From Terriglobus sp. RCC_193 (GTDB lineage Bacteria > Acidobacteriota > Terriglobia > Terriglobales > Acidobacteriaceae), in assembly GCF_041355105.1 (NCBI RefSeq), contig NZ_JBFUPK010000001.1, positions 1,736,001 to 1,800,000 on the forward strand: DNA of 64,000 bases. The letters are read 5' to 3'. The notes below the pieces were generated by a model that had not been told where the DNA came from, searched no databases, and saw nothing but the letters and a program-made list of their open reading frames with translations. Of this stretch, positions 1 through 64,000 are shown piece by piece. Each line of letters opens with the position of its first letter. The first letter of the stretch is position 1. Position numbers and translations under genes: made by a program.

Positions 1-162
1 CTCGCCGCAAAGCCGGGCGTACTCGACTGCGGAACAGTGCTGCGAACCGCTCTGAATACGCTGGAAGCACGCGGCGGTGGCAGTGCGGAAATGGCGCAGG
101 GAGCGGTCCCGGCAGAACAAGCCAAATCACTGCTCAATGCACTGCGCACCTCTCTTCCCTAA
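1..162 (+). CDS. C-terminal end of a DHHA1-domain alanyl-tRNA editing protein (partial)
   Basis: Frame 1 is open from the window edge to TAA at 160-162, giving the last 53 residues of a protein. The stretch ARGGGSAEMAQGAVP matches the glycine-rich signature of the DHHA1 domain found at the C-terminus of alanyl-tRNA synthetases and stand-alone AlaX-type editing hydrolases, which clear mischarged tRNA-Ala. The short tail after the motif fits the end of a stand-alone editing protein. It lies about 150 bases upstream of a tRNA-Ala gene on the same strand. The start, the catalytic domain and the exact subfamily are outside the window; a DHH-family phosphoesterase with a DHHA1 tail is the main alternative. 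Confidence 0.6.
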   Translation, partial: LAAKPGVLDCGTVLRTALNTLEARGGGSAEMAQGAVPAEQAKSLLNALRTSLP

Positions 163-208
163 GCCCCTCCGTGGTTTCAACACACCGTGGAAACGTCTCC
201 CTAAGACT

Positions 209-237
209 TTGAGCACAGAGAGGCTTCCTGTTACACT
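209..237 (+). promoter_or_regulatory. Candidate sigma-70 promoter of tRNA-Ala
   Basis: TTGAGC (209-214) and TACACT (232-237) are separated by 17 bases, close to the housekeeping consensus. It points at tRNA-Ala beginning 75 bases downstream, which implies a precursor leader to be processed by RNase P. Inferred only from the motif match. Confidence 0.4.
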
Positions 238-312
238 CAGGATGTTGTTCGCGCCGCAGGATGTGACGCTGGAGCAACAAATGGGCAGCGGAAACGCCTG
301 CCAACCCCTCAA

Positions 313-388
313 GGGCCTGTAGCTCAGCTGGGAGAGCGCCTCGTTCGCAACGAGGAGGTCAGCGGTTCGATCCCGCTCAGGTCCACCA
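313..388 (+). tRNA. tRNA-Ala (anticodon CGC)
   Basis: The sequence folds as a full cloverleaf. The acceptor stem is 313-319 paired with 378-384 (one G-U pair), with a D-arm, an anticodon stem CCTCG/CGAGG with loop TTCGCAA (anticodon CGC, reading GCG codons), and a T-arm containing GGTTCGATCC. The 3' CCA is encoded (386-388). It follows an alanyl-tRNA editing gene remnant on the same strand. Confidence 0.97.
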
Positions 389-515
389 ATCCTTCCCCAA
401 AGTCTTCTATCCACAGCCATACTTGCAGACATTCTGATCGCTGTGGTGCGGTCCCCATCGCACGCAGAAAAATTCTTTCCTAACCGCTTTCCAAACTCAT
501 TGTCTAATCGAGCGA

Positions 516-1100
516 ATGGAACGGGACGAGTCAGCAGCCATCCAGCGTGTGCTTCGCGGTGATCGCGATAGCTATCGCCTGCTCATGGAGCGGCATTACC
601 CGGTTGCGTATCGCATGGCTTTTCGTATCACCGGCAATGCCGAAGATGCGGAAGAAGCCACACAGGACGCATTCCTTCGCGCCTACCGCAAGCTGGAAAG
701 CTTTCGGCATGACAGCAACTTCTCAACCTGGGTGAACCGCATCGCAATGAATTCTGCACTCAATCTCGTGGAACGCCGGATGCGGGACATAAGCCATGGA
801 GCGCAGAAGCTGGACGAACCCGCATCTCCCGGAACGCTCCCACTGCAGGTGGCTGATGGCCACGCGGGACCGGAGAGGCAGCTTCTGAATGCGGAGTCGG
901 CGCGGTTGCGCCTCAAAGCGATGGAAGCGCTCACGCCGATGGAGCGTACGGCATTCACCATGCGACACATGGAAGATCTCTCCATTGCCGAGATTGCAGA
1001 AGCTCTGCGCGTTCCAAACAATTCCGCAAAGCAAGCGGTCTTTCGCGCCGTAAGCAAATTACGAGTTTCATTAGCTTCGCTTGCAGGAGGAATGCGATGA
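516..1100 (+). CDS. ECF-type RNA polymerase sigma factor
   Basis: This 194-residue protein has the two-domain ECF layout. Sigma region 2 is at about residues 25-90 (HYPVAYRMAFRITGN, then EEATQDAFLRAYRKL and FSTWVNRIAMNSALN). Region 4 is at about 135-190 (LTPMERTAFTMRHMEDLSIAEIAEAL followed by the SAKQAVFRAVSKLR recognition helix). The length is usual for the RpoE-like group. The stop overlaps the next start by four bases, and that gene encodes a single-pass membrane protein that is a likely anti-sigma factor. Two secreted HEAT-type proteins follow in the same tight operon, so the regulon probably concerns the envelope. The specific stimulus cannot be read from sequence. Confidence 0.92.
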   Translation: MERDESAAIQRVLRGDRDSYRLLMERHYPVAYRMAFRITGNAEDAEEATQDAFLRAYRKLESFRHDSNFSTWVNRIAMNSALNLVERRMRDISHGAQKLDEPASPGTLPLQVADGHAGPERQLLNAESARLRLKAMEALTPMERTAFTMRHMEDLSIAEIAEALRVPNNSAKQAVFRAVSKLRVSLASLAGGMR

Positions 1101-1828
1101 GCCATCAACATTGGCCCGACAACTTGCAAAACGATGAACAGGAACTGATCGCTTTCCACCTGGGCGAAACATGCGATGAAAAGGCTATCCGCGCACGCCT
1201 GCAAACGGATGAGGCATACGCTGCGCTTTCAGAATCCATACAACGCACACTTCGCATCTTTTCTGCAGAGCCCGTACCTGCACCGGATACCCAGGCTGCA
1301 TGGCTACATCTGCGAAACAGTCTTCCCGTCCTTGAACCTAAAAAGCAGACGTACTTCTGGCAACGATTCGCCCTCGTACCTGCTGGCGCCATCGCCTTAC
1401 TGTTGCTGATCGCAGCTTTTTTCGTGCCACATCTTCTGCGCAAACACGCAGAGACAAATGAAGCAGGAGTGATCCAGCTTCGGGTACCTGCCGCGAGCAT
1501 TGGACCCCGGGGCGTCTCGGATCATCTGGACCGCGCTGAACGGTGGCTCACCGTCGTGAATCATGCAACCGCACCCTTGGACGAGCAGACACAGGCAGAA
1601 GGTGAGCGATTGCTTACCAGCAATGCGGTGTATTTACGTGAGGCGCGTAACCGTGGCGATCTGCCGGATGCATTTGCACTGGAGCGACTGGGGCGTGTGC
1701 TGACGTCAGCACACAATCCGGATGAAGGTGGAATGCATCTGCGGGTGGAGATGAATACCGACGGCCTTTTGTTTGACCTGCGCATCCTGCGCCAGAACCA
1801 CAGCCATCTGACTGGAGAACCCCAATGA
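1097..1828 (+). CDS. Single-pass membrane protein, putative anti-sigma factor
   Basis: This 243-residue protein overlaps the ECF sigma gene (ATGA) and the following gene (ATGA), so the three are probably translationally coupled. One clear membrane segment lies at about residues 93-115 (LVPAGAIALLLLIAAFFVPHLL). The N-terminal 90 residues would be cytoplasmic and the C-terminal 125 periplasmic, the usual anti-sigma topology. The N-terminal part is acidic but lacks the paired-cysteine zinc motif of classical ZAS anti-sigma domains (only one Cys, in HLGETCDE). Position and topology support the anti-sigma role; the sequence itself does not prove it. No family is recognised in the periplasmic half. 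Confidence 0.6.
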   Translation: MSHQHWPDNLQNDEQELIAFHLGETCDEKAIRARLQTDEAYAALSESIQRTLRIFSAEPVPAPDTQAAWLHLRNSLPVLEPKKQTYFWQRFALVPAGAIALLLLIAAFFVPHLLRKHAETNEAGVIQLRVPAASIGPRGVSDHLDRAERWLTVVNHATAPLDEQTQAEGERLLTSNAVYLREARNRGDLPDAFALERLGRVLTSAHNPDEGGMHLRVEMNTDGLLFDLRILRQNHSHLTGEPQ

Positions 1829-2691
1829 AACTGACACTTCGCACAGCATGTCTTTTTGCTGCGTGCTGCACTTCCCCGCTGATGCATGCCGCCACATTCG
1901 AACTACCTGCAGCAGTCTCTGCCGAAGATGATTACGCGCGCGGCACACAGGCGCTGGATCAACAGCGGTGGCAGGACGCCATTGCCAGCTTCGATCGTGT
2001 GGTGGAAACCAAGGGTAAGAAGGCAGACGCCGCACTGTATTGGAAGGCGTATGCATTGAACAAGCTTGGTCGCAATGAGTTAGTAAGCAGCACCTGCGCA
2101 CAATTACATACAAGCTTCGCCAGCAGCACCTGGAACAAGGACTGCGCTGCACTTACCGTTGCAGGCGCTTCTTCAGATGGCAATGTTTCGTCGGACCACG
2201 GTCCCCGACACAGTAGCGCTGGATCTGACGCAGACTTGAAAGCTCTCGCTTTGAACTCGCTGCTGAACCGTGATCCTGCACAGGCGTTGCCGCTCATTCG
2301 CAACATTCTCACCGGAAGCAATCCCGTGGAATTGAAGCAGCGAGCGCTCACCATGCTGGCGCAGAATGCTTCACCGGACGCTCAGGCATTGGTACGCGAT
2401 GTAGCGGCAGGAAAGATTGCGCCGGAAGAACAGAAACATGCCATACGCATGATGGGTGTCTTTCAAGGCAAACGTGCCGATGACACACTTGCAGAGATCT
2501 ATCGCACCTCGAACGATCATGCCATCAAGCGAACGGTAATCTCGTCGCTGTTCATTGCTGGCGATGCTCCGCGAATGGTCGAGCTTGCACGTAATGAAAA
2601 AGACCTGAGCCTGAAACACGATATCGTTTCCCAGCTTGCCCTGATGCAGGACAAAGCGGCAACCGATTACATGATGGAACTTCTGAAGTAA
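1825..2691 (+). CDS. Secreted TPR/HEAT-type repeat protein
   Basis: This 288-residue protein has a signal peptide (MKLTLRTACLFAACCTSPLMHA, then ATFE). A TPR-like unit follows at about residues 38-75 (ALDQQRWQDAIASFDRVVE, then ALYWKAYALNKLG). The C-terminal half from about residue 130 is made of alpha-helical HEAT-like units (QALPLIRNIL, ELKQRALTMLAQN, AIKRTVISSLFIAG, SLKHDIVSQLALM). It probably acts as a periplasmic protein-binding scaffold. It starts inside the stop of the membrane protein gene, so it belongs to the sigma-factor operon. No catalytic motif is visible. Confidence 0.7.
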   Translation: MKLTLRTACLFAACCTSPLMHAATFELPAAVSAEDDYARGTQALDQQRWQDAIASFDRVVETKGKKADAALYWKAYALNKLGRNELVSSTCAQLHTSFASSTWNKDCAALTVAGASSDGNVSSDHGPRHSSAGSDADLKALALNSLLNRDPAQALPLIRNILTGSNPVELKQRALTMLAQNASPDAQALVRDVAAGKIAPEEQKHAIRMMGVFQGKRADDTLAEIYRTSNDHAIKRTVISSLFIAGDAPRMVELARNEKDLSLKHDIVSQLALMQDKAATDYMMELLK

Positions 2692-2762
2692 GTCACCACA
2701 GCGATAACACTCCAAACATGTCTCGACATGTCCTGGACATTCCATGCTTTGAAGGAGGCGCC

Positions 2763-3773
2763 ATGCGCAAAATAATCCTGCTTTCGTTACTCGCTCTTCC
2801 GCTCGCGGCACAGCAGCCGAAGATTCAGAATGGGCAGTTCAGCGTCGCATCCACGTCAAATCTGACGAGTGAAATCAACGCACTCAAATCCGCCAACACC
2901 GTTTCGTGGTTGACCTACACCATTCCTACTTCACGCAAAATCCAGAACGGCTGGAACCCCGACAGCGTGGCATACCTTGAGAGCGATCATGATCGCGATA
3001 GAAACGATCAGAACGACAATACGCATGAGTCGTATCGTGCACTCCTTCTACTGCGCGTCGCTGACCATGCAGTGCAGGCCATCCGCGTGGAAGACCCGGA
3101 ACGCAAACTGGATGCAGGTGGAACCAAGGTCGAGTTTCTGCCAACGGTTGATCCTACTCAAAGCATTGCATTGCTTCAGTCTCTGGCAGAAGAAGCCGCA
3201 TCAAATAAACTGCGCGACAGTTCCATCTTTGCCATCAGCCTTCACAATGCAAACGCAACTGTACCTGCGCTGGTAGCGCTCGGTTCTGCAAATCATGATT
3301 TGCAGGTTCGTGAGAAGGCTGCTTTCTGGCTCAGCACACAGCATGGCAAAGCGGCACTTCCGACCCTCGATAACTGGCTGCGCGACGATAAGGATGATCG
3401 TTTTCGTGAGAAGCTGACCTTCGATCTTACGTTGACTCGCGAGCCCTCCGCGGCAGATATCCTGATCCGCACGGCGCATCAGGACACATCGTCGAAGGTG
3501 CGCAAACAAGCCCAGTTCTGGATGGCAAACATTGCTGGCAAGCGTGTTGCCGGCAGTCTGAGCGATTCGGCGAAAAACGATCCTGATGAAAGCGTGCGTA
3601 AATCCGCTGTGTTCGCTCTGTCGAGACTGCCGAATGAAGAAGGTACTCCACGCCTTATTGAACTGGCACAGAACAATAAAGATGCTGCCGTTCGCAAACA
3701 GGCGGTCTTCTGGCTGGGACAGTCCAACGATCCACGCGCACTGGAGTATCTGACGCAACTCGTAAAACAATAA
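2763..3773 (+). CDS. Secreted HEAT-repeat protein
   Basis: I place the start at ATG 2763 because AAGGAGG lies just upstream (2752-2758) and the product then begins with a signal peptide (MRKIILLSLLALPLAAQQ); an upstream in-frame ATG at 2718 adds a hydrophilic extension with no ribosome site. The 336-residue protein has an acidic Asp/Asn/Arg-rich stretch near residues 74-88 (ESDHDRDRNDQND). From about residue 130 to the end it consists of tandem HEAT units of about 31 residues with recurring V-R-K-x-A-x-F-W-L. It is the second repeat protein behind the ECF sigma factor, 71 bases after the first. It probably binds protein partners in the periplasm; no enzyme motif is seen. Confidence 0.75.
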   Translation: MRKIILLSLLALPLAAQQPKIQNGQFSVASTSNLTSEINALKSANTVSWLTYTIPTSRKIQNGWNPDSVAYLESDHDRDRNDQNDNTHESYRALLLLRVADHAVQAIRVEDPERKLDAGGTKVEFLPTVDPTQSIALLQSLAEEAASNKLRDSSIFAISLHNANATVPALVALGSANHDLQVREKAAFWLSTQHGKAALPTLDNWLRDDKDDRFREKLTFDLTLTREPSAADILIRTAHQDTSSKVRKQAQFWMANIAGKRVAGSLSDSAKNDPDESVRKSAVFALSRLPNEEGTPRLIELAQNNKDAAVRKQAVFWLGQSNDPRALEYLTQLVKQ

Positions 3774-4040
3774 GTGCGTGGTCCTCATACGAATCAATAA
3801 CTGGGTAGGAATACGGATAAGGTCGCGCCTGCTCGGTCAGCCCTACGCAAAGAGCAATCGCATGCCTCACTTTGAGGTGCTGCTCCGTACCAGCAAACTG
3901 GCGGGTGAGGCGACAGCGAATGCTGTCGTTGCATCGCGCATCCTTTCCCTAAAATCTTTTCACCTCAACAGTTACCAACCGGCGGCCAGCATGACACGCA
4001 ACGAACCGTAATACAACTGACTGGTTCGTCAGGCAAAGCA
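3774..4040. other. Intergenic stretch without a convincing gene
   Basis: The only open frames are short, lack ribosome sites and have no recognisable domains. A small hairpin (GCGACAGCGAATGCTGTCGT, 3909-3928) is visible. The region separates converging transcripts and ends in the terminator at 4041. Confidence 0.5.
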
Positions 4041-4069
4041 AAAGGGACAGACGATTCGTCTGTCCCTTT
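4041..4069. terminator. Bidirectional intrinsic terminator
   Basis: A 13-bp stem (4041-4053 with 4057-4069) and a 3-base loop are flanked by A-rich sequence on one side and T-rich on the other. It sits between the convergent HEAT-repeat gene and the SurA-like gene and can serve both. Confidence 0.85.
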
Positions 4070-4085
4070 TGTTCTTCTGCCAAGA

Positions 4086-5969
4086 CTACTGCTGTGGCTT
4101 GTCCGTTGGAGCTGGTGGCGGTGTCGTATCGCCTGCAGGCTTGGTGGAAGTCCCCGCGGCGGCGCCGCCGCCAGTCGCAGGCTGGCTCGGACCGTCAACC
4201 TGGTGCAAACGATCAGGAAGGCCGTTGTCATCCAGCGGCGCCGGCTTCTCAACTGTCTTCTCCTGCAGGCGTTCCTTGGTTTCGCCCTTCTGACGCTTCG
4301 GCTTTTTCTTCTTGTCGGCCGTGCTGCCATTCAAACCAAGCGCGCCAGACTGCACAGACTTATCCTGCTTCTCAACAGAGGTCGCAGCAATCGGCGTCGC
4401 CTTGGCCTTTTCGATGACCTTGGCCTTCTGTACGTTTGCCTTCTTCTGCTTTACTTCCACTGCGCGGCTGGCATAACGCGACTTCGCATGCTTTTCCTGC
4501 TTGGGAGCCATTGGATCGGTCTCATCCGGAGCATTTGCAGCGACAGTGTTCGTCGATTCCTGCAGGGGGCTGATGGCCTGTCCCGGAGCGGCCGCGCTGG
4601 TGGCAGCGTTTGCGGCATCACCATCGGCGGCGCCTTCCGGCAACGCTGTGCGCGGAGCCTGACCATAACGAATCTTCTCGCGCTTAATCTTCTTCGCCTT
4701 ACCGTTCTTGTCCAACTCCTGTGTGGCTGGTGTCGCGGCCGCGACGGCTTGCACACGCTTACGCTCATCCATGCGCTGCTTTTCAACCTGCTTCTTCTTC
4801 GGAGCTGGCGGCACGTACGCGGAGAAGACGGGCTTCGTCTCCTTTGCGCTGGCGCCGCTGTCCACGAATCCCGGGCGAACGTCCAGGTACGCTTCTTCAC
4901 GAAGTTTTGTCAGATAGGCGCGCAGAGCAGGCTGAATTGCTTCCTGATACATTGCGTTCTGCACGTCGCCTTCAATCTGCTCCAGCGGCGGCGAGCCTGC
5001 CTGCTGATGCTCCGTCACCTTTAGGATGACGTAACCCTGACGGGTACGGATGGGTTCCGTAAAACCGCCAACCGGCAGTGGAAATGTCTTATCTTCCAGT
5101 ACCTGCGCCAATGCTCCATGCTTGAACTGGCCCAGATCGCCGCCCTGCGCCGCCGTGGGACCGCCCGACGAAGACTTGGCGGTAGCCGCAAAATCCGCGC
5201 CACCCTTCAGCTTGTCGTAAATACCCTGCGACGACTTCTGCGCTGCTTCAATCTGCGTATCGTCTGCATTTGCTGCGGTCGGTACCAGGATTTCCGACAG
5301 TCGCACCTGCTCCGGCTGAGCAAAGTCCGCCTTGTGCTGCTCGTAATATTCGCGCAGAGCCGGGCCAGAGATCTTGCCGCTCAGGCTGCGACCCACTTCA
5401 TCGCGAATCACTTCGCTGGTGATGATGTTGTTGCGGATATTCGCCTTGAAATCTTCCACCGACAGGCCCTGCTGGCGAACCGCGGCTTCCAGAGCTTCCA
5501 TGGACGGGAAGTTGTTCTGCTTGCGGATTTCGTCCATGCGGCGGACAACTTCGGTATCCGGATTCAGGCCGAGTTCCTTGCCCTTCGACAACAGAAGCTG
5601 CTGATCGATGAGATCACGCAGCAGATTCTTTTGCCGCTCAGCAGGGTCGCCACCGTTGCCGCGGCTGGATGCCAATTCCTGCTGCAACTGGTCCTCGGCG
5701 CGTTGGACGTCCGAGCGCGAAATGATCTGGTCATTTACGCGGACCACAATGTCTTCCACCACTGTCGCATTCGGCGTGATGGAGGGCGTAACCGGCAGTG
5801 AGAACTGCGGCGTCGGCTCTGCAATCTGCTGCGCCTGCGGCACGCCCGGCGACTGGTAACGCGGACGCGGCATGTTCTGCGGCGCGGTCTGAGCTACGGC
5901 CACGGCAGCGGTGGAGAGAAGAACTCCGGCATAGATGCCGGCGCGGAACAGCCTGTTCAATTCGGTCAT
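4086..5969 (-). CDS. SurA-like periplasmic peptidyl-prolyl isomerase with long basic tail
   Basis: This 627-residue protein has a signal peptide (residues 1-26, ending VAVAQ) and a SurA N-terminal chaperone domain (about 65-200: VVRVNDQIISRSDVQRAE, LLRDLIDQQLLLSKGKELG). One parvulin domain follows (about 220-340: VRLSEILVPT, GGDLGQFKHGAL, FTEPIRTRQGYVILKV). SurA-like proteins guide outer-membrane proteins through the periplasm. Unusually, the last 240 residues or so are low complexity, rich in Lys, Ala, Gln and Pro with runs such as KKKKPKRQKGE, giving a length well above the roughly 430 residues of E. coli SurA. It diverges from the protease gene at 6241. The fold assignment is firm; the tail's function is unknown. 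Confidence 0.85.
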   Translation of the reverse strand: MTELNRLFRAGIYAGVLLSTAAVAVAQTAPQNMPRPRYQSPGVPQAQQIAEPTPQFSLPVTPSITPNATVVEDIVVRVNDQIISRSDVQRAEDQLQQELASSRGNGGDPAERQKNLLRDLIDQQLLLSKGKELGLNPDTEVVRRMDEIRKQNNFPSMEALEAAVRQQGLSVEDFKANIRNNIITSEVIRDEVGRSLSGKISGPALREYYEQHKADFAQPEQVRLSEILVPTAANADDTQIEAAQKSSQGIYDKLKGGADFAATAKSSSGGPTAAQGGDLGQFKHGALAQVLEDKTFPLPVGGFTEPIRTRQGYVILKVTEHQQAGSPPLEQIEGDVQNAMYQEAIQPALRAYLTKLREEAYLDVRPGFVDSGASAKETKPVFSAYVPPAPKKKQVEKQRMDERKRVQAVAAATPATQELDKNGKAKKIKREKIRYGQAPRTALPEGAADGDAANAATSAAAPGQAISPLQESTNTVAANAPDETDPMAPKQEKHAKSRYASRAVEVKQKKANVQKAKVIEKAKATPIAATSVEKQDKSVQSGALGLNGSTADKKKKPKRQKGETKERLQEKTVEKPAPLDDNGLPDRLHQVDGPSQPATGGGAAAGTSTKPAGDTTPPPAPTDKPQQ

Positions 5970-6240
5970 GCGTACCTGCGGAGAGACTTGGAAACGGGCA
6001 CACTGACCCGCACGGTGTTAGACGAGCGAAGGCAAACCATCGTCATCGTCCAAACCATCTTCCCATTCTACAAGTCCCGGAGCGGATAAAGGGGACGCTG
6101 CCGTGTTTCGCAGGATAGAAATCGACGTGGCTCCCTCCCCGCACCGGGTGACATACCGGTGCTATACTCCGTCATACTCTGGAGCGCTCCTCGCGATCTG
6201 GAGGAGTGGTCGAAGCAGCAAGCTGAGGTTCCGATACCGC
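5970..6240. other. Divergent intergenic region between the isomerase and protease genes
   Basis: This 271-base spacer must hold the promoters of two divergent envelope genes. A TATACT hexamer is present at 6163-6168, but I see no well-spaced -35 partner. No RNA gene or ORF is supported. Confidence 0.35.
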
Positions 6241-7860
6241 ATGTCCACACGCACCCGCCGCGCCGTAGTTTCTCTCTCGCTGTTCTTCGCCACGTGCGCG
6301 GTCGGCGGCTCGCTGGTGAACAACAGCGTGAACGCCCAGTCCACCACGGACGAGAGTGCCGTTCGCGACAGCCTGCATCAGTTTACGGACGTATATTCCC
6401 TGGTGGAGCAGAATTACGCGGATAAGCTGGACAAGGACCATGTCGACAAGATCATCTATGACGGCGCAATCCCGAGCATGCTGCACGTGCTGGACCCCCA
6501 CTCCAACTTCTACGATCCAAAGGCTTACGCGCAGATGCGCGAGGACCAGCACGGCCGCTACTATGGCGTGGGTATGCACATCCAGCCGCAGCTTAATAAG
6601 GACGGCGTGCAGCGCGTGATCGTCATGGACACCTTTGACGGCTCGCCCGCCTTCAAATCCGGCATCCGCCCCGGTGACGCCATCTTGACCATCGACGGCA
6701 AGAATGCCGACGGCATGGATTCCCTCGCAGTCAGCAACCTGCTGAAAGGCGCCAAGGGAACCCACGTTACCGTGCAGATGCTGCGCGAAGGACAGGACAA
6801 GCCCATCAGCTTTGATCTGGTGCGCGACGAGATTCCCCGTCCCTCAGTCGATCTGGCCGATTTCGTCCGTCCCGGCATTGGTTATATTCACGTCACGCAA
6901 TTCATGGAAACCACCTCGCATGAAGTGGGCGATGCACTGGCTAAGTTTGGCCCCGATCTTCAGGGTCTGATTATCGATCTGCGCGGCAACCCCGGCGGTC
7001 TGCTGAATGAAGCCGTAGCCATGAGCGACAAGTTCCTGACCAAGGGCGACATCGTCGTCAGCCAAAAGGGACGCAGCTTCCAGGATGTCGTCTATCGCGC
7101 CAACCACGGCGAGCAGGGCAAGCGTTATCCCATCATCGTTCTGGTGAACCGCAACACGGCATCTGCGGCAGAGATCGTCTCTGGTGCGTTGCAGGATCAT
7201 GATCGTGCGCTGATTGTGGGCGAAACCACCTTCGGCAAGGGACTGGTGCAGACCGTCTTCCAGATCGCCGAAAACACCGGCCTCGCCCTGACGACCTATC
7301 ACTACTACACGCCAAGCGGACGCCTCATCCAGCGTGATTACAACGGTGTTTCACTGTACGACTACTATTACGTCCGCAACGACGCCAAGCCGGCCGACAA
7401 GTCCAACCTTGAGGTAAAGCAGACAGACAGTGGTCGTACGGTCTACGGTGGTGGCGGCATTACGCCCGACGAGGCGATTCAATCGCCTCGTGCAAATTCC
7501 TTCCAGGGCACGATGCTTTCGCACGGTGTCTTCTTCGATTACATGAAGCGCTACCTTGGACATCACACCGTATCGAAGGACTTCGTCGTGGATGATGCGG
7601 CGTTGGCCGACTTCAAGAGCTATCTGAAGGCCGAAAAGATCGACTACACAGATGCGGACTTCAACACGAATCAGACGTGGCTGAAGACCAACATCCGCAG
7701 CCAGCTTTTCATCTCGCAGTTCGGTGCAAACGCCGGTTTCAAGGTCGCTCGTGACGAAGACCCGGCTCTTGCCAAAGCTCTCACCTTCATGCCGGAAGCC
7801 CTGGCACTGGAAGAGCGCAGCGACAAGTCTCGCGAGACCAAGACAGCAAGCATCCAGTAA
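6241..7860 (+). CDS. C-terminal processing serine protease (S41, CtpA/Prc family)
   Basis: I use ATG 6241, which starts a signal peptide (MSTRTRRAVVSLSLFFATCAVGG); the frame upstream of it has no signal sequence. The 539-residue protein shows the S41 order. A PDZ domain lies at about residues 110-190 (GVGMHIQPQL, GIRPGDAILTIDGKN), followed by the protease core with Ser308 in NTASAAEIVSG and Lys333 in TTFGKGLVQ, the 25-residue Ser-Lys spacing of the family's catalytic dyad. It would be a periplasmic protease that trims or degrades proteins by their C-termini. It diverges from the SurA-like gene and ends at a strong terminator, so it is probably monocistronic. Confidence 0.93.
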   Translation: MSTRTRRAVVSLSLFFATCAVGGSLVNNSVNAQSTTDESAVRDSLHQFTDVYSLVEQNYADKLDKDHVDKIIYDGAIPSMLHVLDPHSNFYDPKAYAQMREDQHGRYYGVGMHIQPQLNKDGVQRVIVMDTFDGSPAFKSGIRPGDAILTIDGKNADGMDSLAVSNLLKGAKGTHVTVQMLREGQDKPISFDLVRDEIPRPSVDLADFVRPGIGYIHVTQFMETTSHEVGDALAKFGPDLQGLIIDLRGNPGGLLNEAVAMSDKFLTKGDIVVSQKGRSFQDVVYRANHGEQGKRYPIIVLVNRNTASAAEIVSGALQDHDRALIVGETTFGKGLVQTVFQIAENTGLALTTYHYYTPSGRLIQRDYNGVSLYDYYYVRNDAKPADKSNLEVKQTDSGRTVYGGGGITPDEAIQSPRANSFQGTMLSHGVFFDYMKRYLGHHTVSKDFVVDDAALADFKSYLKAEKIDYTDADFNTNQTWLKTNIRSQLFISQFGANAGFKVARDEDPALAKALTFMPEALALEERSDKSRETKTASIQ

Positions 7861-7877
7861 TTCACTGCAACGCCATG

Positions 7878-7913
7878 AACAGAAAGGCCGCCACGACTGG
7901 CGGCTTTTCTGTT
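7878..7913. terminator. Intrinsic terminator between protease and cyclophilin genes
   Basis: A 15-bp stem (7878-7892 with 7899-7913, one G-U pair) and 6-base loop lie 18 bases after the protease stop. The T-rich 3' arm and complementary A-rich 5' arm suggest it works for the convergent cyclophilin gene too. Confidence 0.85.
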
Positions 7914-7919
7914 GTGCGC

Positions 7920-9065
7920 TTAGTTATGAATCGTCACGCTGCGAATGACAACCGGTGTTAGAGGGCGGTTGTGTTCATCACGCGGCACACATGCGATTGC
8001 CTCGATGCGTTTCACAGATGCCTCATCACACTGCCCGATAATGGTGAACCCGCCATCCAGGCGATGCATTGGATGCTCTGAGAAAAAGAGTTCGCTGTTG
8101 TTCGTGTCTTTACCGTTGTTGCCAAAGGCAAGGCGTCCCGGACGATCGTAAGTAAGCCCCGGCGTGTCTTCATTCTTAAAGCGAAATCCAATGTCCGTTG
8201 CGCCGCTGGGGTCGTTGGTGATGTCGCCTGTCTGGATAACGAAATCCGGTAGAACACGGTCGAAAATCATCCCATCGTAAAAGCGCACACCATGCTCCAC
8301 GGCATGCGTTTTAGGATTCGTCCAGTCCTTCGTTCCATCCGCCAATCCAAGAAAGGTCTGCACCGCAATAGGCGATTCCTTTTCAAATAAACGGCAGCTC
8401 AGATTACCCATCGAGGTATGAAAGACCGCCACGCGACCTGTTGGTTCCGGCCCCTGCAACTTCGCTTGTGCAACAGGAGACAGAGGTGTCGAACTCAATG
8501 GTGGCGGTGCGGATGAATCATCGTCCACGATCGCCACACGAAGCAACTTCACGGCTGCAGAGGGATCATTATCTGCAGAAGTAAGACGATGCGAAATCTC
8601 CTGCACCACTTTCACAGAAGCAGCATCACACAGCCCAAAGATAGATCGATTCGGCGAATCGGATTCCGCATTGGCGTGATCCAGAATCGTGAATCGGGGC
8701 GTCATCTTCCCCTTCTCACCAACCATCGCCAGCAGTCCCGGTGCATCGAAGTTGCGATCACCCGGGTCTTCCAGGGGAGAATCTGCAAGCGCTTTCACCG
8801 TAACGCCAGTCCGCAGCCCTCCGGAGATTGCTCCCGAGCTGCCACGAAGCACCGTGCCGTCATAGAAGGGTTTTCCCGCATCACTGCTCCATGCGACGTT
8901 GCCTTTGGCCAATCCGACAAACATAGCGGTAGTTGCAGGCTTCCGGTCCGCGAACAGATGACAGGTCACGCGTCCCATCGAGGTATCCATGACAGCGAGC
9001 TGCGCTGAAAGACAGGGAGACACGGCTACTGCCACAACGGCAATAAGAGCAAGCGGAATACGCAT
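7920..9065 (-). CDS. Secreted tandem cyclophilin-type peptidyl-prolyl isomerase
   Basis: I place the start at 9065 because it gives a signal peptide (MRIPLALIAVVAVAVSPCLSAQ); the longer frame to 9149 would read through tRNA-Gly. The 381-residue product has two cyclophilin domains. The C-terminal one (about residues 205-380) keeps the core motifs FYDGMIFDRVLPDFVIQTGD and NNSELFFSEHPMHRLDGGFTIIG, including the catalytic Arg. The N-terminal one (about 27-185) has the fold outline (MDTSMGRVTCHLF, KPFYDGTVLRG) but has lost the F-x-R-V and Q-G-D residues, so it is probably not catalytic. Extracytoplasmic prolyl isomerase activity is expected from the second domain only. Confidence 0.88.
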   Translation of the reverse strand: MRIPLALIAVVAVAVSPCLSAQLAVMDTSMGRVTCHLFADRKPATTAMFVGLAKGNVAWSSDAGKPFYDGTVLRGSSGAISGGLRTGVTVKALADSPLEDPGDRNFDAPGLLAMVGEKGKMTPRFTILDHANAESDSPNRSIFGLCDAASVKVVQEISHRLTSADNDPSAAVKLLRVAIVDDDSSAPPPLSSTPLSPVAQAKLQGPEPTGRVAVFHTSMGNLSCRLFEKESPIAVQTFLGLADGTKDWTNPKTHAVEHGVRFYDGMIFDRVLPDFVIQTGDITNDPSGATDIGFRFKNEDTPGLTYDRPGRLAFGNNGKDTNNSELFFSEHPMHRLDGGFTIIGQCDEASVKRIEAIACVPRDEHNRPLTPVVIRSVTIHN

Positions 9066-9116
9066 GAAGCAGGTATATCGCAAGCGGGCTCTAAATGACC
9101 TGGACAAAGAAGGAAC

Positions 9117-9191
9117 TGGAGCGGGAGACCGGGATCGAACCGGCGACATTCAGCTTGGGAAGCTGACGTTCTGCCACTGAACTACTCCCGC
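9117..9191 (-). tRNA. tRNA-Gly (anticodon CCC)
   Basis: On the minus strand the acceptor GCGGGAG (9191-9185) pairs with CTCCCGC (9127-9121). The anticodon stem TCAGC/GCTGA encloses TTCCCAA (anticodon CCC), and the T-arm has GGTTCGATCC. The 3' TCCA is encoded (9120-9117). Its 5' end overlaps one copy of a 29-bp repeat whose second copy lies at 27773. Confidence 0.96.
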
Positions 9192-9208
9192 TCAGTGAAG
9201 GCGATTAT
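9180..9208 (+). repeat. Left direct repeat of the glycan island, overlapping the tRNA-Gly 5' end
   Basis: These 29 bases recur at 27773-27801 in the same orientation with two mismatches. The first 12 bases belong to tRNA-Gly and the rest is its upstream flank. The two copies bracket 18.6 kb containing the whole glycan-utilisation locus. Confidence 0.75.
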
Positions 9209-9299
9209 AGCGCGACTGATCCGTAAGCGTCTTTGGGAAACGGACTCGTCGCGGGGCCCAAAGCCATTTGCCATTGATAGTAGCGATCCTGCTTTTTTC

Positions 9300-9329
9300 T
9301 TGACACGTTCAGCGGGCACCCCCTATAGT
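9300..9329 (+). promoter_or_regulatory. Sigma-70 promoter of the DUF5107/TPR operon
   Basis: TTGACA (9300-9305) and TATAGT (9324-9329) are separated by 18 bases, a near-consensus housekeeping promoter. A pair of operator-like palindromes follows immediately downstream (9338-9349, 9362-9373), so repression by blocking early elongation is plausible. Confidence 0.7.
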
Positions 9330-9337
9330 CAGCTAAC

Positions 9338-9373
9338 GGTAACGTACACGGTCATAGAATAATGTACGTTCCA
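9338..9373 (+). promoter_or_regulatory. Paired LacI-type operator candidates (sites A1 and A2)
   Basis: Site A1 GGTAACGTACAC (9338-9349) recurs exactly, on the other strand, at 17077-17088 ahead of the GH36 gene. Site A2 (9362-9373, core TGTACGTTCC) is a near-inverted copy 24 bases away, centre to centre. Both have the central CpG typical of LacI-family operators, and a LacI-family regulator is encoded 5 kb downstream. Confidence 0.55.
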
Positions 9374-9430
9374 ATAGATTCTGTCGAATTGGCTCAATCG
9401 ATTTTGTCTCTTGGGAAGGTCTCTGAATTC

Positions 9431-12400
9431 ATGACGTATCGGATCTCCTCCACTCAAGAGACGTCGCCCGTCTCTGTCACTCCGGGAAAGCTTCAATTGC
9501 CCACTGCGCCATCATCGGAGCAAGGCGAGGTGAAGGCATGGAGCGAGCCGGTGGACATGCTCACCTATCTGCCAGCTCCGCCAGACAAGAACCCACTGTT
9601 CCTGGAAAAGCGCGTGTATCAGGGCAGCAGCGGCCGCGTGTATCCCCTGCCGGTCATTGACTCTATCTCAACGAAGCCAGAGATGCGCCCTTGGCAAGCC
9701 GTTCACATAGAGAACGAGTTTCTCCGCCTGATGGTCATGCCGGAGATTGGCGGACGTATCCACATTGGTCTGGATAAGCGCACAGGCTACGATTTCTTCT
9801 ATCGCCAGAACGTGATTAAGCCTGCGCTCGTAGGGCTTGCAGGACCGTGGATTTCCGGCGGCGTCGAGTTCAACTGGCCGCAGCACCATCGTCCTGCCAC
9901 CTTTATGCCGGTGGAAGTCTCTATCGAACGATCTGACGATGGTTCGATCACCATCTGGTGCAGCGACCACGATCCCATGGCTCGCATGAAGGGCATGCAT
10001 GGTATCTGCCTTCATCCGGGCAAGGCCTATGTTGAGGTGAAGGTCCGTCTTTATAACCGCACGCAGGACACCCAAACGTTCTTGTGGTGGGCAAACGTAG
10101 CCACGCATGTGCACGAGAAATACCAATCATTCTTTCCGCATGACGTGCGATTTGCAGCGGACCATGCCAAGCGCGCCGTCACGGAATATCCGCTGAGCAA
10201 AGGCCATTACTATGGCGTGGATTACGGCGAACGCGCTCGCACGGGCGTCCCCACGGACGAACGCCCTTCACACTTTGTCCCCGATGGTTCGTATCCGCCG
10301 AACGACCTTGGCTGGTATGCGAACATCCCGGTTCCCACCAGTTACATGATCGTCGGTTCGCGCGAAGACTTCTTCGGGGGCTACGATCATGCCGCAGACG
10401 CCGGTACCGTAGCCTATGCGGACCATCATATTTCTCCTGGGAAAAAGCAGTGGACATGGGGCAATCACGAATTCGGGTATGCGTGGGATCGCAGCCTGAC
10501 AGATAGCGATGGTCCGTACATCGAACTCATGTCGGGCGTCTACACCGACAACCAGCCGGACTTCAGCTTTCTTGCTCCAGGGGAAACGAAAACCTTCAGC
10601 CAGTTCTGGTATCCGGTCAGTGCCATCGGCACACCGGATCTCGCGAATCTGGATGGAGCACTGCGTCTGGAAACCAATGCACACGACGTTACTGTTCACC
10701 TGCAGGTCACATCAGATCGTCCTTCAAGCAGAATTTCTCTGCTGCGTGAAGGGATAGAACTGGCAACCTGGGATGCTGACCTTTTGACACAGGAACCTCA
10801 TCATTTCCACACTGCCATCGACTGTGCCATCGATGCACTTGAGATTCGTGTCTCGCAGGCAGGCCACGTGTTCATGCGGTATGCCCCCACAGAAATCGGT
10901 CCTGTCGAGCAGCCTGATGAGGCCACGGAACCACCGCTGCCGCAGGACGTAACCAGCAGTGACGAACTTTTTCTGAATGGCCTCCATCTGGAGCAATATC
11001 GTCATCCCACGCGTACTGCGGAACCATATTGGCTTGAAGCCATTCGTCGCGATCCCGGTGACAGCCGTTCAAACCATGCGCTTGGTCGCTCCTACATGCG
11101 ACGAGGCGAATTCGACATCGCAGAGAGGTATTTGCGCACCACTATTGCCCGTTTAACCAGGCGCAATCCAAACCCGAGTGATGGTGAGCCTTACTACAAT
11201 CTCGGGCTTACGCTGCGATACCAGGGCCGATTCGACGAAGCCTATGACGCCTTTTACAAGAGCACATGGAATGCGGCGTGGCGCGGAGCTGGCTATCATC
11301 GGCTTGCCGAAACTGACTGTACACACAAGGAATGGACAAAGGCGCTGGATCACCTTGACCGTTCGTTGCTTGCCGACGGCGACAATTTGAATGCGCTTAA
11401 TCTGAAGGCTGTTGTGCTGCAGCGGTTGAACCGTTCCGGCGAGGCTGCGGCGCTCATTGCGCAGGTGCGCTCGCTGGATCCATTGGATGGGATGAGCCGT
11501 TTTCTGGAATCCGGACATGGACCAGCCAACGCACAAAACCAGATTGATATGGCGTTCGACTGGATGCGCGCAGGTCTGCTGGAAGAAGCTCTTCAGGCAA
11601 TCAACGAAGATGTTCCGGATCACTTTGATGGCGGCGCCACGCTTCGCCTCTATCTGCGTGCTGAGATTCTCCGTCAGCTTGGTCGCATAGACGAGTCCGC
11701 AGCGATGCGACAGCAGGCTGCTGCAGCCGATCCTTCTTATGTCTTTCCCAGTCGTCTGGAAGAGCTGCTGCTATTGGAACGTGCCATCGCAGAAAATCCT
11801 GCGGACGCACATGCACACTACTATCTTGGCAATCTTCTGTATGACCGCCGCCGTTACAACGAAGCGATGGCACACTGGGACCGCGCCACAGAACTGGCTC
11901 CCGAGTTCCCAACTCCGTGGCGCAATCTTGGCTTCGCACGCTTCAATGTGAAACACGATGCAGAAGGGGCCGCCGCCGCATTTGCACGCGCCCGTGCGCT
12001 TGCGCCGCACGATGCACGTATCGCATATGAGCAGGATCAGTTGTGGAAGCGCATTGGTTTCCCTCTGGAAGAGCGCCTGAAGAATCTTCTCGATCACACA
12101 TATCTGGTAGAGCAGCGCGATGACCTTTCCAACGAGTTAGCCACCTTGTTGAACAGCACTGGTCAACCTGCGCGTGCGCACGACCTGTTACTCAGTCGCA
12201 GCTTCGGTCCCTGGGAAGGCGGCGAAGGCCAGGTGCTGACGCAGTATGTCCGTTCCAACCTGCTGCTGGCACAACGAGCCCTCCATGACGGGAATGCTTC
12301 CGCTGCAGTTGCTCTACTGGAACTGGCGGCAAACCCACCGCAGAACCTGAGTGAAGCCAAGCACCTGTTAATGAATCTGAGCATGATTGATTACTGGATG

Positions 12401-12844
12401 GGCGTTGCACTGGCTGCTGCAGGAAATACGGCACGCTCCATAAGCGCTCTCGAACGAGCGGCCAATCAGAAGGGTGACTTTCAGCAGATGCAGGTGCAAT
12501 CCATCTCTGAAACCACATACTGGACCGCCATGGCTTTGCGCACACTGGGACGCGAACAAGAGGCGAGCAATCTTTTCCGCGCGATAGACGCTTATGCATC
12601 GAAGCTCGAGTCGGAAACACCGAAGATCGATTACTTCGCGACATCGCTTCCGGCAATGCTGCTCTTTGAGGAAGACCTGACGGAACGCCAGAACATCACG
12701 GCACGCTTTCTACACGCGCAGGCACAGCTTGGATTGCGCAACAAGCAGCAGGCAAAGCATCTTCTGGAAGAAGTGATCGCAAAGGATCGCAGCCACACTG
12801 GCGCGATTGATCTTCTCACGACACTTTCAGCGAAAGAAGGTTGA
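9431..12844 (+). CDS. DUF5107 domain protein with C-terminal TPR array
   Basis: The N-terminal part (about residues 30-380) reads as DUF5107, a galactose-mutarotase-like beta-sandwich (FLRLMVMPEIGGRIHIGLDKRTGYDFFYRQ, GPWISGGVEFNWPQHHRPATF, WWANVATHVHEKYQSFFPHDV), split here only for citation. The remainder (about 500-1137) is TPR (EPYYNLGLTLRYQGRFDEAYDAFYKS; AHYYLGNLLYDRRRYNEAMAHWDRA). I prefer ATG 9431 (GGGAAGG upstream) giving 1137 residues; ATG 9362 lies inside an operator site and lacks a ribosome site. There is no signal peptide, so it is probably cytoplasmic. It heads the plus-strand arm of the glycan locus and its stop overlaps the sugar-porter start region. It probably binds or acts on a carbohydrate; the reaction is unknown. 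Confidence 0.8.
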   Translation: MTYRISSTQETSPVSVTPGKLQLPTAPSSEQGEVKAWSEPVDMLTYLPAPPDKNPLFLEKRVYQGSSGRVYPLPVIDSISTKPEMRPWQAVHIENEFLRLMVMPEIGGRIHIGLDKRTGYDFFYRQNVIKPALVGLAGPWISGGVEFNWPQHHRPATFMPVEVSIERSDDGSITIWCSDHDPMARMKGMHGICLHPGKAYVEVKVRLYNRTQDTQTFLWWANVATHVHEKYQSFFPHDVRFAADHAKRAVTEYPLSKGHYYGVDYGERARTGVPTDERPSHFVPDGSYPPNDLGWYANIPVPTSYMIVGSREDFFGGYDHAADAGTVAYADHHISPGKKQWTWGNHEFGYAWDRSLTDSDGPYIELMSGVYTDNQPDFSFLAPGETKTFSQFWYPVSAIGTPDLANLDGALRLETNAHDVTVHLQVTSDRPSSRISLLREGIELATWDADLLTQEPHHFHTAIDCAIDALEIRVSQAGHVFMRYAPTEIGPVEQPDEATEPPLPQDVTSSDELFLNGLHLEQYRHPTRTAEPYWLEAIRRDPGDSRSNHALGRSYMRRGEFDIAERYLRTTIARLTRRNPNPSDGEPYYNLGLTLRYQGRFDEAYDAFYKSTWNAAWRGAGYHRLAETDCTHKEWTKALDHLDRSLLADGDNLNALNLKAVVLQRLNRSGEAAALIAQVRSLDPLDGMSRFLESGHGPANAQNQIDMAFDWMRAGLLEEALQAINEDVPDHFDGGATLRLYLRAEILRQLGRIDESAAMRQQAAAADPSYVFPSRLEELLLLERAIAENPADAHAHYYLGNLLYDRRRYNEAMAHWDRATELAPEFPTPWRNLGFARFNVKHDAEGAAAAFARARALAPHDARIAYEQDQLWKRIGFPLEERLKNLLDHTYLVEQRDDLSNELATLLNSTGQPARAHDLLLSRSFGPWEGGEGQVLTQYVRSNLLLAQRALHDGNASAAVALLELAANPPQNLSEAKHLLMNLSMIDYWMGVALAAAGNTARSISALERAANQKGDFQQMQVQSISETTYWTAMALRTLGREQEASNLFRAIDAYASKLESETPKIDYFATSLPAMLLFEEDLTERQNITARFLHAQAQLGLRNKQQAKHLLEEVIAKDRSHTGAIDLLTTLSAKEG

Positions 12845-12846
12845 GC

Positions 12847-14280
12847 ATGCAAGGACCGGCCATCCACACGACAGAATCTTCGATCCTTGTGCCGGCGGAA
12901 CGCAGCTTCTACGTGTGGATCATTGCGGTAGTGGCGGCGCTTGGTGGACTTCTTTTCGGTTATGACTGGGTTGTCATCGGAGGCGCGCGAGAGTTCTATG
13001 AGATGTACTTCCATCTCGTGTCCCCCTCGCTGATCGGCTGGGTGAACAGTTGCGCTCTTGTCGGGTGCCTCGCAGGCTCGCTTGCCGCTGGTTCCCTTGC
13101 GGAACGACTCGGACGCAAGCCCGTTCTACTTGTTGCGGCCGTGCTGTTCGCAATTTCTTCTGCACTCACCGGATGGTCTTACGTTCTATCCGCTTTCATC
13201 GCATGGCGCATCGTTGGCGGTATTGCTATCGGCCTCGCCTCCAATGTTTCGCCGCTTTACATCGCGGAGATCAGCCCGGCGGACCTTCGCGGCAGGTTGG
13301 TAAGTCTCAACCAGTTTGCAATTGTCATCGGCATTCTGCTGGCACAGATTGTGAACTGGCGCATCGCTCGTCCTGTTCCTTCGGGCTTGAGTGCAGCTCA
13401 GCTGATGGCCTCATGGAATGTTCAGTATGGCTGGCGATGGATGTTTACAGCAGTGGTAATCCCATCACTGGTCTTCACTGTGGCATCGCTCGTCATACCG
13501 GAGAGTCCGCGTTGGCTGTTGACTCGCGGACGAAGCAAAGAAGCACTGGAAACGCTGACGAAAATCGGTGGCAACTCCTATGCAGATGCCGAATGTTTCA
13601 ATATCCAGACAGTCATCAACGCAGAGAGTGCCGCGGGACGTTCCACCTGGGGCGAACTTCTGCGAAGACCTGTGCGCCGCATCGTCCTCATTGGTATTGC
13701 GTTGGCCGTATTGCAACAGTGGACGGGTATCAACGTCCTCTTCAACTACGCAGCAGACGTTTACCGGAGCGCAGGCTATGGTGCGAATGACATCCTGCTG
13801 AACATCGTCATCACAGGCACAATCAATTTGGTATTCACTATCATTGCGATGCTTCTGGTGGATCGCGTAGGACGCCGAGGGTTGATGCTGCTGGGGTGTA
13901 TCGGTATCAGCACCTCACACCTGGCATGTTCATTTGCCTATGCAAACCACTGGCCCGCCCTAACAATCCTGATTCTGACGCTGAGTGCTATCGGTTGTTA
14001 TGCTCTGACACTTGCACCGGTAACGTGGGTCTTGATCGCAGAAATTTTCCCGAATCGCGTTCGTTCCCAAGCTGTCTCGATAGCAGTCAGCGCTCTGTGG
14101 CTTGCTTCATTCGCCCTGACGTATACCTTTCCATTGTTGAACAAGGCATTGGGAACGGGCGGAATCTTCCGTACCTATGGCGTGATCTGCCTCTTGGGTT
14201 GGGCACTGGTGTTCTTCTTTGTACCTGAAACCAAGGGACGCAGCCTGGAACAGATCGAGCGGGCACTGGCACGACAGTGA
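12847..14280 (+). CDS. MFS sugar porter
   Basis: This protein of about 477 residues has 12 predicted membrane segments and the sugar-porter signatures. These are GGLLFGYDWVVIGG in helix 1, RLGRKP in loop 2-3, PLYIAEISPADLRGRLVSLNQ, PESPRWLL before the central loop, DRVGRRGLML, and PETKGRSLEQIE near the C-terminus. Such proteins move monosaccharides with protons or sodium across the inner membrane. ATG 12847 has AGAAGG 8 bases upstream; a TTG at 12841 overlapping the previous stop is an alternative start. It is cotranscribed with the DUF5107 gene, so the cargo is probably a sugar released by the island's hydrolases, with galactose and fucose the leading guesses. Confidence 0.92.
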   Translation: MQGPAIHTTESSILVPAERSFYVWIIAVVAALGGLLFGYDWVVIGGAREFYEMYFHLVSPSLIGWVNSCALVGCLAGSLAAGSLAERLGRKPVLLVAAVLFAISSALTGWSYVLSAFIAWRIVGGIAIGLASNVSPLYIAEISPADLRGRLVSLNQFAIVIGILLAQIVNWRIARPVPSGLSAAQLMASWNVQYGWRWMFTAVVIPSLVFTVASLVIPESPRWLLTRGRSKEALETLTKIGGNSYADAECFNIQTVINAESAAGRSTWGELLRRPVRRIVLIGIALAVLQQWTGINVLFNYAADVYRSAGYGANDILLNIVITGTINLVFTIIAMLLVDRVGRRGLMLLGCIGISTSHLACSFAYANHWPALTILILTLSAIGCYALTLAPVTWVLIAEIFPNRVRSQAVSIAVSALWLASFALTYTFPLLNKALGTGGIFRTYGVICLLGWALVFFFVPETKGRSLEQIERALARQ

Positions 14281-14430
14281 GAACTATCCTGTGGCGAACC
14301 AGACCACATCTGAAAGAAAACGGATTTCTACACGTCCCTATCGCTCTGCAGAAATTTCGGGATATCTCCTCTAACGGAGTGAGACAATGTGTCCCATCCC
14401 GTCAATCGCCAGGGTGAAGCAAGGAAGAGC

Positions 14431-15519
14431 ATGTCTGAATCAAAGGGAACAGCCGGAATCAAAGAGATTGCGCGAGCACTGAATGTGTCCATCGGCACGG
14501 TGGACCGCGCATTGCATGGCAGAACCGGCGTTAGCGAAAAGACGAAGACGCGCGTGCTGCAGATGGCAGAGCGGATGGGATACACACCCAACCTTGCGGC
14601 ACAAGCTCTGAAACTGAATCGCAAACTTTCCATTGCAGCAATTCTCCCGAAGCACATCTCACATTTCTTCGATCCTGTACGTGCCGGCATTCGTGCCGCA
14701 GCAGCCGCAACGGTTGGCGTTCAGGTTTCCCTGGAGTTTCACGAATATCCGCGGCTGGGCGTGGGAGATGTGGAAGCGTTTGAACGGGCCCTGAAGCGAC
14801 ACTATGACGGCATCATCTTTCTGCCAGGCGACACGCGCAAGTTTGACTCGCTGATCCGTACGCTCTCACGCAATGGCACTGCCATGATGTGCGTGGGAAG
14901 CGATGCGCCAAACACCGACCGCATGGGATCCGTGGCAGCGCACGCCTACGTCAGCGGCTCCATCGCAGCAGAGTTGTTGGCAATGAAGCTGCCACAGCGG
15001 TCGAACGTGGCCGTCTTCAGTGGCGATCTATACACCATGGACCACGCGGAAAAACTACGTGGTTTTGCAGCTACGCTTGCGGTACAGGCTCCGCACCTGA
15101 TGCTGCTGCCAGCATTGGAAAGTCATGAACAACCCAGGCAGGCGTACCAGCAGGCGCTTACGCTGATGCGCAGCAAAGACCATCCGCAGGGGATCTACCT
15201 AAGCACAGCAAACAGCATGCCCGTACTCAAGGCGCTTGACGAATTGAAATTGCTTGGCAAGGTGCAGATCGTCACAACGGATCTTTTTCAGGAGCTGATC
15301 CCTCTTATCGAGTTCGGCAAGGTGATGGCCACCCTCTACCAGCGACCCTATACCCAGGGTAAGGTGGCGTTCGAAGCACTGCTCCGCTATCTGCGCGGTG
15401 ATGATAAATCGCACCCCTACGTGCGACTCGCACCGCACGTCATCTTTCGCAGCAATCTTCCGCTGTTCTCCAGTCACATCGTCGATACCGATGAAGAGAT
15501 CGAAAGCGAATTGCCATAA
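14431..15519 (+). CDS. LacI-family transcriptional regulator
   Basis: ATG 14431 is chosen because AAGGAAG precedes it and the helix-turn-helix then lies at the usual place (residues 8-60: IKEIARALNVSIGTVDRALHGR, followed by the hinge GYTPNLAAQALK, parts cited separately). A GTG at 14389 would add 14 residues. Residues 65-340 form a periplasmic-binding-protein-like sugar-sensing domain (LSIAAILPKHISHFFDPVRAG, GIIFLPGDTRKFDSLI). The length, 362 residues, is slightly long for LacI members. It is the only regulator in the glycan locus and is the obvious candidate to bind the repeated CpG-centred palindromes at 9338, 9362, 16884, 17077, 27540 and 27617. The ligand is unknown; a galactose- or fucose-containing sugar is likely. 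Confidence 0.92.
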   Translation: MSESKGTAGIKEIARALNVSIGTVDRALHGRTGVSEKTKTRVLQMAERMGYTPNLAAQALKLNRKLSIAAILPKHISHFFDPVRAGIRAAAAATVGVQVSLEFHEYPRLGVGDVEAFERALKRHYDGIIFLPGDTRKFDSLIRTLSRNGTAMMCVGSDAPNTDRMGSVAAHAYVSGSIAAELLAMKLPQRSNVAVFSGDLYTMDHAEKLRGFAATLAVQAPHLMLLPALESHEQPRQAYQQALTLMRSKDHPQGIYLSTANSMPVLKALDELKLLGKVQIVTTDLFQELIPLIEFGKVMATLYQRPYTQGKVAFEALLRYLRGDDKSHPYVRLAPHVIFRSNLPLFSSHIVDTDEEIESELP

Positions 15520-15592
15520 CGTTCAGCTTGCGTCCTGCCGAGCTCTCGTTGTGTCTAGCATTCTGCAAGCCATGCGTAGGTGAAAGCTCTCC

Positions 15593-16543
15593 ATGCCATC
15601 TCAGGTCCATCGCTGCATCCTGCAATCGGATCAACTCGTAATCGAAGTGCGGCCTCGCGAAGGTGGCCGCATTGCGTCGTTACGCAGCCTCGACTCCGGG
15701 CTGGAATTTCTCATGCAATCGCCACGAAACGAAACGATACCAACTCCCAACCTGAATGCGGATTTTCGCAATGGCCCGTGCGCGGGCATTGAGGAGTGCC
15801 TCCCCACCGTAGCCCGTTGCGATGCTTCTACCGAGGGAGGGCCCGCACCCGATCATGGCGATTTCTGGCAGTTGCCATGGCATGTGGAACACATGGACGA
15901 CTGCAGTGCCATTCTTTCCGCAGACGGCTTCAGCCGCACGCTGCGTTTCACAAAGCATCTGCTAGTCACCGGCGATACGCTCCGCGTGGAATATTCTGTG
16001 ACGAACATCCGCACCACTTCGCAATCGTTTCTCTACGCGTGCCATCCACTGTTTGCTGTGGACGAAGGGGATCTCATCATGCTGCCAAGCGACATCCGTT
16101 CGTTGCGGCTTGATTATTCGCGCGGCAATAGATTAGGAAAGCGCGGCGATGTGATTTCATGGCCCGTTACGGCATCGGGAATCAAGCTGGACCAGGCTGG
16201 CCGCGCAGACGTCGGACACGCCGATATGTTCTACACGGAACGCGTAAACAGAGGAGTATGCGGTATCCTTCGCTACTCCACGGGGCAAATACTTGAAGTT
16301 CTCTTCGATCCAGCCAGGCTTCCCTATCTTGGAATCTGGCTTTGCTATGGTGGATGGCCGGATGATGCAACAGAGCAGCTCCAATACGCTGTCGCCCTGG
16401 AACCCACCACGTCGCCTCACAACAGCCTGAATACCGCGCAGCAGGCACAAGCAGCGATGTCCCTCCAGCCAGGAAAAGTATTCCGTTTTGCTATCGCCTT
16501 TCGTGTGCGCCAAGCTCCCTCTGCACTCCTGGCCACGGACTAA
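15593..16543 (+). CDS. Aldose 1-epimerase-like protein (galactose-mutarotase fold)
   Basis: The 316-residue protein shows the beta-sandwich pattern of the aldose-epimerase superfamily: VEVRPREGGRIASLRSLDSG-type opening near residues 17-37, HGDFWQLPW at about 87, LRVEYSVTNI near 130, and YACHPLFAVDEGD with a conserved His near 148. It has no signal peptide. Members interconvert sugar anomers or bind sugars. It follows the LacI gene by 73 bases on the same strand, fitting a role in cytoplasmic handling of sugars freed by the locus. The exact substrate is unknown, and the DUF4432-type branch of the superfamily is an alternative label. Confidence 0.75.
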   Translation: MPSQVHRCILQSDQLVIEVRPREGGRIASLRSLDSGLEFLMQSPRNETIPTPNLNADFRNGPCAGIEECLPTVARCDASTEGGPAPDHGDFWQLPWHVEHMDDCSAILSADGFSRTLRFTKHLLVTGDTLRVEYSVTNIRTTSQSFLYACHPLFAVDEGDLIMLPSDIRSLRLDYSRGNRLGKRGDVISWPVTASGIKLDQAGRADVGHADMFYTERVNRGVCGILRYSTGQILEVLFDPARLPYLGIWLCYGGWPDDATEQLQYAVALEPTTSPHNSLNTAQQAQAAMSLQPGKVFRFAIAFRVRQAPSALLATD

Positions 16544-16602
16544 GAAGCCTCCCTTCGGGTGACTTCTCTTGCTTCTTCAGAGTGAAGATTAGTGCGTCTC
16601 CG

Positions 16603-16830
16603 TGAGTACGAGCCCGGAGTAACTGCATCCAGCTTGATGAAATCGACGCCGCAGACGAGAACAGAGCGACAACCGAATCGATGTGCTCCTGCGCGCCGGG
16701 CTTCGAGAAATCGACCTTGTCGTGATACGAGGAGGGTAGGTTGCCCGCAAAGGCATTGCCCTTGGCCAAGGGTGCGCACCACGATATCCTGCATGTGATA
16801 CGGCGTCCCCAGGATTAGATAGGTCTGGAA
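16603..16830 (-). pseudogene. Decayed GH27-like alpha-galactosidase fragment
   Basis: Read on the minus strand with two frame changes, this gives a continuous glycosidase segment. LGTPYHMQDIVVRTL (from about 16810) is followed after a +1 shift near 16767 by AKGNAFAGNLPSSYHDKVDF and SKPGAQEHIDSVVALF, and after a compensating -1 shift near 16655 by GVDFIKLDAVTPGSYS. The last block is the region carrying the nucleophile Asp in melibiase-type GH27 enzymes. Nothing homologous continues on either side, so about 75 residues remain of a protein normally several hundred long. It lies in the 590-base gap ahead of the intact GH36 gene and is best explained as a remnant of an earlier alpha-galactosidase. 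Confidence 0.7.
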
Positions 16831-16882
16831 TCAATTCTTTCGGTTCGCATAAACTCTGCGATCAGAAGCGGTTTCCGCATAT

Positions 16883-16897
16883 CGTGTACGAACACGA
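16883..16897 (+). promoter_or_regulatory. LacI-type operator candidate (site B1)
   Basis: CGTGTACGAACACGA is nearly palindromic around a central CpG and recurs exactly at 27616-27630 upstream of the TonB receptor. It is 193 bases from site B2 at 17077, suggesting a pair that could bridge by DNA looping. It lies between the GH27 remnant and the GH36 gene. Confidence 0.6.
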
Positions 16898-17048
16898 CAT
16901 GCCAGCAAAGGATGGTACATCGTTGCTCACAAGTCCAAGTGATCTGAAATCCGCAACCATCTTCCCTTTTATTTATCCTTAGAATTGGTGAATTTCCCGA
17001 AACATGCATGTCTTCACGGAACGACCAGGCTGCCTTTAGTCGAAACGA

Positions 17049-17088
17049 TTGTCAACTGTTATGCGACCGTATTATTGTGTACGTTACC
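17049..17088 (+). promoter_or_regulatory. Promoter with overlapping operator (site B2) of the GH36-GH95 operon
   Basis: TTGTCA (17049-17054) and TATTGT (17073-17078) are 18 bases apart. GTGTACGTTACC (17077-17088) overlaps the -10 edge and is the exact reverse complement of site A1 at 9338. A repressor bound here would cover the start of transcription. Confidence 0.5.
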
Positions 17089-17133
17089 GAAAGTCTCTCG
17101 CGCAACATGAAGGGCTATCGTCCAGGAGCATTC

Positions 17134-19362
17134 ATGCACTGTAGACTCACCGCCTCGTTTCGCTATTCGGCCTGCCTTGCCATTCTTTCCGCAGCAACTG
17201 CATTGGCGCAGCACTCGACAGAAGCCATTCATGTAGACGATGTGAGTCATATCTTCCGTATTGACGCGGCTGATACCACGTATGAATTCGGCGTGAACGA
17301 AGATAAGCGACTGCAGACGATCTACTGGGGAGAACGCCTTTCGGAGAAGGATCATCCGCAGCCTCCGAAAGCCGCACCCGGCGTGGCGTCCTTCGATTCA
17401 ACACGGAACACCACGCCTCTGGAATTTGACGCCTGGGGTGGTGGACTCTACGTGGAACCGAATTTGAAGGTCACCTTCCCGGACGGGAATCGCGATCTTG
17501 ACCTGCGGTATATCGGCTACAGTACGCGCGATGGCGTGTTGTCCGTGCAGATGAAAGACATCTCTCTCCCGGTTGCCGTCACGCTGCAGTACAAGGTCGA
17601 TGAAGCAACGGGTATCGTAGGCCGCCGCGCTCTTATTAAAAATGAGACTGCCAAACCCTTCGTCGCTGAATCAGCAAGCTCCGCCACGTGGAACCTGCCA
17701 CGCGGAACAAACTACATCCTGCGATACCTTTCCGGTCGCTGGGCTGGCGAATGGACAGTGAACGATCAAACTGTGAAGCCGGGGAAGACGATTCTGGAGA
17801 GTCGCCGTGGAACCACAGGATCGCAGAACAACCCGTGGTTTTCCATCCGCAAAAACGATACGACGGAAGAGAACGGCGACGTATGGTTCGGTGGATTGGC
17901 ATGGAGCGGTTCATGGCAGATCGCCATTGAACAGGATGCCGTGCAACAGGTGCGCATCACCGGCGGTTACAACCCCTTCGACTTCGGCTATCACCTGAAG
18001 GCAGGCGGAATGCTGGAAACACCCTGGTTTTATGCAGGCCATACCTCACATGGCTTGGGCGACGCGTCACGCAGGATGCACCACCTTGAGATGGACACAT
18101 TGGTCCCCCGTGCTCCACACGAGAGGCCGAGGCCGGTGTTGTACAACTCGTGGGAGGCAACCGAGTTCAAGGTGAACGAAGCCGGGCAGGAAGCATTGGC
18201 GGAGAAGGCTGCCGCCATTGGAGCAGAACGCTTTGTCATGGATGATGGCTGGTTCGGCATGCGTAACAACGATCACGCCGGGCTGGGCGATTGGACAGTG
18301 AACCCGCAGAAATTTCCAAACGGACTGAAGCCATTGATCGACAAGGTTCATTCTCTGCACATGGACTTTGGCCTATGGGTTGAACCGGAGATGGTGAATC
18401 CGGACAGCGATTTGTATCGCAAACACCCAGACTGGGTGTTGAACTTTGCCGGACGTCCACGTACGGAAGGCCGCAATCAGCTTGTGTTGAATCTTGCGCG
18501 CGAAGACGTGCGGCAGTACGTCTACTCGTCCCTCGACAAGCTACTTACAGAGAATGACATTGCCTTCTTTAAGTGGGACTACAACCGCAATTGGTCCGAG
18601 CCCGGCTGGCCCGCAGTCGCTCCAGACGAACAGAAGAATGTCTATGTGGACTTCATCCGCAACTTCTACAGCATCCTCGAGGAATTGCGGAAGAAGCATC
18701 CTAATATCGAGATTGAATCCTGCTCCGGTGGTGGTAGTCGCGTTGATCTTGGAGTAATCCACTTGACCGACGAAGTTTGGCCCTCCGATAACACGGACGC
18801 CTTCGACCGCCTGCGGATTCAGTACGGGTTTACGCAGGCCTATGCTCCGGGCATCATGATGGCCTGGGTTACGGATTCACCCACATGGGTAAACCAGCGC
18901 ACACTGTCGCTTCCCTATCGCTTCCTATCTTCGATGCAGGGTTCACTTGGCGTTGGAGCGAACCTGACGAAGTTTACTTCGGAAGAACTCGAGACATCGC
19001 GCAAGATGATTGCAGAGTATAAGAACCTCCGCGAAACTGTGCAGCGAGGTGACCTGTATCGTCTTATATCTCCAACCGATGGCAGCGAAGCGTCCGTAAC
19101 AGAATCCGTTTCGCGCGATAGACAGCAGGCGGTCCTCTTTGCGTTTCTGCATTCGAGCACGGAACTGTATTCCTATCCGCGCATCTTCCTCCGTGGCCTC
19201 GATCCAGACCGCGTTTATACCCTCCGCGCAATCGAGGGCAAAGCCAATAGTGACACGCCCACATCAGCAACCGGATCATATTGGATGCATCGCGGAATCG
19301 ATGTCGATCTGCGGGGCGACTTTCAAGCCACCGCATTTGTATTGCAAGGAGCAAGCCATTGA
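17134..19362 (+). CDS. GH36 alpha-galactosidase, secreted
   Basis: ATG 17134 follows AGGAG and begins a signal peptide (MHCRLTASFRYSACLAILSA, cleavage near ALAQ); upstream in-frame starts overlap the promoter/operator. The 742-residue protein has the GH36 plan: N-terminal beta-sandwich (to about 330), a (beta/alpha)8 barrel and a C-terminal beta domain. Barrel motifs include FVMDDGWFG, FGLWVEPEMVNPDSDL, FFKWDYNR with nucleophile Asp482, ESCSGGGSRVDLG, and WPSDNTDAFDRL with acid/base Asp552; the 70-residue spacing is that of bacterial GH36. It removes terminal alpha-galactose from oligosaccharides, probably in the periplasm. It is coupled to the GH95 gene by an overlapping stop/start. Confidence 0.94.
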   Translation: MHCRLTASFRYSACLAILSAATALAQHSTEAIHVDDVSHIFRIDAADTTYEFGVNEDKRLQTIYWGERLSEKDHPQPPKAAPGVASFDSTRNTTPLEFDAWGGGLYVEPNLKVTFPDGNRDLDLRYIGYSTRDGVLSVQMKDISLPVAVTLQYKVDEATGIVGRRALIKNETAKPFVAESASSATWNLPRGTNYILRYLSGRWAGEWTVNDQTVKPGKTILESRRGTTGSQNNPWFSIRKNDTTEENGDVWFGGLAWSGSWQIAIEQDAVQQVRITGGYNPFDFGYHLKAGGMLETPWFYAGHTSHGLGDASRRMHHLEMDTLVPRAPHERPRPVLYNSWEATEFKVNEAGQEALAEKAAAIGAERFVMDDGWFGMRNNDHAGLGDWTVNPQKFPNGLKPLIDKVHSLHMDFGLWVEPEMVNPDSDLYRKHPDWVLNFAGRPRTEGRNQLVLNLAREDVRQYVYSSLDKLLTENDIAFFKWDYNRNWSEPGWPAVAPDEQKNVYVDFIRNFYSILEELRKKHPNIEIESCSGGGSRVDLGVIHLTDEVWPSDNTDAFDRLRIQYGFTQAYAPGIMMAWVTDSPTWVNQRTLSLPYRFLSSMQGSLGVGANLTKFTSEELETSRKMIAEYKNLRETVQRGDLYRLISPTDGSEASVTESVSRDRQQAVLFAFLHSSTELYSYPRIFLRGLDPDRVYTLRAIEGKANSDTPTSATGSYWMHRGIDVDLRGDFQATAFVLQGASH

Positions 19363-21824
19363 GTACCCGTCGTGAATTCCTCGCAGGGGCAGCTGCAGTA
19401 GCAGCCGTAACAGCCGGAAGGCCTCTCCATGCATCGGTATCTTCTACCGCAAACCCGACGACTACGCTCTGGTATCGCCAGGAAGCGAAGAATTGGCTGG
19501 AGGCACTTCCACTAGGCAATGGCAATCAAGGCGTCATGATTTTCGGTGGCGTAACAACAGAGCGACTTGCGCTATCGGACTCCACCGCCTGGTCCGGTGC
19601 GCCGAACGAACACTCTGTTAATCCAGAAGCAAAGGCGCATGTTGCTGAGATTCGTCAGCTACTGTTTGATGGCAAATACATTGAAGCGACGCAACTTAGC
19701 CGCAAATACATCGCAGGCAACGCTACGAATTTCGGAACGAACCTGCCCCTGCCCGATTTACTCATCGACTTCGAAACGCCATCTCATCCCATTACGGAAT
19801 ACCGCCGCGCTCTCACTCTGGACGATGCAGTGGCAGGAGTATCCTTCCAATCCACAGGACAGCAATACGCTCGCGAAGCTTTCGCATCACATGCACATCG
19901 ACTTATCGTTTATCGCATTGCGCATCCTGCATCGTTCCACATTCACTTTGCCGCATCACAACTTCCCACCACGGTACACACCGAAGACAATCGAATGGTG
20001 TTGCGCAGCCGTGCCGTGGAAACGAAGCACAGCGATGGCAAGTCTGGTGTCAATTTCGAAATTCATGTTGAAGTCATCCCGCAAGGTGGGCATGTCGAGC
20101 CAAACCCCAATGGTATTGAGATAAAGGAAGTACACACTGCCACAGTCCTCATCGCAATCGCGACATCCTTCCACGGCAACGATCCGAATGCTGTCTGTCA
20201 ACAAACGTTGGCAGCCGCGCGCGATGTGTCATACGACAAGCTGAAAGAAGCACACATCGCAGATTACGCGCCGCTCTTCCGAAGGATGTCCTTCCATCTC
20301 GGTGACGATACAAACGCAGACAGTCCGACTGACTTGCGCAGGAACGCAGTGAAGAAAGGTGCCAGCGATCCCGCATTGCATACGCTCTTTTTTCAGTTTG
20401 GGCGCTATCTTACAATCGCCGGATCACGTGCTGACTCGCAGCTTCCACTGGCACTGCAGGGCATTTGGAATGACGGGCTTGCTGCAGCCATGGGATGGAC
20501 TGATGACTTCCATTTGGACATCAATACACAGCAGAATTACTGGGCCGCGGAAGTCTGCAACTTATCCGAATGCCAGATGCCGCTGTTTCGCTTTCTTGAG
20601 TTCCTGCGAATTGCAGGTCAAAAGCCGGCCAGGGAGATGTACGACGCTCCCGGCTGGATTGCACACACTGTCACCAACCCGTGGGGCTACACCGCGCCGG
20701 GGGATGTGGGATGGGGTAACGTTCCAGTTGCAGGTGTCTGGCTTTCGCTACAACTGTGGGAGCACTACCGTTTCACCAACGACACAGTATTCCTACGACA
20801 GACAGCTTTTCCTATCCTTCGTGATGCAGCCGAATTCTTCCTGGCATACATGACTACAGAACCTGCGCATGGATGGCTGGTGACAGGACCATCTGAATCA
20901 CCAGAAAATGCGTTCAAAGATCCGCATGGCGGTAACGCCAGCGAGAGCATGATGCCCACAATGGATCGTGTGATGACCTTTGCGCTCTTCGATATCTGCG
21001 AGCAGGCTTGCAAGGTTCTCAATTCCGACATGTCACTCGTCGAACGAGTCAAGGTGGCAAAAGCTAAGTTGCCTCCACTCCAGATAGGAAGCCACGGACA
21101 ATTACAGGAATGGCTGCACGACTTTGAGGACGCCTATCCGAATCATCGCCACACATCGCATCTGACGTCTCTCTACCCGGAGTCGCAAGTGGATGTACGA
21201 GCAACCCCCTCGTTAGCGCATGCCGCGGAGGTAACAATTCAGCGCCGTGTCGCAGCACCGGATTGGGAGCAGACGGAATGGGGCCGCGCCAATTTCATGG
21301 CCTTCTATGCGCGCCTGTTGAAGGGTGACGAATCGGTTCACTATCTTAACGATTTGCTCTCCCACGCCACCGCCGATAATTTGCTCACATTTTCTCAAGG
21401 AGGCGTCGCCGGAGCCGAGCAGAACATCTTTGCGATCGATGGTAATACTGCCGGAACAGCAGCGATTGCAGAGATGCTGCTTCAATCGCAACGAGGTGAG
21501 ATTGAATTGCTACCTGCACTGCCAGCAGCATGGCCCAGCGGCGAAGTACGCGGTCTCTGCGGACGAGGAGGTTATATCGTCGACATTGCATGGCGTAACA
21601 GTGTGCTTGTCAGCGCAAGCATTCGTAGCCGCTTTTCTGGAGCGATTCCCATTCGCTATCGTGAATCAGTGAAAACGTTCCGTATGACCGCTGGCTCCAC
21701 ACTGCGGATCCGCCCAGCAATGTTCGATAAAGAGAAGAGCACGGCTAAAGCCGCCCTCTTACTTTGCAGGAAGGAAACGGATTGCGGCTCCGCCACCAGG
21801 CGCAAGGTTCAGGTTGAGTATTGA
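19359..21824 (+). CDS. GH95 family alpha-L-fucosidase (or alpha-L-galactosidase), Tat-exported
   Basis: I use TTG 19359: AAGGAG (19346-19351) sits 7 bases upstream, it overlaps the GH36 stop (TTGA), and it yields a twin-arginine signal (STRREFLAGAAAVAAVTAG). An upstream ATG at 19281 lies deep inside GH36 and spoils the signal. The 821-residue protein shows GH95 hallmarks: LWYRQEAKNWLEALPLGNG, GGVTTERLALSDSTAWSG, the active-site strand DINTQQNYWAAE (about residue 390), HRHTSHLTSLYPESQV, and the C-terminal LLPALPAAWPSGEVRGL. The family hydrolyses alpha-1,2-L-fucose or alpha-L-galactose by inversion. Its last 22 codons overlap the convergent GH97 gene. Confidence 0.92.
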   Translation: MSTRREFLAGAAAVAAVTAGRPLHASVSSTANPTTTLWYRQEAKNWLEALPLGNGNQGVMIFGGVTTERLALSDSTAWSGAPNEHSVNPEAKAHVAEIRQLLFDGKYIEATQLSRKYIAGNATNFGTNLPLPDLLIDFETPSHPITEYRRALTLDDAVAGVSFQSTGQQYAREAFASHAHRLIVYRIAHPASFHIHFAASQLPTTVHTEDNRMVLRSRAVETKHSDGKSGVNFEIHVEVIPQGGHVEPNPNGIEIKEVHTATVLIAIATSFHGNDPNAVCQQTLAAARDVSYDKLKEAHIADYAPLFRRMSFHLGDDTNADSPTDLRRNAVKKGASDPALHTLFFQFGRYLTIAGSRADSQLPLALQGIWNDGLAAAMGWTDDFHLDINTQQNYWAAEVCNLSECQMPLFRFLEFLRIAGQKPAREMYDAPGWIAHTVTNPWGYTAPGDVGWGNVPVAGVWLSLQLWEHYRFTNDTVFLRQTAFPILRDAAEFFLAYMTTEPAHGWLVTGPSESPENAFKDPHGGNASESMMPTMDRVMTFALFDICEQACKVLNSDMSLVERVKVAKAKLPPLQIGSHGQLQEWLHDFEDAYPNHRHTSHLTSLYPESQVDVRATPSLAHAAEVTIQRRVAAPDWEQTEWGRANFMAFYARLLKGDESVHYLNDLLSHATADNLLTFSQGGVAGAEQNIFAIDGNTAGTAAIAEMLLQSQRGEIELLPALPAAWPSGEVRGLCGRGGYIVDIAWRNSVLVSASIRSRFSGAIPIRYRESVKTFRMTAGSTLRIRPAMFDKEKSTAKAALLLCRKETDCGSATRRKVQVEY

Positions 21825-23762
21825 AGCAGACGTGACGGAAACCTTGCGAATGTTGACTTGCTTCGGTTGCGTTGCCGCGTCCGTCCCATCCTCATACACC
21901 TCAGCGATATAGTTGCCGGTGCCTAAAAACTTCAGCGGTACCTTCAGTTCTCGGGGTGTCCAGTTCGTCATGCTGCCCAGGTACCACTCATTGCCGTGAC
22001 GACGCGCAACGATGGAGTACTCACTAACGTCTCCCCCCACGACATGTGTTTCATCCCATGCCGTGGGAACATCCTTCAGAAACTGGAAAGCGGCAGCGGC
22101 TTCTCCCTCATAGTTCTGCGGGCTGTCGGACACCATCGGGACTGGGTTTTCATACACAACATACAGAGCAAGCTGTTGCGCTCGGGTCCCCATCACCTGT
22201 GGCGAGGCATTACGGGCAACGAAGCTATCTTCTGTCTGACTGTCGAATGCGCCCGCGGTGTAGTCCATCGGGCCTGCAAGAGCGCGTGTCCATGCGAAGA
22301 CAGATCGATCCACTGGGCTGTCGCGACGGCCCACCTTGTTGTTCTCAAGCCCCAGCACAGCCTCATAGCTCATCACATTGGGATAAGTGCGCATGATGCC
22401 CCACGGCGTATGGCATCCATGAAAATCCACCATCAGATGATGAGCAGCAGCTTCGCGTGCCACATCGTAAAAGAACTGAATGCCTTCTTGATCGTCACGG
22501 TTTACAAAGTCAATTTTCATACCCGCCACGCCCCACTTCTCATACAGCGGAAAGGCTTCCTTCATCTGTTCCATTACTGCAGCGGAATAAAGCCAGATCC
22601 ATACCTTTACATGCTTCGTGGCGGCATACTTCACCAGTTCCGGAATGTCGACTTTCCCATTCATCTTTGTGATGTCGCCACCGGACCAGCCAGCGTCGAG
22701 GAAGAAATAGGGGAAGCCTGACTTAGCCGCAAAGTCCACGTAATACTTCATCGTCTCTGTAGTGAATTGCGCATTGCCAGATTCGCCCTTTGCGTTCACG
22801 TTATCAACCCACCAGTTCCACGAAGCCTTTCCCGGTTGGATCCAGCTTGTATCCTTCACCCGGCTGGGTGGATTCAGGTCTGTTTGCAGATTGCTCTCCA
22901 GCAGTTCTCCCGGCGTATCGGCAATGCCCAGCACGCGCCACGCTGAATGATGCGGTAGCGTTCCGGTAACCGCAAAGGATGGATCATCCCACCGCGGCGA
23001 CAGTTTTACGCGAAGCATATGTCCTGCCCAGCTGCCGGTTGGATTCGTGACGTAGGCCGAGCTATTCCCTTCCAGGTCAGCTTCCATTAAGGAAATCCAT
23101 GCATCGCCCGGTTGGTGCAGCAATGTAGGCATGCCGATAAGGAAATGGCTGGCAACGCCACCCTGATTACTCAATGCAGAAAGGTTATAGCGCACATATT
23201 CGCTCTCATAACTGGAACGATAATTCGGCAGCGCCAGCACCCATGCTGTATCGTCCTGGCTGAAGCGAAACTCCGTCTCTTCATTCCGCAAACGAAGTTC
23301 GGTATTGCCACGTGGCGGAGCAGGCAACACATAACGAAAAGCGATACCACTGTTATATGCCCGCGCTTCCACAACCAGACTGCGCCCGTTCCCATCATGT
23401 TCTCGTACCGTCAGCGAAAGCGCGTTATAGGCATCGTGAACATGGCTTACCTTCGAAAACATCAGCGGATAGTCATCGATCGCGCTCGACGATTTTGTAT
23501 CCGCGATCGTTACGTTCTCTCCCAATGGAAGCTGATCATCCAATGCAAGTCCCATTGCGGAAGCATCAATGATCGGCTTTCCCTTAAACGTAACTGCATA
23601 CTGCAATTGTCCGCTTCCCTGCGTTGCGAGTGGCTTCGATGTGTTCACAGAAAACGTCATAACCAATCGCCCATCGGGTGACTGCAAACGCTTGTCCTGG
23701 GCACGTGTTTGCTGCAATGCACTCAAGGCAATCAATCCAATCAGAATCCAGTGTTTCCTCAT
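21759..23762 (-). CDS. GH97 retaining-type glycosidase, probable alpha-galactosidase
   Basis: The start at 23762 has GAGAGGA six bases upstream and gives a signal peptide (MRKHWILIGLIALSALQQTRAQ). The 667-residue protein has the GH97 N-terminal beta-supersandwich (to about 270), a catalytic barrel and a C-terminal beta domain. Asp418 in GVAGMKIDFVNRDDQ takes the place of the nucleophile of retaining GH97 members, and Glu473 in VMSYEAVLGLE fits the acid/base 55 residues later; inverting (SusB-like) members lack that Asp. This favours alpha-galactosidase over alpha-glucosidase. It lies downstream of the TonB receptor on the same strand, a usual pairing of outer-membrane import and periplasmic hydrolysis. 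Confidence 0.92.
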   Translation of the reverse strand: MRKHWILIGLIALSALQQTRAQDKRLQSPDGRLVMTFSVNTSKPLATQGSGQLQYAVTFKGKPIIDASAMGLALDDQLPLGENVTIADTKSSSAIDDYPLMFSKVSHVHDAYNALSLTVREHDGNGRSLVVEARAYNSGIAFRYVLPAPPRGNTELRLRNEETEFRFSQDDTAWVLALPNYRSSYESEYVRYNLSALSNQGGVASHFLIGMPTLLHQPGDAWISLMEADLEGNSSAYVTNPTGSWAGHMLRVKLSPRWDDPSFAVTGTLPHHSAWRVLGIADTPGELLESNLQTDLNPPSRVKDTSWIQPGKASWNWWVDNVNAKGESGNAQFTTETMKYYVDFAAKSGFPYFFLDAGWSGGDITKMNGKVDIPELVKYAATKHVKVWIWLYSAAVMEQMKEAFPLYEKWGVAGMKIDFVNRDDQEGIQFFYDVAREAAAHHLMVDFHGCHTPWGIMRTYPNVMSYEAVLGLENNKVGRRDSPVDRSVFAWTRALAGPMDYTAGAFDSQTEDSFVARNASPQVMGTRAQQLALYVVYENPVPMVSDSPQNYEGEAAAAFQFLKDVPTAWDETHVVGGDVSEYSIVARRHGNEWYLGSMTNWTPRELKVPLKFLGTGNYIAEVYEDGTDAATQPKQVNIRKVSVTSASILNLNLAPGGGAAIRFLPAK

Positions 23763-23893
23763 TACATGTCCTCTCACGTGCAGTTATCGCATATGTGAAG
23801 TAAGTGCAGTTACAGAAACGGACTGCATCCCACCATAAAGAACGGCAGGACGCAGACCCGATACGTCTTGTCCCAAGTTGGAGGTACTCCTGC

Positions 23894-26800
23894 TTAGAAG
23901 TAATACTTCGCCGCAAGCTGAATAAAGCGAGCATCCGGTGTGTTTGCGCCGAAGTTCTTCGGCCCGTCGATACGTCCGCCTGATACCGGATCATCATTCT
24001 GGACGCCTGGATTACCCCAGGTCGGGTGGTTGAATACGTTGAAGATATCGGCGCGCAACTGGAGACTCTGCTCCCGCCAGATGGTGAAGTTCTTGAACAG
24101 CGATACGTCGTTGCGCCAGTAGCCAGGGCCATAAACGATGTTCTGCTTACCGCCAAGGAACTGTGCCACCAGGTTCGGATCAGTCACACCCGATGCATAA
24201 CGACAGGCCACGCCGTTCTGCACCGTACCAACAGGCGATCCCGGAGCGCAGATCAGGTTGCCCGCGTTCACCATTCCCATCGGCTCCGCCAGCGAACACG
24301 GGTTATACCAGTGCGCCTTGGTCTTCACCTGTGTGGGACAAGGTGTAGTGCTGCTCCCCAGTGTTCCCGGAATCCCTGTATCTCCTGTGCGGAAGGGATC
24401 GGTCACGAGTACCGGACGAGAACCAGCACCAGCGACATTCGATGTGGTTGTTCCCATACCGAAGGGTGTTCCTCCCTGTGCAGTAAAGGTGTCGCTGATC
24501 TCCCATCCTCCCAGCACAAGATCCATTGCGCGATTGCCCTTCATGTACTTCCGTCCACGTCCAAATGGCAGCTCATAGTAACCATTCAGTGTGACGCGAT
24601 TGCGCACGTCGTACGACGAGTTGGTGTATTCGAACTTAGGCCCACCAAGCAGGTAATACGTACGGGTGCCAACAGCAGTGGATAAACCGCCCGAAGAACT
24701 GGTGTTGTCCATCGCATGGCCCCAGGTATAGGTAGCCAGGAAGTTCAACCCATTGGAAAAGCGCTTTTCCAGTTTGGCCTGCAGCGAGTTGTAACTGCTG
24801 TAGCCCGTGTACACCGTCGCGCCAATACCACCTAACGTCGGGAAGGGCTGATACGGTTGAGTATTCAATCCCGCCTGATAAAGCGCAACGTTCGAATTTT
24901 GCGCAAAGTAGGTTGTAAGATGCCGCGATTCGTTGCCAACATAAGCAATCGAGCTGACCAGGTTATTGGACAGTGCATACTGCACTGACAGGCTGTAGTT
25001 CTGGGTATATGGCGTCTGCAGGTTTGCAGATGTCGAATGGAACCCCGGAAACCCTGTTGCAGCAGTAACAGGTGTCAGTGTCGGCAGTCCTGATTCCAAT
25101 GTGTAGGGGAATGGTGTCGAGCAGTTTCCTACAGTACAGCTTTGCTCAGGGAAGCTCTGGGAAAGGCTATATGGATAGTTCGCTCCCAGGTTTCCGTTGC
25201 CGTTGCTCTCCAGGCCACCGTAGAAGATACCGACACCGCCGCGAAGGACAGTTCTCTCATTTGCTTTGTATGAGAATCCAAAACGAGGAGCGAAGTTCGT
25301 CTTCTGCGAAGTGACCAGGCGGTTGTTTCCTACATACTGAATCTGGACATTGTTTGCAGCCAGCGTGTTGATGAATTCCGGCGCAAGCGCCACGCTCTGC
25401 TGCGACGTTGGCAACTGGAATACACCAGCTCCAGTTCCCGCTCCAACTGCCGTGGGAATGAAATTCGCCTGACGGTCACGCGACTCTGCCAGTGGCTGGT
25501 AAAAGTCCCAGCGCAAGCCAATGTTAAGCGTTAGGTTTGGTGTAAGGCGCCAGTCGTCCTGCGCATAGCCTGAGTTGTACCACTGCTGATCATGAATGCC
25601 TGGGGCATTCGTGATGTAAGCACTTGCTACACGTCCTGAGAGGAAATCCGCGACGCCGGAACTCAGCGAAGTTCCTGGAATTTTCGTGTAGTGGCCGTTG
25701 AAAGTGAAGTTTCCACGCGGACTGTCCGCATAGGTGTAATAGAAACGAACATTCTGGAACGCCACACCAAACTTCATGGAGTGCTTTCCTTTGATGTACG
25801 TCAGGTTATCCAGAATCTGATACACATTCTGCGACTCGCGCGATGTGCCCGTGGAACCGAATTGCGACAGGCCGACAGCACCCCCGATCTGCACCAGCGG
25901 GAGACCGCAGAATCCAGGAACGCACGGAACATTTCCAAACCCGAGCGAGCTGGCAATGGTTCCATTGAAACCATTCGGTGTGTCGAAGTTAAAGACACCC
26001 CAGTTATAGCCAAAGCGGAATTCGTTAATCAACGATGGCGTAAAGGTATGTGTGTAAGAGCCCATACCGTTCTCAGCAAGGTTACTCTGGATGTATCCAC
26101 CATAGCCGCTACCGTCAAGAACAGGTCCAAGAGGAAGTGCGCTCTTCACGATCTGATGGACATAGCTGAAGCGCCCGTACACCAGGTCCTTGGGACTAGC
26201 GTTCCAGTCCACACGCTGATCGAACTGCGTGGTACTGTCCAGGCGCGGCACATTCTGAACGTAGTTCTGCTGTAGCCCCGTTCCGTTATTCGGAGTCGGA
26301 TACATATTCAAAATGCGCAGCGCGTTCTGATCGATATCTGCGGTGCACATTACATTTTCTGCGTTTCCGCACGGAGCACCCAAAGCCACTGTCCCATTGG
26401 TATTCGGCTGCTTCAGGTGGATTGGCTGGTTGAAGCCGCTGACGGTTGGATTCAGCAACTCCGTAAAGTTACCCTGCCGCTCCAACGCAGATGGCACGTT
26501 CAGGCGGTTCACCTGTGCGTTGGTAATACGGTTTGCCTCAACGTCACCGAAGTAGAACAGCTTGTTTTTGATCAGCGGGAACCCGATGGTTGCACCGAAC
26601 TGGTTCTGATGAAAGCGTGGAACGGTAAGGGCATTCCAGTCCTTCGCATTCATCTTGTCGCTACGAAAGTATTCCCAGAAATTGCCGTGAATCTGGTTCG
26701 TTCCGGACTTGATGCTGGCATTCATCACAGCGCCGGCAGAGTGACCAAACTCTGCGGAGTAATTGCTCGTCTGGATGTTGAACTCCGCCAGCGCATCCGG

Positions 26801-27481
26801 TGGTGGACGCTGCACGAACGTGGAGCCATTCAGAAAGTCCACCAGGTTCGTGTTGTTATCAACACCGTCAAGGATGAAGTTGTTCTGCGTAGCGCGCTGA
26901 CCGTTGGCAATGAAATCTCCCTTACCCGATCCGCGTGTGTTGCCAAGGGAAGGAGTAACGCCATTGGTTAGCTGTGCAATGAACACCCAGTTGCGGCCGT
27001 TGAGCGGAGTTTCATTGATCGTCTTCGCTTCCACAACCTGGCCGACGGCACCGGTTTGCGTCTCAAGAAGAGGAGGAGCCGTCGAGACGGTCACCGTTTC
27101 CGACGCTCCGCCCACCTTCAGCGACAGGTTGACTCCCACACGAGCCTGGATGTCTACCTTGATGTTTTGTTGCGTGGTCGTCGCAAATCCGGCAGCAGTC
27201 GCGCTGACCGTATAGCTGCCGATCTTCACCGGCTGGAACGTGTAAAGCCCTGACGAATTGGTTGTTTGCGTAAGTGCAAGTCCGGTATCAACTGCGGTCA
27301 GAGTAACCGTCGCCCCCGGGATGACTTTCCCCGAAGAGTCGAACACGATTCCCGTAACGGCTCCCTGGTCTACCTGCGCCAGGAGCCTTCCCGCAGGAAA
27401 GAGAAGAACAATGAACGCAAGCAGCAATCCCCAATACTTGCTATGCGCCGCACCGCACCTCTGAGTTGTCAGTGTCTGCAT
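23894..27481 (-). CDS. TonB-dependent outer-membrane receptor, Oar-like with carboxypeptidase-regulatory domain
   Basis: The 1195-residue protein has a signal peptide ending near residue 35 (FPAGRLLAQ), then a carboxypeptidase regulatory-like beta domain (about 38-125: GAVTGIVFDSSGKVIPGATV, GSYTVSATAAGF). A plug follows at about 130-250 (PLNGRNWVFIAQLTNGV, NNFILDGVDNNTN), then a long beta-barrel. The C-terminus ends in the aromatic residues YYF, as outer-membrane barrels do. This Oar-like layout is expanded in Acidobacteriota. GAGAGG precedes the ATG. The gene is first of a minus-strand pair with GH97 and its promoter carries two operator-like palindromes. It probably imports the oligosaccharide the hydrolases attack; the ligand is inferred only from context. 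Confidence 0.92.
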   Translation of the reverse strand: MQTLTTQRCGAAHSKYWGLLLAFIVLLFPAGRLLAQVDQGAVTGIVFDSSGKVIPGATVTLTAVDTGLALTQTTNSSGLYTFQPVKIGSYTVSATAAGFATTTQQNIKVDIQARVGVNLSLKVGGASETVTVSTAPPLLETQTGAVGQVVEAKTINETPLNGRNWVFIAQLTNGVTPSLGNTRGSGKGDFIANGQRATQNNFILDGVDNNTNLVDFLNGSTFVQRPPPDALAEFNIQTSNYSAEFGHSAGAVMNASIKSGTNQIHGNFWEYFRSDKMNAKDWNALTVPRFHQNQFGATIGFPLIKNKLFYFGDVEANRITNAQVNRLNVPSALERQGNFTELLNPTVSGFNQPIHLKQPNTNGTVALGAPCGNAENVMCTADIDQNALRILNMYPTPNNGTGLQQNYVQNVPRLDSTTQFDQRVDWNASPKDLVYGRFSYVHQIVKSALPLGPVLDGSGYGGYIQSNLAENGMGSYTHTFTPSLINEFRFGYNWGVFNFDTPNGFNGTIASSLGFGNVPCVPGFCGLPLVQIGGAVGLSQFGSTGTSRESQNVYQILDNLTYIKGKHSMKFGVAFQNVRFYYTYADSPRGNFTFNGHYTKIPGTSLSSGVADFLSGRVASAYITNAPGIHDQQWYNSGYAQDDWRLTPNLTLNIGLRWDFYQPLAESRDRQANFIPTAVGAGTGAGVFQLPTSQQSVALAPEFINTLAANNVQIQYVGNNRLVTSQKTNFAPRFGFSYKANERTVLRGGVGIFYGGLESNGNGNLGANYPYSLSQSFPEQSCTVGNCSTPFPYTLESGLPTLTPVTAATGFPGFHSTSANLQTPYTQNYSLSVQYALSNNLVSSIAYVGNESRHLTTYFAQNSNVALYQAGLNTQPYQPFPTLGGIGATVYTGYSSYNSLQAKLEKRFSNGLNFLATYTWGHAMDNTSSSGGLSTAVGTRTYYLLGGPKFEYTNSSYDVRNRVTLNGYYELPFGRGRKYMKGNRAMDLVLGGWEISDTFTAQGGTPFGMGTTTSNVAGAGSRPVLVTDPFRTGDTGIPGTLGSSTTPCPTQVKTKAHWYNPCSLAEPMGMVNAGNLICAPGSPVGTVQNGVACRYASGVTDPNLVAQFLGGKQNIVYGPGYWRNDVSLFKNFTIWREQSLQLRADIFNVFNHPTWGNPGVQNDDPVSGGRIDGPKNFGANTPDARFIQLAAKYYF

Positions 27482-27538
27482 GGTGGCCTCTCAAAGTGAA
27501 CGCCTGCCGCGTCTGGACAACCATTCACAGTGGCAAAC

Positions 27539-27566
27539 CGTATACGTTAACGAACTTTTATGTCAA
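27539..27566 (-). promoter_or_regulatory. TonB receptor promoter overlapped by operator candidate (site C1)
   Basis: On the minus strand TTGACA (27566-27561) is followed after 16 bases by TATACG (27544-27539). The -10 lies inside GTATACGTTAAC (27540-27551), a CpG-centred palindrome of the same type as sites A and B. A repressor here would directly exclude RNA polymerase. Confidence 0.6.
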
Positions 27567-27615
27567 TAAAAATCCATCTATCTTTAAATTCCTAGGAAAT
27601 AGACTATTCCGCTAA

Positions 27616-27630
27616 CGTGTACGAACACGA
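27616..27630 (-). promoter_or_regulatory. LacI-type operator candidate (site C2)
   Basis: These 15 bases are identical to 16883-16897. The site is 77 bases upstream of C1 (centre to centre), so it may be the auxiliary operator of the TonB-GH97 promoter. Confidence 0.6.
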
Positions 27631-27889
27631 TTTTGTAGCTATTTCTTAAAATCTCTCCGGGCATCCATGTCCCGCACGGCCCTGCAGCATACAACTCACA
27701 GGTGTGCGTGCTCGCACCCGGCACCACGCTGGACGATTCCCTTGGGCGATAGATGCGGACGTTCCGTCGCCTAACTCCTCCCGCTCAGTGAAGGCAATTA
27801 TCCCTGCCTTGTCGCAAAAGCTCTCATGCCCCGCAGACCGATGCCGATAAGCCCGTTTGTACGGCGCAAGAACCGCACCCGGAGAGCCT
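27631..27889. other. Junction between glycan island and chemotaxis operon
   Basis: No ORF here is convincing. The stretch contains the right repeat, weak tRNA-Gly-like sequence (27730-27792), and a GCCGATAA octamer (27843-27850) resembling the -10 of sigma-28 promoters; the nearest A-rich -35 candidate is spaced too far to be convincing. Confidence 0.4.
27773..27801 (+). repeat. Right direct repeat of the glycan island, partial tRNA-Gly copy
   Basis: It matches 9180-9208 at 27 of 29 positions in the same orientation. It reproduces the first 12 bases of tRNA-Gly (minus-strand sense) and the flank upstream of it. The rest of the tRNA is not intact here, though weak similarity may persist down to about 27730, so this is a tRNA fragment and not a gene. 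Confidence 0.75.
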
Positions 27890-30085
27890 GTGCAACTGGA
27901 TGATGAAGTCCGCGAATTTCTTATCGAATGCAACGAAAACCTGGTCAATCTGGATCAGGAGATCGTGCTTCTCGAGCAGAACCCCACCGAAACGAAATTG
28001 ATCGACAGCGTCTTTCGCACTTTCCACACCATTAAAGGAACATGCGGTTTCTTTGGGTTCACAACCCTGGGAGGCCTGACCCATGTGGCTGAAAACCTCA
28101 TCGACCAGATGCGCGCTGGCCAACGCATCCTGACGCCGGAGCTTGCGGCGCTGCTGCTGGAATCCGTCGACGCCATCAAGAAAATCATTGCTCTGATCGA
28201 AACCACGGGCGAAGAAGGTGCCGAGGCGCACGAAGCGCTGCGTACCCGTCTCATCGCGGCACTCGAAAACAAGATGCTTCCACCCGCCCGGCAGGAGACT
28301 GCCGAGCCTGTACCGCCACAGGCTGCAAGCGAACCCTTGCCTGGCAAGACAGCGGTCGTGCAGGATTCCACCATTCGCGTCGATGTCGGCCTGCTCGACA
28401 AGTTGATGAATCTTGTTGGCGAGCTTGTATTGGCGCGCAACCAACTTCTGCAAAGCGCCACGCGTCACGACGTGACCCTGCTGCGTACCGTGCAGCGCCT
28501 GAATGCGATCACCAGCGAGTTGCAAGAGGGCGTACTAAAGACTCGCATGCAGCCCATCGGCGTCATCTGGAACAAGCTGCCCCGCCTGGTACGCGACCTC
28601 TCAGCAGAGTGCTCCAAGCGCATCCGCATCGAGATGGAAGGTGCCGAAACCGAACTCGACAAAACCATCATCGAGGCCATCAAGGACCCACTCACACACA
28701 TCGTGCGCAACGCCTGCGACCACGGCATCGAACAGCCCACGCAACGCGCCACCTCCGGCAAACCTGAAGAAGGGCTAGTAACACTTCGTGCCTACCATGA
28801 GGGCGGTCACGTCAACATCGAAATCTCAGACGATGGCAAAGGCCTCGATCCCGAAAAGATCAAGTCCCGCGCTATCGCCAAGGGTCTGCTCACGGCGGAA
28901 CAAGCCGCCCCCATGAGCGAACGCGAAGCCATCAACCTTGTCTTTGCTCCCGGCTTCTCTACTGCTGAACAGATCACCAACATCTCCGGACGCGGTGTCG
29001 GCATGGACGTCGTCAAGACCAATATCCAGAAGATTGGCGGCATTGTCGACATCGGCAATCGTCCCGGCTCTCCGGGATCGCGCGTAAAAATCACCATCCC
29101 TCTTACGCTCGCCATCATTCCCGGCCTTGTTATCCGGGCAAGCGCACAGGACATCCAGCACCGTTTCATCATCCCGCAGGCGAATCTTCTGGAACTCGTG
29201 CGGCTTGATCTGAACGAAACCCGTGAAGGCGAATGCGCTGCCATTGAGTACGTCAATGGAACGCCTGTATACCGCCGTCGCGGACACCTTCTGCCACTCA
29301 CGTATCTCAATCGCGTACTTGGCATGGAGGATCGCACCTTCCCTCGCGATCCGGTGATCAACATTGTCGTGTTGCAGGCGGAAGGTCGTCCCTTCGGGCT
29401 GATCGTCGATGGCATTTTTGACACGCAGGAGATCGTGGTAAAGCCGTTGGGCAAACGTCTGAAAGGCCTCAGTTCCTATTTAGGCGCCACCATCATGGGT
29501 GACGGTCACGTTGCGCTGATCCTCGATATCCCTGGTCTCGCGCACCTTGCTGGCATGGCTTCGCAAGCACGCGAAGTACGCAAGCTCGACACAACCAGCC
29601 AGACATCCGCGGAGACACGGGAAAGCTTCCTCATCTTCCGCGCTGGCACCTTCAGCCGTGTTGCCGTTCCGCTCACGATGGTCTCGCGCCTGGAGCAAAT
29701 CGAAGCGCGCAGCATCGAGCACGCTGCTGGTCATCCCGTGCTGCACTATCGCGGACAGATCCTTACGCTGGTCGAGCTCAGTTCCCTGCTTGACCCCACG
29801 GCATTCCGCGTCGAGCGTCCTCCATCCGTCACCACGCAAGTGATTGTGCTCGGACAGGGCGAGAAACGCCTTGGCATCCTCGTCGACCAGATCGTCGACA
29901 TCGTGGAAGAAGCGATCACCTTCCGCACATCCACGATCCGTAAAGGTCTTCGCGGCTCCGTGATTCTTGGCACCACCGTCACCGATCTACTCGATGCGGA
30001 AGGCCTCCTCGCGCAGGCAAACCAGCCACTTTGTATGGATGCGGCCAATGAAAACGACGACACCACGCTGAAGAGGATCGCCTGA
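27890..30085 (+). CDS. cheA: Chemotaxis histidine kinase CheA
   Basis: GTG 27890 follows GGAG and gives the usual CheA opening (MQLDDEVREFLIE); a TTG at 27857 is an alternative. The 731-residue protein has an Hpt domain with phosphorylated His46 (FRTFHTIKGTCGFFG) and a dimerisation domain (about 165-235, VGLLDKLMNLVGELVLARNQ). An HATPase domain follows (about 250-400, HIVRNACDHGIE; GRGVGMDVVKTNI), then two CheW-like domains in a row (about 405-550 and 575-710). There is no obvious CheY-binding P2 domain and no receiver. It phosphorylates CheY and CheB in response to receptors. It overlaps cheW by one base. Confidence 0.95.
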   Translation: MQLDDEVREFLIECNENLVNLDQEIVLLEQNPTETKLIDSVFRTFHTIKGTCGFFGFTTLGGLTHVAENLIDQMRAGQRILTPELAALLLESVDAIKKIIALIETTGEEGAEAHEALRTRLIAALENKMLPPARQETAEPVPPQAASEPLPGKTAVVQDSTIRVDVGLLDKLMNLVGELVLARNQLLQSATRHDVTLLRTVQRLNAITSELQEGVLKTRMQPIGVIWNKLPRLVRDLSAECSKRIRIEMEGAETELDKTIIEAIKDPLTHIVRNACDHGIEQPTQRATSGKPEEGLVTLRAYHEGGHVNIEISDDGKGLDPEKIKSRAIAKGLLTAEQAAPMSEREAINLVFAPGFSTAEQITNISGRGVGMDVVKTNIQKIGGIVDIGNRPGSPGSRVKITIPLTLAIIPGLVIRASAQDIQHRFIIPQANLLELVRLDLNETREGECAAIEYVNGTPVYRRRGHLLPLTYLNRVLGMEDRTFPRDPVINIVVLQAEGRPFGLIVDGIFDTQEIVVKPLGKRLKGLSSYLGATIMGDGHVALILDIPGLAHLAGMASQAREVRKLDTTSQTSAETRESFLIFRAGTFSRVAVPLTMVSRLEQIEARSIEHAAGHPVLHYRGQILTLVELSSLLDPTAFRVERPPSVTTQVIVLGQGEKRLGILVDQIVDIVEEAITFRTSTIRKGLRGSVILGTTVTDLLDAEGLLAQANQPLCMDAANENDDTTLKRIA

Positions 30086-30558
30086 TGAAACTGATGCAAG
30101 AATGCCGCGTTACTCGCGGCGACTCCCTGCAGTACGCAACATTTCACGTAGGCGATCTCTTCTTTGGCATTGAGGCCATTCGGGTACAGGAGGTGATTCG
30201 CCGGCAGGAAATGACTCCTATTCCGCTGGCTCCCCCAGCCATTCGTGGCCTTATCAATCTGCGCGGCCAAATTGTAACGGCCATCGACACGCGCTCAACG
30301 CTGGGCCTGCCCGCAGCAAGCTCTGCCGAACCGCAGATGAACATCATCATCAGCGCCGAAGACGGCGCCATCAGTCTTCTGGTGGATGCGATCGGCGATG
30401 TCCTTGAAGTACCGCTGGCTAGCTACGCGCCCATTCCCGACAACGTTCCACCCCGGCAGCGCGACAAGATCGCTGGCATCTACAAACTGGCTGATCGGCT
30501 GATGCTGTTGCTCAACATCGACAAGATTCTCGAAACCGCCTGTCACGAGACCAATTAA
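30085..30558 (+). CDS. cheW: Chemotaxis coupling protein CheW
   Basis: This single-domain CheW of 157 residues shows TFHVGDLFFGIEAIRVQEVI, the loop IPLAPPAIRGLINLRGQIV and a second subdomain from about residue 85. It couples receptors to CheA in the signalling array. The start overlaps the cheA stop (TGATG), implying translational coupling. Confidence 0.95.
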   Translation: MKLMQECRVTRGDSLQYATFHVGDLFFGIEAIRVQEVIRRQEMTPIPLAPPAIRGLINLRGQIVTAIDTRSTLGLPAASSAEPQMNIIISAEDGAISLLVDAIGDVLEVPLASYAPIPDNVPPRQRDKIAGIYKLADRLMLLLNIDKILETACHETN

Positions 30559-30574
30559 TCACGGAGAAACGATC

Positions 30575-32388
30575 ATGGCTTCTACAACCCGCATTCCCAA
30601 TCTCAACGGCCGGACGCCTGTGGTCGTTACAACGCGTACCGTCAAAGAGCCCTCCACAAAGAACGGCGAGCTGCAAGCCGCTTTTGATGCCATCGGCCGC
30701 TCGCAGGCTGTTGTGGAGTTCGAGATGGACGGCACCATCACACATGCCAACGCGAACTTCCTGCTGTGGACCGGCTATCGTCTTGATGAAATTGTTGGCA
30801 AGCATCACAGCATGTTTGTCGATCCCAGCGAGGTCAAGAGCGCCGAGTACACGAGTCTGTGGGCCGGCTTGAATCGTGGCGAAACACAAACCTCTGTCTT
30901 TCGCCGTTTCGGCAAACATGGGCAGGAGTTCTGGATGCAGGGCTGCTACATGCCCATTTTCGACACCAATGGAAATCCATTCAAAGTCATCAAGGTCGCA
31001 CTCGATGTGACCGAAGCAGCACTCCGGAACACAAGCTATCGATCCCAGGTGGAAGCGGTCAGCCGCACACAGGCCGTCATCGAGTTCGAACTGGACGGCA
31101 CGATCGTGACCGCTAACGACAACTTCCTGGGAGCAATGGGTACACGCTGGCCGAGCTCAAAGGCAAGCATCACCGCACGTTCATGGATAAGGACGAAGTG
31201 CAGTTGCCTGCCTATCGTGAGTTCTGGGCGGCGCTGGCTCGCGGTGAATATCAGAGCGGCGAATACAAGCGCTTCGGCAAGGGCAACCGCGAAGTCTGGA
31301 TCTATGGCTCGTACAACCCCATCTTCGATGCCAATGGGAAGCCCGTCAAAGTCATCAAGTTCGCTACTGAGATTACGGCAACCGTACAGGCGCGACTCGC
31401 GCATGAAGCTCACCAGGAGACAGAGCGCCAGCGCGCCGTCGAACTTCGGCAGAAGGTCGAAGGCATTCTCGAAGTCGTTCGCTCTGCCCGCGATGGCGAC
31501 CTGACACGCACCATCGATGTTGAAGGTGACGACACGATCAGCCAGATGGGCATTGCGTTGCGCGACTTCTTCGGTGACCTTCGCCAGCGCATCACTGCCA
31601 TCACCCGTGCTGCGGATTCGCTCAGTTCATCGTCGCAGGAGCTCTCCGTTATCAGTGAACAGATGGCCTCCAATGCGGAAGAAACTGCAACACAGGCTTC
31701 GGTCGTCTCCACGGCTTCAGATGAAGTATCGCGCAATGTCACGGTAGTTGCCGCAGGCTCCGAAGAGATGCAGGCCTCCATCCGCGAAATCTCGAAGTCC
31801 GCCAATGAAAGCGCCCGCGTTGCACACAACGCCGTAACGGCTGCCAACGCAACCAACCAGACCATCGCCAAACTTGGGCAATCTTCGCTTGAAATCGGCA
31901 AAGTCGTAAAGGTCATCACGTCCATCGCCCAGCAGACCAACCTGCTGGCTCTCAACGCAACGATTGAAGCAGCGCGTGCCGGTGAAGCTGGCAAGGGCTT
32001 TGCCGTTGTGGCCAACGAAGTGAAAGAGCTGGCAAAAGAAACTGCGAAGGCAACCGAAGAAATCGGCCAGAAGATCGAGGCGATCCAGGGAGATACTTCA
32101 AGCGCGGTGCAGGCGATTGAAGAGATCACACAGATCATCAATCAGATCAACGATGTCTCCAACACGATCGCCTCGGCTGTTGAAGAGCAGACTGCAACCA
32201 CCAATGAGATTGGCCGCAACGTATCGGACGCCTCACGCGGCGTGAGTGAGATTGCCGTCAACATCGCTGGCGTGGCAGCAGCGGCACAATCCACAACCAC
32301 CGGCGCTTCGGGAACACAAGGTGCCGCGCGCCAGCTCCACGGCATGGCCAGCGAGCTTCAGGGACTCGTCTCCCGCTTCACCGTGTAA
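30575..32388 (+). pseudogene. Soluble methyl-accepting chemotaxis protein with two PAS domains, frameshifted
   Basis: Two frames make one receptor. Frame 1 (30575 to about 31140) encodes PAS 1 (SQAVVEFEMDGTITHANANF) and the start of PAS 2 ([20 protein letters not shown]). The protein continues in another frame from about 31141 ([12 protein letters not shown] region, then [20 protein letters not shown]). The PAS repeat shows that one base is missing in ATGGG/TACACG at 31137-31141. Downstream are a HAMP-like linker and the MCP signalling domain with hairpin tip [21 protein letters not shown]. No membrane segment is present, so an intact version would be cytoplasmic. As written, translation ends at 31504 after PAS 2 is scrambled. 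A sequencing error is possible. Confidence 0.85.
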
Positions 32389-32390
32389 TC

Positions 32391-32437
32391 GCTGGGTGCG
32401 TGTCCCTGTCTTCATTCGACAAGGACACGCACCCAGC
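32391..32437 (+). other. Perfect 15-bp hairpin between mcp and cheB
   Basis: Arms 32391-32405 and 32423-32437 are exact reverse complements with a 17-base loop. It begins two bases after the mcp stop. No T-run follows, so it is more likely an mRNA-processing or stability element, or a partial attenuator, than a full terminator. Confidence 0.65.
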
Positions 32438-32464
32438 TGTTGCTTCCCGGAAAGGAAATGTTCA

Positions 32465-33558
32465 GTGTCTGCACACGCGCATGCAACCACTTCATACGCA
32501 CGTAATAAAATCCGCGTCCTCGTAATCGATGACTCCGTAGTGGTGCGCCGCCTGGTCGCAAAGGCTCTGGCCCTGGATGAGGAGTTCGAGGTTGTTGGTA
32601 CGGCATCCAGCGCAGAATCCGCACTGGAGCGCCTTCCCCATCTGCAACCGGATGTCATCACGCTCGACATACACATGGCCGGCATGACCGGCCTCGAACT
32701 TCTTCCCATTCTCCGCGAGCGTTTTCCTCGATTGCATGTGCTTATCCTCTCCAGCTCCAGCGAAGGCAGTGCCGCAGTCACCATGGACGCCCTATTTCGC
32801 GGTGCCACCGGCTTCCTGCTCAAGCCGTTCGGAGACACATCACTCGATGACTCCGTGGATCGACTGCAAGAAGAACTGAGTGCCAACATCAAGCAGCTCT
32901 TTCGGCGCACACCAATGCGTTCTTCCCCTCCAGTACCGAAACCCCCTCGCCCGGAACTCGTCCGAAACACAGCCAGCCAACGCCGCGACATTCTTGCCAT
33001 CGGCGTCTCAACAGGTGGGCCAACTGCACTCGCTCGCGTCATCGAAACGCTTCCTCCCAACTTCGCGTTGCCTATCGTCATCGTGCAACACATGCCGCCC
33101 GTTTTCACCAGGCTGCTTGCAGATCGCATCCGTGCCACCACGGGATTCAACATCGTCGAAGGCGTTGATGGCATGATGCTGGAACCGGGCAAAGCCATCC
33201 TCGCTCCCGGCGACTTCCACATGCGCGTGGCGCGTACAGCCGACGGTAGCACGCGCATCAAGCTCGATCAGGGACCGCAGGAATGTTCCTGCCGCCCCGC
33301 AGTAGACGTTCTTTTCGCTCCGTTGCCGAACTCTACGGAGGCAATGTCATCGCTACCATCCTTACCGGCATGGGACAGGACGGTCTGCGCGGCGCCACCG
33401 AACTAACACGCCTGGGCGCGCACCTCATTGCCCAGGATGAAGCCACCTCCGTCGTATGGGGTATGCCTGGCGCTGTCGCCAACGCCGGCATCACCAGCGA
33501 AGTCCTCCCGCTCGACAACATCGCTGCCGCTATCGCACAACAGGTGAGAAACCGCTAA
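32465..33558 (+). pseudogene. cheB: Chemotaxis methylesterase CheB, frameshifted near its end
   Basis: GTG 32465 has AAGGAA 7-8 bases upstream. The receiver domain (residues 16-135) has Asp22/Asp23 and phospho-acceptor Asp68 in ITLDIHMAG. The methylesterase domain from about 178 has Ser in IGVSTGGPTAL and His in VIVQHMPPVF. At about 33315-33317 one base is missing (TTTTC/GCTCC): the frame diverts, while the true C-terminus continues in another frame as FRSVAELYGGNVIATILTG and MGQDGLRGATEL, which carries the third catalytic residue (Asp). The unshifted product would lack it and be inactive. The 3' end overlaps cheR (TAATG). Real mutation or sequencing error are both possible. Confidence 0.85.
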
Positions 33559-34403
33559 TGCCACAGGCCAGTACCATGCCATCCTCCATCTCGCCCGACA
33601 GCTATGCCTTTCTGCAGCGCTGGATCCATATCTCCTCAGGTATCGTGCTCGATGCGCACAAGAGTTACCTGTTGGAATCGCGCCTCGCACCCGTCATCGA
33701 GCGTGAAGGCATGCGTTCTATCGACGATCTCTGCATGCATCTACGCCAAGGCACACCCGGTCTCTCGCGCAAAGTGGTCGAAGCCATGACAACGCATGAG
33801 ACGCTCTTCTTTCGCGACACAACACCGTTTGAGATTCTGCGTAAGACAATCGTGCCGCAGCTTCTTGTCACCCGACCCCGCGGACACAAAATCAATATCT
33901 GGTCGGCCGCTGCCTCCTCCGGGCAGGAAGCCTATTCGCTGGCCATGATCCTGATCGAATGTGGCGTCGCGCCTGGCGAAGTCTCCATCCTCGGCACAGA
34001 CCTCAGCGAAAAGGTTCTGGAACGTGCTCGGCTTGCGACCTATGGGAAATTCGAAGTAAGCCGCGGCCTTCCCGCCGACTATCTCGCACGCTACTTCCAG
34101 CTTCATCACGATGCCAACGGACTCCCCGAATATCAACTGCGCGACATCATCCGACAAATGGTCCGCTTTGAGCCGCTCGACCTCCGTGCTAATTTTCGAG
34201 GACGCGGGCCATTCGACATCATCTTCTGCCGCAATGTGCTCATCTACTTCGACACAAAAACCAAGGAAGATATCCTGCGCGAAATGCGCAGCGTGATGTC
34301 CCGCGGCAGCTTCCTGCTGCTCGGCGCTGCAGAGACCATAGGATCCGTCGAAGGCTTTCAACGGGTGCACATGGATGATGCGATCGCCTATGTCAGCAAG
34401 TAA
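33558..34403 (+). CDS. cheR: Chemotaxis methyltransferase CheR
   Basis: The 281-residue protein starts inside the cheB stop. It has the N-terminal helical CheR domain (about 10-75) with THETLFFRDTTPFE, and an SAM-binding domain with NIWSAAASSGQEAYSLAMI, ILGTDLSEKVLERA and DIIFCRNVLIYFD. It methylates receptor glutamates using S-adenosylmethionine, opposing CheB. It appears intact although its partner cheB is frameshifted. Confidence 0.95.
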   Translation: MPQASTMPSSISPDSYAFLQRWIHISSGIVLDAHKSYLLESRLAPVIEREGMRSIDDLCMHLRQGTPGLSRKVVEAMTTHETLFFRDTTPFEILRKTIVPQLLVTRPRGHKINIWSAAASSGQEAYSLAMILIECGVAPGEVSILGTDLSEKVLERARLATYGKFEVSRGLPADYLARYFQLHHDANGLPEYQLRDIIRQMVRFEPLDLRANFRGRGPFDIIFCRNVLIYFDTKTKEDILREMRSVMSRGSFLLLGAAETIGSVEGFQRVHMDDAIAYVSK

Positions 34404-34460
34404 CTCAAGGCACATCACCACTTGCCGATAAAACAATCAGATACCAAGGAGATCTTCCTC

Positions 34461-34826
34461 ATGGAAGTCCTCGTCGTCGACGACAGCAAGACCATGCGCA
34501 TGCTCGTGCAGCGCGCCATCCGCCAGGCAGGGTTCAGTGGCCTCACCTTCATCGAAGCCGAAAATGGAGCGCGCGCGCTGGAGGCGCTTTCCTCCAGCAA
34601 GCCCAGCCTCATCCTTTCCGACTGGAACATGCCGGAGATGACCGGCATCCAGTTCCTCCAGAATGTACGCGCCTCCGGCATCAATATCCCCTTCGGATTC
34701 ATCACCTCAGAAGGCTCCAAAGAGATCCTCGACACGGCCACGGCTGCCGGCGCGAACTTCCTCATCACCAAACCCTTCACGTCAGACGATGTCCAGGCCT
34801 CGCTTAGCCCATTCGTAGGAGCCTGA
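34461..34826 (+). CDS. cheY: Single-domain response regulator CheY
   Basis: ATG 34461 lies 10 bases after AAGGAG. The 121-residue receiver has the acidic pair Asp7/Asp8, phospho-acceptor Asp54 (LSDWNMPEMTG), Thr82 (FITSEG) and Lys104 (ITKPF), all expected for CheY. It carries the CheA phosphate to the motility apparatus; no flagellar genes are in the window. It is followed after two bases by a CheX-like gene. Confidence 0.93.
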   Translation: MEVLVVDDSKTMRMLVQRAIRQAGFSGLTFIEAENGARALEALSSSKPSLILSDWNMPEMTGIQFLQNVRASGINIPFGFITSEGSKEILDTATAAGANFLITKPFTSDDVQASLSPFVGA

Positions 34827-34828
34827 CC

Positions 34829-35287
34829 ATGGATGTTTCTGCCTTTGCTCTTTCACACCTGCTTTCGGATCTCGTCGGACGTAAGGTCCAGGTCGTCGAG
34901 GCCGATTTCGAAGGCGACACCAAGGCATCCAGCGTTGGTACGTACGCCGTGCAGCCGGAAGGGTCGACCATCGTGATGAAGATCGACACCCTTCTGCTGG
35001 GCTCTCTCGGAGGTGCGCTCGCCGGGCTACCGGAAGCGCTCGTCAAACAGCAGGTGTCGAGTGGCATTGACGAGATGCTGCGCGATGCGATGCATGAGAT
35101 CCTCAACGTCACCTCCTCGGCGCTCACGACGGAGGGCCGTGCCGTGCTGAAGAGCATGATGACCGAAAAACCACAGGTGGACGCTGCCTCGCGCGAAGCT
35201 TTCGGCCGTTCGCACACACGCGTCTATTACAGCGCAACGATCAGCGGCTATCCCGGCGGCAGCATCGCCCTGTACGCCTTCGGCTAG
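34829..35287 (+). CDS. CheX/CheC-like protein, putative CheY-P phosphatase
   Basis: The 152-residue acidic protein follows cheY by two bases. The helix EMLRDAMHEILNVTSSAL (about residues 82-99) contains the E-x-x-N pattern that forms the active site of CheC/CheX/FliY phosphatases, and the flanking strands (YAVQPEGSTIVMKIDTLLLG; YYSATISGYPGGSIALYAFG) suit their fold. Only one such helix is visible, as in CheX. The assignment rests on this motif and on its place next to cheY. An unrelated chemotaxis accessory protein remains possible. Confidence 0.55.
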   Translation: MDVSAFALSHLLSDLVGRKVQVVEADFEGDTKASSVGTYAVQPEGSTIVMKIDTLLLGSLGGALAGLPEALVKQQVSSGIDEMLRDAMHEILNVTSSALTTEGRAVLKSMMTEKPQVDAASREAFGRSHTRVYYSATISGYPGGSIALYAFG

Positions 35288-35371
35288 AGCGCATTCGCAG
35301 CTTTCCCTCGACTAGCCGGTTTCCTCGGCAGAGATGCTGGCGTTATTGCCAGGCACAAGTATTCTGAATGC

Positions 35372-36355
35372 ATGAAGGACTTCTATATTGCCGACGCGGC
35401 ATCGCATGAAAATGCCGTGGTGACCTCTTACTTCCTGCTGTCGCAGATGTCTGCGCGCGATAAGAAAGGTGGCGGCCAATATCTTGCGCTAACGCTGAGC
35501 GATCGAACCGGCAGCTTCGACGCGCGCATGTGGGAGGAGTTCGCAGAAGCGCTCGCCACCTGCACCGCAGGCTGCTATGTGAAGGCCCAGGGCCGCATCG
35601 AACGCTACAACAGCCGGTTCCAGATCAACCTTCAAAAAATGCGTCTGGCCACCGAAGAAGAGATCGACATCACCGACTTTCAGCCCGCCACGCAATACGA
35701 CGTAGATGCGTTGTGGACAGAGTTAAATGGCTATGTGGAGGCCTTCCGCAATCCGTGGCTGCAGCAACTGGTGCGCAGCTTTCTGGATGACCCTGAACTT
35801 GGCCCGGCCTTCCGCTCCGCACCTGCCGCAAAGGTGCTGCATCATGCCTGGATCGGTGGTCTGCTGGAACACGTGGTCTTTCTGCTGCGCCTCTGCGCAC
35901 GTGTAGCGCCGCAATATGCCGATGAAGTCGACCCGGATCTGCTGATGACGGGCGCCATCCTGCATGACTTTGGCAAGGTCCGTGAACTGGCATGGAAGTC
36001 CAGCTTTTCATACACCACAGAAGGCCAGCTGCTGGGTCACATCACCATCGCCATCCGCATGTTGCAGGAAAAGATCGCTGCCATTCCTGGCTTCCCGGAC
36101 CGTCTGCGCATTCTGGTGGAGCACATGATCCTGTCGCATCATGGCAAGTTTGAGTTCGGTTCGCCGAAGCTTCCCATGACACCAGAAGCTCTTGTCTTCA
36201 GTGCCATCGACGATCTGGAAGCGAAAATGCAAAACATGCGCGCCGAATTTTCCAGAGCGGTGGAAAGCGGCAAGCAGCCCGACGAAGTCACCGACTTCTC
36301 GCGCTCCATGGAACGCCCTCTGCTTAACTCAAAGGCATACCTGGAACGGACTTAA
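35372..36355 (+). CDS. YhaM-like 3'-5' exoribonuclease (OB fold plus HD domain)
   Basis: The 327-residue protein has an N-terminal OB-fold nucleic-acid-binding domain (about 15-105: YLALTLSDRTGSFDARMWEE, GRIERYNSRFQINLQK). A C-terminal HD phosphohydrolase domain (about 150-285) has VLHHAWIGGLLEHVV, ILHDFGKVREL and HMILSHHGKFEFG as metal ligands. This is the architecture of the YhaM/CBF1 exonucleases that shorten RNA and single-stranded DNA from the 3' end. It starts 84 bases after the chemotaxis operon and is probably separate. Confidence 0.88.
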   Translation: MKDFYIADAASHENAVVTSYFLLSQMSARDKKGGGQYLALTLSDRTGSFDARMWEEFAEALATCTAGCYVKAQGRIERYNSRFQINLQKMRLATEEEIDITDFQPATQYDVDALWTELNGYVEAFRNPWLQQLVRSFLDDPELGPAFRSAPAAKVLHHAWIGGLLEHVVFLLRLCARVAPQYADEVDPDLLMTGAILHDFGKVRELAWKSSFSYTTEGQLLGHITIAIRMLQEKIAAIPGFPDRLRILVEHMILSHHGKFEFGSPKLPMTPEALVFSAIDDLEAKMQNMRAEFSRAVESGKQPDEVTDFSRSMERPLLNSKAYLERT

Positions 36356-36416
36356 TCTGTCTCCTGCAATATCGTTGGTAGGATAGATCGATTCCGAAGA
36401 TTCGAGGAACAGACCG

Positions 36417-37547
36417 TTGCAGCGAGGCTTGTCAATCTTCCTGGATGTCCTGCGGTTCTCCGCGGCACTTATCGTCGTGCTGGGACACTTCACGCAGTAT
36501 TACTTCAGCCAGGGATGGCCTGACCTTACGGTCTATGCGCTATGCGCAGTCTCAGTCTTTTTTGTTCTGTCTGGATTTGTCATCGCCTTTGTGGTGAAGA
36601 CCAAAGAACGCCGTCCGCGTGATTATGCCATTGCTCGTATCTCACGCCTCTACTCGGTTCTGGTGCCGGCGATTGTACTGAGCGGGCTGGTGTTGCTGAT
36701 AGGTGTGCGTCTTGATCCTGGCTATATGGCTACGTGGACTGGGGCCGGGGCAAGTCTTGGTTTTTTAGCACCCCACCCGCTGCTGCGATTCGCAGCGCAA
36801 AGTTTGCTGTCACTTTTATTTCTGAACAGCATCCACAATCACGAGGCATTTCCGGCGATGAACAGCCCGGTGTGGTCCCTTGGTTATGAAGCGGCCTACT
36901 ATGCCGTGTTTGGAATTGCCCTGTTCAGCCGCGGGTGGAAACGCATTGGACTGATCGTTGCCTGGTGCCTGTTGATGGGAGATGGAATTATCCGTCTGCT
37001 GCCAGTATGGCTGCTTGGCGTGGGCCTCTTTTACCTGGTTAACCGAATGCGTTCCACGAAACGGGACCAAAATGCAGGCATAGCATGCCTGGTTCTACTA
37101 GCGATTTCGATAGTCTGCTGGCACTGGGTCTTCTTGTGGGAACAGCAGCCGCATGGATATTGGGTTGACGCGGTCATGCATGGCAAGGACCGGGCTCAAA
37201 TGGCTTACCTGTTTTATTACTGGGGCATCATGACAGCACTGGCTATTTATGCAGCTGCCGCACTGGAACCACTGCTTGCTCGCATACTTACTCCGGCAGA
37301 GAAGGCTATCCGCTGGTGTGCGGACCTTACATTTTCTCTCTACCTGTTTCACTTTCCTCTGCTCGTCGCCGTCTATGTACTGACGCACTACAATCGCAGC
37401 TCCGTGACAGCACAGGCGGGCGCGCTGTCCGCAACGCTGATCGGATGCTGGGCGCTCTCTTACATCAGCGAGCACAGGAAATACTGGTGGCGACAACAAG
37501 TACGACGCATCGCGGATACATGGAAACACGCTGAACCTTCCATATAA
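36417..37547 (+). CDS. Acyltransferase family 3 membrane protein (OafA/YrhL type)
   Basis: TTG 36417 is used because GAGGA lies 8 bases upstream and no ATG fits. The 376-residue protein has about ten membrane segments. It carries the family marks: FLDVLRFSAALIVVLGHFTQYYF near the N-terminus with the catalytic His, SVFFVLSGFVIAF, RISRLYSVLVPA and NSPVWSLGYEAAYY. These enzymes O-acylate extracytoplasmic glycans or lipids. Substrate cannot be told. Confidence 0.85.
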   Translation: MQRGLSIFLDVLRFSAALIVVLGHFTQYYFSQGWPDLTVYALCAVSVFFVLSGFVIAFVVKTKERRPRDYAIARISRLYSVLVPAIVLSGLVLLIGVRLDPGYMATWTGAGASLGFLAPHPLLRFAAQSLLSLLFLNSIHNHEAFPAMNSPVWSLGYEAAYYAVFGIALFSRGWKRIGLIVAWCLLMGDGIIRLLPVWLLGVGLFYLVNRMRSTKRDQNAGIACLVLLAISIVCWHWVFLWEQQPHGYWVDAVMHGKDRAQMAYLFYYWGIMTALAIYAAAALEPLLARILTPAEKAIRWCADLTFSLYLFHFPLLVAVYVLTHYNRSSVTAQAGALSATLIGCWALSYISEHRKYWWRQQVRRIADTWKHAEPSI

Positions 37548-37579
37548 GTCGCTCTAGCCCTTGCCGGTCACATCACACC

Positions 37580-40183
37580 TCAGTGAGGATTTGCTGGCGA
37601 AGGCTGCGTCGCAGGTTGCTGCGGCGTGTTGTCGTCGTTGTGTTTGCCGAGACCGAACATCTTCTGGAAGAAGTTGCGGTGCTGTGGCTGTCCGTCCGGC
37701 CCCACCGCAGGCTGCGATCCATTCGCGGGTTGCGATCCGTTGTTGATGCCACCGCCATTCACACTGGTTCCCGCGGTATCGCTGTTTGTGCCAAAGAGGC
37801 TGTCCATCAGACCCGAACCATCGCCCATGTGACTGCAGGAGTTGTGCGGCTGCGTACCGTCGAGAAAGGCCATCGTCGCAGTCTTTCCGGAGCAGGTTCC
37901 GTCCGCAATCTGATTCGTGCTGAGATCAATGGGGTAATTGGTTACGCCCGCGGGCGGTGCAGCGAAGGGTTTCATATCGCTGTACTGCGGCAGCTTGATC
38001 GCGCGCTTCATAAACTCCGCCCAGATGGGCGCAGCCGTATCCGCACCCTGCACCTTCTTGGTCAGGTTGTCTGAGATATCGGTGTAGTCATCATTGCCAA
38101 TCCACACGATGCAAAGCAGGTTTGATGAATAACCAGCGAACCACACATCGTGCGATGTACCTGTCTTTCCAGCAGCCGGTGCCGTAAAGCCCAATCCGCG
38201 AACGCCTGCTGCAGTGCCGCGTGTCATCACACCTTCCATGAGTGATTGCGTAAGGTAGGCAGCCTTCGGATCCAGCACCTGCCGCGCTTCCGGTGTGAAG
38301 TCGGCCACAATATCGCCCTTGTCATTACGCACGCTGGCCAGCAGCCACGGATTCAGATGCACGCCACCATTGGCAAACACTGTATAAACACCCGCCATAT
38401 CCATCGGCGTGGCACTATACGTTCCGATCGCCACCGAAGGCGTAGGTCGCGCAGAAGCGATACCGGCGGAGCGCGCCATCGCAGCAACATTCTCATAGCC
38501 CGCGCGCTGCGCCAGGGAGATCGTTGCAATGTTTAGCGAGTGCTCCAACGCAGTCGCAGCGGTCACCATGCCGGGATATTCGCCGCGCTCAAAGTTGCCG
38601 GGTGTATAGGAGCGCCCGCCCATGCCAAAATCCTGCGGATCATCATTCAGCGGCGTAAGTGCCGTAAAGGTTCCACTATCACCCAGCGGCTGCCCACTTA
38701 CGCTCTGCGAAAACGCTGTTGCATAGACCAGCGGCTTGAAGATGGATCCGGTCGGTCGGCTTGACTGCGCATGGTTCAGCTGCGAGAGACCATAGTTGCG
38801 TCCGCCCACCAACGCCAACACCTGGCCTGTGTGCGGATCCAGTGCAACAAGAGACACCTGCGGATACTTGATCGGTGCATCGCCTTTGTGGCGCTTGCGG
38901 ATCATCTCGTCAATGCGTGGCATCATCTCCGCCACGGCTTCCGCTGCGGCCTTCTGCAACTCAGGATCGAGCGATGTGTAGATGCGAAGTGTTCCACTGT
39001 TCGTCTGATCGCCAAGACGCTGCTGCAACTGGTCATGCACCAGATCGACAAAGTATGGCGCTTCGCTGGCATCCACATTCTGTGTCGCAAGACGAATCGG
39101 TTCTGCTTCGGCGCGCTCTTCCTGTGAAGGGGTTAGCGCTCCTGTTTCAATCATCGAACGCAACACAATGTTGCGGCGTTCCAGCGCGCGTTCCGGATGA
39201 CGGAACGGATTGAAGTAATTGGGCCGCTGAATAATGCCAGCCAGCAGCGCGCATTCAGCCACATCCAACTGCCGCAGGTCCTTGCCGAAGTATGCCTGCG
39301 AAGCCTCACCAAATCCGTTGACCGCAAACGATCCGCGCTGGCCCAGGTTGATCTGGTTCGCATACATCTCAAAAATCTGCTGCTTGTTAAAGCGCGACTC
39401 CAACTGCAACGTGATCATGATTTCGATCAGCTTGCGCTTCAGGTGTTTCTCAGGCGACAGGAAGAAGCCACGCGCCAACTGCTGTGTCAGTGTGGAACCA
39501 CCACAGGAAAAATGCTGACTCAGAGCATCCTGCACACCGCATTTTATGAGACGTCCAAAGTTCAGGCCGTTGTGCTCGAAAAACTTGCGGTCTTCAATCG
39601 CAGTAACAGCCTGCACCAGCTGTTTCGGAATCTGGTTGTACGTCACCAGCCTGCGCTTGATGCGGTTCTTATCTTCGCTCAGGCCGGTGATGAGTTGCGG
39701 CTCCAATTCATACGCACGCAGCGCCACACCATTCTCAGCGGTAATGCTCTGCACCGTGCCGCCGCTGGTGTTGATGGTGGCGCCGTCCGTGTTGTGGAAC
39801 GAAGCTGGCCCCGGCTTGATGGAGATGCTGTCGCCGAAAACCTTGAAGGTGCCCAGTTGTGTATTCGAGTTATAACCGGCGCGATGCAGGTCCTGCGCAA
39901 TGGATGTCGCGGTCATACCCTGGCCCGGTCGAATCTCACGCGGCGCAGCATAAATCTGCGCCGTGGAAGAGAAGAGCGGCCCATTGTTCAGCCGGTCGTC
40001 CACAACCTTCTGATAGTGGTTGTAGTAATAGCCGAAAATCATGGCGCCAAGCAGAAGGCACGCCAGCGCCACGATCAGAAGCGCCATTACGGCGCGCTTC
40101 CACAAAGGATGATTCGTGCCATGATGCACAGGAATGCCCTCGTGATCGTAGCGCTTGCCACCGAGCTTAAGCTTGACCGCCAA
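37580..40183 (-). CDS. Class A penicillin-binding protein (PBP1 family)
   Basis: The 867-residue bifunctional peptidoglycan synthase has a cytoplasmic N-tail and one membrane anchor (about 30-52). A small UB2H-like region (about 70-130) resembles PBP1b. The GT51 glycosyltransferase domain follows (about 165-340: AIEDRKFFEHNG with the catalytic Glu, GGSTLTQQLARGFFL). The transpeptidase domain (about 430-720) has the active Ser in RPTGSIFKPLVYA, an SxN-type motif before AAALEHSLNIATI, and KTGTS. The last 110 residues are low-complexity Asn/Gly/Gln/Pro. It polymerises and crosslinks glycan chains. It lies 48 bases downstream of proS on the same strand. Confidence 0.92.
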   Translation of the reverse strand: MAVKLKLGGKRYDHEGIPVHHGTNHPLWKRAVMALLIVALACLLLGAMIFGYYYNHYQKVVDDRLNNGPLFSSTAQIYAAPREIRPGQGMTATSIAQDLHRAGYNSNTQLGTFKVFGDSISIKPGPASFHNTDGATINTSGGTVQSITAENGVALRAYELEPQLITGLSEDKNRIKRRLVTYNQIPKQLVQAVTAIEDRKFFEHNGLNFGRLIKCGVQDALSQHFSCGGSTLTQQLARGFFLSPEKHLKRKLIEIMITLQLESRFNKQQIFEMYANQINLGQRGSFAVNGFGEASQAYFGKDLRQLDVAECALLAGIIQRPNYFNPFRHPERALERRNIVLRSMIETGALTPSQEERAEAEPIRLATQNVDASEAPYFVDLVHDQLQQRLGDQTNSGTLRIYTSLDPELQKAAAEAVAEMMPRIDEMIRKRHKGDAPIKYPQVSLVALDPHTGQVLALVGGRNYGLSQLNHAQSSRPTGSIFKPLVYATAFSQSVSGQPLGDSGTFTALTPLNDDPQDFGMGGRSYTPGNFERGEYPGMVTAATALEHSLNIATISLAQRAGYENVAAMARSAGIASARPTPSVAIGTYSATPMDMAGVYTVFANGGVHLNPWLLASVRNDKGDIVADFTPEARQVLDPKAAYLTQSLMEGVMTRGTAAGVRGLGFTAPAAGKTGTSHDVWFAGYSSNLLCIVWIGNDDYTDISDNLTKKVQGADTAAPIWAEFMKRAIKLPQYSDMKPFAAPPAGVTNYPIDLSTNQIADGTCSGKTATMAFLDGTQPHNSCSHMGDGSGLMDSLFGTNSDTAGTSVNGGGINNGSQPANGSQPAVGPDGQPQHRNFFQKMFGLGKHNDDNTPQQPATQPSPANPH

Positions 40184-40230
40184 TCGTCCTCCCCTGCTAC
40201 TTCCTTGCTTTTGGACGTATTTCGTCCCGC

Positions 40231-42027
40231 TTAGGCTTGCTTGCGCGCTGCCTTCAACGCAGTAACGACATCGGCAACCGCGACATCTTCGGTCCGTCCC
40301 TGAAGGCGGTCCACCAGCTCCACAAAACCCTCTGCAAGACGCTTGCCGATGGTCACGCGATACGGCACACCGATCAGGTCCGCATCCTTGAACTTCACAC
40401 CCGCGGAACCGTCACGATCATCCAGCAGAACATCAAATCCCGCAGCTTCCAGATCAGAAGCAATCTTCTCGCCCGCCTCTGCCAGCGCCGCATCCGTCTG
40501 CTTCGTCACCGTCACCACCACTTCAAACGGCGCAATCGACGCAGGCAGAACGTAGCTCCATTCGCCCTTGTCATTCTTACCCAGCTTCGCGGCAGACTGC
40601 TCAATCGCAGCGGTCAGAATGCGCTCAATGCCAATGCCATATGAGCCCATGATGGGTGTGGTTTCCTTGCCGTTGCGATCCAGAACGCGCGCGCCCATGC
40701 TCTCGCTGTACCTGTAACCCAGCTTGAAGATGTGGCCAATCTCCACAGCCTTGCCCAGACGCAGCGCAATGCCTGCAACCGGATCAGCTTCACCCTCGTT
40801 GATGTTGCGCACGTCGGCGATGACCGTTGCAGTGAAGTCTCGCCCCGGCGTCACGTTGCGGAGGTGGTATTCCTCCTTGTTCGCACCCGCGATCAGATTC
40901 GCACGGCCTTCCAGGGCGACGTCCAGCACCACCATGATGCCCTTGTCGTCGCCTGCCTTTGCCGCAACCACGCCGATCGGTCCAAGGTAGCCCGCAGGAG
41001 CGTTAAAGGTAGCCTCAATCTCCTCAGGAACCATGGGACGCAACTCGGCGCCAGCCACCAATGCGCCCAGCTTGGCCTCGTTCAACTGATGATCGCCACG
41101 CAGGAAGACCACAAGCGAACGCGTCTTCACGTTGCCCCTGGCGTCCGCAGGCCATGTGGCCATATAGGCCATGGTCTTGATCTGGTGAATCTTCTCCACC
41201 TTCAGGAACGCGCCCACTTCATCGATGGTGCGCTGGCCCGGCGTATGCACCAGCTCGGGCGCGCCTGCCGTAGCTTCCAGATCGGCAACAGCTTCCAGCT
41301 TCGACGTTGCCTTTTCAATGTTCGCGGCGTAAACAACTTCGCCAGCTTTGTTACGAGCCGAAGCAATCCAGTCTTCACCGGCCTCGGTGTAGACCATGAA
41401 CTCCTGCGACTGCGATCCTCCCATCGCGCCCGAATCCGCCTCAACTCCGACGAACTCCAGACCGCAGCGCGTAAAGATGCGGCGATACGCTGCGTCGTGC
41501 AGGTCATAGCTGTGATCCAGCCCAGCCTGATCAATGTCGAACGAATACGCGTCCTTCATGGTGAACTGACGCACGCGCAGAAGGCCCGATTTCGGGCGCG
41601 GCTCGTCGCGGAACTTCGTCTGAATCTGATACCAGATCTGCGGCAACTGCTTGTAGCTGCGGATCTCGTTGCGCGCGATGGAGGTCATAATCTCCTCGTG
41701 CGTCATGCCTAGGCACAGATCCGCACCCTTGCGATCTTTCAGGCGGAACATATTGTCGCCCATGCCCGTCCAGCGACCGCTCTCTTCCCAGATTTCACGC
41801 GGGTTCAGCGCCGGCAGGAAGAACTCCTGCGCAATCTTGTCCATTTCTTCGCGCACAATGGCGTTGATCTTGTTGATGGAGCGCGTAGCCAGCGGCAGGT
41901 AGCTGTAGATGCCAGCGCCAAGCTGGCGAACGTAACCTGCACGAAGCAGAATCTGGTGGCTTGCCACCTCGGCGTCCGCGGGAGCTTCGCGGAGTGTGGG
42001 AATAAACAGTCTGGACCAGCGTTGCAT
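40231..42027 (-). CDS. proS: Proline--tRNA ligase
   Basis: I place the start at 42027 ([20 protein letters not shown]), the usual beginning of bacterial-type ProRS; the frame upstream is non-conserved. The 598-residue protein has class II motifs (motif 2 [21 protein letters not shown] in parts, motif 3 [12 protein letters not shown]). An editing insertion of the YbaK type lies at about 225-400 ([26 protein letters not shown]), followed by a C-terminal anticodon-binding domain (about 500-598). It charges tRNA-Pro and can clear misacylated Ala-tRNA. It diverges from tlpA. Confidence 0.96.
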
Positions 42028-42179
42028 TGCGTTTTGTGTGCTTTCTGCGCCGCAAAAAGAGCGCGGCAAAGTGTCCTTCCATTCTACCGGCTCACCCTGC
42101 CCGATTCGCGCCACCCCAAGAATCCTCTGCATCGGTACACTGGTACAGATCATCTGTATTTGCTGAGGTCTCTGTCGAA

Positions 42180-42797
42180 ATGCGAAATGCCCTGGTGGGT
42201 GGAATCATTGTCGTGGTCGTCGTTGTGCTGGTCTGGGCCGGCATTCACAACGTAAAGGCGCGCCACGCTGCGGAAGCCGACGCAAAGAATCACCAAATGA
42301 ACATCACCGTGGACAAGCCCGGTGCTTCGGCGTCGATGGATTCGCCCATCGCGGACCTCCGCGGCAAGCCCGCAGCCATTTTCACCCTGACCAGCAACAC
42401 CGGCAAGCGCATTTCTCTGAATGACTACAAGGGCAAGCCCGTTCTGTTGAACTTCTGGGCCACCTGGTGCACCCCCTGCAAGGTGGAGATGCCGTGGTTT
42501 GAGGAATTCCAGAAGAAGTACGCCGCGCAGGGTCTGCAGGTGGTCGGCATCAACGAAGATGAAGACGCCAAGAGCCCCGAGATTCAGGCGCAGATCAAGA
42601 AGGTGCTGGAAAACACCGGCGTCGACTACACCATCCTGATGAGCGACAGCAAGGTGGGCGAGGCCTACGGCGGCCTGGATGTTCTGCCCGCAACCTTCTT
42701 CATCGACCGCAACGGCAAGATCGTCGCGCAAGCCATCGGTCTCGCTCCCAAGGAAGAGGCCGAAGCCAATATCCAGAAGATTCTGGGAGGGAGCTAA
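42180..42797 (+). CDS. Membrane-anchored thioredoxin-like protein (TlpA/ResA type)
   Basis: The 205-residue protein has one N-terminal membrane anchor (residues 8-22, [16 protein letters not shown]) and an extracytoplasmic thioredoxin fold with Cys97-Thr-Pro-Cys100 in [11 protein letters not shown] and the cis-Pro loop near [10 protein letters not shown]. Such proteins reduce disulfides in the periplasm, for example in cytochrome c maturation. The next gene, 4 bases on, encodes a DsbD-alpha-like domain that may be its partner. Confidence 0.92.
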
Positions 42798-42801
42798 GAC
42801 C

Positions 42802-43329
42802 GTGAAGATGCGTTCCATCACAACCGGATTGAATGCACTCCGCTTGGCAGCAGCGCTGATCGGGCTTTTGCTTGTTGGTCTGAAAACCTCGTATGCACAG
42901 AGAATGAACGTGGGCCAGCCCACCGCAGTAAAGAAAGGCCATGTCGATTTCATCGCAGACGGCCAATCCATCGCAGCGAATCAGCCTGCAACCGTGAAGC
43001 TGCACTTTCGCGTGGACCCTGGGTTTCACATCAACTCGCATAGCCCAAAGAGCGATGTCCTGATCCCCACGCGGCTCACCGTTGCCATGCTGCCCGGTGA
43101 TCCAGAAGTCACCAACGTCGACTTCCCTGCTGGCGAGCCATTCTCCTTCGCCTTTGAACCCAAGCAGAAGCTGGACGTGTATCAGGGCGACGTCGTTCTG
43201 ACGGCGCACCTGAAGGCAAAGCCCGGTCCGCACACGCTCAAAGCCGAGCTGTACTACCAGGCCTGCGATCATGCCGCCTGCTATCCGCCGAAGAAGTTGT
43301 CCATCGAACAGCCGTACACCGCGAAGTAA
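42802..43329 (+). CDS. Secreted DsbD N-terminal (alpha) domain protein
   Basis: GTG 42802 is favoured over ATG 42808 by its distance from GGGAGG (42785-42790). The 175-residue protein has a signal peptide (ending TSYAQ) and an immunoglobulin-like domain with the paired cysteines Cys155 and Cys160 in YYQACDHAACYPP, the active-site pattern of DsbD-alpha. DsbD normally also has membrane and thioredoxin domains; they are absent here, so this is a stand-alone module. It probably relays reducing equivalents together with the TlpA-like protein. Confidence 0.82.
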   Translation: MKMRSITTGLNALRLAAALIGLLLVGLKTSYAQRMNVGQPTAVKKGHVDFIADGQSIAANQPATVKLHFRVDPGFHINSHSPKSDVLIPTRLTVAMLPGDPEVTNVDFPAGEPFSFAFEPKQKLDVYQGDVVLTAHLKAKPGPHTLKAELYYQACDHAACYPPKKLSIEQPYTAK

Positions 43330-43330
43330 T

Positions 43331-44218
43331 CTACTTTAGCGGCAGGCCTTTCAACCACTGAAGCACGGCTGCGGATAACTCGATACGCTTGTCAGAGTAG
43401 GCATGATCCGTCGCAAAATGCACTGAGGTCACCGCCGCATCGCCATCCTTGCGCGCGGCCTCAGCCAGCGCATCATCCATTCCGGCCAGACCATCGTCTG
43501 ATGTGACATTCAGCAGGGGCCGCGTGGAGAGTGCCTTGGCATTGGCAAGAAAGCGCCACTGCGCCGCGTGATCCAGCGTCTCCTGCGCCAGCGCATCCGG
43601 CGATGTGCCACTCAGCGGCGCCATCCCCTCCGCAGCAAGGCTTTCGCTGATCCGCTTATGCGCGACGGCTTCTGCCTGCTTCGGAAGATGTTCCGGGACT
43701 CTCCCTCCAAGATCCGCTGCCGAAATCAGGCCCACTGCAATGATGTTGGGGTCCGCTGCACCAGCCTGCACCGCGGCAAAGCCTCCCGCACTGTGTCCGA
43801 GTAACACGATATGTTTGCTGTCCGCACGCAGCTTTCGAGCATTGGCAGGGTCGCGCACATAGGTCACAGCAGAAGCAACGTCTTCCACCACATGCGTAAA
43901 CGAATAATCTCCCGGTGAGCCCCACGCACCGCGGTAGTGGAAGAACACCACATCCCATCCGGCGCGGCGCATATCCTGGGCCAGATCAAGATTCTGTTCG
44001 TTGCCCGGAAAGCCGTGCAACAGCACGACCACCGGATGCGGGCCAGCGCCCTCCGCAACATACACGAGTCCATTCATCAGGGAGCCGTGGCTGGGAATCT
44101 GAATGGTTTCCATCGCGGCGCGATTCTGATGCGGTGCCGCCGATTGAGACAACGCCACAAGGGATACACCGCAAAACATCATAGCGACAGCAGCGCTGCG
44201 CGAAAGAAACATGCTCAT
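43331..44218 (-). CDS. Secreted alpha/beta hydrolase
   Basis: The start at 44218 (second ATG at 44212) gives a signal peptide (MSMFLSRSAAVAMMFCGVSL). The 295-residue protein has the alpha/beta-hydrolase order: oxyanion region VVLLHGFPGNEQN, nucleophile elbow GHSAGG, an acidic residue near VTSDDGLAGMDD, and His in HFATDHAYSDKR. The DLAQDMRRAGWDVVFFHYRG block resembles dienelactone hydrolase or prolyl-oligopeptidase-like esterases. Substrate unknown. It converges tail to tail with the DsbD-alpha gene, one base apart. Confidence 0.82.
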   Translation of the reverse strand: MSMFLSRSAAVAMMFCGVSLVALSQSAAPHQNRAAMETIQIPSHGSLMNGLVYVAEGAGPHPVVVLLHGFPGNEQNLDLAQDMRRAGWDVVFFHYRGAWGSPGDYSFTHVVEDVASAVTYVRDPANARKLRADSKHIVLLGHSAGGFAAVQAGAADPNIIAVGLISAADLGGRVPEHLPKQAEAVAHKRISESLAAEGMAPLSGTSPDALAQETLDHAAQWRFLANAKALSTRPLLNVTSDDGLAGMDDALAEAARKDGDAAVTSVHFATDHAYSDKRIELSAAVLQWLKGLPLK

Positions 44219-44349
44219 AGTCGTTTTCCTGGGTGGAATATGCACTTCCACCAGCCTCTCGCCCCGCGGTCTTCCGGTCAAGAAAATCCTGTAAGCACGG
44301 GCCCGGTTGCCATGTGCTTTTCGTATGTTTGTTCCTGTAGGCTTCCGCC

Positions 44350-45642
44350 GTGGCCTATTCCACCGAACAACTTGCGCTCTATCGCCGCATCTCTTTGCGC
44401 GTGGCGCCGCTGGCGCTGCTGCTGTACCTGGTCGCATTTCTTGATCGCGTAAACGTCAGCTTCGCCGCGCTCACCATGAACCACGACCTCGGCATCTCCG
44501 AGACCACCTACGGTCTTGCTGCGGGCGTCTTCTTCCTGGGCTACATGGTGCTGGCCATCCCCAGCAACTACATGATCGTAAAAGTCGGAGCACCGCGCTG
44601 GGTCGCGCTACTGATGATCACGTGGGGCATTGTCGGCTGCGCCACCGCCTTTGTTCATGGCGCACCGGCATACATCACACTGCGTTTCCTGCTTGGCGCA
44701 GCAGAATCCGGCTTCCTGCCCGGCCTGGTCTATTACCTGACGCGATGGCTCCCCGGGAAGGCTCGCGCCGGGATACTTGCCCTGCTGTATCTGGCCATTC
44801 CGCTGTCCAGTGTCATCGGTTCGCCGATCTCTGCGGCGCTGCTGCGCATGAACGGCATGGGTGGCCTGCATGGATGGCAGTGGCTCTTTCTGCTGGAAGC
44901 AATACCCGCCATCGTTCTGGGATGTGCGGTGCCCTGGCTGCTCGATGACGGGCCGCATACGGCCACATGGCTCAGTGACGAAGATAAGCAGATGCTCCGT
45001 CAGAGCATAGAAGAAGAGGCCTCTGTCACCCTTCACGCGACAGGTTCGGAACGAGCGCCGATGGGCCTGCTGGCGTTGCTGGCCGCCACCTACTTCATGC
45101 TGATGATCGGCCTCTACGAACTCGGCTTCTGGACACCGCGATTGATTGCAAGCCACGGTGTCAGCCTGCGGTGGCTGGGCTGGCTGAACGCACTGCCCTA
45201 TGCCGTGGGAGCGGTCACACTGCTGCCGTGGTGCCGTTGGTCTGACCGCATCGCCTCGCGCGGTGGTGGTCGCCAGTGGATACTCGCAGCGTCGTTTCTC
45301 TCCGGCTGTGCAGGCTTTGTGTTGACTGCACTTGCACCATCGCTGCCAGTCCTGCTGGTCGCCATCTCCATCGCAGCGTTCGGCGTGTACGTCTCCATGC
45401 CCGTCTTCTGGGCGGGAGTCAGCCAGCGTGTATCACCTGCCGTCGTGGCCTTTGCGATTGCCCTGATCAATTCCATCGGCAATATCGGCGGCTTCCTTGG
45501 CCCGTATGCCACTGGCTGGCTTCTCGACCGCACACACAGCTATGCCGTGGGACTTACCTGCACCGCAGCAGCATTGTTCATTGGCACCGTGCTGGTTTTG
45601 CTGGCGTTTCGCAAAAACACCAATGCATCAACGCTTTCATAA
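44350..45642 (+). CDS. MFS transporter, anion:cation symporter-like
   Basis: GTG 44350 starts a 430-residue protein with 12 predicted membrane segments. The opening RVAPLALLLYLVAFLDRVNVSFAA and GFLPGLVYYLTRWLPGKARAG are typical of the ACS group, which takes up organic anions such as tartrate, glucarate or phthalate. The central loop is near residues 200-235. It is followed after 22 bases by a DUF5009-type membrane protein. Cargo is not predictable. Confidence 0.85.
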   Translation: MAYSTEQLALYRRISLRVAPLALLLYLVAFLDRVNVSFAALTMNHDLGISETTYGLAAGVFFLGYMVLAIPSNYMIVKVGAPRWVALLMITWGIVGCATAFVHGAPAYITLRFLLGAAESGFLPGLVYYLTRWLPGKARAGILALLYLAIPLSSVIGSPISAALLRMNGMGGLHGWQWLFLLEAIPAIVLGCAVPWLLDDGPHTATWLSDEDKQMLRQSIEEEASVTLHATGSERAPMGLLALLAATYFMLMIGLYELGFWTPRLIASHGVSLRWLGWLNALPYAVGAVTLLPWCRWSDRIASRGGGRQWILAASFLSGCAGFVLTALAPSLPVLLVAISIAAFGVYVSMPVFWAGVSQRVSPAVVAFAIALINSIGNIGGFLGPYATGWLLDRTHSYAVGLTCTAAALFIGTVLVLLAFRKNTNASTLS

Positions 45643-45664
45643 ATACATAGTACGAAGGAACCCG

Positions 45665-46897
45665 ATGGCTTCTCTGACATTGGAAACGACACAGCAACAG
45701 CCAACGAACGCAGAACCTGCAAAGGTCAACCCACCGCGACGAAACATTGCCGTGGATGCCTACCGTGGCCTTGTAATGCTGTTGATGATGGGTGAAGTGT
45801 TGCGCTTCAACGCCGTCTCCCGAGCCTATCCCGGCAGCCGATTCTGGCAGATCCTCGCTTACAACCAGAGCCACGTGGAGTGGGCAGGCATGTCGCTGCA
45901 CGACACCATCCAGCCGGGCTTCACATTCCTTGTCGGTGTCGCACTTCCCTATTCGATTGCTAGTCGTGTCCGTAGAAGCGAAAGCTTTCCGCGCATGATG
46001 CTGCACACACTGTGGCGCGCAATTCTTCTCATAGCGCTTGGCATCTTTCTTCGCTCCACGCACAGCGCGATGACGAACTTTACCTTTGAGGACACGCTCA
46101 CACAGATCGGCCTGGGATATCCAATCGCCTTCCTGCTTGCCTTCGCACGCCCCCGTTGGCAATGGACAGCACTGGGTGTGATTCTTCTCGGCTATTGGGC
46201 GGCATGGGCGCTGTATCCGCTTCCGGGCGCAGACTTCAATTACGCATCCGTCGGCATCCCCGCAGACTGGCATCACAACTTCACAGGCTTCCTTGCTCAC
46301 TGGAATAAGAACAGCAACCTGGGGCAAGCCTTCGATGTCTGGTTCCTGAACCTATTCCCACGAGAACATCCGTTCCTCTTTAACAGCGGCGGTTACTTGA
46401 CCCTCAGCTTCATTCCCACACTCGGAACCATGCTGCTGGGTCTTGCCTGCGGGCGCTGGATTAAGGCTGCTGAACCGGGTGTCCCCATGCGACGCATGTT
46501 GCAGGCAGCAGCCATTCTCATTGCCGCTGGACTACTGCTTCACTTCAGCCACATCTGCCCCATCGTCAAACGCATCTGGACACCGGCATGGACGCTGTTC
46601 AGCGGAGGCGTCTGCTTCCTCTTCCTCGCTGCACTCACATGGCTCATTGAAGTGAAACAGTTTCGCCGATGGGCCTTCCCACTTACGGTGGTCGGCATGA
46701 ACTCCATCGCCGCTTACCTGATGGCACACCTGTGGGAGAAGTTCATCAGCAGCAGCTTCCAGATCCACCTTGGCCTGCGGCCGTTTCTGATCTTTGGCGC
46801 CGTGCTCGAACCACTGATGATGGGCATTGCTGTAATGGTGGTGTACTGGCTGATTCTCTACTGGATGTTCCAGCGAAAACTTTTCCTGCGAATCTGA
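45665..46897 (+). CDS. DUF5009/heparan-glucosaminide N-acetyltransferase-like membrane protein
   Basis: ATG 45665 follows AAGGA. The 410-residue protein has about ten membrane segments and the family features AVDAYRGLVMLLMMGEVL, SLHDTIQPGFTFLVGVALP, LTQIGLGYPIAFLLA, and WTLFSGGVCFLFLAA near the end. It resembles bacterial relatives of lysosomal HGSNAT, thought to transfer acetyl groups to sugars across the membrane; function is not shown for most bacterial members. It is cotranscribed with the MFS gene. Confidence 0.8.
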   Translation: MASLTLETTQQQPTNAEPAKVNPPRRNIAVDAYRGLVMLLMMGEVLRFNAVSRAYPGSRFWQILAYNQSHVEWAGMSLHDTIQPGFTFLVGVALPYSIASRVRRSESFPRMMLHTLWRAILLIALGIFLRSTHSAMTNFTFEDTLTQIGLGYPIAFLLAFARPRWQWTALGVILLGYWAAWALYPLPGADFNYASVGIPADWHHNFTGFLAHWNKNSNLGQAFDVWFLNLFPREHPFLFNSGGYLTLSFIPTLGTMLLGLACGRWIKAAEPGVPMRRMLQAAAILIAAGLLLHFSHICPIVKRIWTPAWTLFSGGVCFLFLAALTWLIEVKQFRRWAFPLTVVGMNSIAAYLMAHLWEKFISSSFQIHLGLRPFLIFGAVLEPLMMGIAVMVVYWLILYWMFQRKLFLRI

Positions 46898-46950
46898 CAC
46901 ATTCTTCCTATGTATCTGATCTGCAGAGAAATGCAAAACACTCGTCCACG

Positions 46951-47086
46951 GTCATTCTGAGCGAAGCGAAGAATCCCGATGCTGTTTCATCCCGCACAGC
47001 AGCATCAGAGTTTCTTGCTAGAAATCTTTGAGCCTTGCCTGCTGAAGCGAGGCATCGTGGGGATTCTTCGCTACGCTCAGAATGAC
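46951..47086. repeat. Long inverted repeat of the CATTCTGAGCGAAG type
   Basis: Arms 46951-46977 and 47060-47086 are reverse complements with one mismatch over 27 bases, enclosing 82 bases. A related half-unit (CATCCTGAGCGAAG) is at 63491-63504. The pattern resembles dispersed intergenic REP-like elements found in many bacteria of this kind. No coding potential inside. Confidence 0.75.
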
Positions 47087-47129
47087 AACGCAGTCCATCC
47101 TTCCCAAGCCAATATGTCGAATAGAAGTA

Positions 47130-47157
47130 GAAAGCCCACTCCGAGGAGTGGGCTTTC
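47130..47157. terminator. Intrinsic terminator downstream of ftsH
   Basis: A 12-bp stem (47130-47141 with 47146-47157), 4-base loop and A/T-rich ends lie 20 bases beyond the ftsH stop on the minus strand. It may also serve the plus-strand transcript. Confidence 0.8.
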
Positions 47158-47177
47158 GTGTTCGTGATACTTGCAGA

Positions 47178-49097
<1,920 letters not shown>

Positions 49098-49318
49098 CGT
49101 TAGGTTCCCTTCTTTTCGGCCACGGCGCGATCGGGTTCAAATCTCGGTCGCGGTCGGCTTCCTCGCCCTGAAACGTGGCCCATGGATTAGACGCATGGAG
49201 TGCCGCCAGGGTTCGGATAGCTTCGGCGACGATAACACCGTAATGGCTACGATTCTACTCCCGCCCCGTAACGTACGTGGAAGGAAAGCATAGATTTTGT
49301 GACAACTCGGGACAGCCT

Positions 49319-50410
49319 TTACCGCTTTGGGCTGCCATCGCTCACCCGGACCAGCCGAAGCTCCCGGACTGACCGCTCGGCACGCAGTCCATGCGCCAGT
49401 TGCAACCGGCTGTTCGGCTTCGTCGGAACCGTGGGGTCCGGCGGCGTCTCCGGCGGTGCCAGCCCCGCCAGCAAAAGGATGCGCAGAGTCTCCGCAGCCC
49501 CTAAACGTACGCCCATTCGCTCAACGGCTGCTCGAATCAACCGCCGCCGCGTCGGCAAATCCAGAACCCGCAGCCGTTCCAGTTCAAAGGCCACACCCTG
49601 CTCCTCCGGCAATGTCGCCACGGCACGCCCACCACCACGTACTGGTTTCCCAGGCATTGCAAGCTGCTGGAGTAACCGCGCAATCTCCGGCTGCCAGCGC
49701 GCGTGCTCCTCGCGAGCCAGTTCGGCTATGGCCGAAAGTGTCGCACCGATGGACGGGTTAAACTCTCGCAACAAAGGCATCAGCACCCCGCGAACACGGT
49801 TCCGCGTATACACCGTAGAGGCATTGGTGGAATCCTCGCACCACTTCTGGTCGCGGTTTTTCAGAAACGCCAGCACATCCTGTCTCGACGCAGGCAGCAA
49901 GGGCCGAATAAGCCTGCCGGAAGCGCGCTCCATCATCGGCGAAATTCCACCCAGCCCCTCTGTCCATGCACCGCGAATCAGTTTCATCATCACGGTTTCG
50001 GCCTGATCGTCCTGCGTGTGCGCCGTGGCAACGGAATGAACGGTTCCCTGCTGCATCAATTGGTCGAAAAATGCCAGACGCGCATGGCGTGCTGCCTCTT
50101 CGACCGTCTCCCCCTCCGCCGCAGCACGCGCCGGAACGTCAATGTGATCCACATGCAGCGGAATATCCAGCCGCGCGCAAAGACCGCGCAGAAATTCCAG
50201 GTCAGCATCCGCTTCTTCACTGCGAATGCCATGATGCAGATGCGCCGCGGACACCCCAATGCCCAATTCTGCCGCCTCTTCCTGCAATGCCAACAACAGC
50301 GCGGTGGAGTCGGCGCCACCGCTGACGGCAACGGCAATGCGCTCGCCCATCTTCAGCAGCGAACGGTTGAGTGGAAGAGCAACGCGAGAGGAAGCAGCCA
50401 TCCTCTTCAT
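49319..50410 (-). CDS. tilS: tRNA(Ile)-lysidine synthase
   Basis: I set the start at 50410 (MKRMAASSRV), with 50401 as alternative; the frame upstream runs antisense through DUF721 and gatC. The protein of about 363 residues has the PP-loop ATP site AVSGGADSTALLLAL near residue 25, the HLHHGIRSEEAD loop and TAHTQDDQAETVMMKLIRG. These are the catalytic core that converts C34 of tRNA-Ile(CAU) to lysidine. The C-terminal part is shorter than in E. coli. It diverges from DUF721 with only 33 bases between, so the promoters must overlap. Confidence 0.93.
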   Translation of the reverse strand: MKRMAASSRVALPLNRSLLKMGERIAVAVSGGADSTALLLALQEEAAELGIGVSAAHLHHGIRSEEADADLEFLRGLCARLDIPLHVDHIDVPARAAAEGETVEEAARHARLAFFDQLMQQGTVHSVATAHTQDDQAETVMMKLIRGAWTEGLGGISPMMERASGRLIRPLLPASRQDVLAFLKNRDQKWCEDSTNASTVYTRNRVRGVLMPLLREFNPSIGATLSAIAELAREEHARWQPEIARLLQQLAMPGKPVRGGGRAVATLPEEQGVAFELERLRVLDLPTRRRLIRAAVERMGVRLGAAETLRILLLAGLAPPETPPDPTVPTKPNSRLQLAHGLRAERSVRELRLVRVSDGSPKR

Positions 50411-50443
50411 CCTAAGGGGTAAGCTGCAGAGAGGAGACACACC

Positions 50444-50776
50444 ATGCAGGCCATGCGCGACATTCTGCGAACTTCCCTGGCAAAGTCGCTGGATGCCCTG
50501 ACACCTCTTGATCGTCTGGGAGCCGCATGGGCTGTCGCTGCAGGCCACGGCACAGCCAGCCGCACCACCGTCACCGCCTTTCATGAGGGCACCGTCACCG
50601 TCACCGTGCCCGATACAGTATGGCAACGTCAGCTTGAAATGATCCACGGACAACTGCGCGGCGACCTGGCCAGCATCAGCCGCATCCCTGTGACCGATAT
50701 ACTTTTTGTGTTGCCTGAAAACGCCGTCGCGCCACCGCGTCCGGCAGTACCAAGGCCCGCCAGAAAGAAACGATGA
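50444..50776 (+). CDS. DUF721 (DciA-like) protein
   Basis: ATG 50444 follows GAGAGGAG. The 110-residue protein shows the DUF721 pattern LDRLGAAWAVAAGHGTASRTTV, then GTVTVTVPDTVWQRQLEMIHGQL (cited in parts). Members related to DciA load the replicative helicase, but small bacterial versions are mostly uncharacterised. Its stop overlaps the gatC start by four bases, so the two are coupled. Confidence 0.75.
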   Translation: MQAMRDILRTSLAKSLDALTPLDRLGAAWAVAAGHGTASRTTVTAFHEGTVTVTVPDTVWQRQLEMIHGQLRGDLASISRIPVTDILFVLPENAVAPPRPAVPRPARKKR

Positions 50777-51144
50777 CCGAGACATTCGATCCGAACGAAG
50801 CGCCCGCAGCCGTGCCACACCCTGAAACCGCAGCCGTTACGCTGGACGACGTGCGCCACGTGGCCGCGCTGGCCAACCTGCAACTCACCGCCGAAGAAGA
50901 GCCACGCATGCAGCACGACCTGAATGCCATCCTGGAGCACGTAGCCCAGTTGCAGAAGCTGAACACAGACGGCGTGGAACCCATGGCGCAGGTAGGACAA
51001 CTGCTGCAGAAGGCCCCGGCGCTGGGCGGCAGTTCGCTGCGCCCGGATGCAGTGAAACCCTCCGTGGACCGCACCGTGGTGATGGAAGAAGCACCGGACA
51101 CCGATGGCCGCTTCTTCAAAGTGCCCAAGGTAATTGAACGGTAA
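50773..51144 (+). CDS. gatC: Aspartyl/glutamyl-tRNA amidotransferase subunit C
   Basis: The 123-residue protein carries the GatC pattern DVRHVAALANLQLTAEEE and DLNAILEHVAQLQKLNTDGVEP with the C-terminal LRPDAV segment. An extra 20 residues or so precede the usual start. GatC holds GatA and GatB together in the enzyme that amidates Glu-tRNA-Gln or Asp-tRNA-Asn. gatA follows after 126 bases; gatB is not in the window. Confidence 0.92.
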   Translation: MTETFDPNEAPAAVPHPETAAVTLDDVRHVAALANLQLTAEEEPRMQHDLNAILEHVAQLQKLNTDGVEPMAQVGQLLQKAPALGGSSLRPDAVKPSVDRTVVMEEAPDTDGRFFKVPKVIER

Positions 51145-51161
51145 AGCAGCCCTCGGCTATC

Positions 51162-51268
51162 AGCTTTGGCTTTTAGCTGGTTCCCTGTCGCCGCTTGCAA
51201 TACACGATCCAAATCGAGGTCGCCTTGCGACCAACAAGCTAAGAGCTAAAAGCTAGAGGCTAAAAGCT
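51162..51268. repeat. Inverted AGCTAAAAGCT repeats between gatC and gatA
   Basis: GGCTTTTAGCT (51168-51178) pairs imperfectly with AGCTAAAAGCT (51244-51254) and GGCTAAAAGCT (51258-51268); shorter variants fill the interval 51237-51268. The cluster ends two bases before the gatA ATG and could fold over its ribosome-binding region. No clear Shine-Dalgarno sequence is seen for gatA. Confidence 0.6.
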
Positions 51269-51270
51269 AC

Positions 51271-52716
51271 ATGAAGACCATCCCAGAGATTCGCGCCGCC
51301 ATTCTCAACGGCGACACCACGGCCTCCGCCATTGCAGCGGACTACCTCTCGCGCATTCGTACCGGCGACCAGATAGCCGGGCAGGAAATCAACAGTTTCC
51401 TTTCGCTGGCGGAAGAACGCGCACTGCGCCAGGCCGAACACATTGACGAACTGGTGAAGACGGGCGCGAAACTGCCACCACTCGCCGGCATTCCTATCGG
51501 CATCAAGGACGTGCTGACGATGGTGGGCGCACCGGCTACCGCTGGTTCTGCCATCCTGAAGAACTATCACCCGCCGTACGACGCCACCGCTGTTGCCAAA
51601 CTCGACACTGCAGGCGCGCTGCTGCTGGGCAAACTGAACTGCGACGAGTTCGCCATGGGCGGCAGCAATGAGAACAGCGCCTATGGTCCTGTACGCAATC
51701 CGCGTGCTCTGGATCGCGTTCCCGGCGGCTCATCAGGCGGTTCCGCGGCGGCAGTGGCTGCGGATTTCTGTTCCATCTCGCTCGGTACGGACACGGGCGG
51801 CTCGGTGCGTCAGCCAGCAGCTTTCTGTGGAGTCGTTGGCCTGCTGCCGACCTACGGACGCATCTCACGCTATGGTCTGATCGCCTTCGCCAGTTCACTG
51901 GATCGCGTTGGCCCCATGGCGCATTCCGTGCAGGACATCGCCACCGTGCTGGGCATTCTTGCAGGCCCGGACACCATGGACTCCACCAGTTCGCAGGAAC
52001 CGCTGAGCGACTACGTTGCGGAATCGAAGAAGCCTGTCGCAGGTATGACTATTGGTGTTCCGAAGGAATACTTCGCAGAGGGTCTGGATGCAGAGATCCG
52101 CGCCGCGGTGGAAAAGGTCATCGAAGACCTGAAGTCACAGGGCTGCACCATCAAACCAATCAGCCTGCCGCATACGGAATACGCCGTGCCCACGTACTAC
52201 GTGTTGGCCACAGCGGAAGCCAGCAGCAATCTTTCGCGCTTTGACGGTGTGCGTTACGGGCATCGCACGGACAACCCCAGGAACCTCTCCACGCTGTACC
52301 GCGAGAGCCGCGAAGAAGGCTTCGGCGCAGAGGTCAAGCGCCGCATCCTGCTCGGCACGTATTCGCTTTCGGCGGGTTATTACGATGCGTACTACCGCAA
52401 AGCGCAGCAGGTACGCACGCTCATCGCGCAGGATTTTGTAAAAGCATTCGCCGATGTGGACGCCATCGTTGCTCCCATGACGCCCACACCCGCATGGAAG
52501 CTGGGCGAAATGGCAGACGATCCCATCAGCATGTATCTTGCGGACATCTACACGGTGGCTGCATCGCTGGCGGGCATCTGCGGCATCAGTGTTCCCTGCG
52601 GTGAAACGAAGGATGGGTTGCCTATCGGCGTGCAACTACTTGCAGGACACTTCCAGGAAGGAAAACTCCTGCGGGTTGCCCAGGCCGTGGAAGATACGCA
52701 GAAGAACCGCAAATAA
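51271..52716 (+). CDS. gatA: Aspartyl/glutamyl-tRNA amidotransferase subunit A
   Basis: The 481-residue protein is an amidase-signature enzyme with the Ser-cisSer-Lys triad: Lys in GIPIGIKDVLT, Ser in GGSSGGSAAAVAADF and SLGTDTGGSVRQPAAFCG. GatA releases ammonia from glutamine for the transamidation of Glu-tRNA-Gln or Asp-tRNA-Asn. The length is standard. It follows gatC with a repeat-filled spacer. Confidence 0.96.
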   Translation: MKTIPEIRAAILNGDTTASAIAADYLSRIRTGDQIAGQEINSFLSLAEERALRQAEHIDELVKTGAKLPPLAGIPIGIKDVLTMVGAPATAGSAILKNYHPPYDATAVAKLDTAGALLLGKLNCDEFAMGGSNENSAYGPVRNPRALDRVPGGSSGGSAAAVAADFCSISLGTDTGGSVRQPAAFCGVVGLLPTYGRISRYGLIAFASSLDRVGPMAHSVQDIATVLGILAGPDTMDSTSSQEPLSDYVAESKKPVAGMTIGVPKEYFAEGLDAEIRAAVEKVIEDLKSQGCTIKPISLPHTEYAVPTYYVLATAEASSNLSRFDGVRYGHRTDNPRNLSTLYRESREEGFGAEVKRRILLGTYSLSAGYYDAYYRKAQQVRTLIAQDFVKAFADVDAIVAPMTPTPAWKLGEMADDPISMYLADIYTVAASLAGICGISVPCGETKDGLPIGVQLLAGHFQEGKLLRVAQAVEDTQKNRK

Positions 52717-52741
52717 AACATTTACAACCTCATCAACATCC

Positions 52742-52771
52742 TGCGCTCGCGATTTCCACATCGCGGGCGCA
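52742..52771 (+). terminator. Probable gatA terminator
   Basis: A 12-bp stem with one G-T pairing (52742-52753 with 52760-52771) and a 6-base loop is followed by AACACTTTT. It lies 25 bases after the gatA stop. Confidence 0.6.
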
Positions 52772-52854
52772 ACACTTTTGCAGCACCCGTGTTCCTACCA
52801 ACGTGCGCAGAGAACACGCGAACAGCGTGACGATGACGCGAGAGAGGTGATGTG

Positions 52855-53205
52855 ATGAGCTTGAAGACGACGATTGCGAAAATGATTACAGGCGCGGCCC
52901 TTGCCGGTGCGCTGTTGTTTGCGGCACCGCAAAAGGCTGAGGCGCAGCGTGTCGGCTTTGGCATCAGCATCGGCGGACCGGTGTACGGTGGCGGCTATTA
53001 TGGCCCAGGCTATGTGCGTCCCTATCCTTACGCCTATGGCTATCCCTACTACGCTGGATACTACGGTCCGGCTTATTATGGTCGCGGATACTACGGCCCA
53101 CGTCCGTATCCGTACTATCGCGGTGGGTACTATGGTGGTCGCCGTGGCTACTATGGCGGTGGACGCGGATACTATGGCGGCGGACGCGGTGGCTATCGCC
53201 GGTAA
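52855..53205 (+). CDS. Secreted Gly/Tyr-rich repeat protein
   Basis: This 116-residue protein has a signal peptide (MSLKTTIAKMITGAALAGAL, cleavage near AEAQ). The mature part is almost entirely Gly, Tyr, Pro and Arg in GYYG/YYGGRRG-like units. It is preceded by GAGAGGTG. Such small aromatic glycine-rich proteins are common in Acidobacteriota and Proteobacteria and are thought to sit in the envelope; no function is known. It stands alone between gatA and a terminator. Confidence 0.75.
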   Translation: MSLKTTIAKMITGAALAGALLFAAPQKAEAQRVGFGISIGGPVYGGGYYGPGYVRPYPYAYGYPYYAGYYGPAYYGRGYYGPRPYPYYRGGYYGGRRGYYGGGRGYYGGGRGGYRR

Positions 53206-53242
53206 TTCGCTAAATTAACTATCTCAACTGAGAGAAATGTTC

Positions 53243-53268
53243 AGGCCGGTGCGGAAACGCACCGGCCT
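53243..53268. terminator. Intrinsic terminator with GAAA tetraloop
   Basis: An 11-bp GC-rich stem (53243-53253 with 53258-53268) is closed by GAAA and followed by TTGTTATT. It lies 38 bases after the Gly/Tyr-rich gene and 37 before the glk stop, so it may act in both directions. Confidence 0.85.
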
Positions 53269-53304
53269 TGTTATTGCAGCGAAATAGATTTAATTCCTGC
53301 AAAG

Positions 53305-54351
53305 CTACGGCTGTGAAGCCGCACGCTCGCTGTGTCCGCTGATCTCCGCAGCGCGAGCTTCCGCAAACGCCGCAGCGCCAATCAACGCGCACTTGTCTTC
53401 CAGGATGACCCGCACCGGCATGGTGTGCAGCAGCGGTGACAGACGTCCCTTATCCAGCAACGCATTGCGGAACGGCCCGGATTGCAGCGTCTTCAGGATC
53501 TTCGGCGGAATACCGCCGCCCAGATAGATACCTCCCGCCGCCAGCAGCTTCAAACCCATGTTGCCGCACTCCGCGCCCAGCGATGCACTGAACATCTCCA
53601 GCACCTTCGCGGTCAATTCGCACGAACCATCCTCGCCCGTGGTGCCAATGACGAAGTTCGGATCTTCCGTCTCCATGCGCTCGCGCAACCACTTCGGCTC
53701 TTCCATCTTTTTCGCGTCGCGCAAAAATCCGTAGATGTTCTTCAGCCCCAGACCGCTGACCACACGCTCCGTGGAGATACGCCCTTGCATCGTCTCCAGC
53801 AGGTATTGCAGCAGTTCAATCTCCAGCGCATTGCGAGGCGCCCAATCCACATGACCACCCTCCGATGGCAACGGAACATGCCGCCGTGCAAGGGGGTTCC
53901 AGATAAGCAGAGCTTCTCCAAGACCAGTGCCAGGAGAAACCAGAGCACGATGTCCAAGCGCGGATTTATCGCCTTCTTCCAATTCAAAAATCTGATCCGG
54001 TCCAAGCTCCGCAACACCATAGCCATTGGCTTCCAGATCGTTGATCAGAAAGATGTGCTCAATGCCCAGCCCCTTGGCCAACTCACGAGCATCCAATTCC
54101 CACGGCAGATTGGTCAGTTTCAGGTGACCATCCTTCACCGGTCCAGGAACGCCGAAGCACGCGGCCACCACCTGCTTCTCCACATCCGGAGCAATTGCCG
54201 GATCGTCAAGAAACTCCTTCACCACATCCTGCAGACCGGCATAACCCGCGGCAGGATATTTCTTATTGCAGACCATCTGCAACTTACCGCCCGTGAAGTT
54301 ATACAAGGCAAGATCAACCTTAGTGCCACCTACATCGCCTGCAAGAATCAT
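53305..54351 (-). CDS. glk: Glucokinase
   Basis: The 348-residue protein matches the Glk (non-ROK) family: phosphate-1 motif ILAGDVGGTKVDLALYNF, catalytic FLINDLEANGYGV, LVSPGTGLGEALL, and glucose-contact EGGHVDWAPR. It phosphorylates glucose with ATP in the cytoplasm. Its start overlaps the pgl stop by four bases. It is the last gene of the pentose-phosphate cluster and supplies glucose-6-phosphate to Zwf. Confidence 0.93.
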   Translation of the reverse strand: MILAGDVGGTKVDLALYNFTGGKLQMVCNKKYPAAGYAGLQDVVKEFLDDPAIAPDVEKQVVAACFGVPGPVKDGHLKLTNLPWELDARELAKGLGIEHIFLINDLEANGYGVAELGPDQIFELEEGDKSALGHRALVSPGTGLGEALLIWNPLARRHVPLPSEGGHVDWAPRNALEIELLQYLLETMQGRISTERVVSGLGLKNIYGFLRDAKKMEEPKWLRERMETEDPNFVIGTTGEDGSCELTAKVLEMFSASLGAECGNMGLKLLAAGGIYLGGGIPPKILKTLQSGPFRNALLDKGRLSPLLHTMPVRVILEDKCALIGAAAFAEARAAEISGHSERAASQP

Positions 54352-55148
54352 CGTGTCAACTCCAGAGTTCCTGTCTCCGCATCGCCGTGTGTGCCTGACT
54401 TCGGCAGCCGCCTTGCGGCCTCGGCATCCAGCAAGAGTCCAATCTGTCCATTCTCAGGCCGAATCAGTTGCGCGGGAAGTCGATCCGGATCATAACTGCC
54501 CAGAAGAACCTCGCGCAGCACCTCCGCCTTCGCCGCGCCCTCGATCAGAAACACCACGCGGCGGCCATGATTGATCACCGGCCATGTCAGCGTGATGCGC
54601 CAGGAATCCTTCTGCGGCACATGGTTCGCAGCGACTAAAGTCCCCATGGCATCAATGGCCGAGGTATGCGGGAAGATTGACGCGGTATGCCCATCGTCGC
54701 CCATCCCCAGCAGCACAAGATCAAATGCAGGAGCCTCTGCGCCTTCCAGCCGGAAGGTGTTGCGCAACGTCGCTTCGTAACGCGAAGCAGCATCTTCAGG
54801 ATTCAGTTCGCCTTCCATGCGGAAGACATTCTCTTCGGCCAACGGCACCTTGCTCAGCAACTGTTCGCGCGTCATGCGATAGTTGGAATCCGCGTGATCT
54901 GCCGGCACACAGCGCTCATCCACCCAGTAAAGACGCAGCTTTCCCCAGTCAATCTGTGATCGAAACGGTTCCTCTGCCAGCATCGAAAACATGCGCTTCG
55001 GCGTGCTGCCACCGCTGATAGCGATGCGTGCAATCCCACGCGCAGCAACGCCGTCCGCAGCGTATTTTGTGAAAACCTCCGCTGCGGCCTGGGCCAGGCG
55101 TTCTGGGGAGTCGTAGACGAGATAGTCGGCGATGGTTTTTCGTGGCAT
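54348..55148 (-). CDS. pgl: 6-phosphogluconolactonase
   Basis: The 266-residue DevB-type enzyme shows IAISGGSTPKRMF and FDLVLLGMGDDGHTASIFPHT, plus the DWGKLRLYWVDERCVP segment. It hydrolyses 6-phosphogluconolactone made by Zwf, the second step of the oxidative pentose phosphate pathway. It lies between zwf and glk on the same strand. Confidence 0.94.
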   Translation of the reverse strand: MPRKTIADYLVYDSPERLAQAAAEVFTKYAADGVAARGIARIAISGGSTPKRMFSMLAEEPFRSQIDWGKLRLYWVDERCVPADHADSNYRMTREQLLSKVPLAEENVFRMEGELNPEDAASRYEATLRNTFRLEGAEAPAFDLVLLGMGDDGHTASIFPHTSAIDAMGTLVAANHVPQKDSWRITLTWPVINHGRRVVFLIEGAAKAEVLREVLLGSYDPDRLPAQLIRPENGQIGLLLDAEAARRLPKSGTHGDAETGTLELTR

Positions 55149-55277
55149 GGTGTTTCCTTCTTCTGCGATGCCCGGGCGAAAGCCCGTCGTGATGTTGCAG
55201 GATTTCAGGAGCTGAACGCTACTGCTCCCCCTGTTTGTCTTCTCTACGATGCTCTATAGCGGTGCAACGGTACAAAC

Positions 55278-55308
55278 GAAAGGGCGCCGAATGAATCGGC
55301 GCCCTTTC
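55278..55308. terminator. Intrinsic terminator downstream of zwf
   Basis: A 13-bp stem (55278-55290 with 55296-55308) and 5-base loop begin 16 bases beyond the zwf stop in the minus direction. It implies that much of the zwf transcript stops before pgl-glk, which then need their own promoter. Confidence 0.8.
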
Positions 55309-55323
55309 TTACTTCGTTCCGGC

Positions 55324-56856
55324 TTAAGCCTGCCAGGCGCGGCCATCGCGCTCCAGCAGTTCATCCGCTTCCTTCGGTCCCCACGAACCAGCATCGTAGT
55401 TCGGGAAGTTCTTCTTCTGCGCCTTCCACGCTTCGAGGATCGGCGTCATCAGGGCCCAGGTGGTTTCCACACCTTCACGCTCAGCAAAGAGCGTTCCATC
55501 ACCCAGCATGGCATCCAGCAGCAGACGCTCATAGCCGTTGGCGGACGACTTACCGAAAGCATCGGCATAGGAGAAATTCATGTTCACCTGTGCGATGTTC
55601 GTCGTCGGTCCCGGGATCTTGGCACCAAACTTCAGCTTGATGCCGTCATCCGGCTGAATGCGCAGCGTCAGCACGTTCGGCTCAAGCTGTTCCGCGCCAG
55701 CGCCAGAACCCTGGAAGATGTGCAGCGGAGGACGCTTGAAGGTGATGACCACTTCCGTCACACGCGTCTTCAGGCGCTTGCCAGCGCGAATGTAGAAGGG
55801 CACACCGGCCCAGCGCCAGTTGTCGATCTCCAGCTTCATCGCGGCAAATGTCTCGGTCTGCGATTCCGGATTCACGCGGTCTTCCTGGCGATAACCCTTC
55901 ACTTCCTGGCCATCGACTGTGCCCGGGCCATACTGACCACGCGCCGTGTTCTCTACAGGGATGGGGCTGATCGCCTTCCAGACCTTCAGCTTCTCGATGC
56001 GCACAGGAGCCGACTCAAAGACGTCTGGCGGTTCCATAGCGACGAAGCTGAGCACTTCCATCACATGGTTCTGCAGAACGTCACGCAGAGCGCCAGCGGC
56101 CTCGTAGAACGGTCCGCGGCCTTCAATGCCGATGGATTCCGCAGCGGTGATCTGCACGCTGTCAATGTAATTGCGGTTCCAGATGGGCTCAAAAATGCCA
56201 TTGCCGAAGCGGAAGACGAGGATGTTCTGTACCGTCTCCTTGCCCAGGTAATGGTCAATGCGGAAGATCTGGTCTTCCTTGAGCACTTCGTTGATCTCAG
56301 AGTTGAGCTTCTTCGCGCTCTCCAGATCGGTGCCAAAGGGCTTCTCGATGATGACGCGGACCCAGTGGTCGCCGTCTTCGCCGGTCATGCCATGATCGCC
56401 CAGGCGATGCGTGATGTCCGCAAAGAACTCAGGAGCAACAGCCAGATAGAAGAGGCGGTTGCCCTTGGTGCCGAACTGTTTGTCGAGGTCGGCGAGATAC
56501 GCCTTCAGCTTCTCAAAACCTTCATCGTTGTCGAACTCGGTGGCAAAGTACTTCACACGGTCAATGAACTTGCCGAGCTTCTCTTCCTTCTCATCGACGC
56601 CGCCGCCCTTCAGGATGCCGTCCTTCATGTCCGGCGCAAAGGTGGCAGAAAGGTCGCGGCGGGCAACGCCGACAACCGCGAAATTTTCAGGCAGCAGATT
56701 CGCCTGCTCCAGGTGATAGAGAGCGGGCAGCAGCTTACGCTTCGTCAGGTCGCCCGAAGCGCCAAAAATCACAACGATGCAAGGCTCCGGAATGCTTTCC
56801 TTGCACTTGTTCGCTTCCACCTGCTCCGGGGAAACATTGATACCGGTTGTTGCCAT
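55324..56856 (-). CDS. zwf: Glucose-6-phosphate 1-dehydrogenase
   Basis: ATG 56856 follows AGAAGGA; the longer frame to 56946 adds unconserved residues. The 510-residue protein has the coenzyme motif FGASGDLTKRKLLPALY near residue 30 and the substrate motif RIDHYLGKETVQN near 205. It oxidises glucose-6-phosphate to the lactone, producing NADPH. It sits between gnd and pgl, in pathway order. Confidence 0.96.
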   Translation of the reverse strand: MATTGINVSPEQVEANKCKESIPEPCIVVIFGASGDLTKRKLLPALYHLEQANLLPENFAVVGVARRDLSATFAPDMKDGILKGGGVDEKEEKLGKFIDRVKYFATEFDNDEGFEKLKAYLADLDKQFGTKGNRLFYLAVAPEFFADITHRLGDHGMTGEDGDHWVRVIIEKPFGTDLESAKKLNSEINEVLKEDQIFRIDHYLGKETVQNILVFRFGNGIFEPIWNRNYIDSVQITAAESIGIEGRGPFYEAAGALRDVLQNHVMEVLSFVAMEPPDVFESAPVRIEKLKVWKAISPIPVENTARGQYGPGTVDGQEVKGYRQEDRVNPESQTETFAAMKLEIDNWRWAGVPFYIRAGKRLKTRVTEVVITFKRPPLHIFQGSGAGAEQLEPNVLTLRIQPDDGIKLKFGAKIPGPTTNIAQVNMNFSYADAFGKSSANGYERLLLDAMLGDGTLFAEREGVETTWALMTPILEAWKAQKKNFPNYDAGSWGPKEADELLERDGRAWQA

Positions 56857-56984
56857 GGGTTTCAATCCTTCTTCAATTCTTGCTGCGAAAGGCCGCCGCA
56901 GTCTTAACTTCATTGTTAGAGCGCACGGCGGCCCCGCAGGATTCATGGGAATGCGCCCGGAACACTGCTCCGGAGGAAGAAAAA

Positions 56985-57890
56985 CTACTCCTTCTTCATG
57001 GCGTGACCGCCAAAGGCATTGCGCATCACGGACAGCATCTTGTCCGTCAGATTGTCCGTTTCACGCGAACGGATGCGGCGAATCAGCGACTCCGTGATAA
57101 TCGGCGCGGAAACGTTCAGGTCGATTGCCTCAAACACCGTCCAGCGGCCTTCACCGGAATCCGGAACGAACGGCGCAATGCCCTTCAGTTCAGGGTTGGC
57201 CTTCAACGCTTCAGCAGTCAGGTCCAGCAGCCACGAACGAACCACCGAACCGTGCTGCCAGATCTCTGCGATCTGCGCATTGTCCAGGTTCAGTTCCTTC
57301 TTCGCTTCGAAGATGGCAAAGCCTTCTGCGAATGCCTGCATCATGCCGTACTCAATGCCGTTGTGCACCATCTTGACGAAGTGGCCTGCGCCGCTCGGTC
57401 CGGTGCGTCCCCAGCCCTTGTCGGGTGCGGGAGCAAGCGTCTCGAAGATGGGGCGAAGCTTCTCAACGATTTCCTCGTCGCCGCCAATCATCATCGAATA
57501 GCCTTCCTTCAGGCCCCAGACGCCGCCGGACGTACCCACGTCGACAAACTCAAAACCTTCCGCCTTCAACTCACCGTGACGACGAATGGAGTCCTTGTAG
57601 TTCGAATTGCCGCCGTCAATGAAGATGTCGCCCTTCTGCATGAGGGGCTTCAGCCTCTCAACGGTGGTGTCGACGGGCTTGCCTTCCGGCACCATGATCC
57701 AGATGGCGCGGGGCGTCTGCAGATTCTTAACCAGGTCTTCCAGCGAATCCACGCCCACCGAACCGGCTGCGGTCAGCTTTGCCGTGGCTTCCTTGTTGAA
57801 GTCAAAGCCCACCACTTTGTGGCCACCCTGGCGAAGACGCTCCGCCATGTTGCCGCCCATTTTTCCCAGGCCAATCAGACCAATTTCCAT
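56985..57890 (-). CDS. gnd: 6-phosphogluconate dehydrogenase (decarboxylating), short type
   Basis: The 301-residue protein is the short GndA-like form, not the 470-residue classical enzyme. The Rossmann motif is GLIGLGKMGGNMAERL, and the substrate loop has GTSGGVWGLKEGYSMMIGG and GAGHFVKMVHNGIEYGMMQ with the catalytic Lys. The Asp at the end of the second strand (VVGFDFNKEA) suggests preference for NAD+ over NADP+. It makes ribulose-5-phosphate and CO2. It lies between tkt and zwf. Confidence 0.94.
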   Translation of the reverse strand: MEIGLIGLGKMGGNMAERLRQGGHKVVGFDFNKEATAKLTAAGSVGVDSLEDLVKNLQTPRAIWIMVPEGKPVDTTVERLKPLMQKGDIFIDGGNSNYKDSIRRHGELKAEGFEFVDVGTSGGVWGLKEGYSMMIGGDEEIVEKLRPIFETLAPAPDKGWGRTGPSGAGHFVKMVHNGIEYGMMQAFAEGFAIFEAKKELNLDNAQIAEIWQHGSVVRSWLLDLTAEALKANPELKGIAPFVPDSGEGRWTVFEAIDLNVSAPIITESLIRRIRSRETDNLTDKMLSVMRNAFGGHAMKKE

Positions 57891-57974
57891 GTGACTTTTC
57901 CTCTCGTACAGATCCTGCTTGGTAAGCGGAAGAGCCGGATTGCTCCGGCCCTTCCTGTAGCTCTCCGCGAAACG

Positions 57975-59960
57975 TTACTTCGCGATGGCTGCCTGCGCAG
58001 CCTTGACGATGTTTTCCGGCGTGAATCCGAAGTGCGCCAGCACTTCCGGTCCAGGTGCCGAACCGCCGAAGTGGTCCAGTCCGACAACGGAACCGTCGCG
58101 GCCCACGTACTTCCACCAGCCCTGCGTTGCGCCGGCTTCCACAGCCACCTTCGCCACACCGTGCGGGAAGATGCTTGCCTTGTACTCTTCCGTCTGCTCT
58201 TCGAAGAGGTGGAAGCTGGGCATGGAGACCACGCGAGCCTTGATGCCAGCCTTCTCCAGTTCCGGCAGAGTCTTCAGCACCAGCGATACTTCCGAACCAG
58301 TGGCTGCAATGATGACATCCGGGTTCGCCACGTCGACCAGCACATAAGCGCCCTTGCGAACTCCGTCCCACAGCGTGGGGTACTTCGCAACGTCCAGCAC
58401 CGGCAGATCCTGACGCGACAGCGCCATGAACGAAGCCGACTTGCGCTCCACCATCAACTGGTAGCAGACCGCGGTCTCGTTCGCGTCCGCCGGACGGAAG
58501 TCCGTGAGCTGCGGAATCGCGCGGAGGCTCATCAGGTGCTCTACCGGCTGATGCGTCGGACCATCTGCACCCAGCGCGATCGAATCGTGCGTGAATACGA
58601 ACAGCGAGTGCGTGCTCATCAGAGCGGCGAGGCGCATGGCGTTACGCGCATAGTCGCTGAACACGAAGAAAGTGGAGCCAAACGGAATCAGGCCACCATG
58701 AGCCGCCATACCGTTCACCGCTGCGCACATGCCGAACTCGCGCACGCCGAAGAAAATGTTGCGGCCCTTCGGGTCGTCGTGGAACGAAGGCGAGTTGTTG
58801 AAGATGGTCTTCGTCGACGAGGTAAGGTCGGCCGCGCCGCCAATCAGTTCCGGCAGAGCGTCGCCCAACGCCTGCAGAACCACCTGTCCAGCAGTACGGG
58901 TAGCAATCGCCTTTTCCGTGGGGAAAGGCTTGATGTTCTTGTTGTAGTCGGCGGGCAGTTCTGCCTTCGCCGTGCGCGTAAACTGCGACGCCAGTTCCGG
59001 GTGAGCAGCCTTGTACTTGGCAAACAGTTCGTTCCACTCCGACTGCTCTTTCTGTCCCTTGGGAACAGCCGAGCGCCAGTCATCCAGTGCAGCCTGCGGC
59101 TCAGCAAAGTCCACATCAGGATCGAATCCGAAGAATTCCTTCGTCTTGCGCGTGGCTTCTTTGCCCAGAGCCTCACCATGCACATGCTTGGTGCCAGCCT
59201 TCGGCGAACCGTAACCAATGATGGTGCGGATGCGAATGAGCGAGGGCTTCTCGGTCTCCAGCTTGGCGATGTTGATGGCCTGCTGAATCTTCGCGAGATC
59301 ATTGCCGTCGTCAACATACTGCACGTGCCAGTGGTACGCATTGAAGCGCTCGTCCACATTCTCCGTGTAGCTCAGTTCCGTAGGACCATCCAGCGAGATC
59401 AGGTTGTCGTCATAGAACACGATCAGCTTGCCCAGCTTCAGCGTCCCGGCCAGCGAGGAGGACTCGTGTGAGATGCCTTCCATCAGGCAGCCATCGCCCA
59501 CAATGCAGTAGGTGTAGTGATCGACGATCTTCATGCCCGGCTGGTTATACACAGCAGCCTGGTGCTTCTCTGCAATCGCCAGGCCAACGGCCATTGCAAG
59601 GCCCTGACCGAGAGGTCCGGTGGTTACTTCCACGCCGGGCGTAAAGCCATACTCCGGATGTCCCGGAGCTTTTGAATGCCACTGGCGAAACAGCTTCAGA
59701 TCGTCCAGCGAAAGGTCGTAGCCGGACAGGTGCAGTGCGCCATACTGCAGCATCGACGCGTGGCCGTTCGACAGCACAAAGCGGTCGCGGTCAATCCACA
59801 ACGGGTCCGTGGGATTGTGCTTCATATTGCGCGCAAAGAGCAGGTACGTCAGCGGCGACAGCGCAATCGGCGCTCCGGGGTGCCCATTGGCCGCCTTTTC
59901 AATCGCATCTACGGCGAGCAGGCGGAGTGTGTCAATTGACAGCTTTTCGAGATCGGTCAT
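57975..59960 (-). CDS. tkt: Transketolase
   Basis: The 661-residue protein begins IDTLRLLAVDAIEKANGHPGAP-like (actual EKAANGHPGAPIALSPL) and has RFVLSNGHASMLQY, the thiamine-diphosphate motif IVGDGCLMEGISHE, the pyrimidine-domain Glu in VREFGMCAAVNGMAAHGG and HDSIALGADGPTHQPVEHL. It exchanges two-carbon units between sugar phosphates. It is the first gene of the minus-strand pentose-phosphate cluster. Confidence 0.96.
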   Translation of the reverse strand: MTDLEKLSIDTLRLLAVDAIEKAANGHPGAPIALSPLTYLLFARNMKHNPTDPLWIDRDRFVLSNGHASMLQYGALHLSGYDLSLDDLKLFRQWHSKAPGHPEYGFTPGVEVTTGPLGQGLAMAVGLAIAEKHQAAVYNQPGMKIVDHYTYCIVGDGCLMEGISHESSSLAGTLKLGKLIVFYDDNLISLDGPTELSYTENVDERFNAYHWHVQYVDDGNDLAKIQQAINIAKLETEKPSLIRIRTIIGYGSPKAGTKHVHGEALGKEATRKTKEFFGFDPDVDFAEPQAALDDWRSAVPKGQKEQSEWNELFAKYKAAHPELASQFTRTAKAELPADYNKNIKPFPTEKAIATRTAGQVVLQALGDALPELIGGAADLTSSTKTIFNNSPSFHDDPKGRNIFFGVREFGMCAAVNGMAAHGGLIPFGSTFFVFSDYARNAMRLAALMSTHSLFVFTHDSIALGADGPTHQPVEHLMSLRAIPQLTDFRPADANETAVCYQLMVERKSASFMALSRQDLPVLDVAKYPTLWDGVRKGAYVLVDVANPDVIIAATGSEVSLVLKTLPELEKAGIKARVVSMPSFHLFEEQTEEYKASIFPHGVAKVAVEAGATQGWWKYVGRDGSVVGLDHFGGSAPGPEVLAHFGFTPENIVKAAQAAIAK

Positions 59961-60067
59961 TCGTTCCTCTGGGTTGGTGGTCGCCTCTCACAGGCGCCGG
60001 ATCAACGTTTGCGGCAGCACACCGCATCCTTATGTTTCAAAACGCTTCTGCCCCGCGTAACCGTGCA

Positions 60068-60077
60068 TTTACGTAAA
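60068..60077. promoter_or_regulatory. Perfect 10-bp palindrome upstream of tkt
   Basis: TTTACGTAAA, 108 bases upstream of the tkt start, is centred on CpG like LacI-type half-sites. No promoter hexamers are clear nearby, so a regulatory role is only suggested. Confidence 0.2.
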
Positions 60078-60120
60078 CAGGGCTTAGCTTTCAGTGTACA
60101 GGCGACGTGAAGAAACCGCC

Positions 60121-62550
60121 TCACGCCCCTTCCAGATTCACTGAGAAGTTATGGCCCAGCCACCGGTTTTCCAGCGGCCAGAACAGCGTCATCTCCAGTG
60201 TTCCATTTGTTTCCGCAGGAATAGGCAGTTCTGCCGCAAACCCCGGATAGCCGATCAGCTTTGCATCGGTATTGTGGGTGTTCGCCCATCCATCCACCGT
60301 CCACACCACGCGAAAACGCGCCGGGTCCAGCACCTGCAAACGCTTCCCCGCGGGTAACTCAGTAATGGGTCGTGTGATCTGGAAAAATTCCACTTCGCTG
60401 CGGAAGGTACGCTCCTCACGCCGCACGCCGTAGCGCTCTTCCACCACGCTGATGCGGTCAAACACGCGCCCATCCACCACCGAACGCAATAGCTTGATGT
60501 ACTCCGCATGTGCCCATACCAGTGGTTGCGCCGAACCAGCGCTGCGGCCGAAGTACAGTCCCTGTTCCGGCATGTCCGCGTAGTCCCACACCTGCTCCGG
60601 CAACATGCCGCCAAAGGAGCTGAACCGCTCAATCGCCTTCACGTACTGTGCGTAATCGCCGCCACCAGCCAGTTCATAGTGCGCTCGCTCGCCGGTCAGA
60701 ATGGGCCACGCACGCCCCTGCCCATAGTGGATGAACGGCTCGCCATCCTTCTGCTGGCCATAGCCATCGTGGTTGTATCGCCGCCAGCACGCACCATAGG
60801 GCGTGTCGATCTTCAACATCTTGTCGATGACCTTCAGCGAATCGACGATCAGCGGGTCATCCGCGCGCCGCACGCCATAACGAACCAGCTCCAGGAAGCC
60901 CCCATCCACGATCTCGTTCGCCGCAAAGTTGTAGCGCTCGCCCGGCGCGCGGTTGGCAATGTTGTAGCGGCCTTCGCCGAAGTCGGGATTGTAAAAACTC
61001 TCGCCCGGCTTTGGCGGCTGAATACGCACATAGTGCCGCTTTATATCGGGATGAAGTACACCGTCATTTGTAACGGTCCATTCATCCAGATGGTCTTCAA
61101 TCCAGTCGGCATAGCTTTCCAGAAAGTTTGCCAGTTCCGGCGAATGATGCGCACGCGCCACGTCCGCTGCACACACCAGCGCGGAAATGACCGTAGCCAG
61201 CGTCGAAGGCGAATAACCCGACGCCTCTTCCCATCGCTCCTGCTGCGTAATGGGCGCATAGCGCACAAGAAACGCCGCGGCATGTTCGATGAACGGGAAC
61301 ACATCAAAATTTCCCAGCCCATCCAGCTTCCACAAACGCCACGCCAGCATGATGGGAAACGCCACTTCATCCAGCTGAATGCCAGTCCAGTACGGTGTTC
61401 CGTCAATCCAGAAATTCTGCGCAAACGACCCATCCGGCCGCTGTGTACAGGCCAGATACACCAGCGCACGACGCGCCGTATCAATGCGTCCACACGCCAG
61501 CAGAGCCGTGGCGGACTGGATCATGTCACGTGTCCACACCAGGTGGTAGCCGCCCAGATCGTCATCGCCCTTCGCATTGCCCCACGGAATCGAGGCCGAT
61601 GCGATGAACGCGCCGGAGTACGTCTTGTCCTCATGCGCCAGGATCGTGTTGTGGCTGATGCGCATCAGGCGACCGTTGTCATGCGATGCCGCAGCCAACC
61701 GTTCCGGCGAAGCCGCGCGATGCCACTGTTCCACAAATCGCTTCACATGCAGTTCATATGGCACCGAAAGCGACTGCATCATGCCTGCCAGCGCCGCGTG
61801 ATAGCCATCGCCAAACGCGATCGCCAGTGTGAATTCGCGGTTACGAGCTACATCAATTTCGCCTGTCACGGCAATGTTGCCATCCAGCGCCTGCCCAAAC
61901 TCCCAGTCCATCCGCATGTTGCCGGACAGGTCCTGATAGCCGTCGCTCGCACCCACATAACCGCAGGAGGTGCGTGTGAATCCGCAATCCACCCCCATCG
62001 CCAGCGACGTGCTTTCTTTCCACGCCAGGATCGCGCGCCGTCCTGCCACTTCAATGGATCGTGCGCTGTTCCCTGCGCCGCCACCGTTCAAATGCGGAGC
62101 CAGCAGCGCATAGCACTTCAGGCGTGACAGAACGCTCTCTTCACCTTCAATCTTCACGTGCATCAGCACCACGGGATGATGCGGATCGCAGACGAATTCC
62201 TTCGTCACCGTGTAGCGTCCGCCCAGGTCGCTGGCCACCACGCGTACCGCCAGCGCATCCGGGTCAATGTAATGAAAATCAAACTCGAAATCGCGCTTTT
62301 CTTCATGCACGAACGTCTCGCCGTCCGTGAAGATCAGCTCCATGTCCCGTGTCTGCGGGCGATCAATAGTCGGATAGTAAATTTCGTTCAGAATGCCGTG
62401 CGAGATGGTGTACCAGACACGACTGGATGCAGCGTACGCGGTACACACGGCATCTTTCTTACTGGAAGTCCAGCGCGCCTCCAGCCCGGGTGCGCCAAAA
62501 GCAGGGCCTTGATCGTTCAGCCACCGGTATGCAGCGGTCAATGCGTTCAT
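60121..62550 (-). CDS. GH15 family glucoamylase/glucodextranase-like enzyme
   Basis: The start at 62550 has GGGAG five bases upstream (MNALTAAYRWLNDQGPAFGAPG); the frame further upstream is unconserved. The 809-residue protein has an N-terminal beta-sandwich (about 1-270: WTSSKKDAVCTAYAASSRVWYT) and an (alpha/alpha)6 barrel (about 300-680) with GGYHLVWTRDMIQSATALLA, QNFWIDGTPYWTGIQLDE and GEGRYNIANRAPG, as in bacterial GH15. No signal peptide is seen, so it is probably cytoplasmic. It releases glucose from alpha-glucans or related substrates. It diverges from sod and lies next to the pentose-phosphate cluster. Confidence 0.92.
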   Translation of the reverse strand: MNALTAAYRWLNDQGPAFGAPGLEARWTSSKKDAVCTAYAASSRVWYTISHGILNEIYYPTIDRPQTRDMELIFTDGETFVHEEKRDFEFDFHYIDPDALAVRVVASDLGGRYTVTKEFVCDPHHPVVLMHVKIEGEESVLSRLKCYALLAPHLNGGGAGNSARSIEVAGRRAILAWKESTSLAMGVDCGFTRTSCGYVGASDGYQDLSGNMRMDWEFGQALDGNIAVTGEIDVARNREFTLAIAFGDGYHAALAGMMQSLSVPYELHVKRFVEQWHRAASPERLAAASHDNGRLMRISHNTILAHEDKTYSGAFIASASIPWGNAKGDDDLGGYHLVWTRDMIQSATALLACGRIDTARRALVYLACTQRPDGSFAQNFWIDGTPYWTGIQLDEVAFPIMLAWRLWKLDGLGNFDVFPFIEHAAAFLVRYAPITQQERWEEASGYSPSTLATVISALVCAADVARAHHSPELANFLESYADWIEDHLDEWTVTNDGVLHPDIKRHYVRIQPPKPGESFYNPDFGEGRYNIANRAPGERYNFAANEIVDGGFLELVRYGVRRADDPLIVDSLKVIDKMLKIDTPYGACWRRYNHDGYGQQKDGEPFIHYGQGRAWPILTGERAHYELAGGGDYAQYVKAIERFSSFGGMLPEQVWDYADMPEQGLYFGRSAGSAQPLVWAHAEYIKLLRSVVDGRVFDRISVVEERYGVRREERTFRSEVEFFQITRPITELPAGKRLQVLDPARFRVVWTVDGWANTHNTDAKLIGYPGFAAELPIPAETNGTLEMTLFWPLENRWLGHNFSVNLEGA

Positions 62551-62708
62551 GCTGCTCCCATTACACCCTACCCGGCGCGGCATGTACACGGCTGAACCCG
62601 CTCTGACATGGGAAATATCGACAGTTGCGCCGCTTTCCGTAATCCACAACACAACCGCGCATCCACTCCGAGCACACCGGCATCCAACCTTAGCGCGCAA
62701 GCCGTGTG

Positions 62709-62741
62709 TTGCCCATTATGAACCCGGGTGTTTCATAATGG
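62709..62741 (+). promoter_or_regulatory. sod promoter with overlapping palindromic operator
   Basis: CCATTATGAA (62713-62722) and TTCATAATGG (62732-62741) form a perfect 10-bp inverted repeat with a 9-base spacer. It overlaps a candidate -35 TTGCCC (62709-62714) and -10 CATAAT (62734-62739). The A/T-rich arms recall Fur/PerR-type metal-sensor boxes, but the family is not certain. Confidence 0.6.
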
Positions 62742-62793
62742 ACGCACCAACAAGTTTCCCCGAGACAGAGCAACACCCAAGGAGAAGAACACC

Positions 62794-63408
62794 GTGCCTT
62801 TCGAACTTCCGCCACTTCCCTACGCGTATAACGGCCTGGAGCCGCACATTGACGAAGCGACCATGAAGCTTCACCACGACAAGCACCACGCCACCTATGT
62901 GAACAATCTGAACGGCGCGGTGGAGAAGCATCCCGAACTCGGAACCAAGTCCGTCGACGATCTGCTGAAGGACCTGAATGCCATCCCGGAAGATGTGCGC
63001 GGCGTCGTCCGCAACAACGGCGGCGGCCACTCCAACCACACCATGTTCTGGGAGATCATGACGCCCAACGGCGGAGGCGCTCCCACGGGCGCGATCGCTG
63101 ACCAGATCAAGGCCGATTTCGGCGACTTCGAAGCCTTCAAGAAGACCTTCAACGAAACCACCGCAAAGCAGTTCGGCAGCGGCTGGGGATGGCTCATCTT
63201 CAAGGGCGGCAAGCTCACCATCGTCACCACGCCCAACCAGGACAGCCCCATCTCCACCGGCAGCTATCCCATCCTGGGCAACGACGTTTGGGAGCACGCC
63301 TACTACCTGAACTACCAGAACCGTCGCCCTGACTACCTGGCCGCATGGTGGAACACCGTGAACTGGGAAGAAATCAACAAGCGCTTCGAAAAGGCAAAGA
63401 ACTATTAG
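62794..63408 (+). CDS. sodA: Superoxide dismutase, manganese type
   Basis: GTG 62794 is chosen: AAGGAG lies nine bases upstream and the product begins [19 protein letters not shown] as SODs do. The 204-residue protein has metal ligands His27 (MKLHHDKHH), the His of [10 protein letters not shown], and Asp and His of [18 protein letters not shown] and the later NQDSP (its Gln being the outer-sphere residue) favour Mn over Fe. It removes cytoplasmic superoxide. The promoter carries a strong palindrome, so control by a metal or redox sensor is likely. Confidence 0.95.
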
Positions 63409-63429
63409 TTCATTTACTTAACAAACATG

Positions 63430-63455
63430 AAAGGCCGCGAGCAATCGCGGCCTTT
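63430..63455 (+). terminator. Intrinsic terminator of sod
   Basis: An 11-bp stem (63430-63440 with 63445-63455), 4-base loop and TTTTC tail lie 21 bases after the sod stop. Confidence 0.85.
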
Positions 63456-63486
63456 TCAATCACGGCGAAGCTCATACGACCGCAGG

Positions 63487-63515
63487 TCGTCATCCTGAGC
63501 GAAGCCGAAGGACCT
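63487..63515. repeat. REP-like half unit
   Basis: GTCATCCTGAGCGAAGCCGA and the following AGGACCT resemble one arm of the inverted repeat at 46951-46977. Only one arm is evident here. Confidence 0.45.
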
Positions 63516-63583
63516 GGTTTCCTCGCCTGGCCAAAGATGTCGAAGGGAATCAAAACCATCAAATAAGGCGCAAAATAATTCCA

Positions 63584-64000
63584 TGCCCCTTCTCAACGAA
63601 GCGCAAAAGGCATTCCTCGCAAACCCGTTTTACAGCGCGCTCACCACAGCCCAAAGCGCCTTCGGAGAGCACGTTGGCGGAGCGTTGCGCTATCGTCCCG
63701 AAATACTTCCCTTCACAGCAGTCGCAACACCGGAAACGAACATCGATCCCGTGCGACTGCGCCGCGACACCGATACCAACTTCATCGGCGTAATCCCACA
63801 CATAGCGGCAGAAATGCCGGATGCAATACACGCCACCTGCGTGCAAATGGCATGGCAGCCGCGCACGCACTTCACCCCACCCGCCCCACTACCAAATGAA
63901 TGCGAATTAAGCGCTGCGGAAGCGCATGAGATGGTGGAGCTGACACAGGCAGCCTTCCCCGGCTATTTCCGCGCAGAGACCTATCGTCTGGGCCGTTACA
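63584..64000 (+). CDS. GNAT-family N-acetyltransferase (N-terminal part, runs off the window)
   Basis: An open frame begins at ATG 63584 (MPLLNEAQKAFLANPFYSAL) and stays open for 139 codons to the window edge. The segment AHEMVELTQAAFPGYFRAET followed by YRLGRY matches the start of the acetyltransferase core in FR47-like GNAT proteins. The acetyl-CoA-binding loop lies beyond the window. No strong ribosome site is seen. Confidence 0.65.

Follow-up and report, generated by a model that had tools for sequence, protein, structure and literature searches.

A glycan-use locus bracketed by copies of the tRNA-Gly(CCC) 5' end in Terriglobus sp. RCC_193: a probable integrase-less island at a recurrent integration target

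Genomic islands and integrative elements borne by tRNA genes were reportedly treated by Williams in 2002, and an element that targets the 5' part of a tRNA gene is said to have been described by Zhao and Williams in the same year. According to passages that cite earlier work in PMC6563490 and PMC8371274, tRNA-borne islands usually duplicate the 3' end of the tRNA gene and carry the integrase inside. Polarity toward the 5' half is described as infrequent in the passages cited here; the 5' part of a tRNA gene is the target of pTN3-like integrases, after which a promoter of the element drives the restored tRNA (passage in PMC8371274), and of the thaumarchaeal element CalSub-E1 (passage in PMC6563490). 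A passage in PMC9897764 deals with tRNA fragments left behind by integration. Among the titles found by a literature search, none reported 5'-half integration in Acidobacteria.

Here, we analyzed a 64-kb stretch of the Terriglobus sp. RCC_193 genome (the window, meaning the whole stretch of DNA at its full length), in which a glycan-use locus lies between an intact tRNA-Gly and a direct, partial copy of it. This arrangement of cargo between a full tRNA and a partial direct repeat is that of tRNA-borne islands, which however usually involve the 3' end and an integrase; at this locus, the duplication affects the 5' end, and no integrase was found. The 5' target is the one used by the pTN3-like integrases, by CalSub-E1, and by the element attributed to Zhao and Williams. 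As in such integrators, the displaced 5' half ends in the anticodon region, although it is decayed (nt 1 to about 33); they differ from the locus studied here, where both copies have a native-type promoter and no recombinase gene is left; the DNA upstream of the left, intact tRNA is native-type rather than an element-supplied promoter. The features are as follows.

9117 to 9191, minus strand: intact tRNA-Gly, anticodon CCC (ARAGORN, Rfam; the only one placed there)
9180 to 9208, plus strand: left repeat copy, tRNA nt 1 to 12 plus 17 bp upstream
9204 to 9209, minus strand: TATAAT, a -10-like box in or at the left copy
9209 to 9287, no strand: 79-bp gap separating the left repeat from the homologous block; among 277 fetched loci, only the genome's own DNA matches it
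9288 to 27635, no strand: glycan block, 18.3 kb, collinear with G008 C2:33867-51839 and G005 C1:867185-885112 (G005 homology stops at 27590)
9362 to 12844, plus strand: DUF5107 and TPR protein (Pfam)
12841 to 14280, plus strand: sugar porter, MFS (Pfam)
14389 to 15519, plus strand: LacI-family regulator (Pfam)
15593 to 16543, plus strand: aldose-1-epimerase-like protein (Pfam)
17008 to 19362, plus strand: GH36 alpha-galactosidase family protein (Pfam)
19281 to 21824, plus strand: GH95 family protein (Pfam)
21759 to 23777, minus strand: GH97 family protein (Pfam)
23894 to 27481, minus strand: TonB-dependent receptor type outer-membrane protein (Pfam)
27752 to 27784, minus strand: decayed tRNA-Gly 5' half, nt 33 to 1, the displaced copy
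27773 to 27801, plus strand: right repeat copy, 27/29, with the promoter part at 27785 to 27801
27857 to 35287, plus strand: chemotaxis cluster outside the repeats (CheA, CheW, PAS/MCP, CheB, CheR)
35372 to 36355, plus strand: OB-fold/HD protein, first gene of the conserved right flank

We consider it fairly likely that this is an integrase-less island left by 5'-half integration at tRNA-Gly(CCC), the recombinase being inferred. The 18.3-kb locus would have been inserted as a single unit on the 5' side of the tRNA, and the two 29-bp copies would be the ends of the target duplication, with the intact tRNA on the left. The right copy would be what remains of the native 5' half and its promoter, displaced by the insertion and decaying once the 3' half was lost. 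A recombinase of the tyrosine type found in the family would have acted here, its gene having since been lost or having acted from elsewhere.

The sequence-only reading reported a 29-bp direct repeat, the left copy of which covers the first 12 bases of tRNA-Gly, and both observations hold: because the tRNA 5' end is at 9191, the left copy consists of tRNA nt 1 to 12 and 17 bp upstream, and the right copy is identical to it at 27 of 29 bases. When any base is accepted at the two differing positions and ≤3 mismatches are allowed, the 29-mer occurs at exactly two places in the whole 4.2-Mb genome, and its inner 18-mer, at ≤3 mismatches, had 2 matches in the window against 0.12 expected from shuffles. 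The right copy is indeed a partial tRNA, but not only the short fragment it had been taken for, as BLAST lengthened the repeat pair to 50 bp at 82%, further into the tRNA. Within this extension, tRNA nt 13 to 33 agree with the right copy at 14 of 21 positions, a score attained by 9 of 37,043 island 21-mers (P = 2.4e-4), and the likeness dwindles near the anticodon. Because nt 13 to 33 also match, the right copy is the decayed front half of tRNA-Gly(CCC), to about nt 33, together with the -10 promoter region. Mismatches are unevenly spread (2/29 versus 7/21; Fisher P = 0.025, for a split picked after seeing the data), and the duplicated core may thus be only the 29 bp. Upstream, both copies have native-type DNA similar to that in G009, G002, G018, and the G001 fragment.

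Between the two copies lie eight genes named by Pfam, while the gene to the left of tRNA-Gly encodes a cyclophilin-type protein and the right neighbors are the chemotaxis genes. The TonB receptor, GH36, GH95, GH97, porter, and LacI regulator that had been read from the open reading frames were all recovered by Pfam, but the dead GH27 was not: two pieces of 16520 to 17040 yielded no GH family, and 16500 to 17050 matched nothing but the window's own DNA among the 277 fetched loci. Since the pieces searched were short, there may still be a GH27 relic near 16520 to 17040. The earlier statement that no integrase is present was borne out: none was found among the eight block proteins (Pfam) or at the island among the 10 of 13 own-genome matches listed, and the integrases of five relatives gave no tblastn match that would mark a relic. 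The element-end motif TGGATAGTAAG is likewise absent from the 64-kb window.

We searched 19 genomes of the genus, including the genome itself. By the left-neighbor protein, the closest two were G008 (89%) and G005 (85%), both of which carry about 1.3 kb extra between this gene and tRNA-Gly. Their DNA matches the window up to tRNA-Gly and stops at the tRNA 5' end; homology restarts at window positions ~35353 to 35356, past 15.7 kb (G005) or 74 kb (G008) of other DNA. Thus, the glycan block is missing from the same site in both close species. CheA has no match in G005 or G008, and the variable region therefore spans 9.2 to 35.3 kb, with the repeats enclosing the leftmost 18.6 kb. Other inserts occupy the tRNA in both genomes, no further strain of the species turned up, and an empty site carrying one repeat copy was not found. 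Further CheA scans, aimed at finding such a site, returned no close relative (≤55% for the best segment among 80 of the matches listed; ≤71% across 120 family genomes).

The same locus is nevertheless present elsewhere in both species. GH95 relatives at 84% identity lie ~160 kb (G008) and ~212 kb (G005) from their tRNA-Gly, and around them the window is collinear from 9288 to 27635 with the G008 locus and from 9288 to 27590 with the G005 locus, both at ~83% (alignments of ≥300 bp and ≥75% were kept). All eight block genes have reciprocal best matches in each genome. Aligned to G008, the block stops 79 bp short of the left repeat and 116 to 137 bp short of the right one; aligned to G005, its right end lies another 45 bp inward (182 bp from the repeat). 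The ends sit just upstream of the outermost genes, and these boundaries are an independent sign that the repeats mark the ends of a moved unit. We also looked for shared words of ≥12 bp around block ends (up to 700 bp outward and 300 bp inward) in 12 tests, on blocks from three genomes that partly overlapped: an 18-bp direct repeat near the ends was unique to the glycan block, and the others had ≤13 bp. Because the block ends near the repeats and is kept elsewhere in relatives whose tRNA adjoins other DNA, an island structure, with the locus as one discrete unit, is supported by these alignments.

What the analysis does not support is recent foreign acquisition. Codon use, which the sequence-only reading suggested comparing with the flanks along with GC, does not mark the block as foreign: the codon distance is 0.166 against a flank-subset null with mean 0.138 and maximum 0.266, although GC3 is lower in the block (0.596 versus 0.667). 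We compared reciprocal best ORFs of ≥150 aa, ≥60% identity, and ≥50 four-fold sites in the 400-kb stretches fetched, dropping the rest. At four-fold sites, identity of the block was 0.537 to G005 and 0.548 to G008, compared to 0.593 (68 other genes) and 0.601 (62 genes), respectively (Mann-Whitney P = 0.040 and 0.023); amino acid identity does not set the block apart (P = 0.47 and 0.32). Silent sites thus show a little more divergence in the block, rather than less, and the age of the block is at least that of the species split. Since its four-fold identity is 0.54 to 0.55 versus 0.59 to 0.60 elsewhere, recent acquisition from the G005 or G008 lineage is ruled out, and with native-like codon use and an age equal to or greater than that of the species split, recent gain of foreign DNA is unsupported. 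Between G005 and G008 themselves, the block is closer than other genes (0.776 versus 0.682 for 105 genes), but not significantly (P = 0.069).

The duplicated part is the tRNA 5' end, as had been pointed out against the island reading, and this polarity has precedents in the same bacterial family. We searched 300 family genomes with the 27-nt 5' half at ≤1 mismatch and found it in 110, with at least two copies in 14. A displaced half without its 3' half is present in 11 of the 14 (G195, G224, G278, G246, G140, G155, G200, G293, G144, G163, and G255); of the other three, G238 and G016 run into contig ends and G218 has two full copies on separate short contigs. The departure point falls in the anticodon loop in 10 of the 11, after CAGCTTC in seven and after CAGCTTCCCAA in three (G224, G155, and G200), and the displaced half of G278 carries substitutions from nt 28 on. 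Four genomes have both copies on one contig, at distances of 57.0 kb (G195), 10.1 kb (G224), 23.2 kb (G278), and 52.6 kb (G246). From these matches, tRNA-Gly(CCC) is a recurrent 5'-half integration target in the family, and the 5' polarity is a recurrent property of this gene, not an anomaly of the window.

Tyrosine-recombinase elements of the family use this tRNA 5' half as an integration site. For eight genomes (G195, G246, G224, G200, G155, G278, G163, and G255), ORFs within ≤3.5 kb on the element side of the intact copy were listed, and usually one ORF was scanned in each; G140 and G144 had no such ORF. In four of the eight (G195, G246, G224, and G200), an ORF head to head with the intact tRNA scores above the Pfam cut-off for Phage_integrase, and a fifth, in G155, falls below it. 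The scanned ORFs beside the intact copy of G278, G163, and G255 are not integrases, and a 168-aa ORF near the contig-end copy of G293 weakly resembles the G001 integrase (E = 1.7e-6) and has no Pfam family. By BLAST, there are two integrase groups, one of G195, G246, and G001 (35 to 53%) and one of G224 with G200 (48%). Upstream of the intact tRNA, element-type DNA is found in G195, G224, G246, G155, and G200, and tandem GGNNAGTAAG-like repeats in G195, G163, G144, G255, and G140, with a variant in G246.

Two of these relatives are especially close to the locus. In G001, of the same genus, a 60-kb element splits tRNA-Gly(CCC) at the anticodon arm and encodes a tyrosine integrase, VirB4- and TraG-like proteins, a coupling protein, and a TrwC relaxase (conjugative-type). 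As in the window, the displaced 5' half has a native-type promoter; unlike the window, the element has an integrase, relaxase, and coupling protein, the integrase lies beside the displaced half, and the broken tRNA is not restored, the element bringing its own separate, complete tRNA-Gly. The closest analogue is the 23.2-kb interval of G278, of the same family, with metabolic-type cargo, no integrase among the 10 ORFs scanned (part of its ORFs), and a bracketing repeat of the 5' half plus ~60 bp upstream, 51 bp of which are exactly identical; one integrase-like match (E = 0.008), the only one in the G278 stretch fetched, falls beyond the interval. It differs from our locus in its element-type upstream DNA and its longer, less decayed repeat.

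The main evidence against the window being a simple case of the same elements is that it has no element motif, no integrase, and native-type DNA upstream of both copies. An alternative is accretion in two steps. The tRNA 5' half would first have been displaced by an older, now vanished integrase element, and ordinary recombination would later have put the glycan block into that element, or in its place, as it decayed; the repeat would then bracket the block without having brought it in. We regard this as doubtful. It accords with the decay of the right copy and with the relatives: the displaced half has a native-type promoter in G224, G155, G200, and G001, and element-like upstream DNA in G195, G278, G140, and G144, which suggests layered insertions at tRNA-Gly in the latter four, where both copies have element-like DNA upstream. 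In G008, moreover, GGATAGTAA begins 46 bp upstream of the tRNA as an element-end motif, and a weak 45-aa integrase-like match (E = 5e-5, in a four-sequence search) lies near the tRNA amid other cargo. However, the block ends ~140 bp or less from both copies (182 bp in the G005 alignment) with no recognized element remnant between, and the DNA upstream of the intact tRNA is native-type, not element-type.

Quite improbable, in our judgment, is a rearrangement or illegitimate insertion that moved the locus within the genome and duplicated ~50 bp of target during repair, with no site-specific recombinase involved. The presence of the same locus elsewhere in G005 and G008 at core-like divergence would fit such a move, as would an inversion of a segment near tRNA-Gly that sets this lineage apart from other genus members. 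Yet G005 and G008 share the inversion and have no second tRNA-Gly 5' half within the fetched 400-kb stretches; because the tRNA fragment was found here alone, the inversion is ruled out as its source, and the breakpoint lies within a tRNA 5' half used repeatedly as an integration site in the family. Duplication by recombination between tRNA genes, offered earlier as an alternative to insertion, is unlikely because the 17 bp upstream are duplicated too but not shared with paralogues: matches to the other tRNA-Gly genes of the genome begin no more than 3 bases from the tRNA start. Only its shortness would speak for the repeat being a coincidence or a sequence common in the genome; this is exceedingly improbable, with the 29-mer at just two places in 4.2 Mb, 0.12 matches expected for the inner 18-mer, and similarity that carries on into the tRNA.

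Under the favored reading of 5'-half integration, a sugar-use locus is tied to tRNA-linked variable sites, and the gain, loss, and relocation of such genes thereby become traceable as events. More widely, a displaced tRNA-Gly 5' half in 11 multi-copy genomes (300 searched) and in G001, several with an integrase beside the intact tRNA, makes an infrequent integration polarity testable in bacteria, including whether mobile DNA takes promoter control of a host tRNA gene. A more tentative proposal, which we think rather unlikely, is that integrases directed at the tRNA-Gly(CCC) 5' half act in trans to move the glycan locus, a cassette with no recombinase of its own, between tRNA-linked hotspots, and that family elements repeatedly swap the DNA upstream of the tRNA, with the integrase head to head with it in at least four genomes, so that an element promoter drives the host tRNA.

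Several minor observations concern the repeat arms and possible vectors. The tRNA anticodon core is matched at 11/13 bases by 9233 to 9245 (minus strand), which is suggestive as one of four non-self sites in the 64 kb, but its significance is doubtful (P = 0.20 in a 20-base test), and we left it out of the argument. The unique arms on the two sides share no 7-mers; of the 277 fetched loci, one (L084) matched the right arm, over 20 bp. Two exact-pattern scans of viral contigs found no attachment core, and the G001 integrase had no match on plasmids. GH95 has relatives in 81 plasmid records, all at <60% identity.

The 5' half of tRNA-Gly is a recurrent integration target in the family. Displaced 5' halves of this gene were found in 11 family genomes (loci L308-L340), and in several of them an integrase lies head to head with the intact tRNA-Gly. 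Two elements located at this gene, one from a same-family genome (G224) and one from a same-genus genome (G001), are as follows.

L312:5983-15365 (G224): element of ~10 kb at tRNA-Gly, with an integrase, a Prim-Pol and a phage capsid protein
G001 C28:476152-535988 (loci L091-L094): conjugative-type element at the host tRNA-Gly(CCC)

The G224 element resembles a phage satellite. In G001, the host tRNA-Gly(CCC) is interrupted by the element, which brings along a complete tRNA-Gly of its own; an identical tRNA allele occurs at L088:13357-13431 in another same-genus genome (G007), where it adjoins the orthologous neighbor genes.

The surroundings of tRNA-Gly are also rearranged within the genus. 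Six genomes (G003, G004, G006, G007, G010, and G018) have the segment at window positions 4036-7860, whole or in part, inverted and directly adjoining the gene at 35372, the first of the conserved right flank (homology with G005 and G008 resumes from about 35353); tRNA-Gly (9117-9191) accompanies the inverted segment in G004, G006, and G007. The other arrangement, that of the window, is common to G000 (the window's own genome) and two close species, G005 and G008.

Directly after tRNA-Ala(CGC), at window positions 313-469, there are 79 bp here versus ~52 kb in G005 and ~62 kb in G008, both with an integrase match close to the tRNA, and the window's genome looks like the empty site at this position. 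Furthermore, a 33.6-kb block (G008 C2:225664-259272 and G005 C1:798208-831814, 91% identical) lies ~22 kb from tRNA-Gly in G008 and beside a conserved tRNA-Lys block in G005, another relocation between variable sites.

Three features lie within or beside the glycan block (9288-27635).

27857-35287: chemotaxis cluster adjoining the right repeat
9333-9352: operator-like sequence containing CGTGTACG, at one block end
27612-27629: operator-like sequence containing CGTGTACG, at the other block end, in the opposite orientation

The CheA of the chemotaxis cluster had no match in G005 or G008; the cluster would be either a separate gain here or lost in these relatives. Both operator-like sequences, read by eye, are candidate sites of the LacI regulator.
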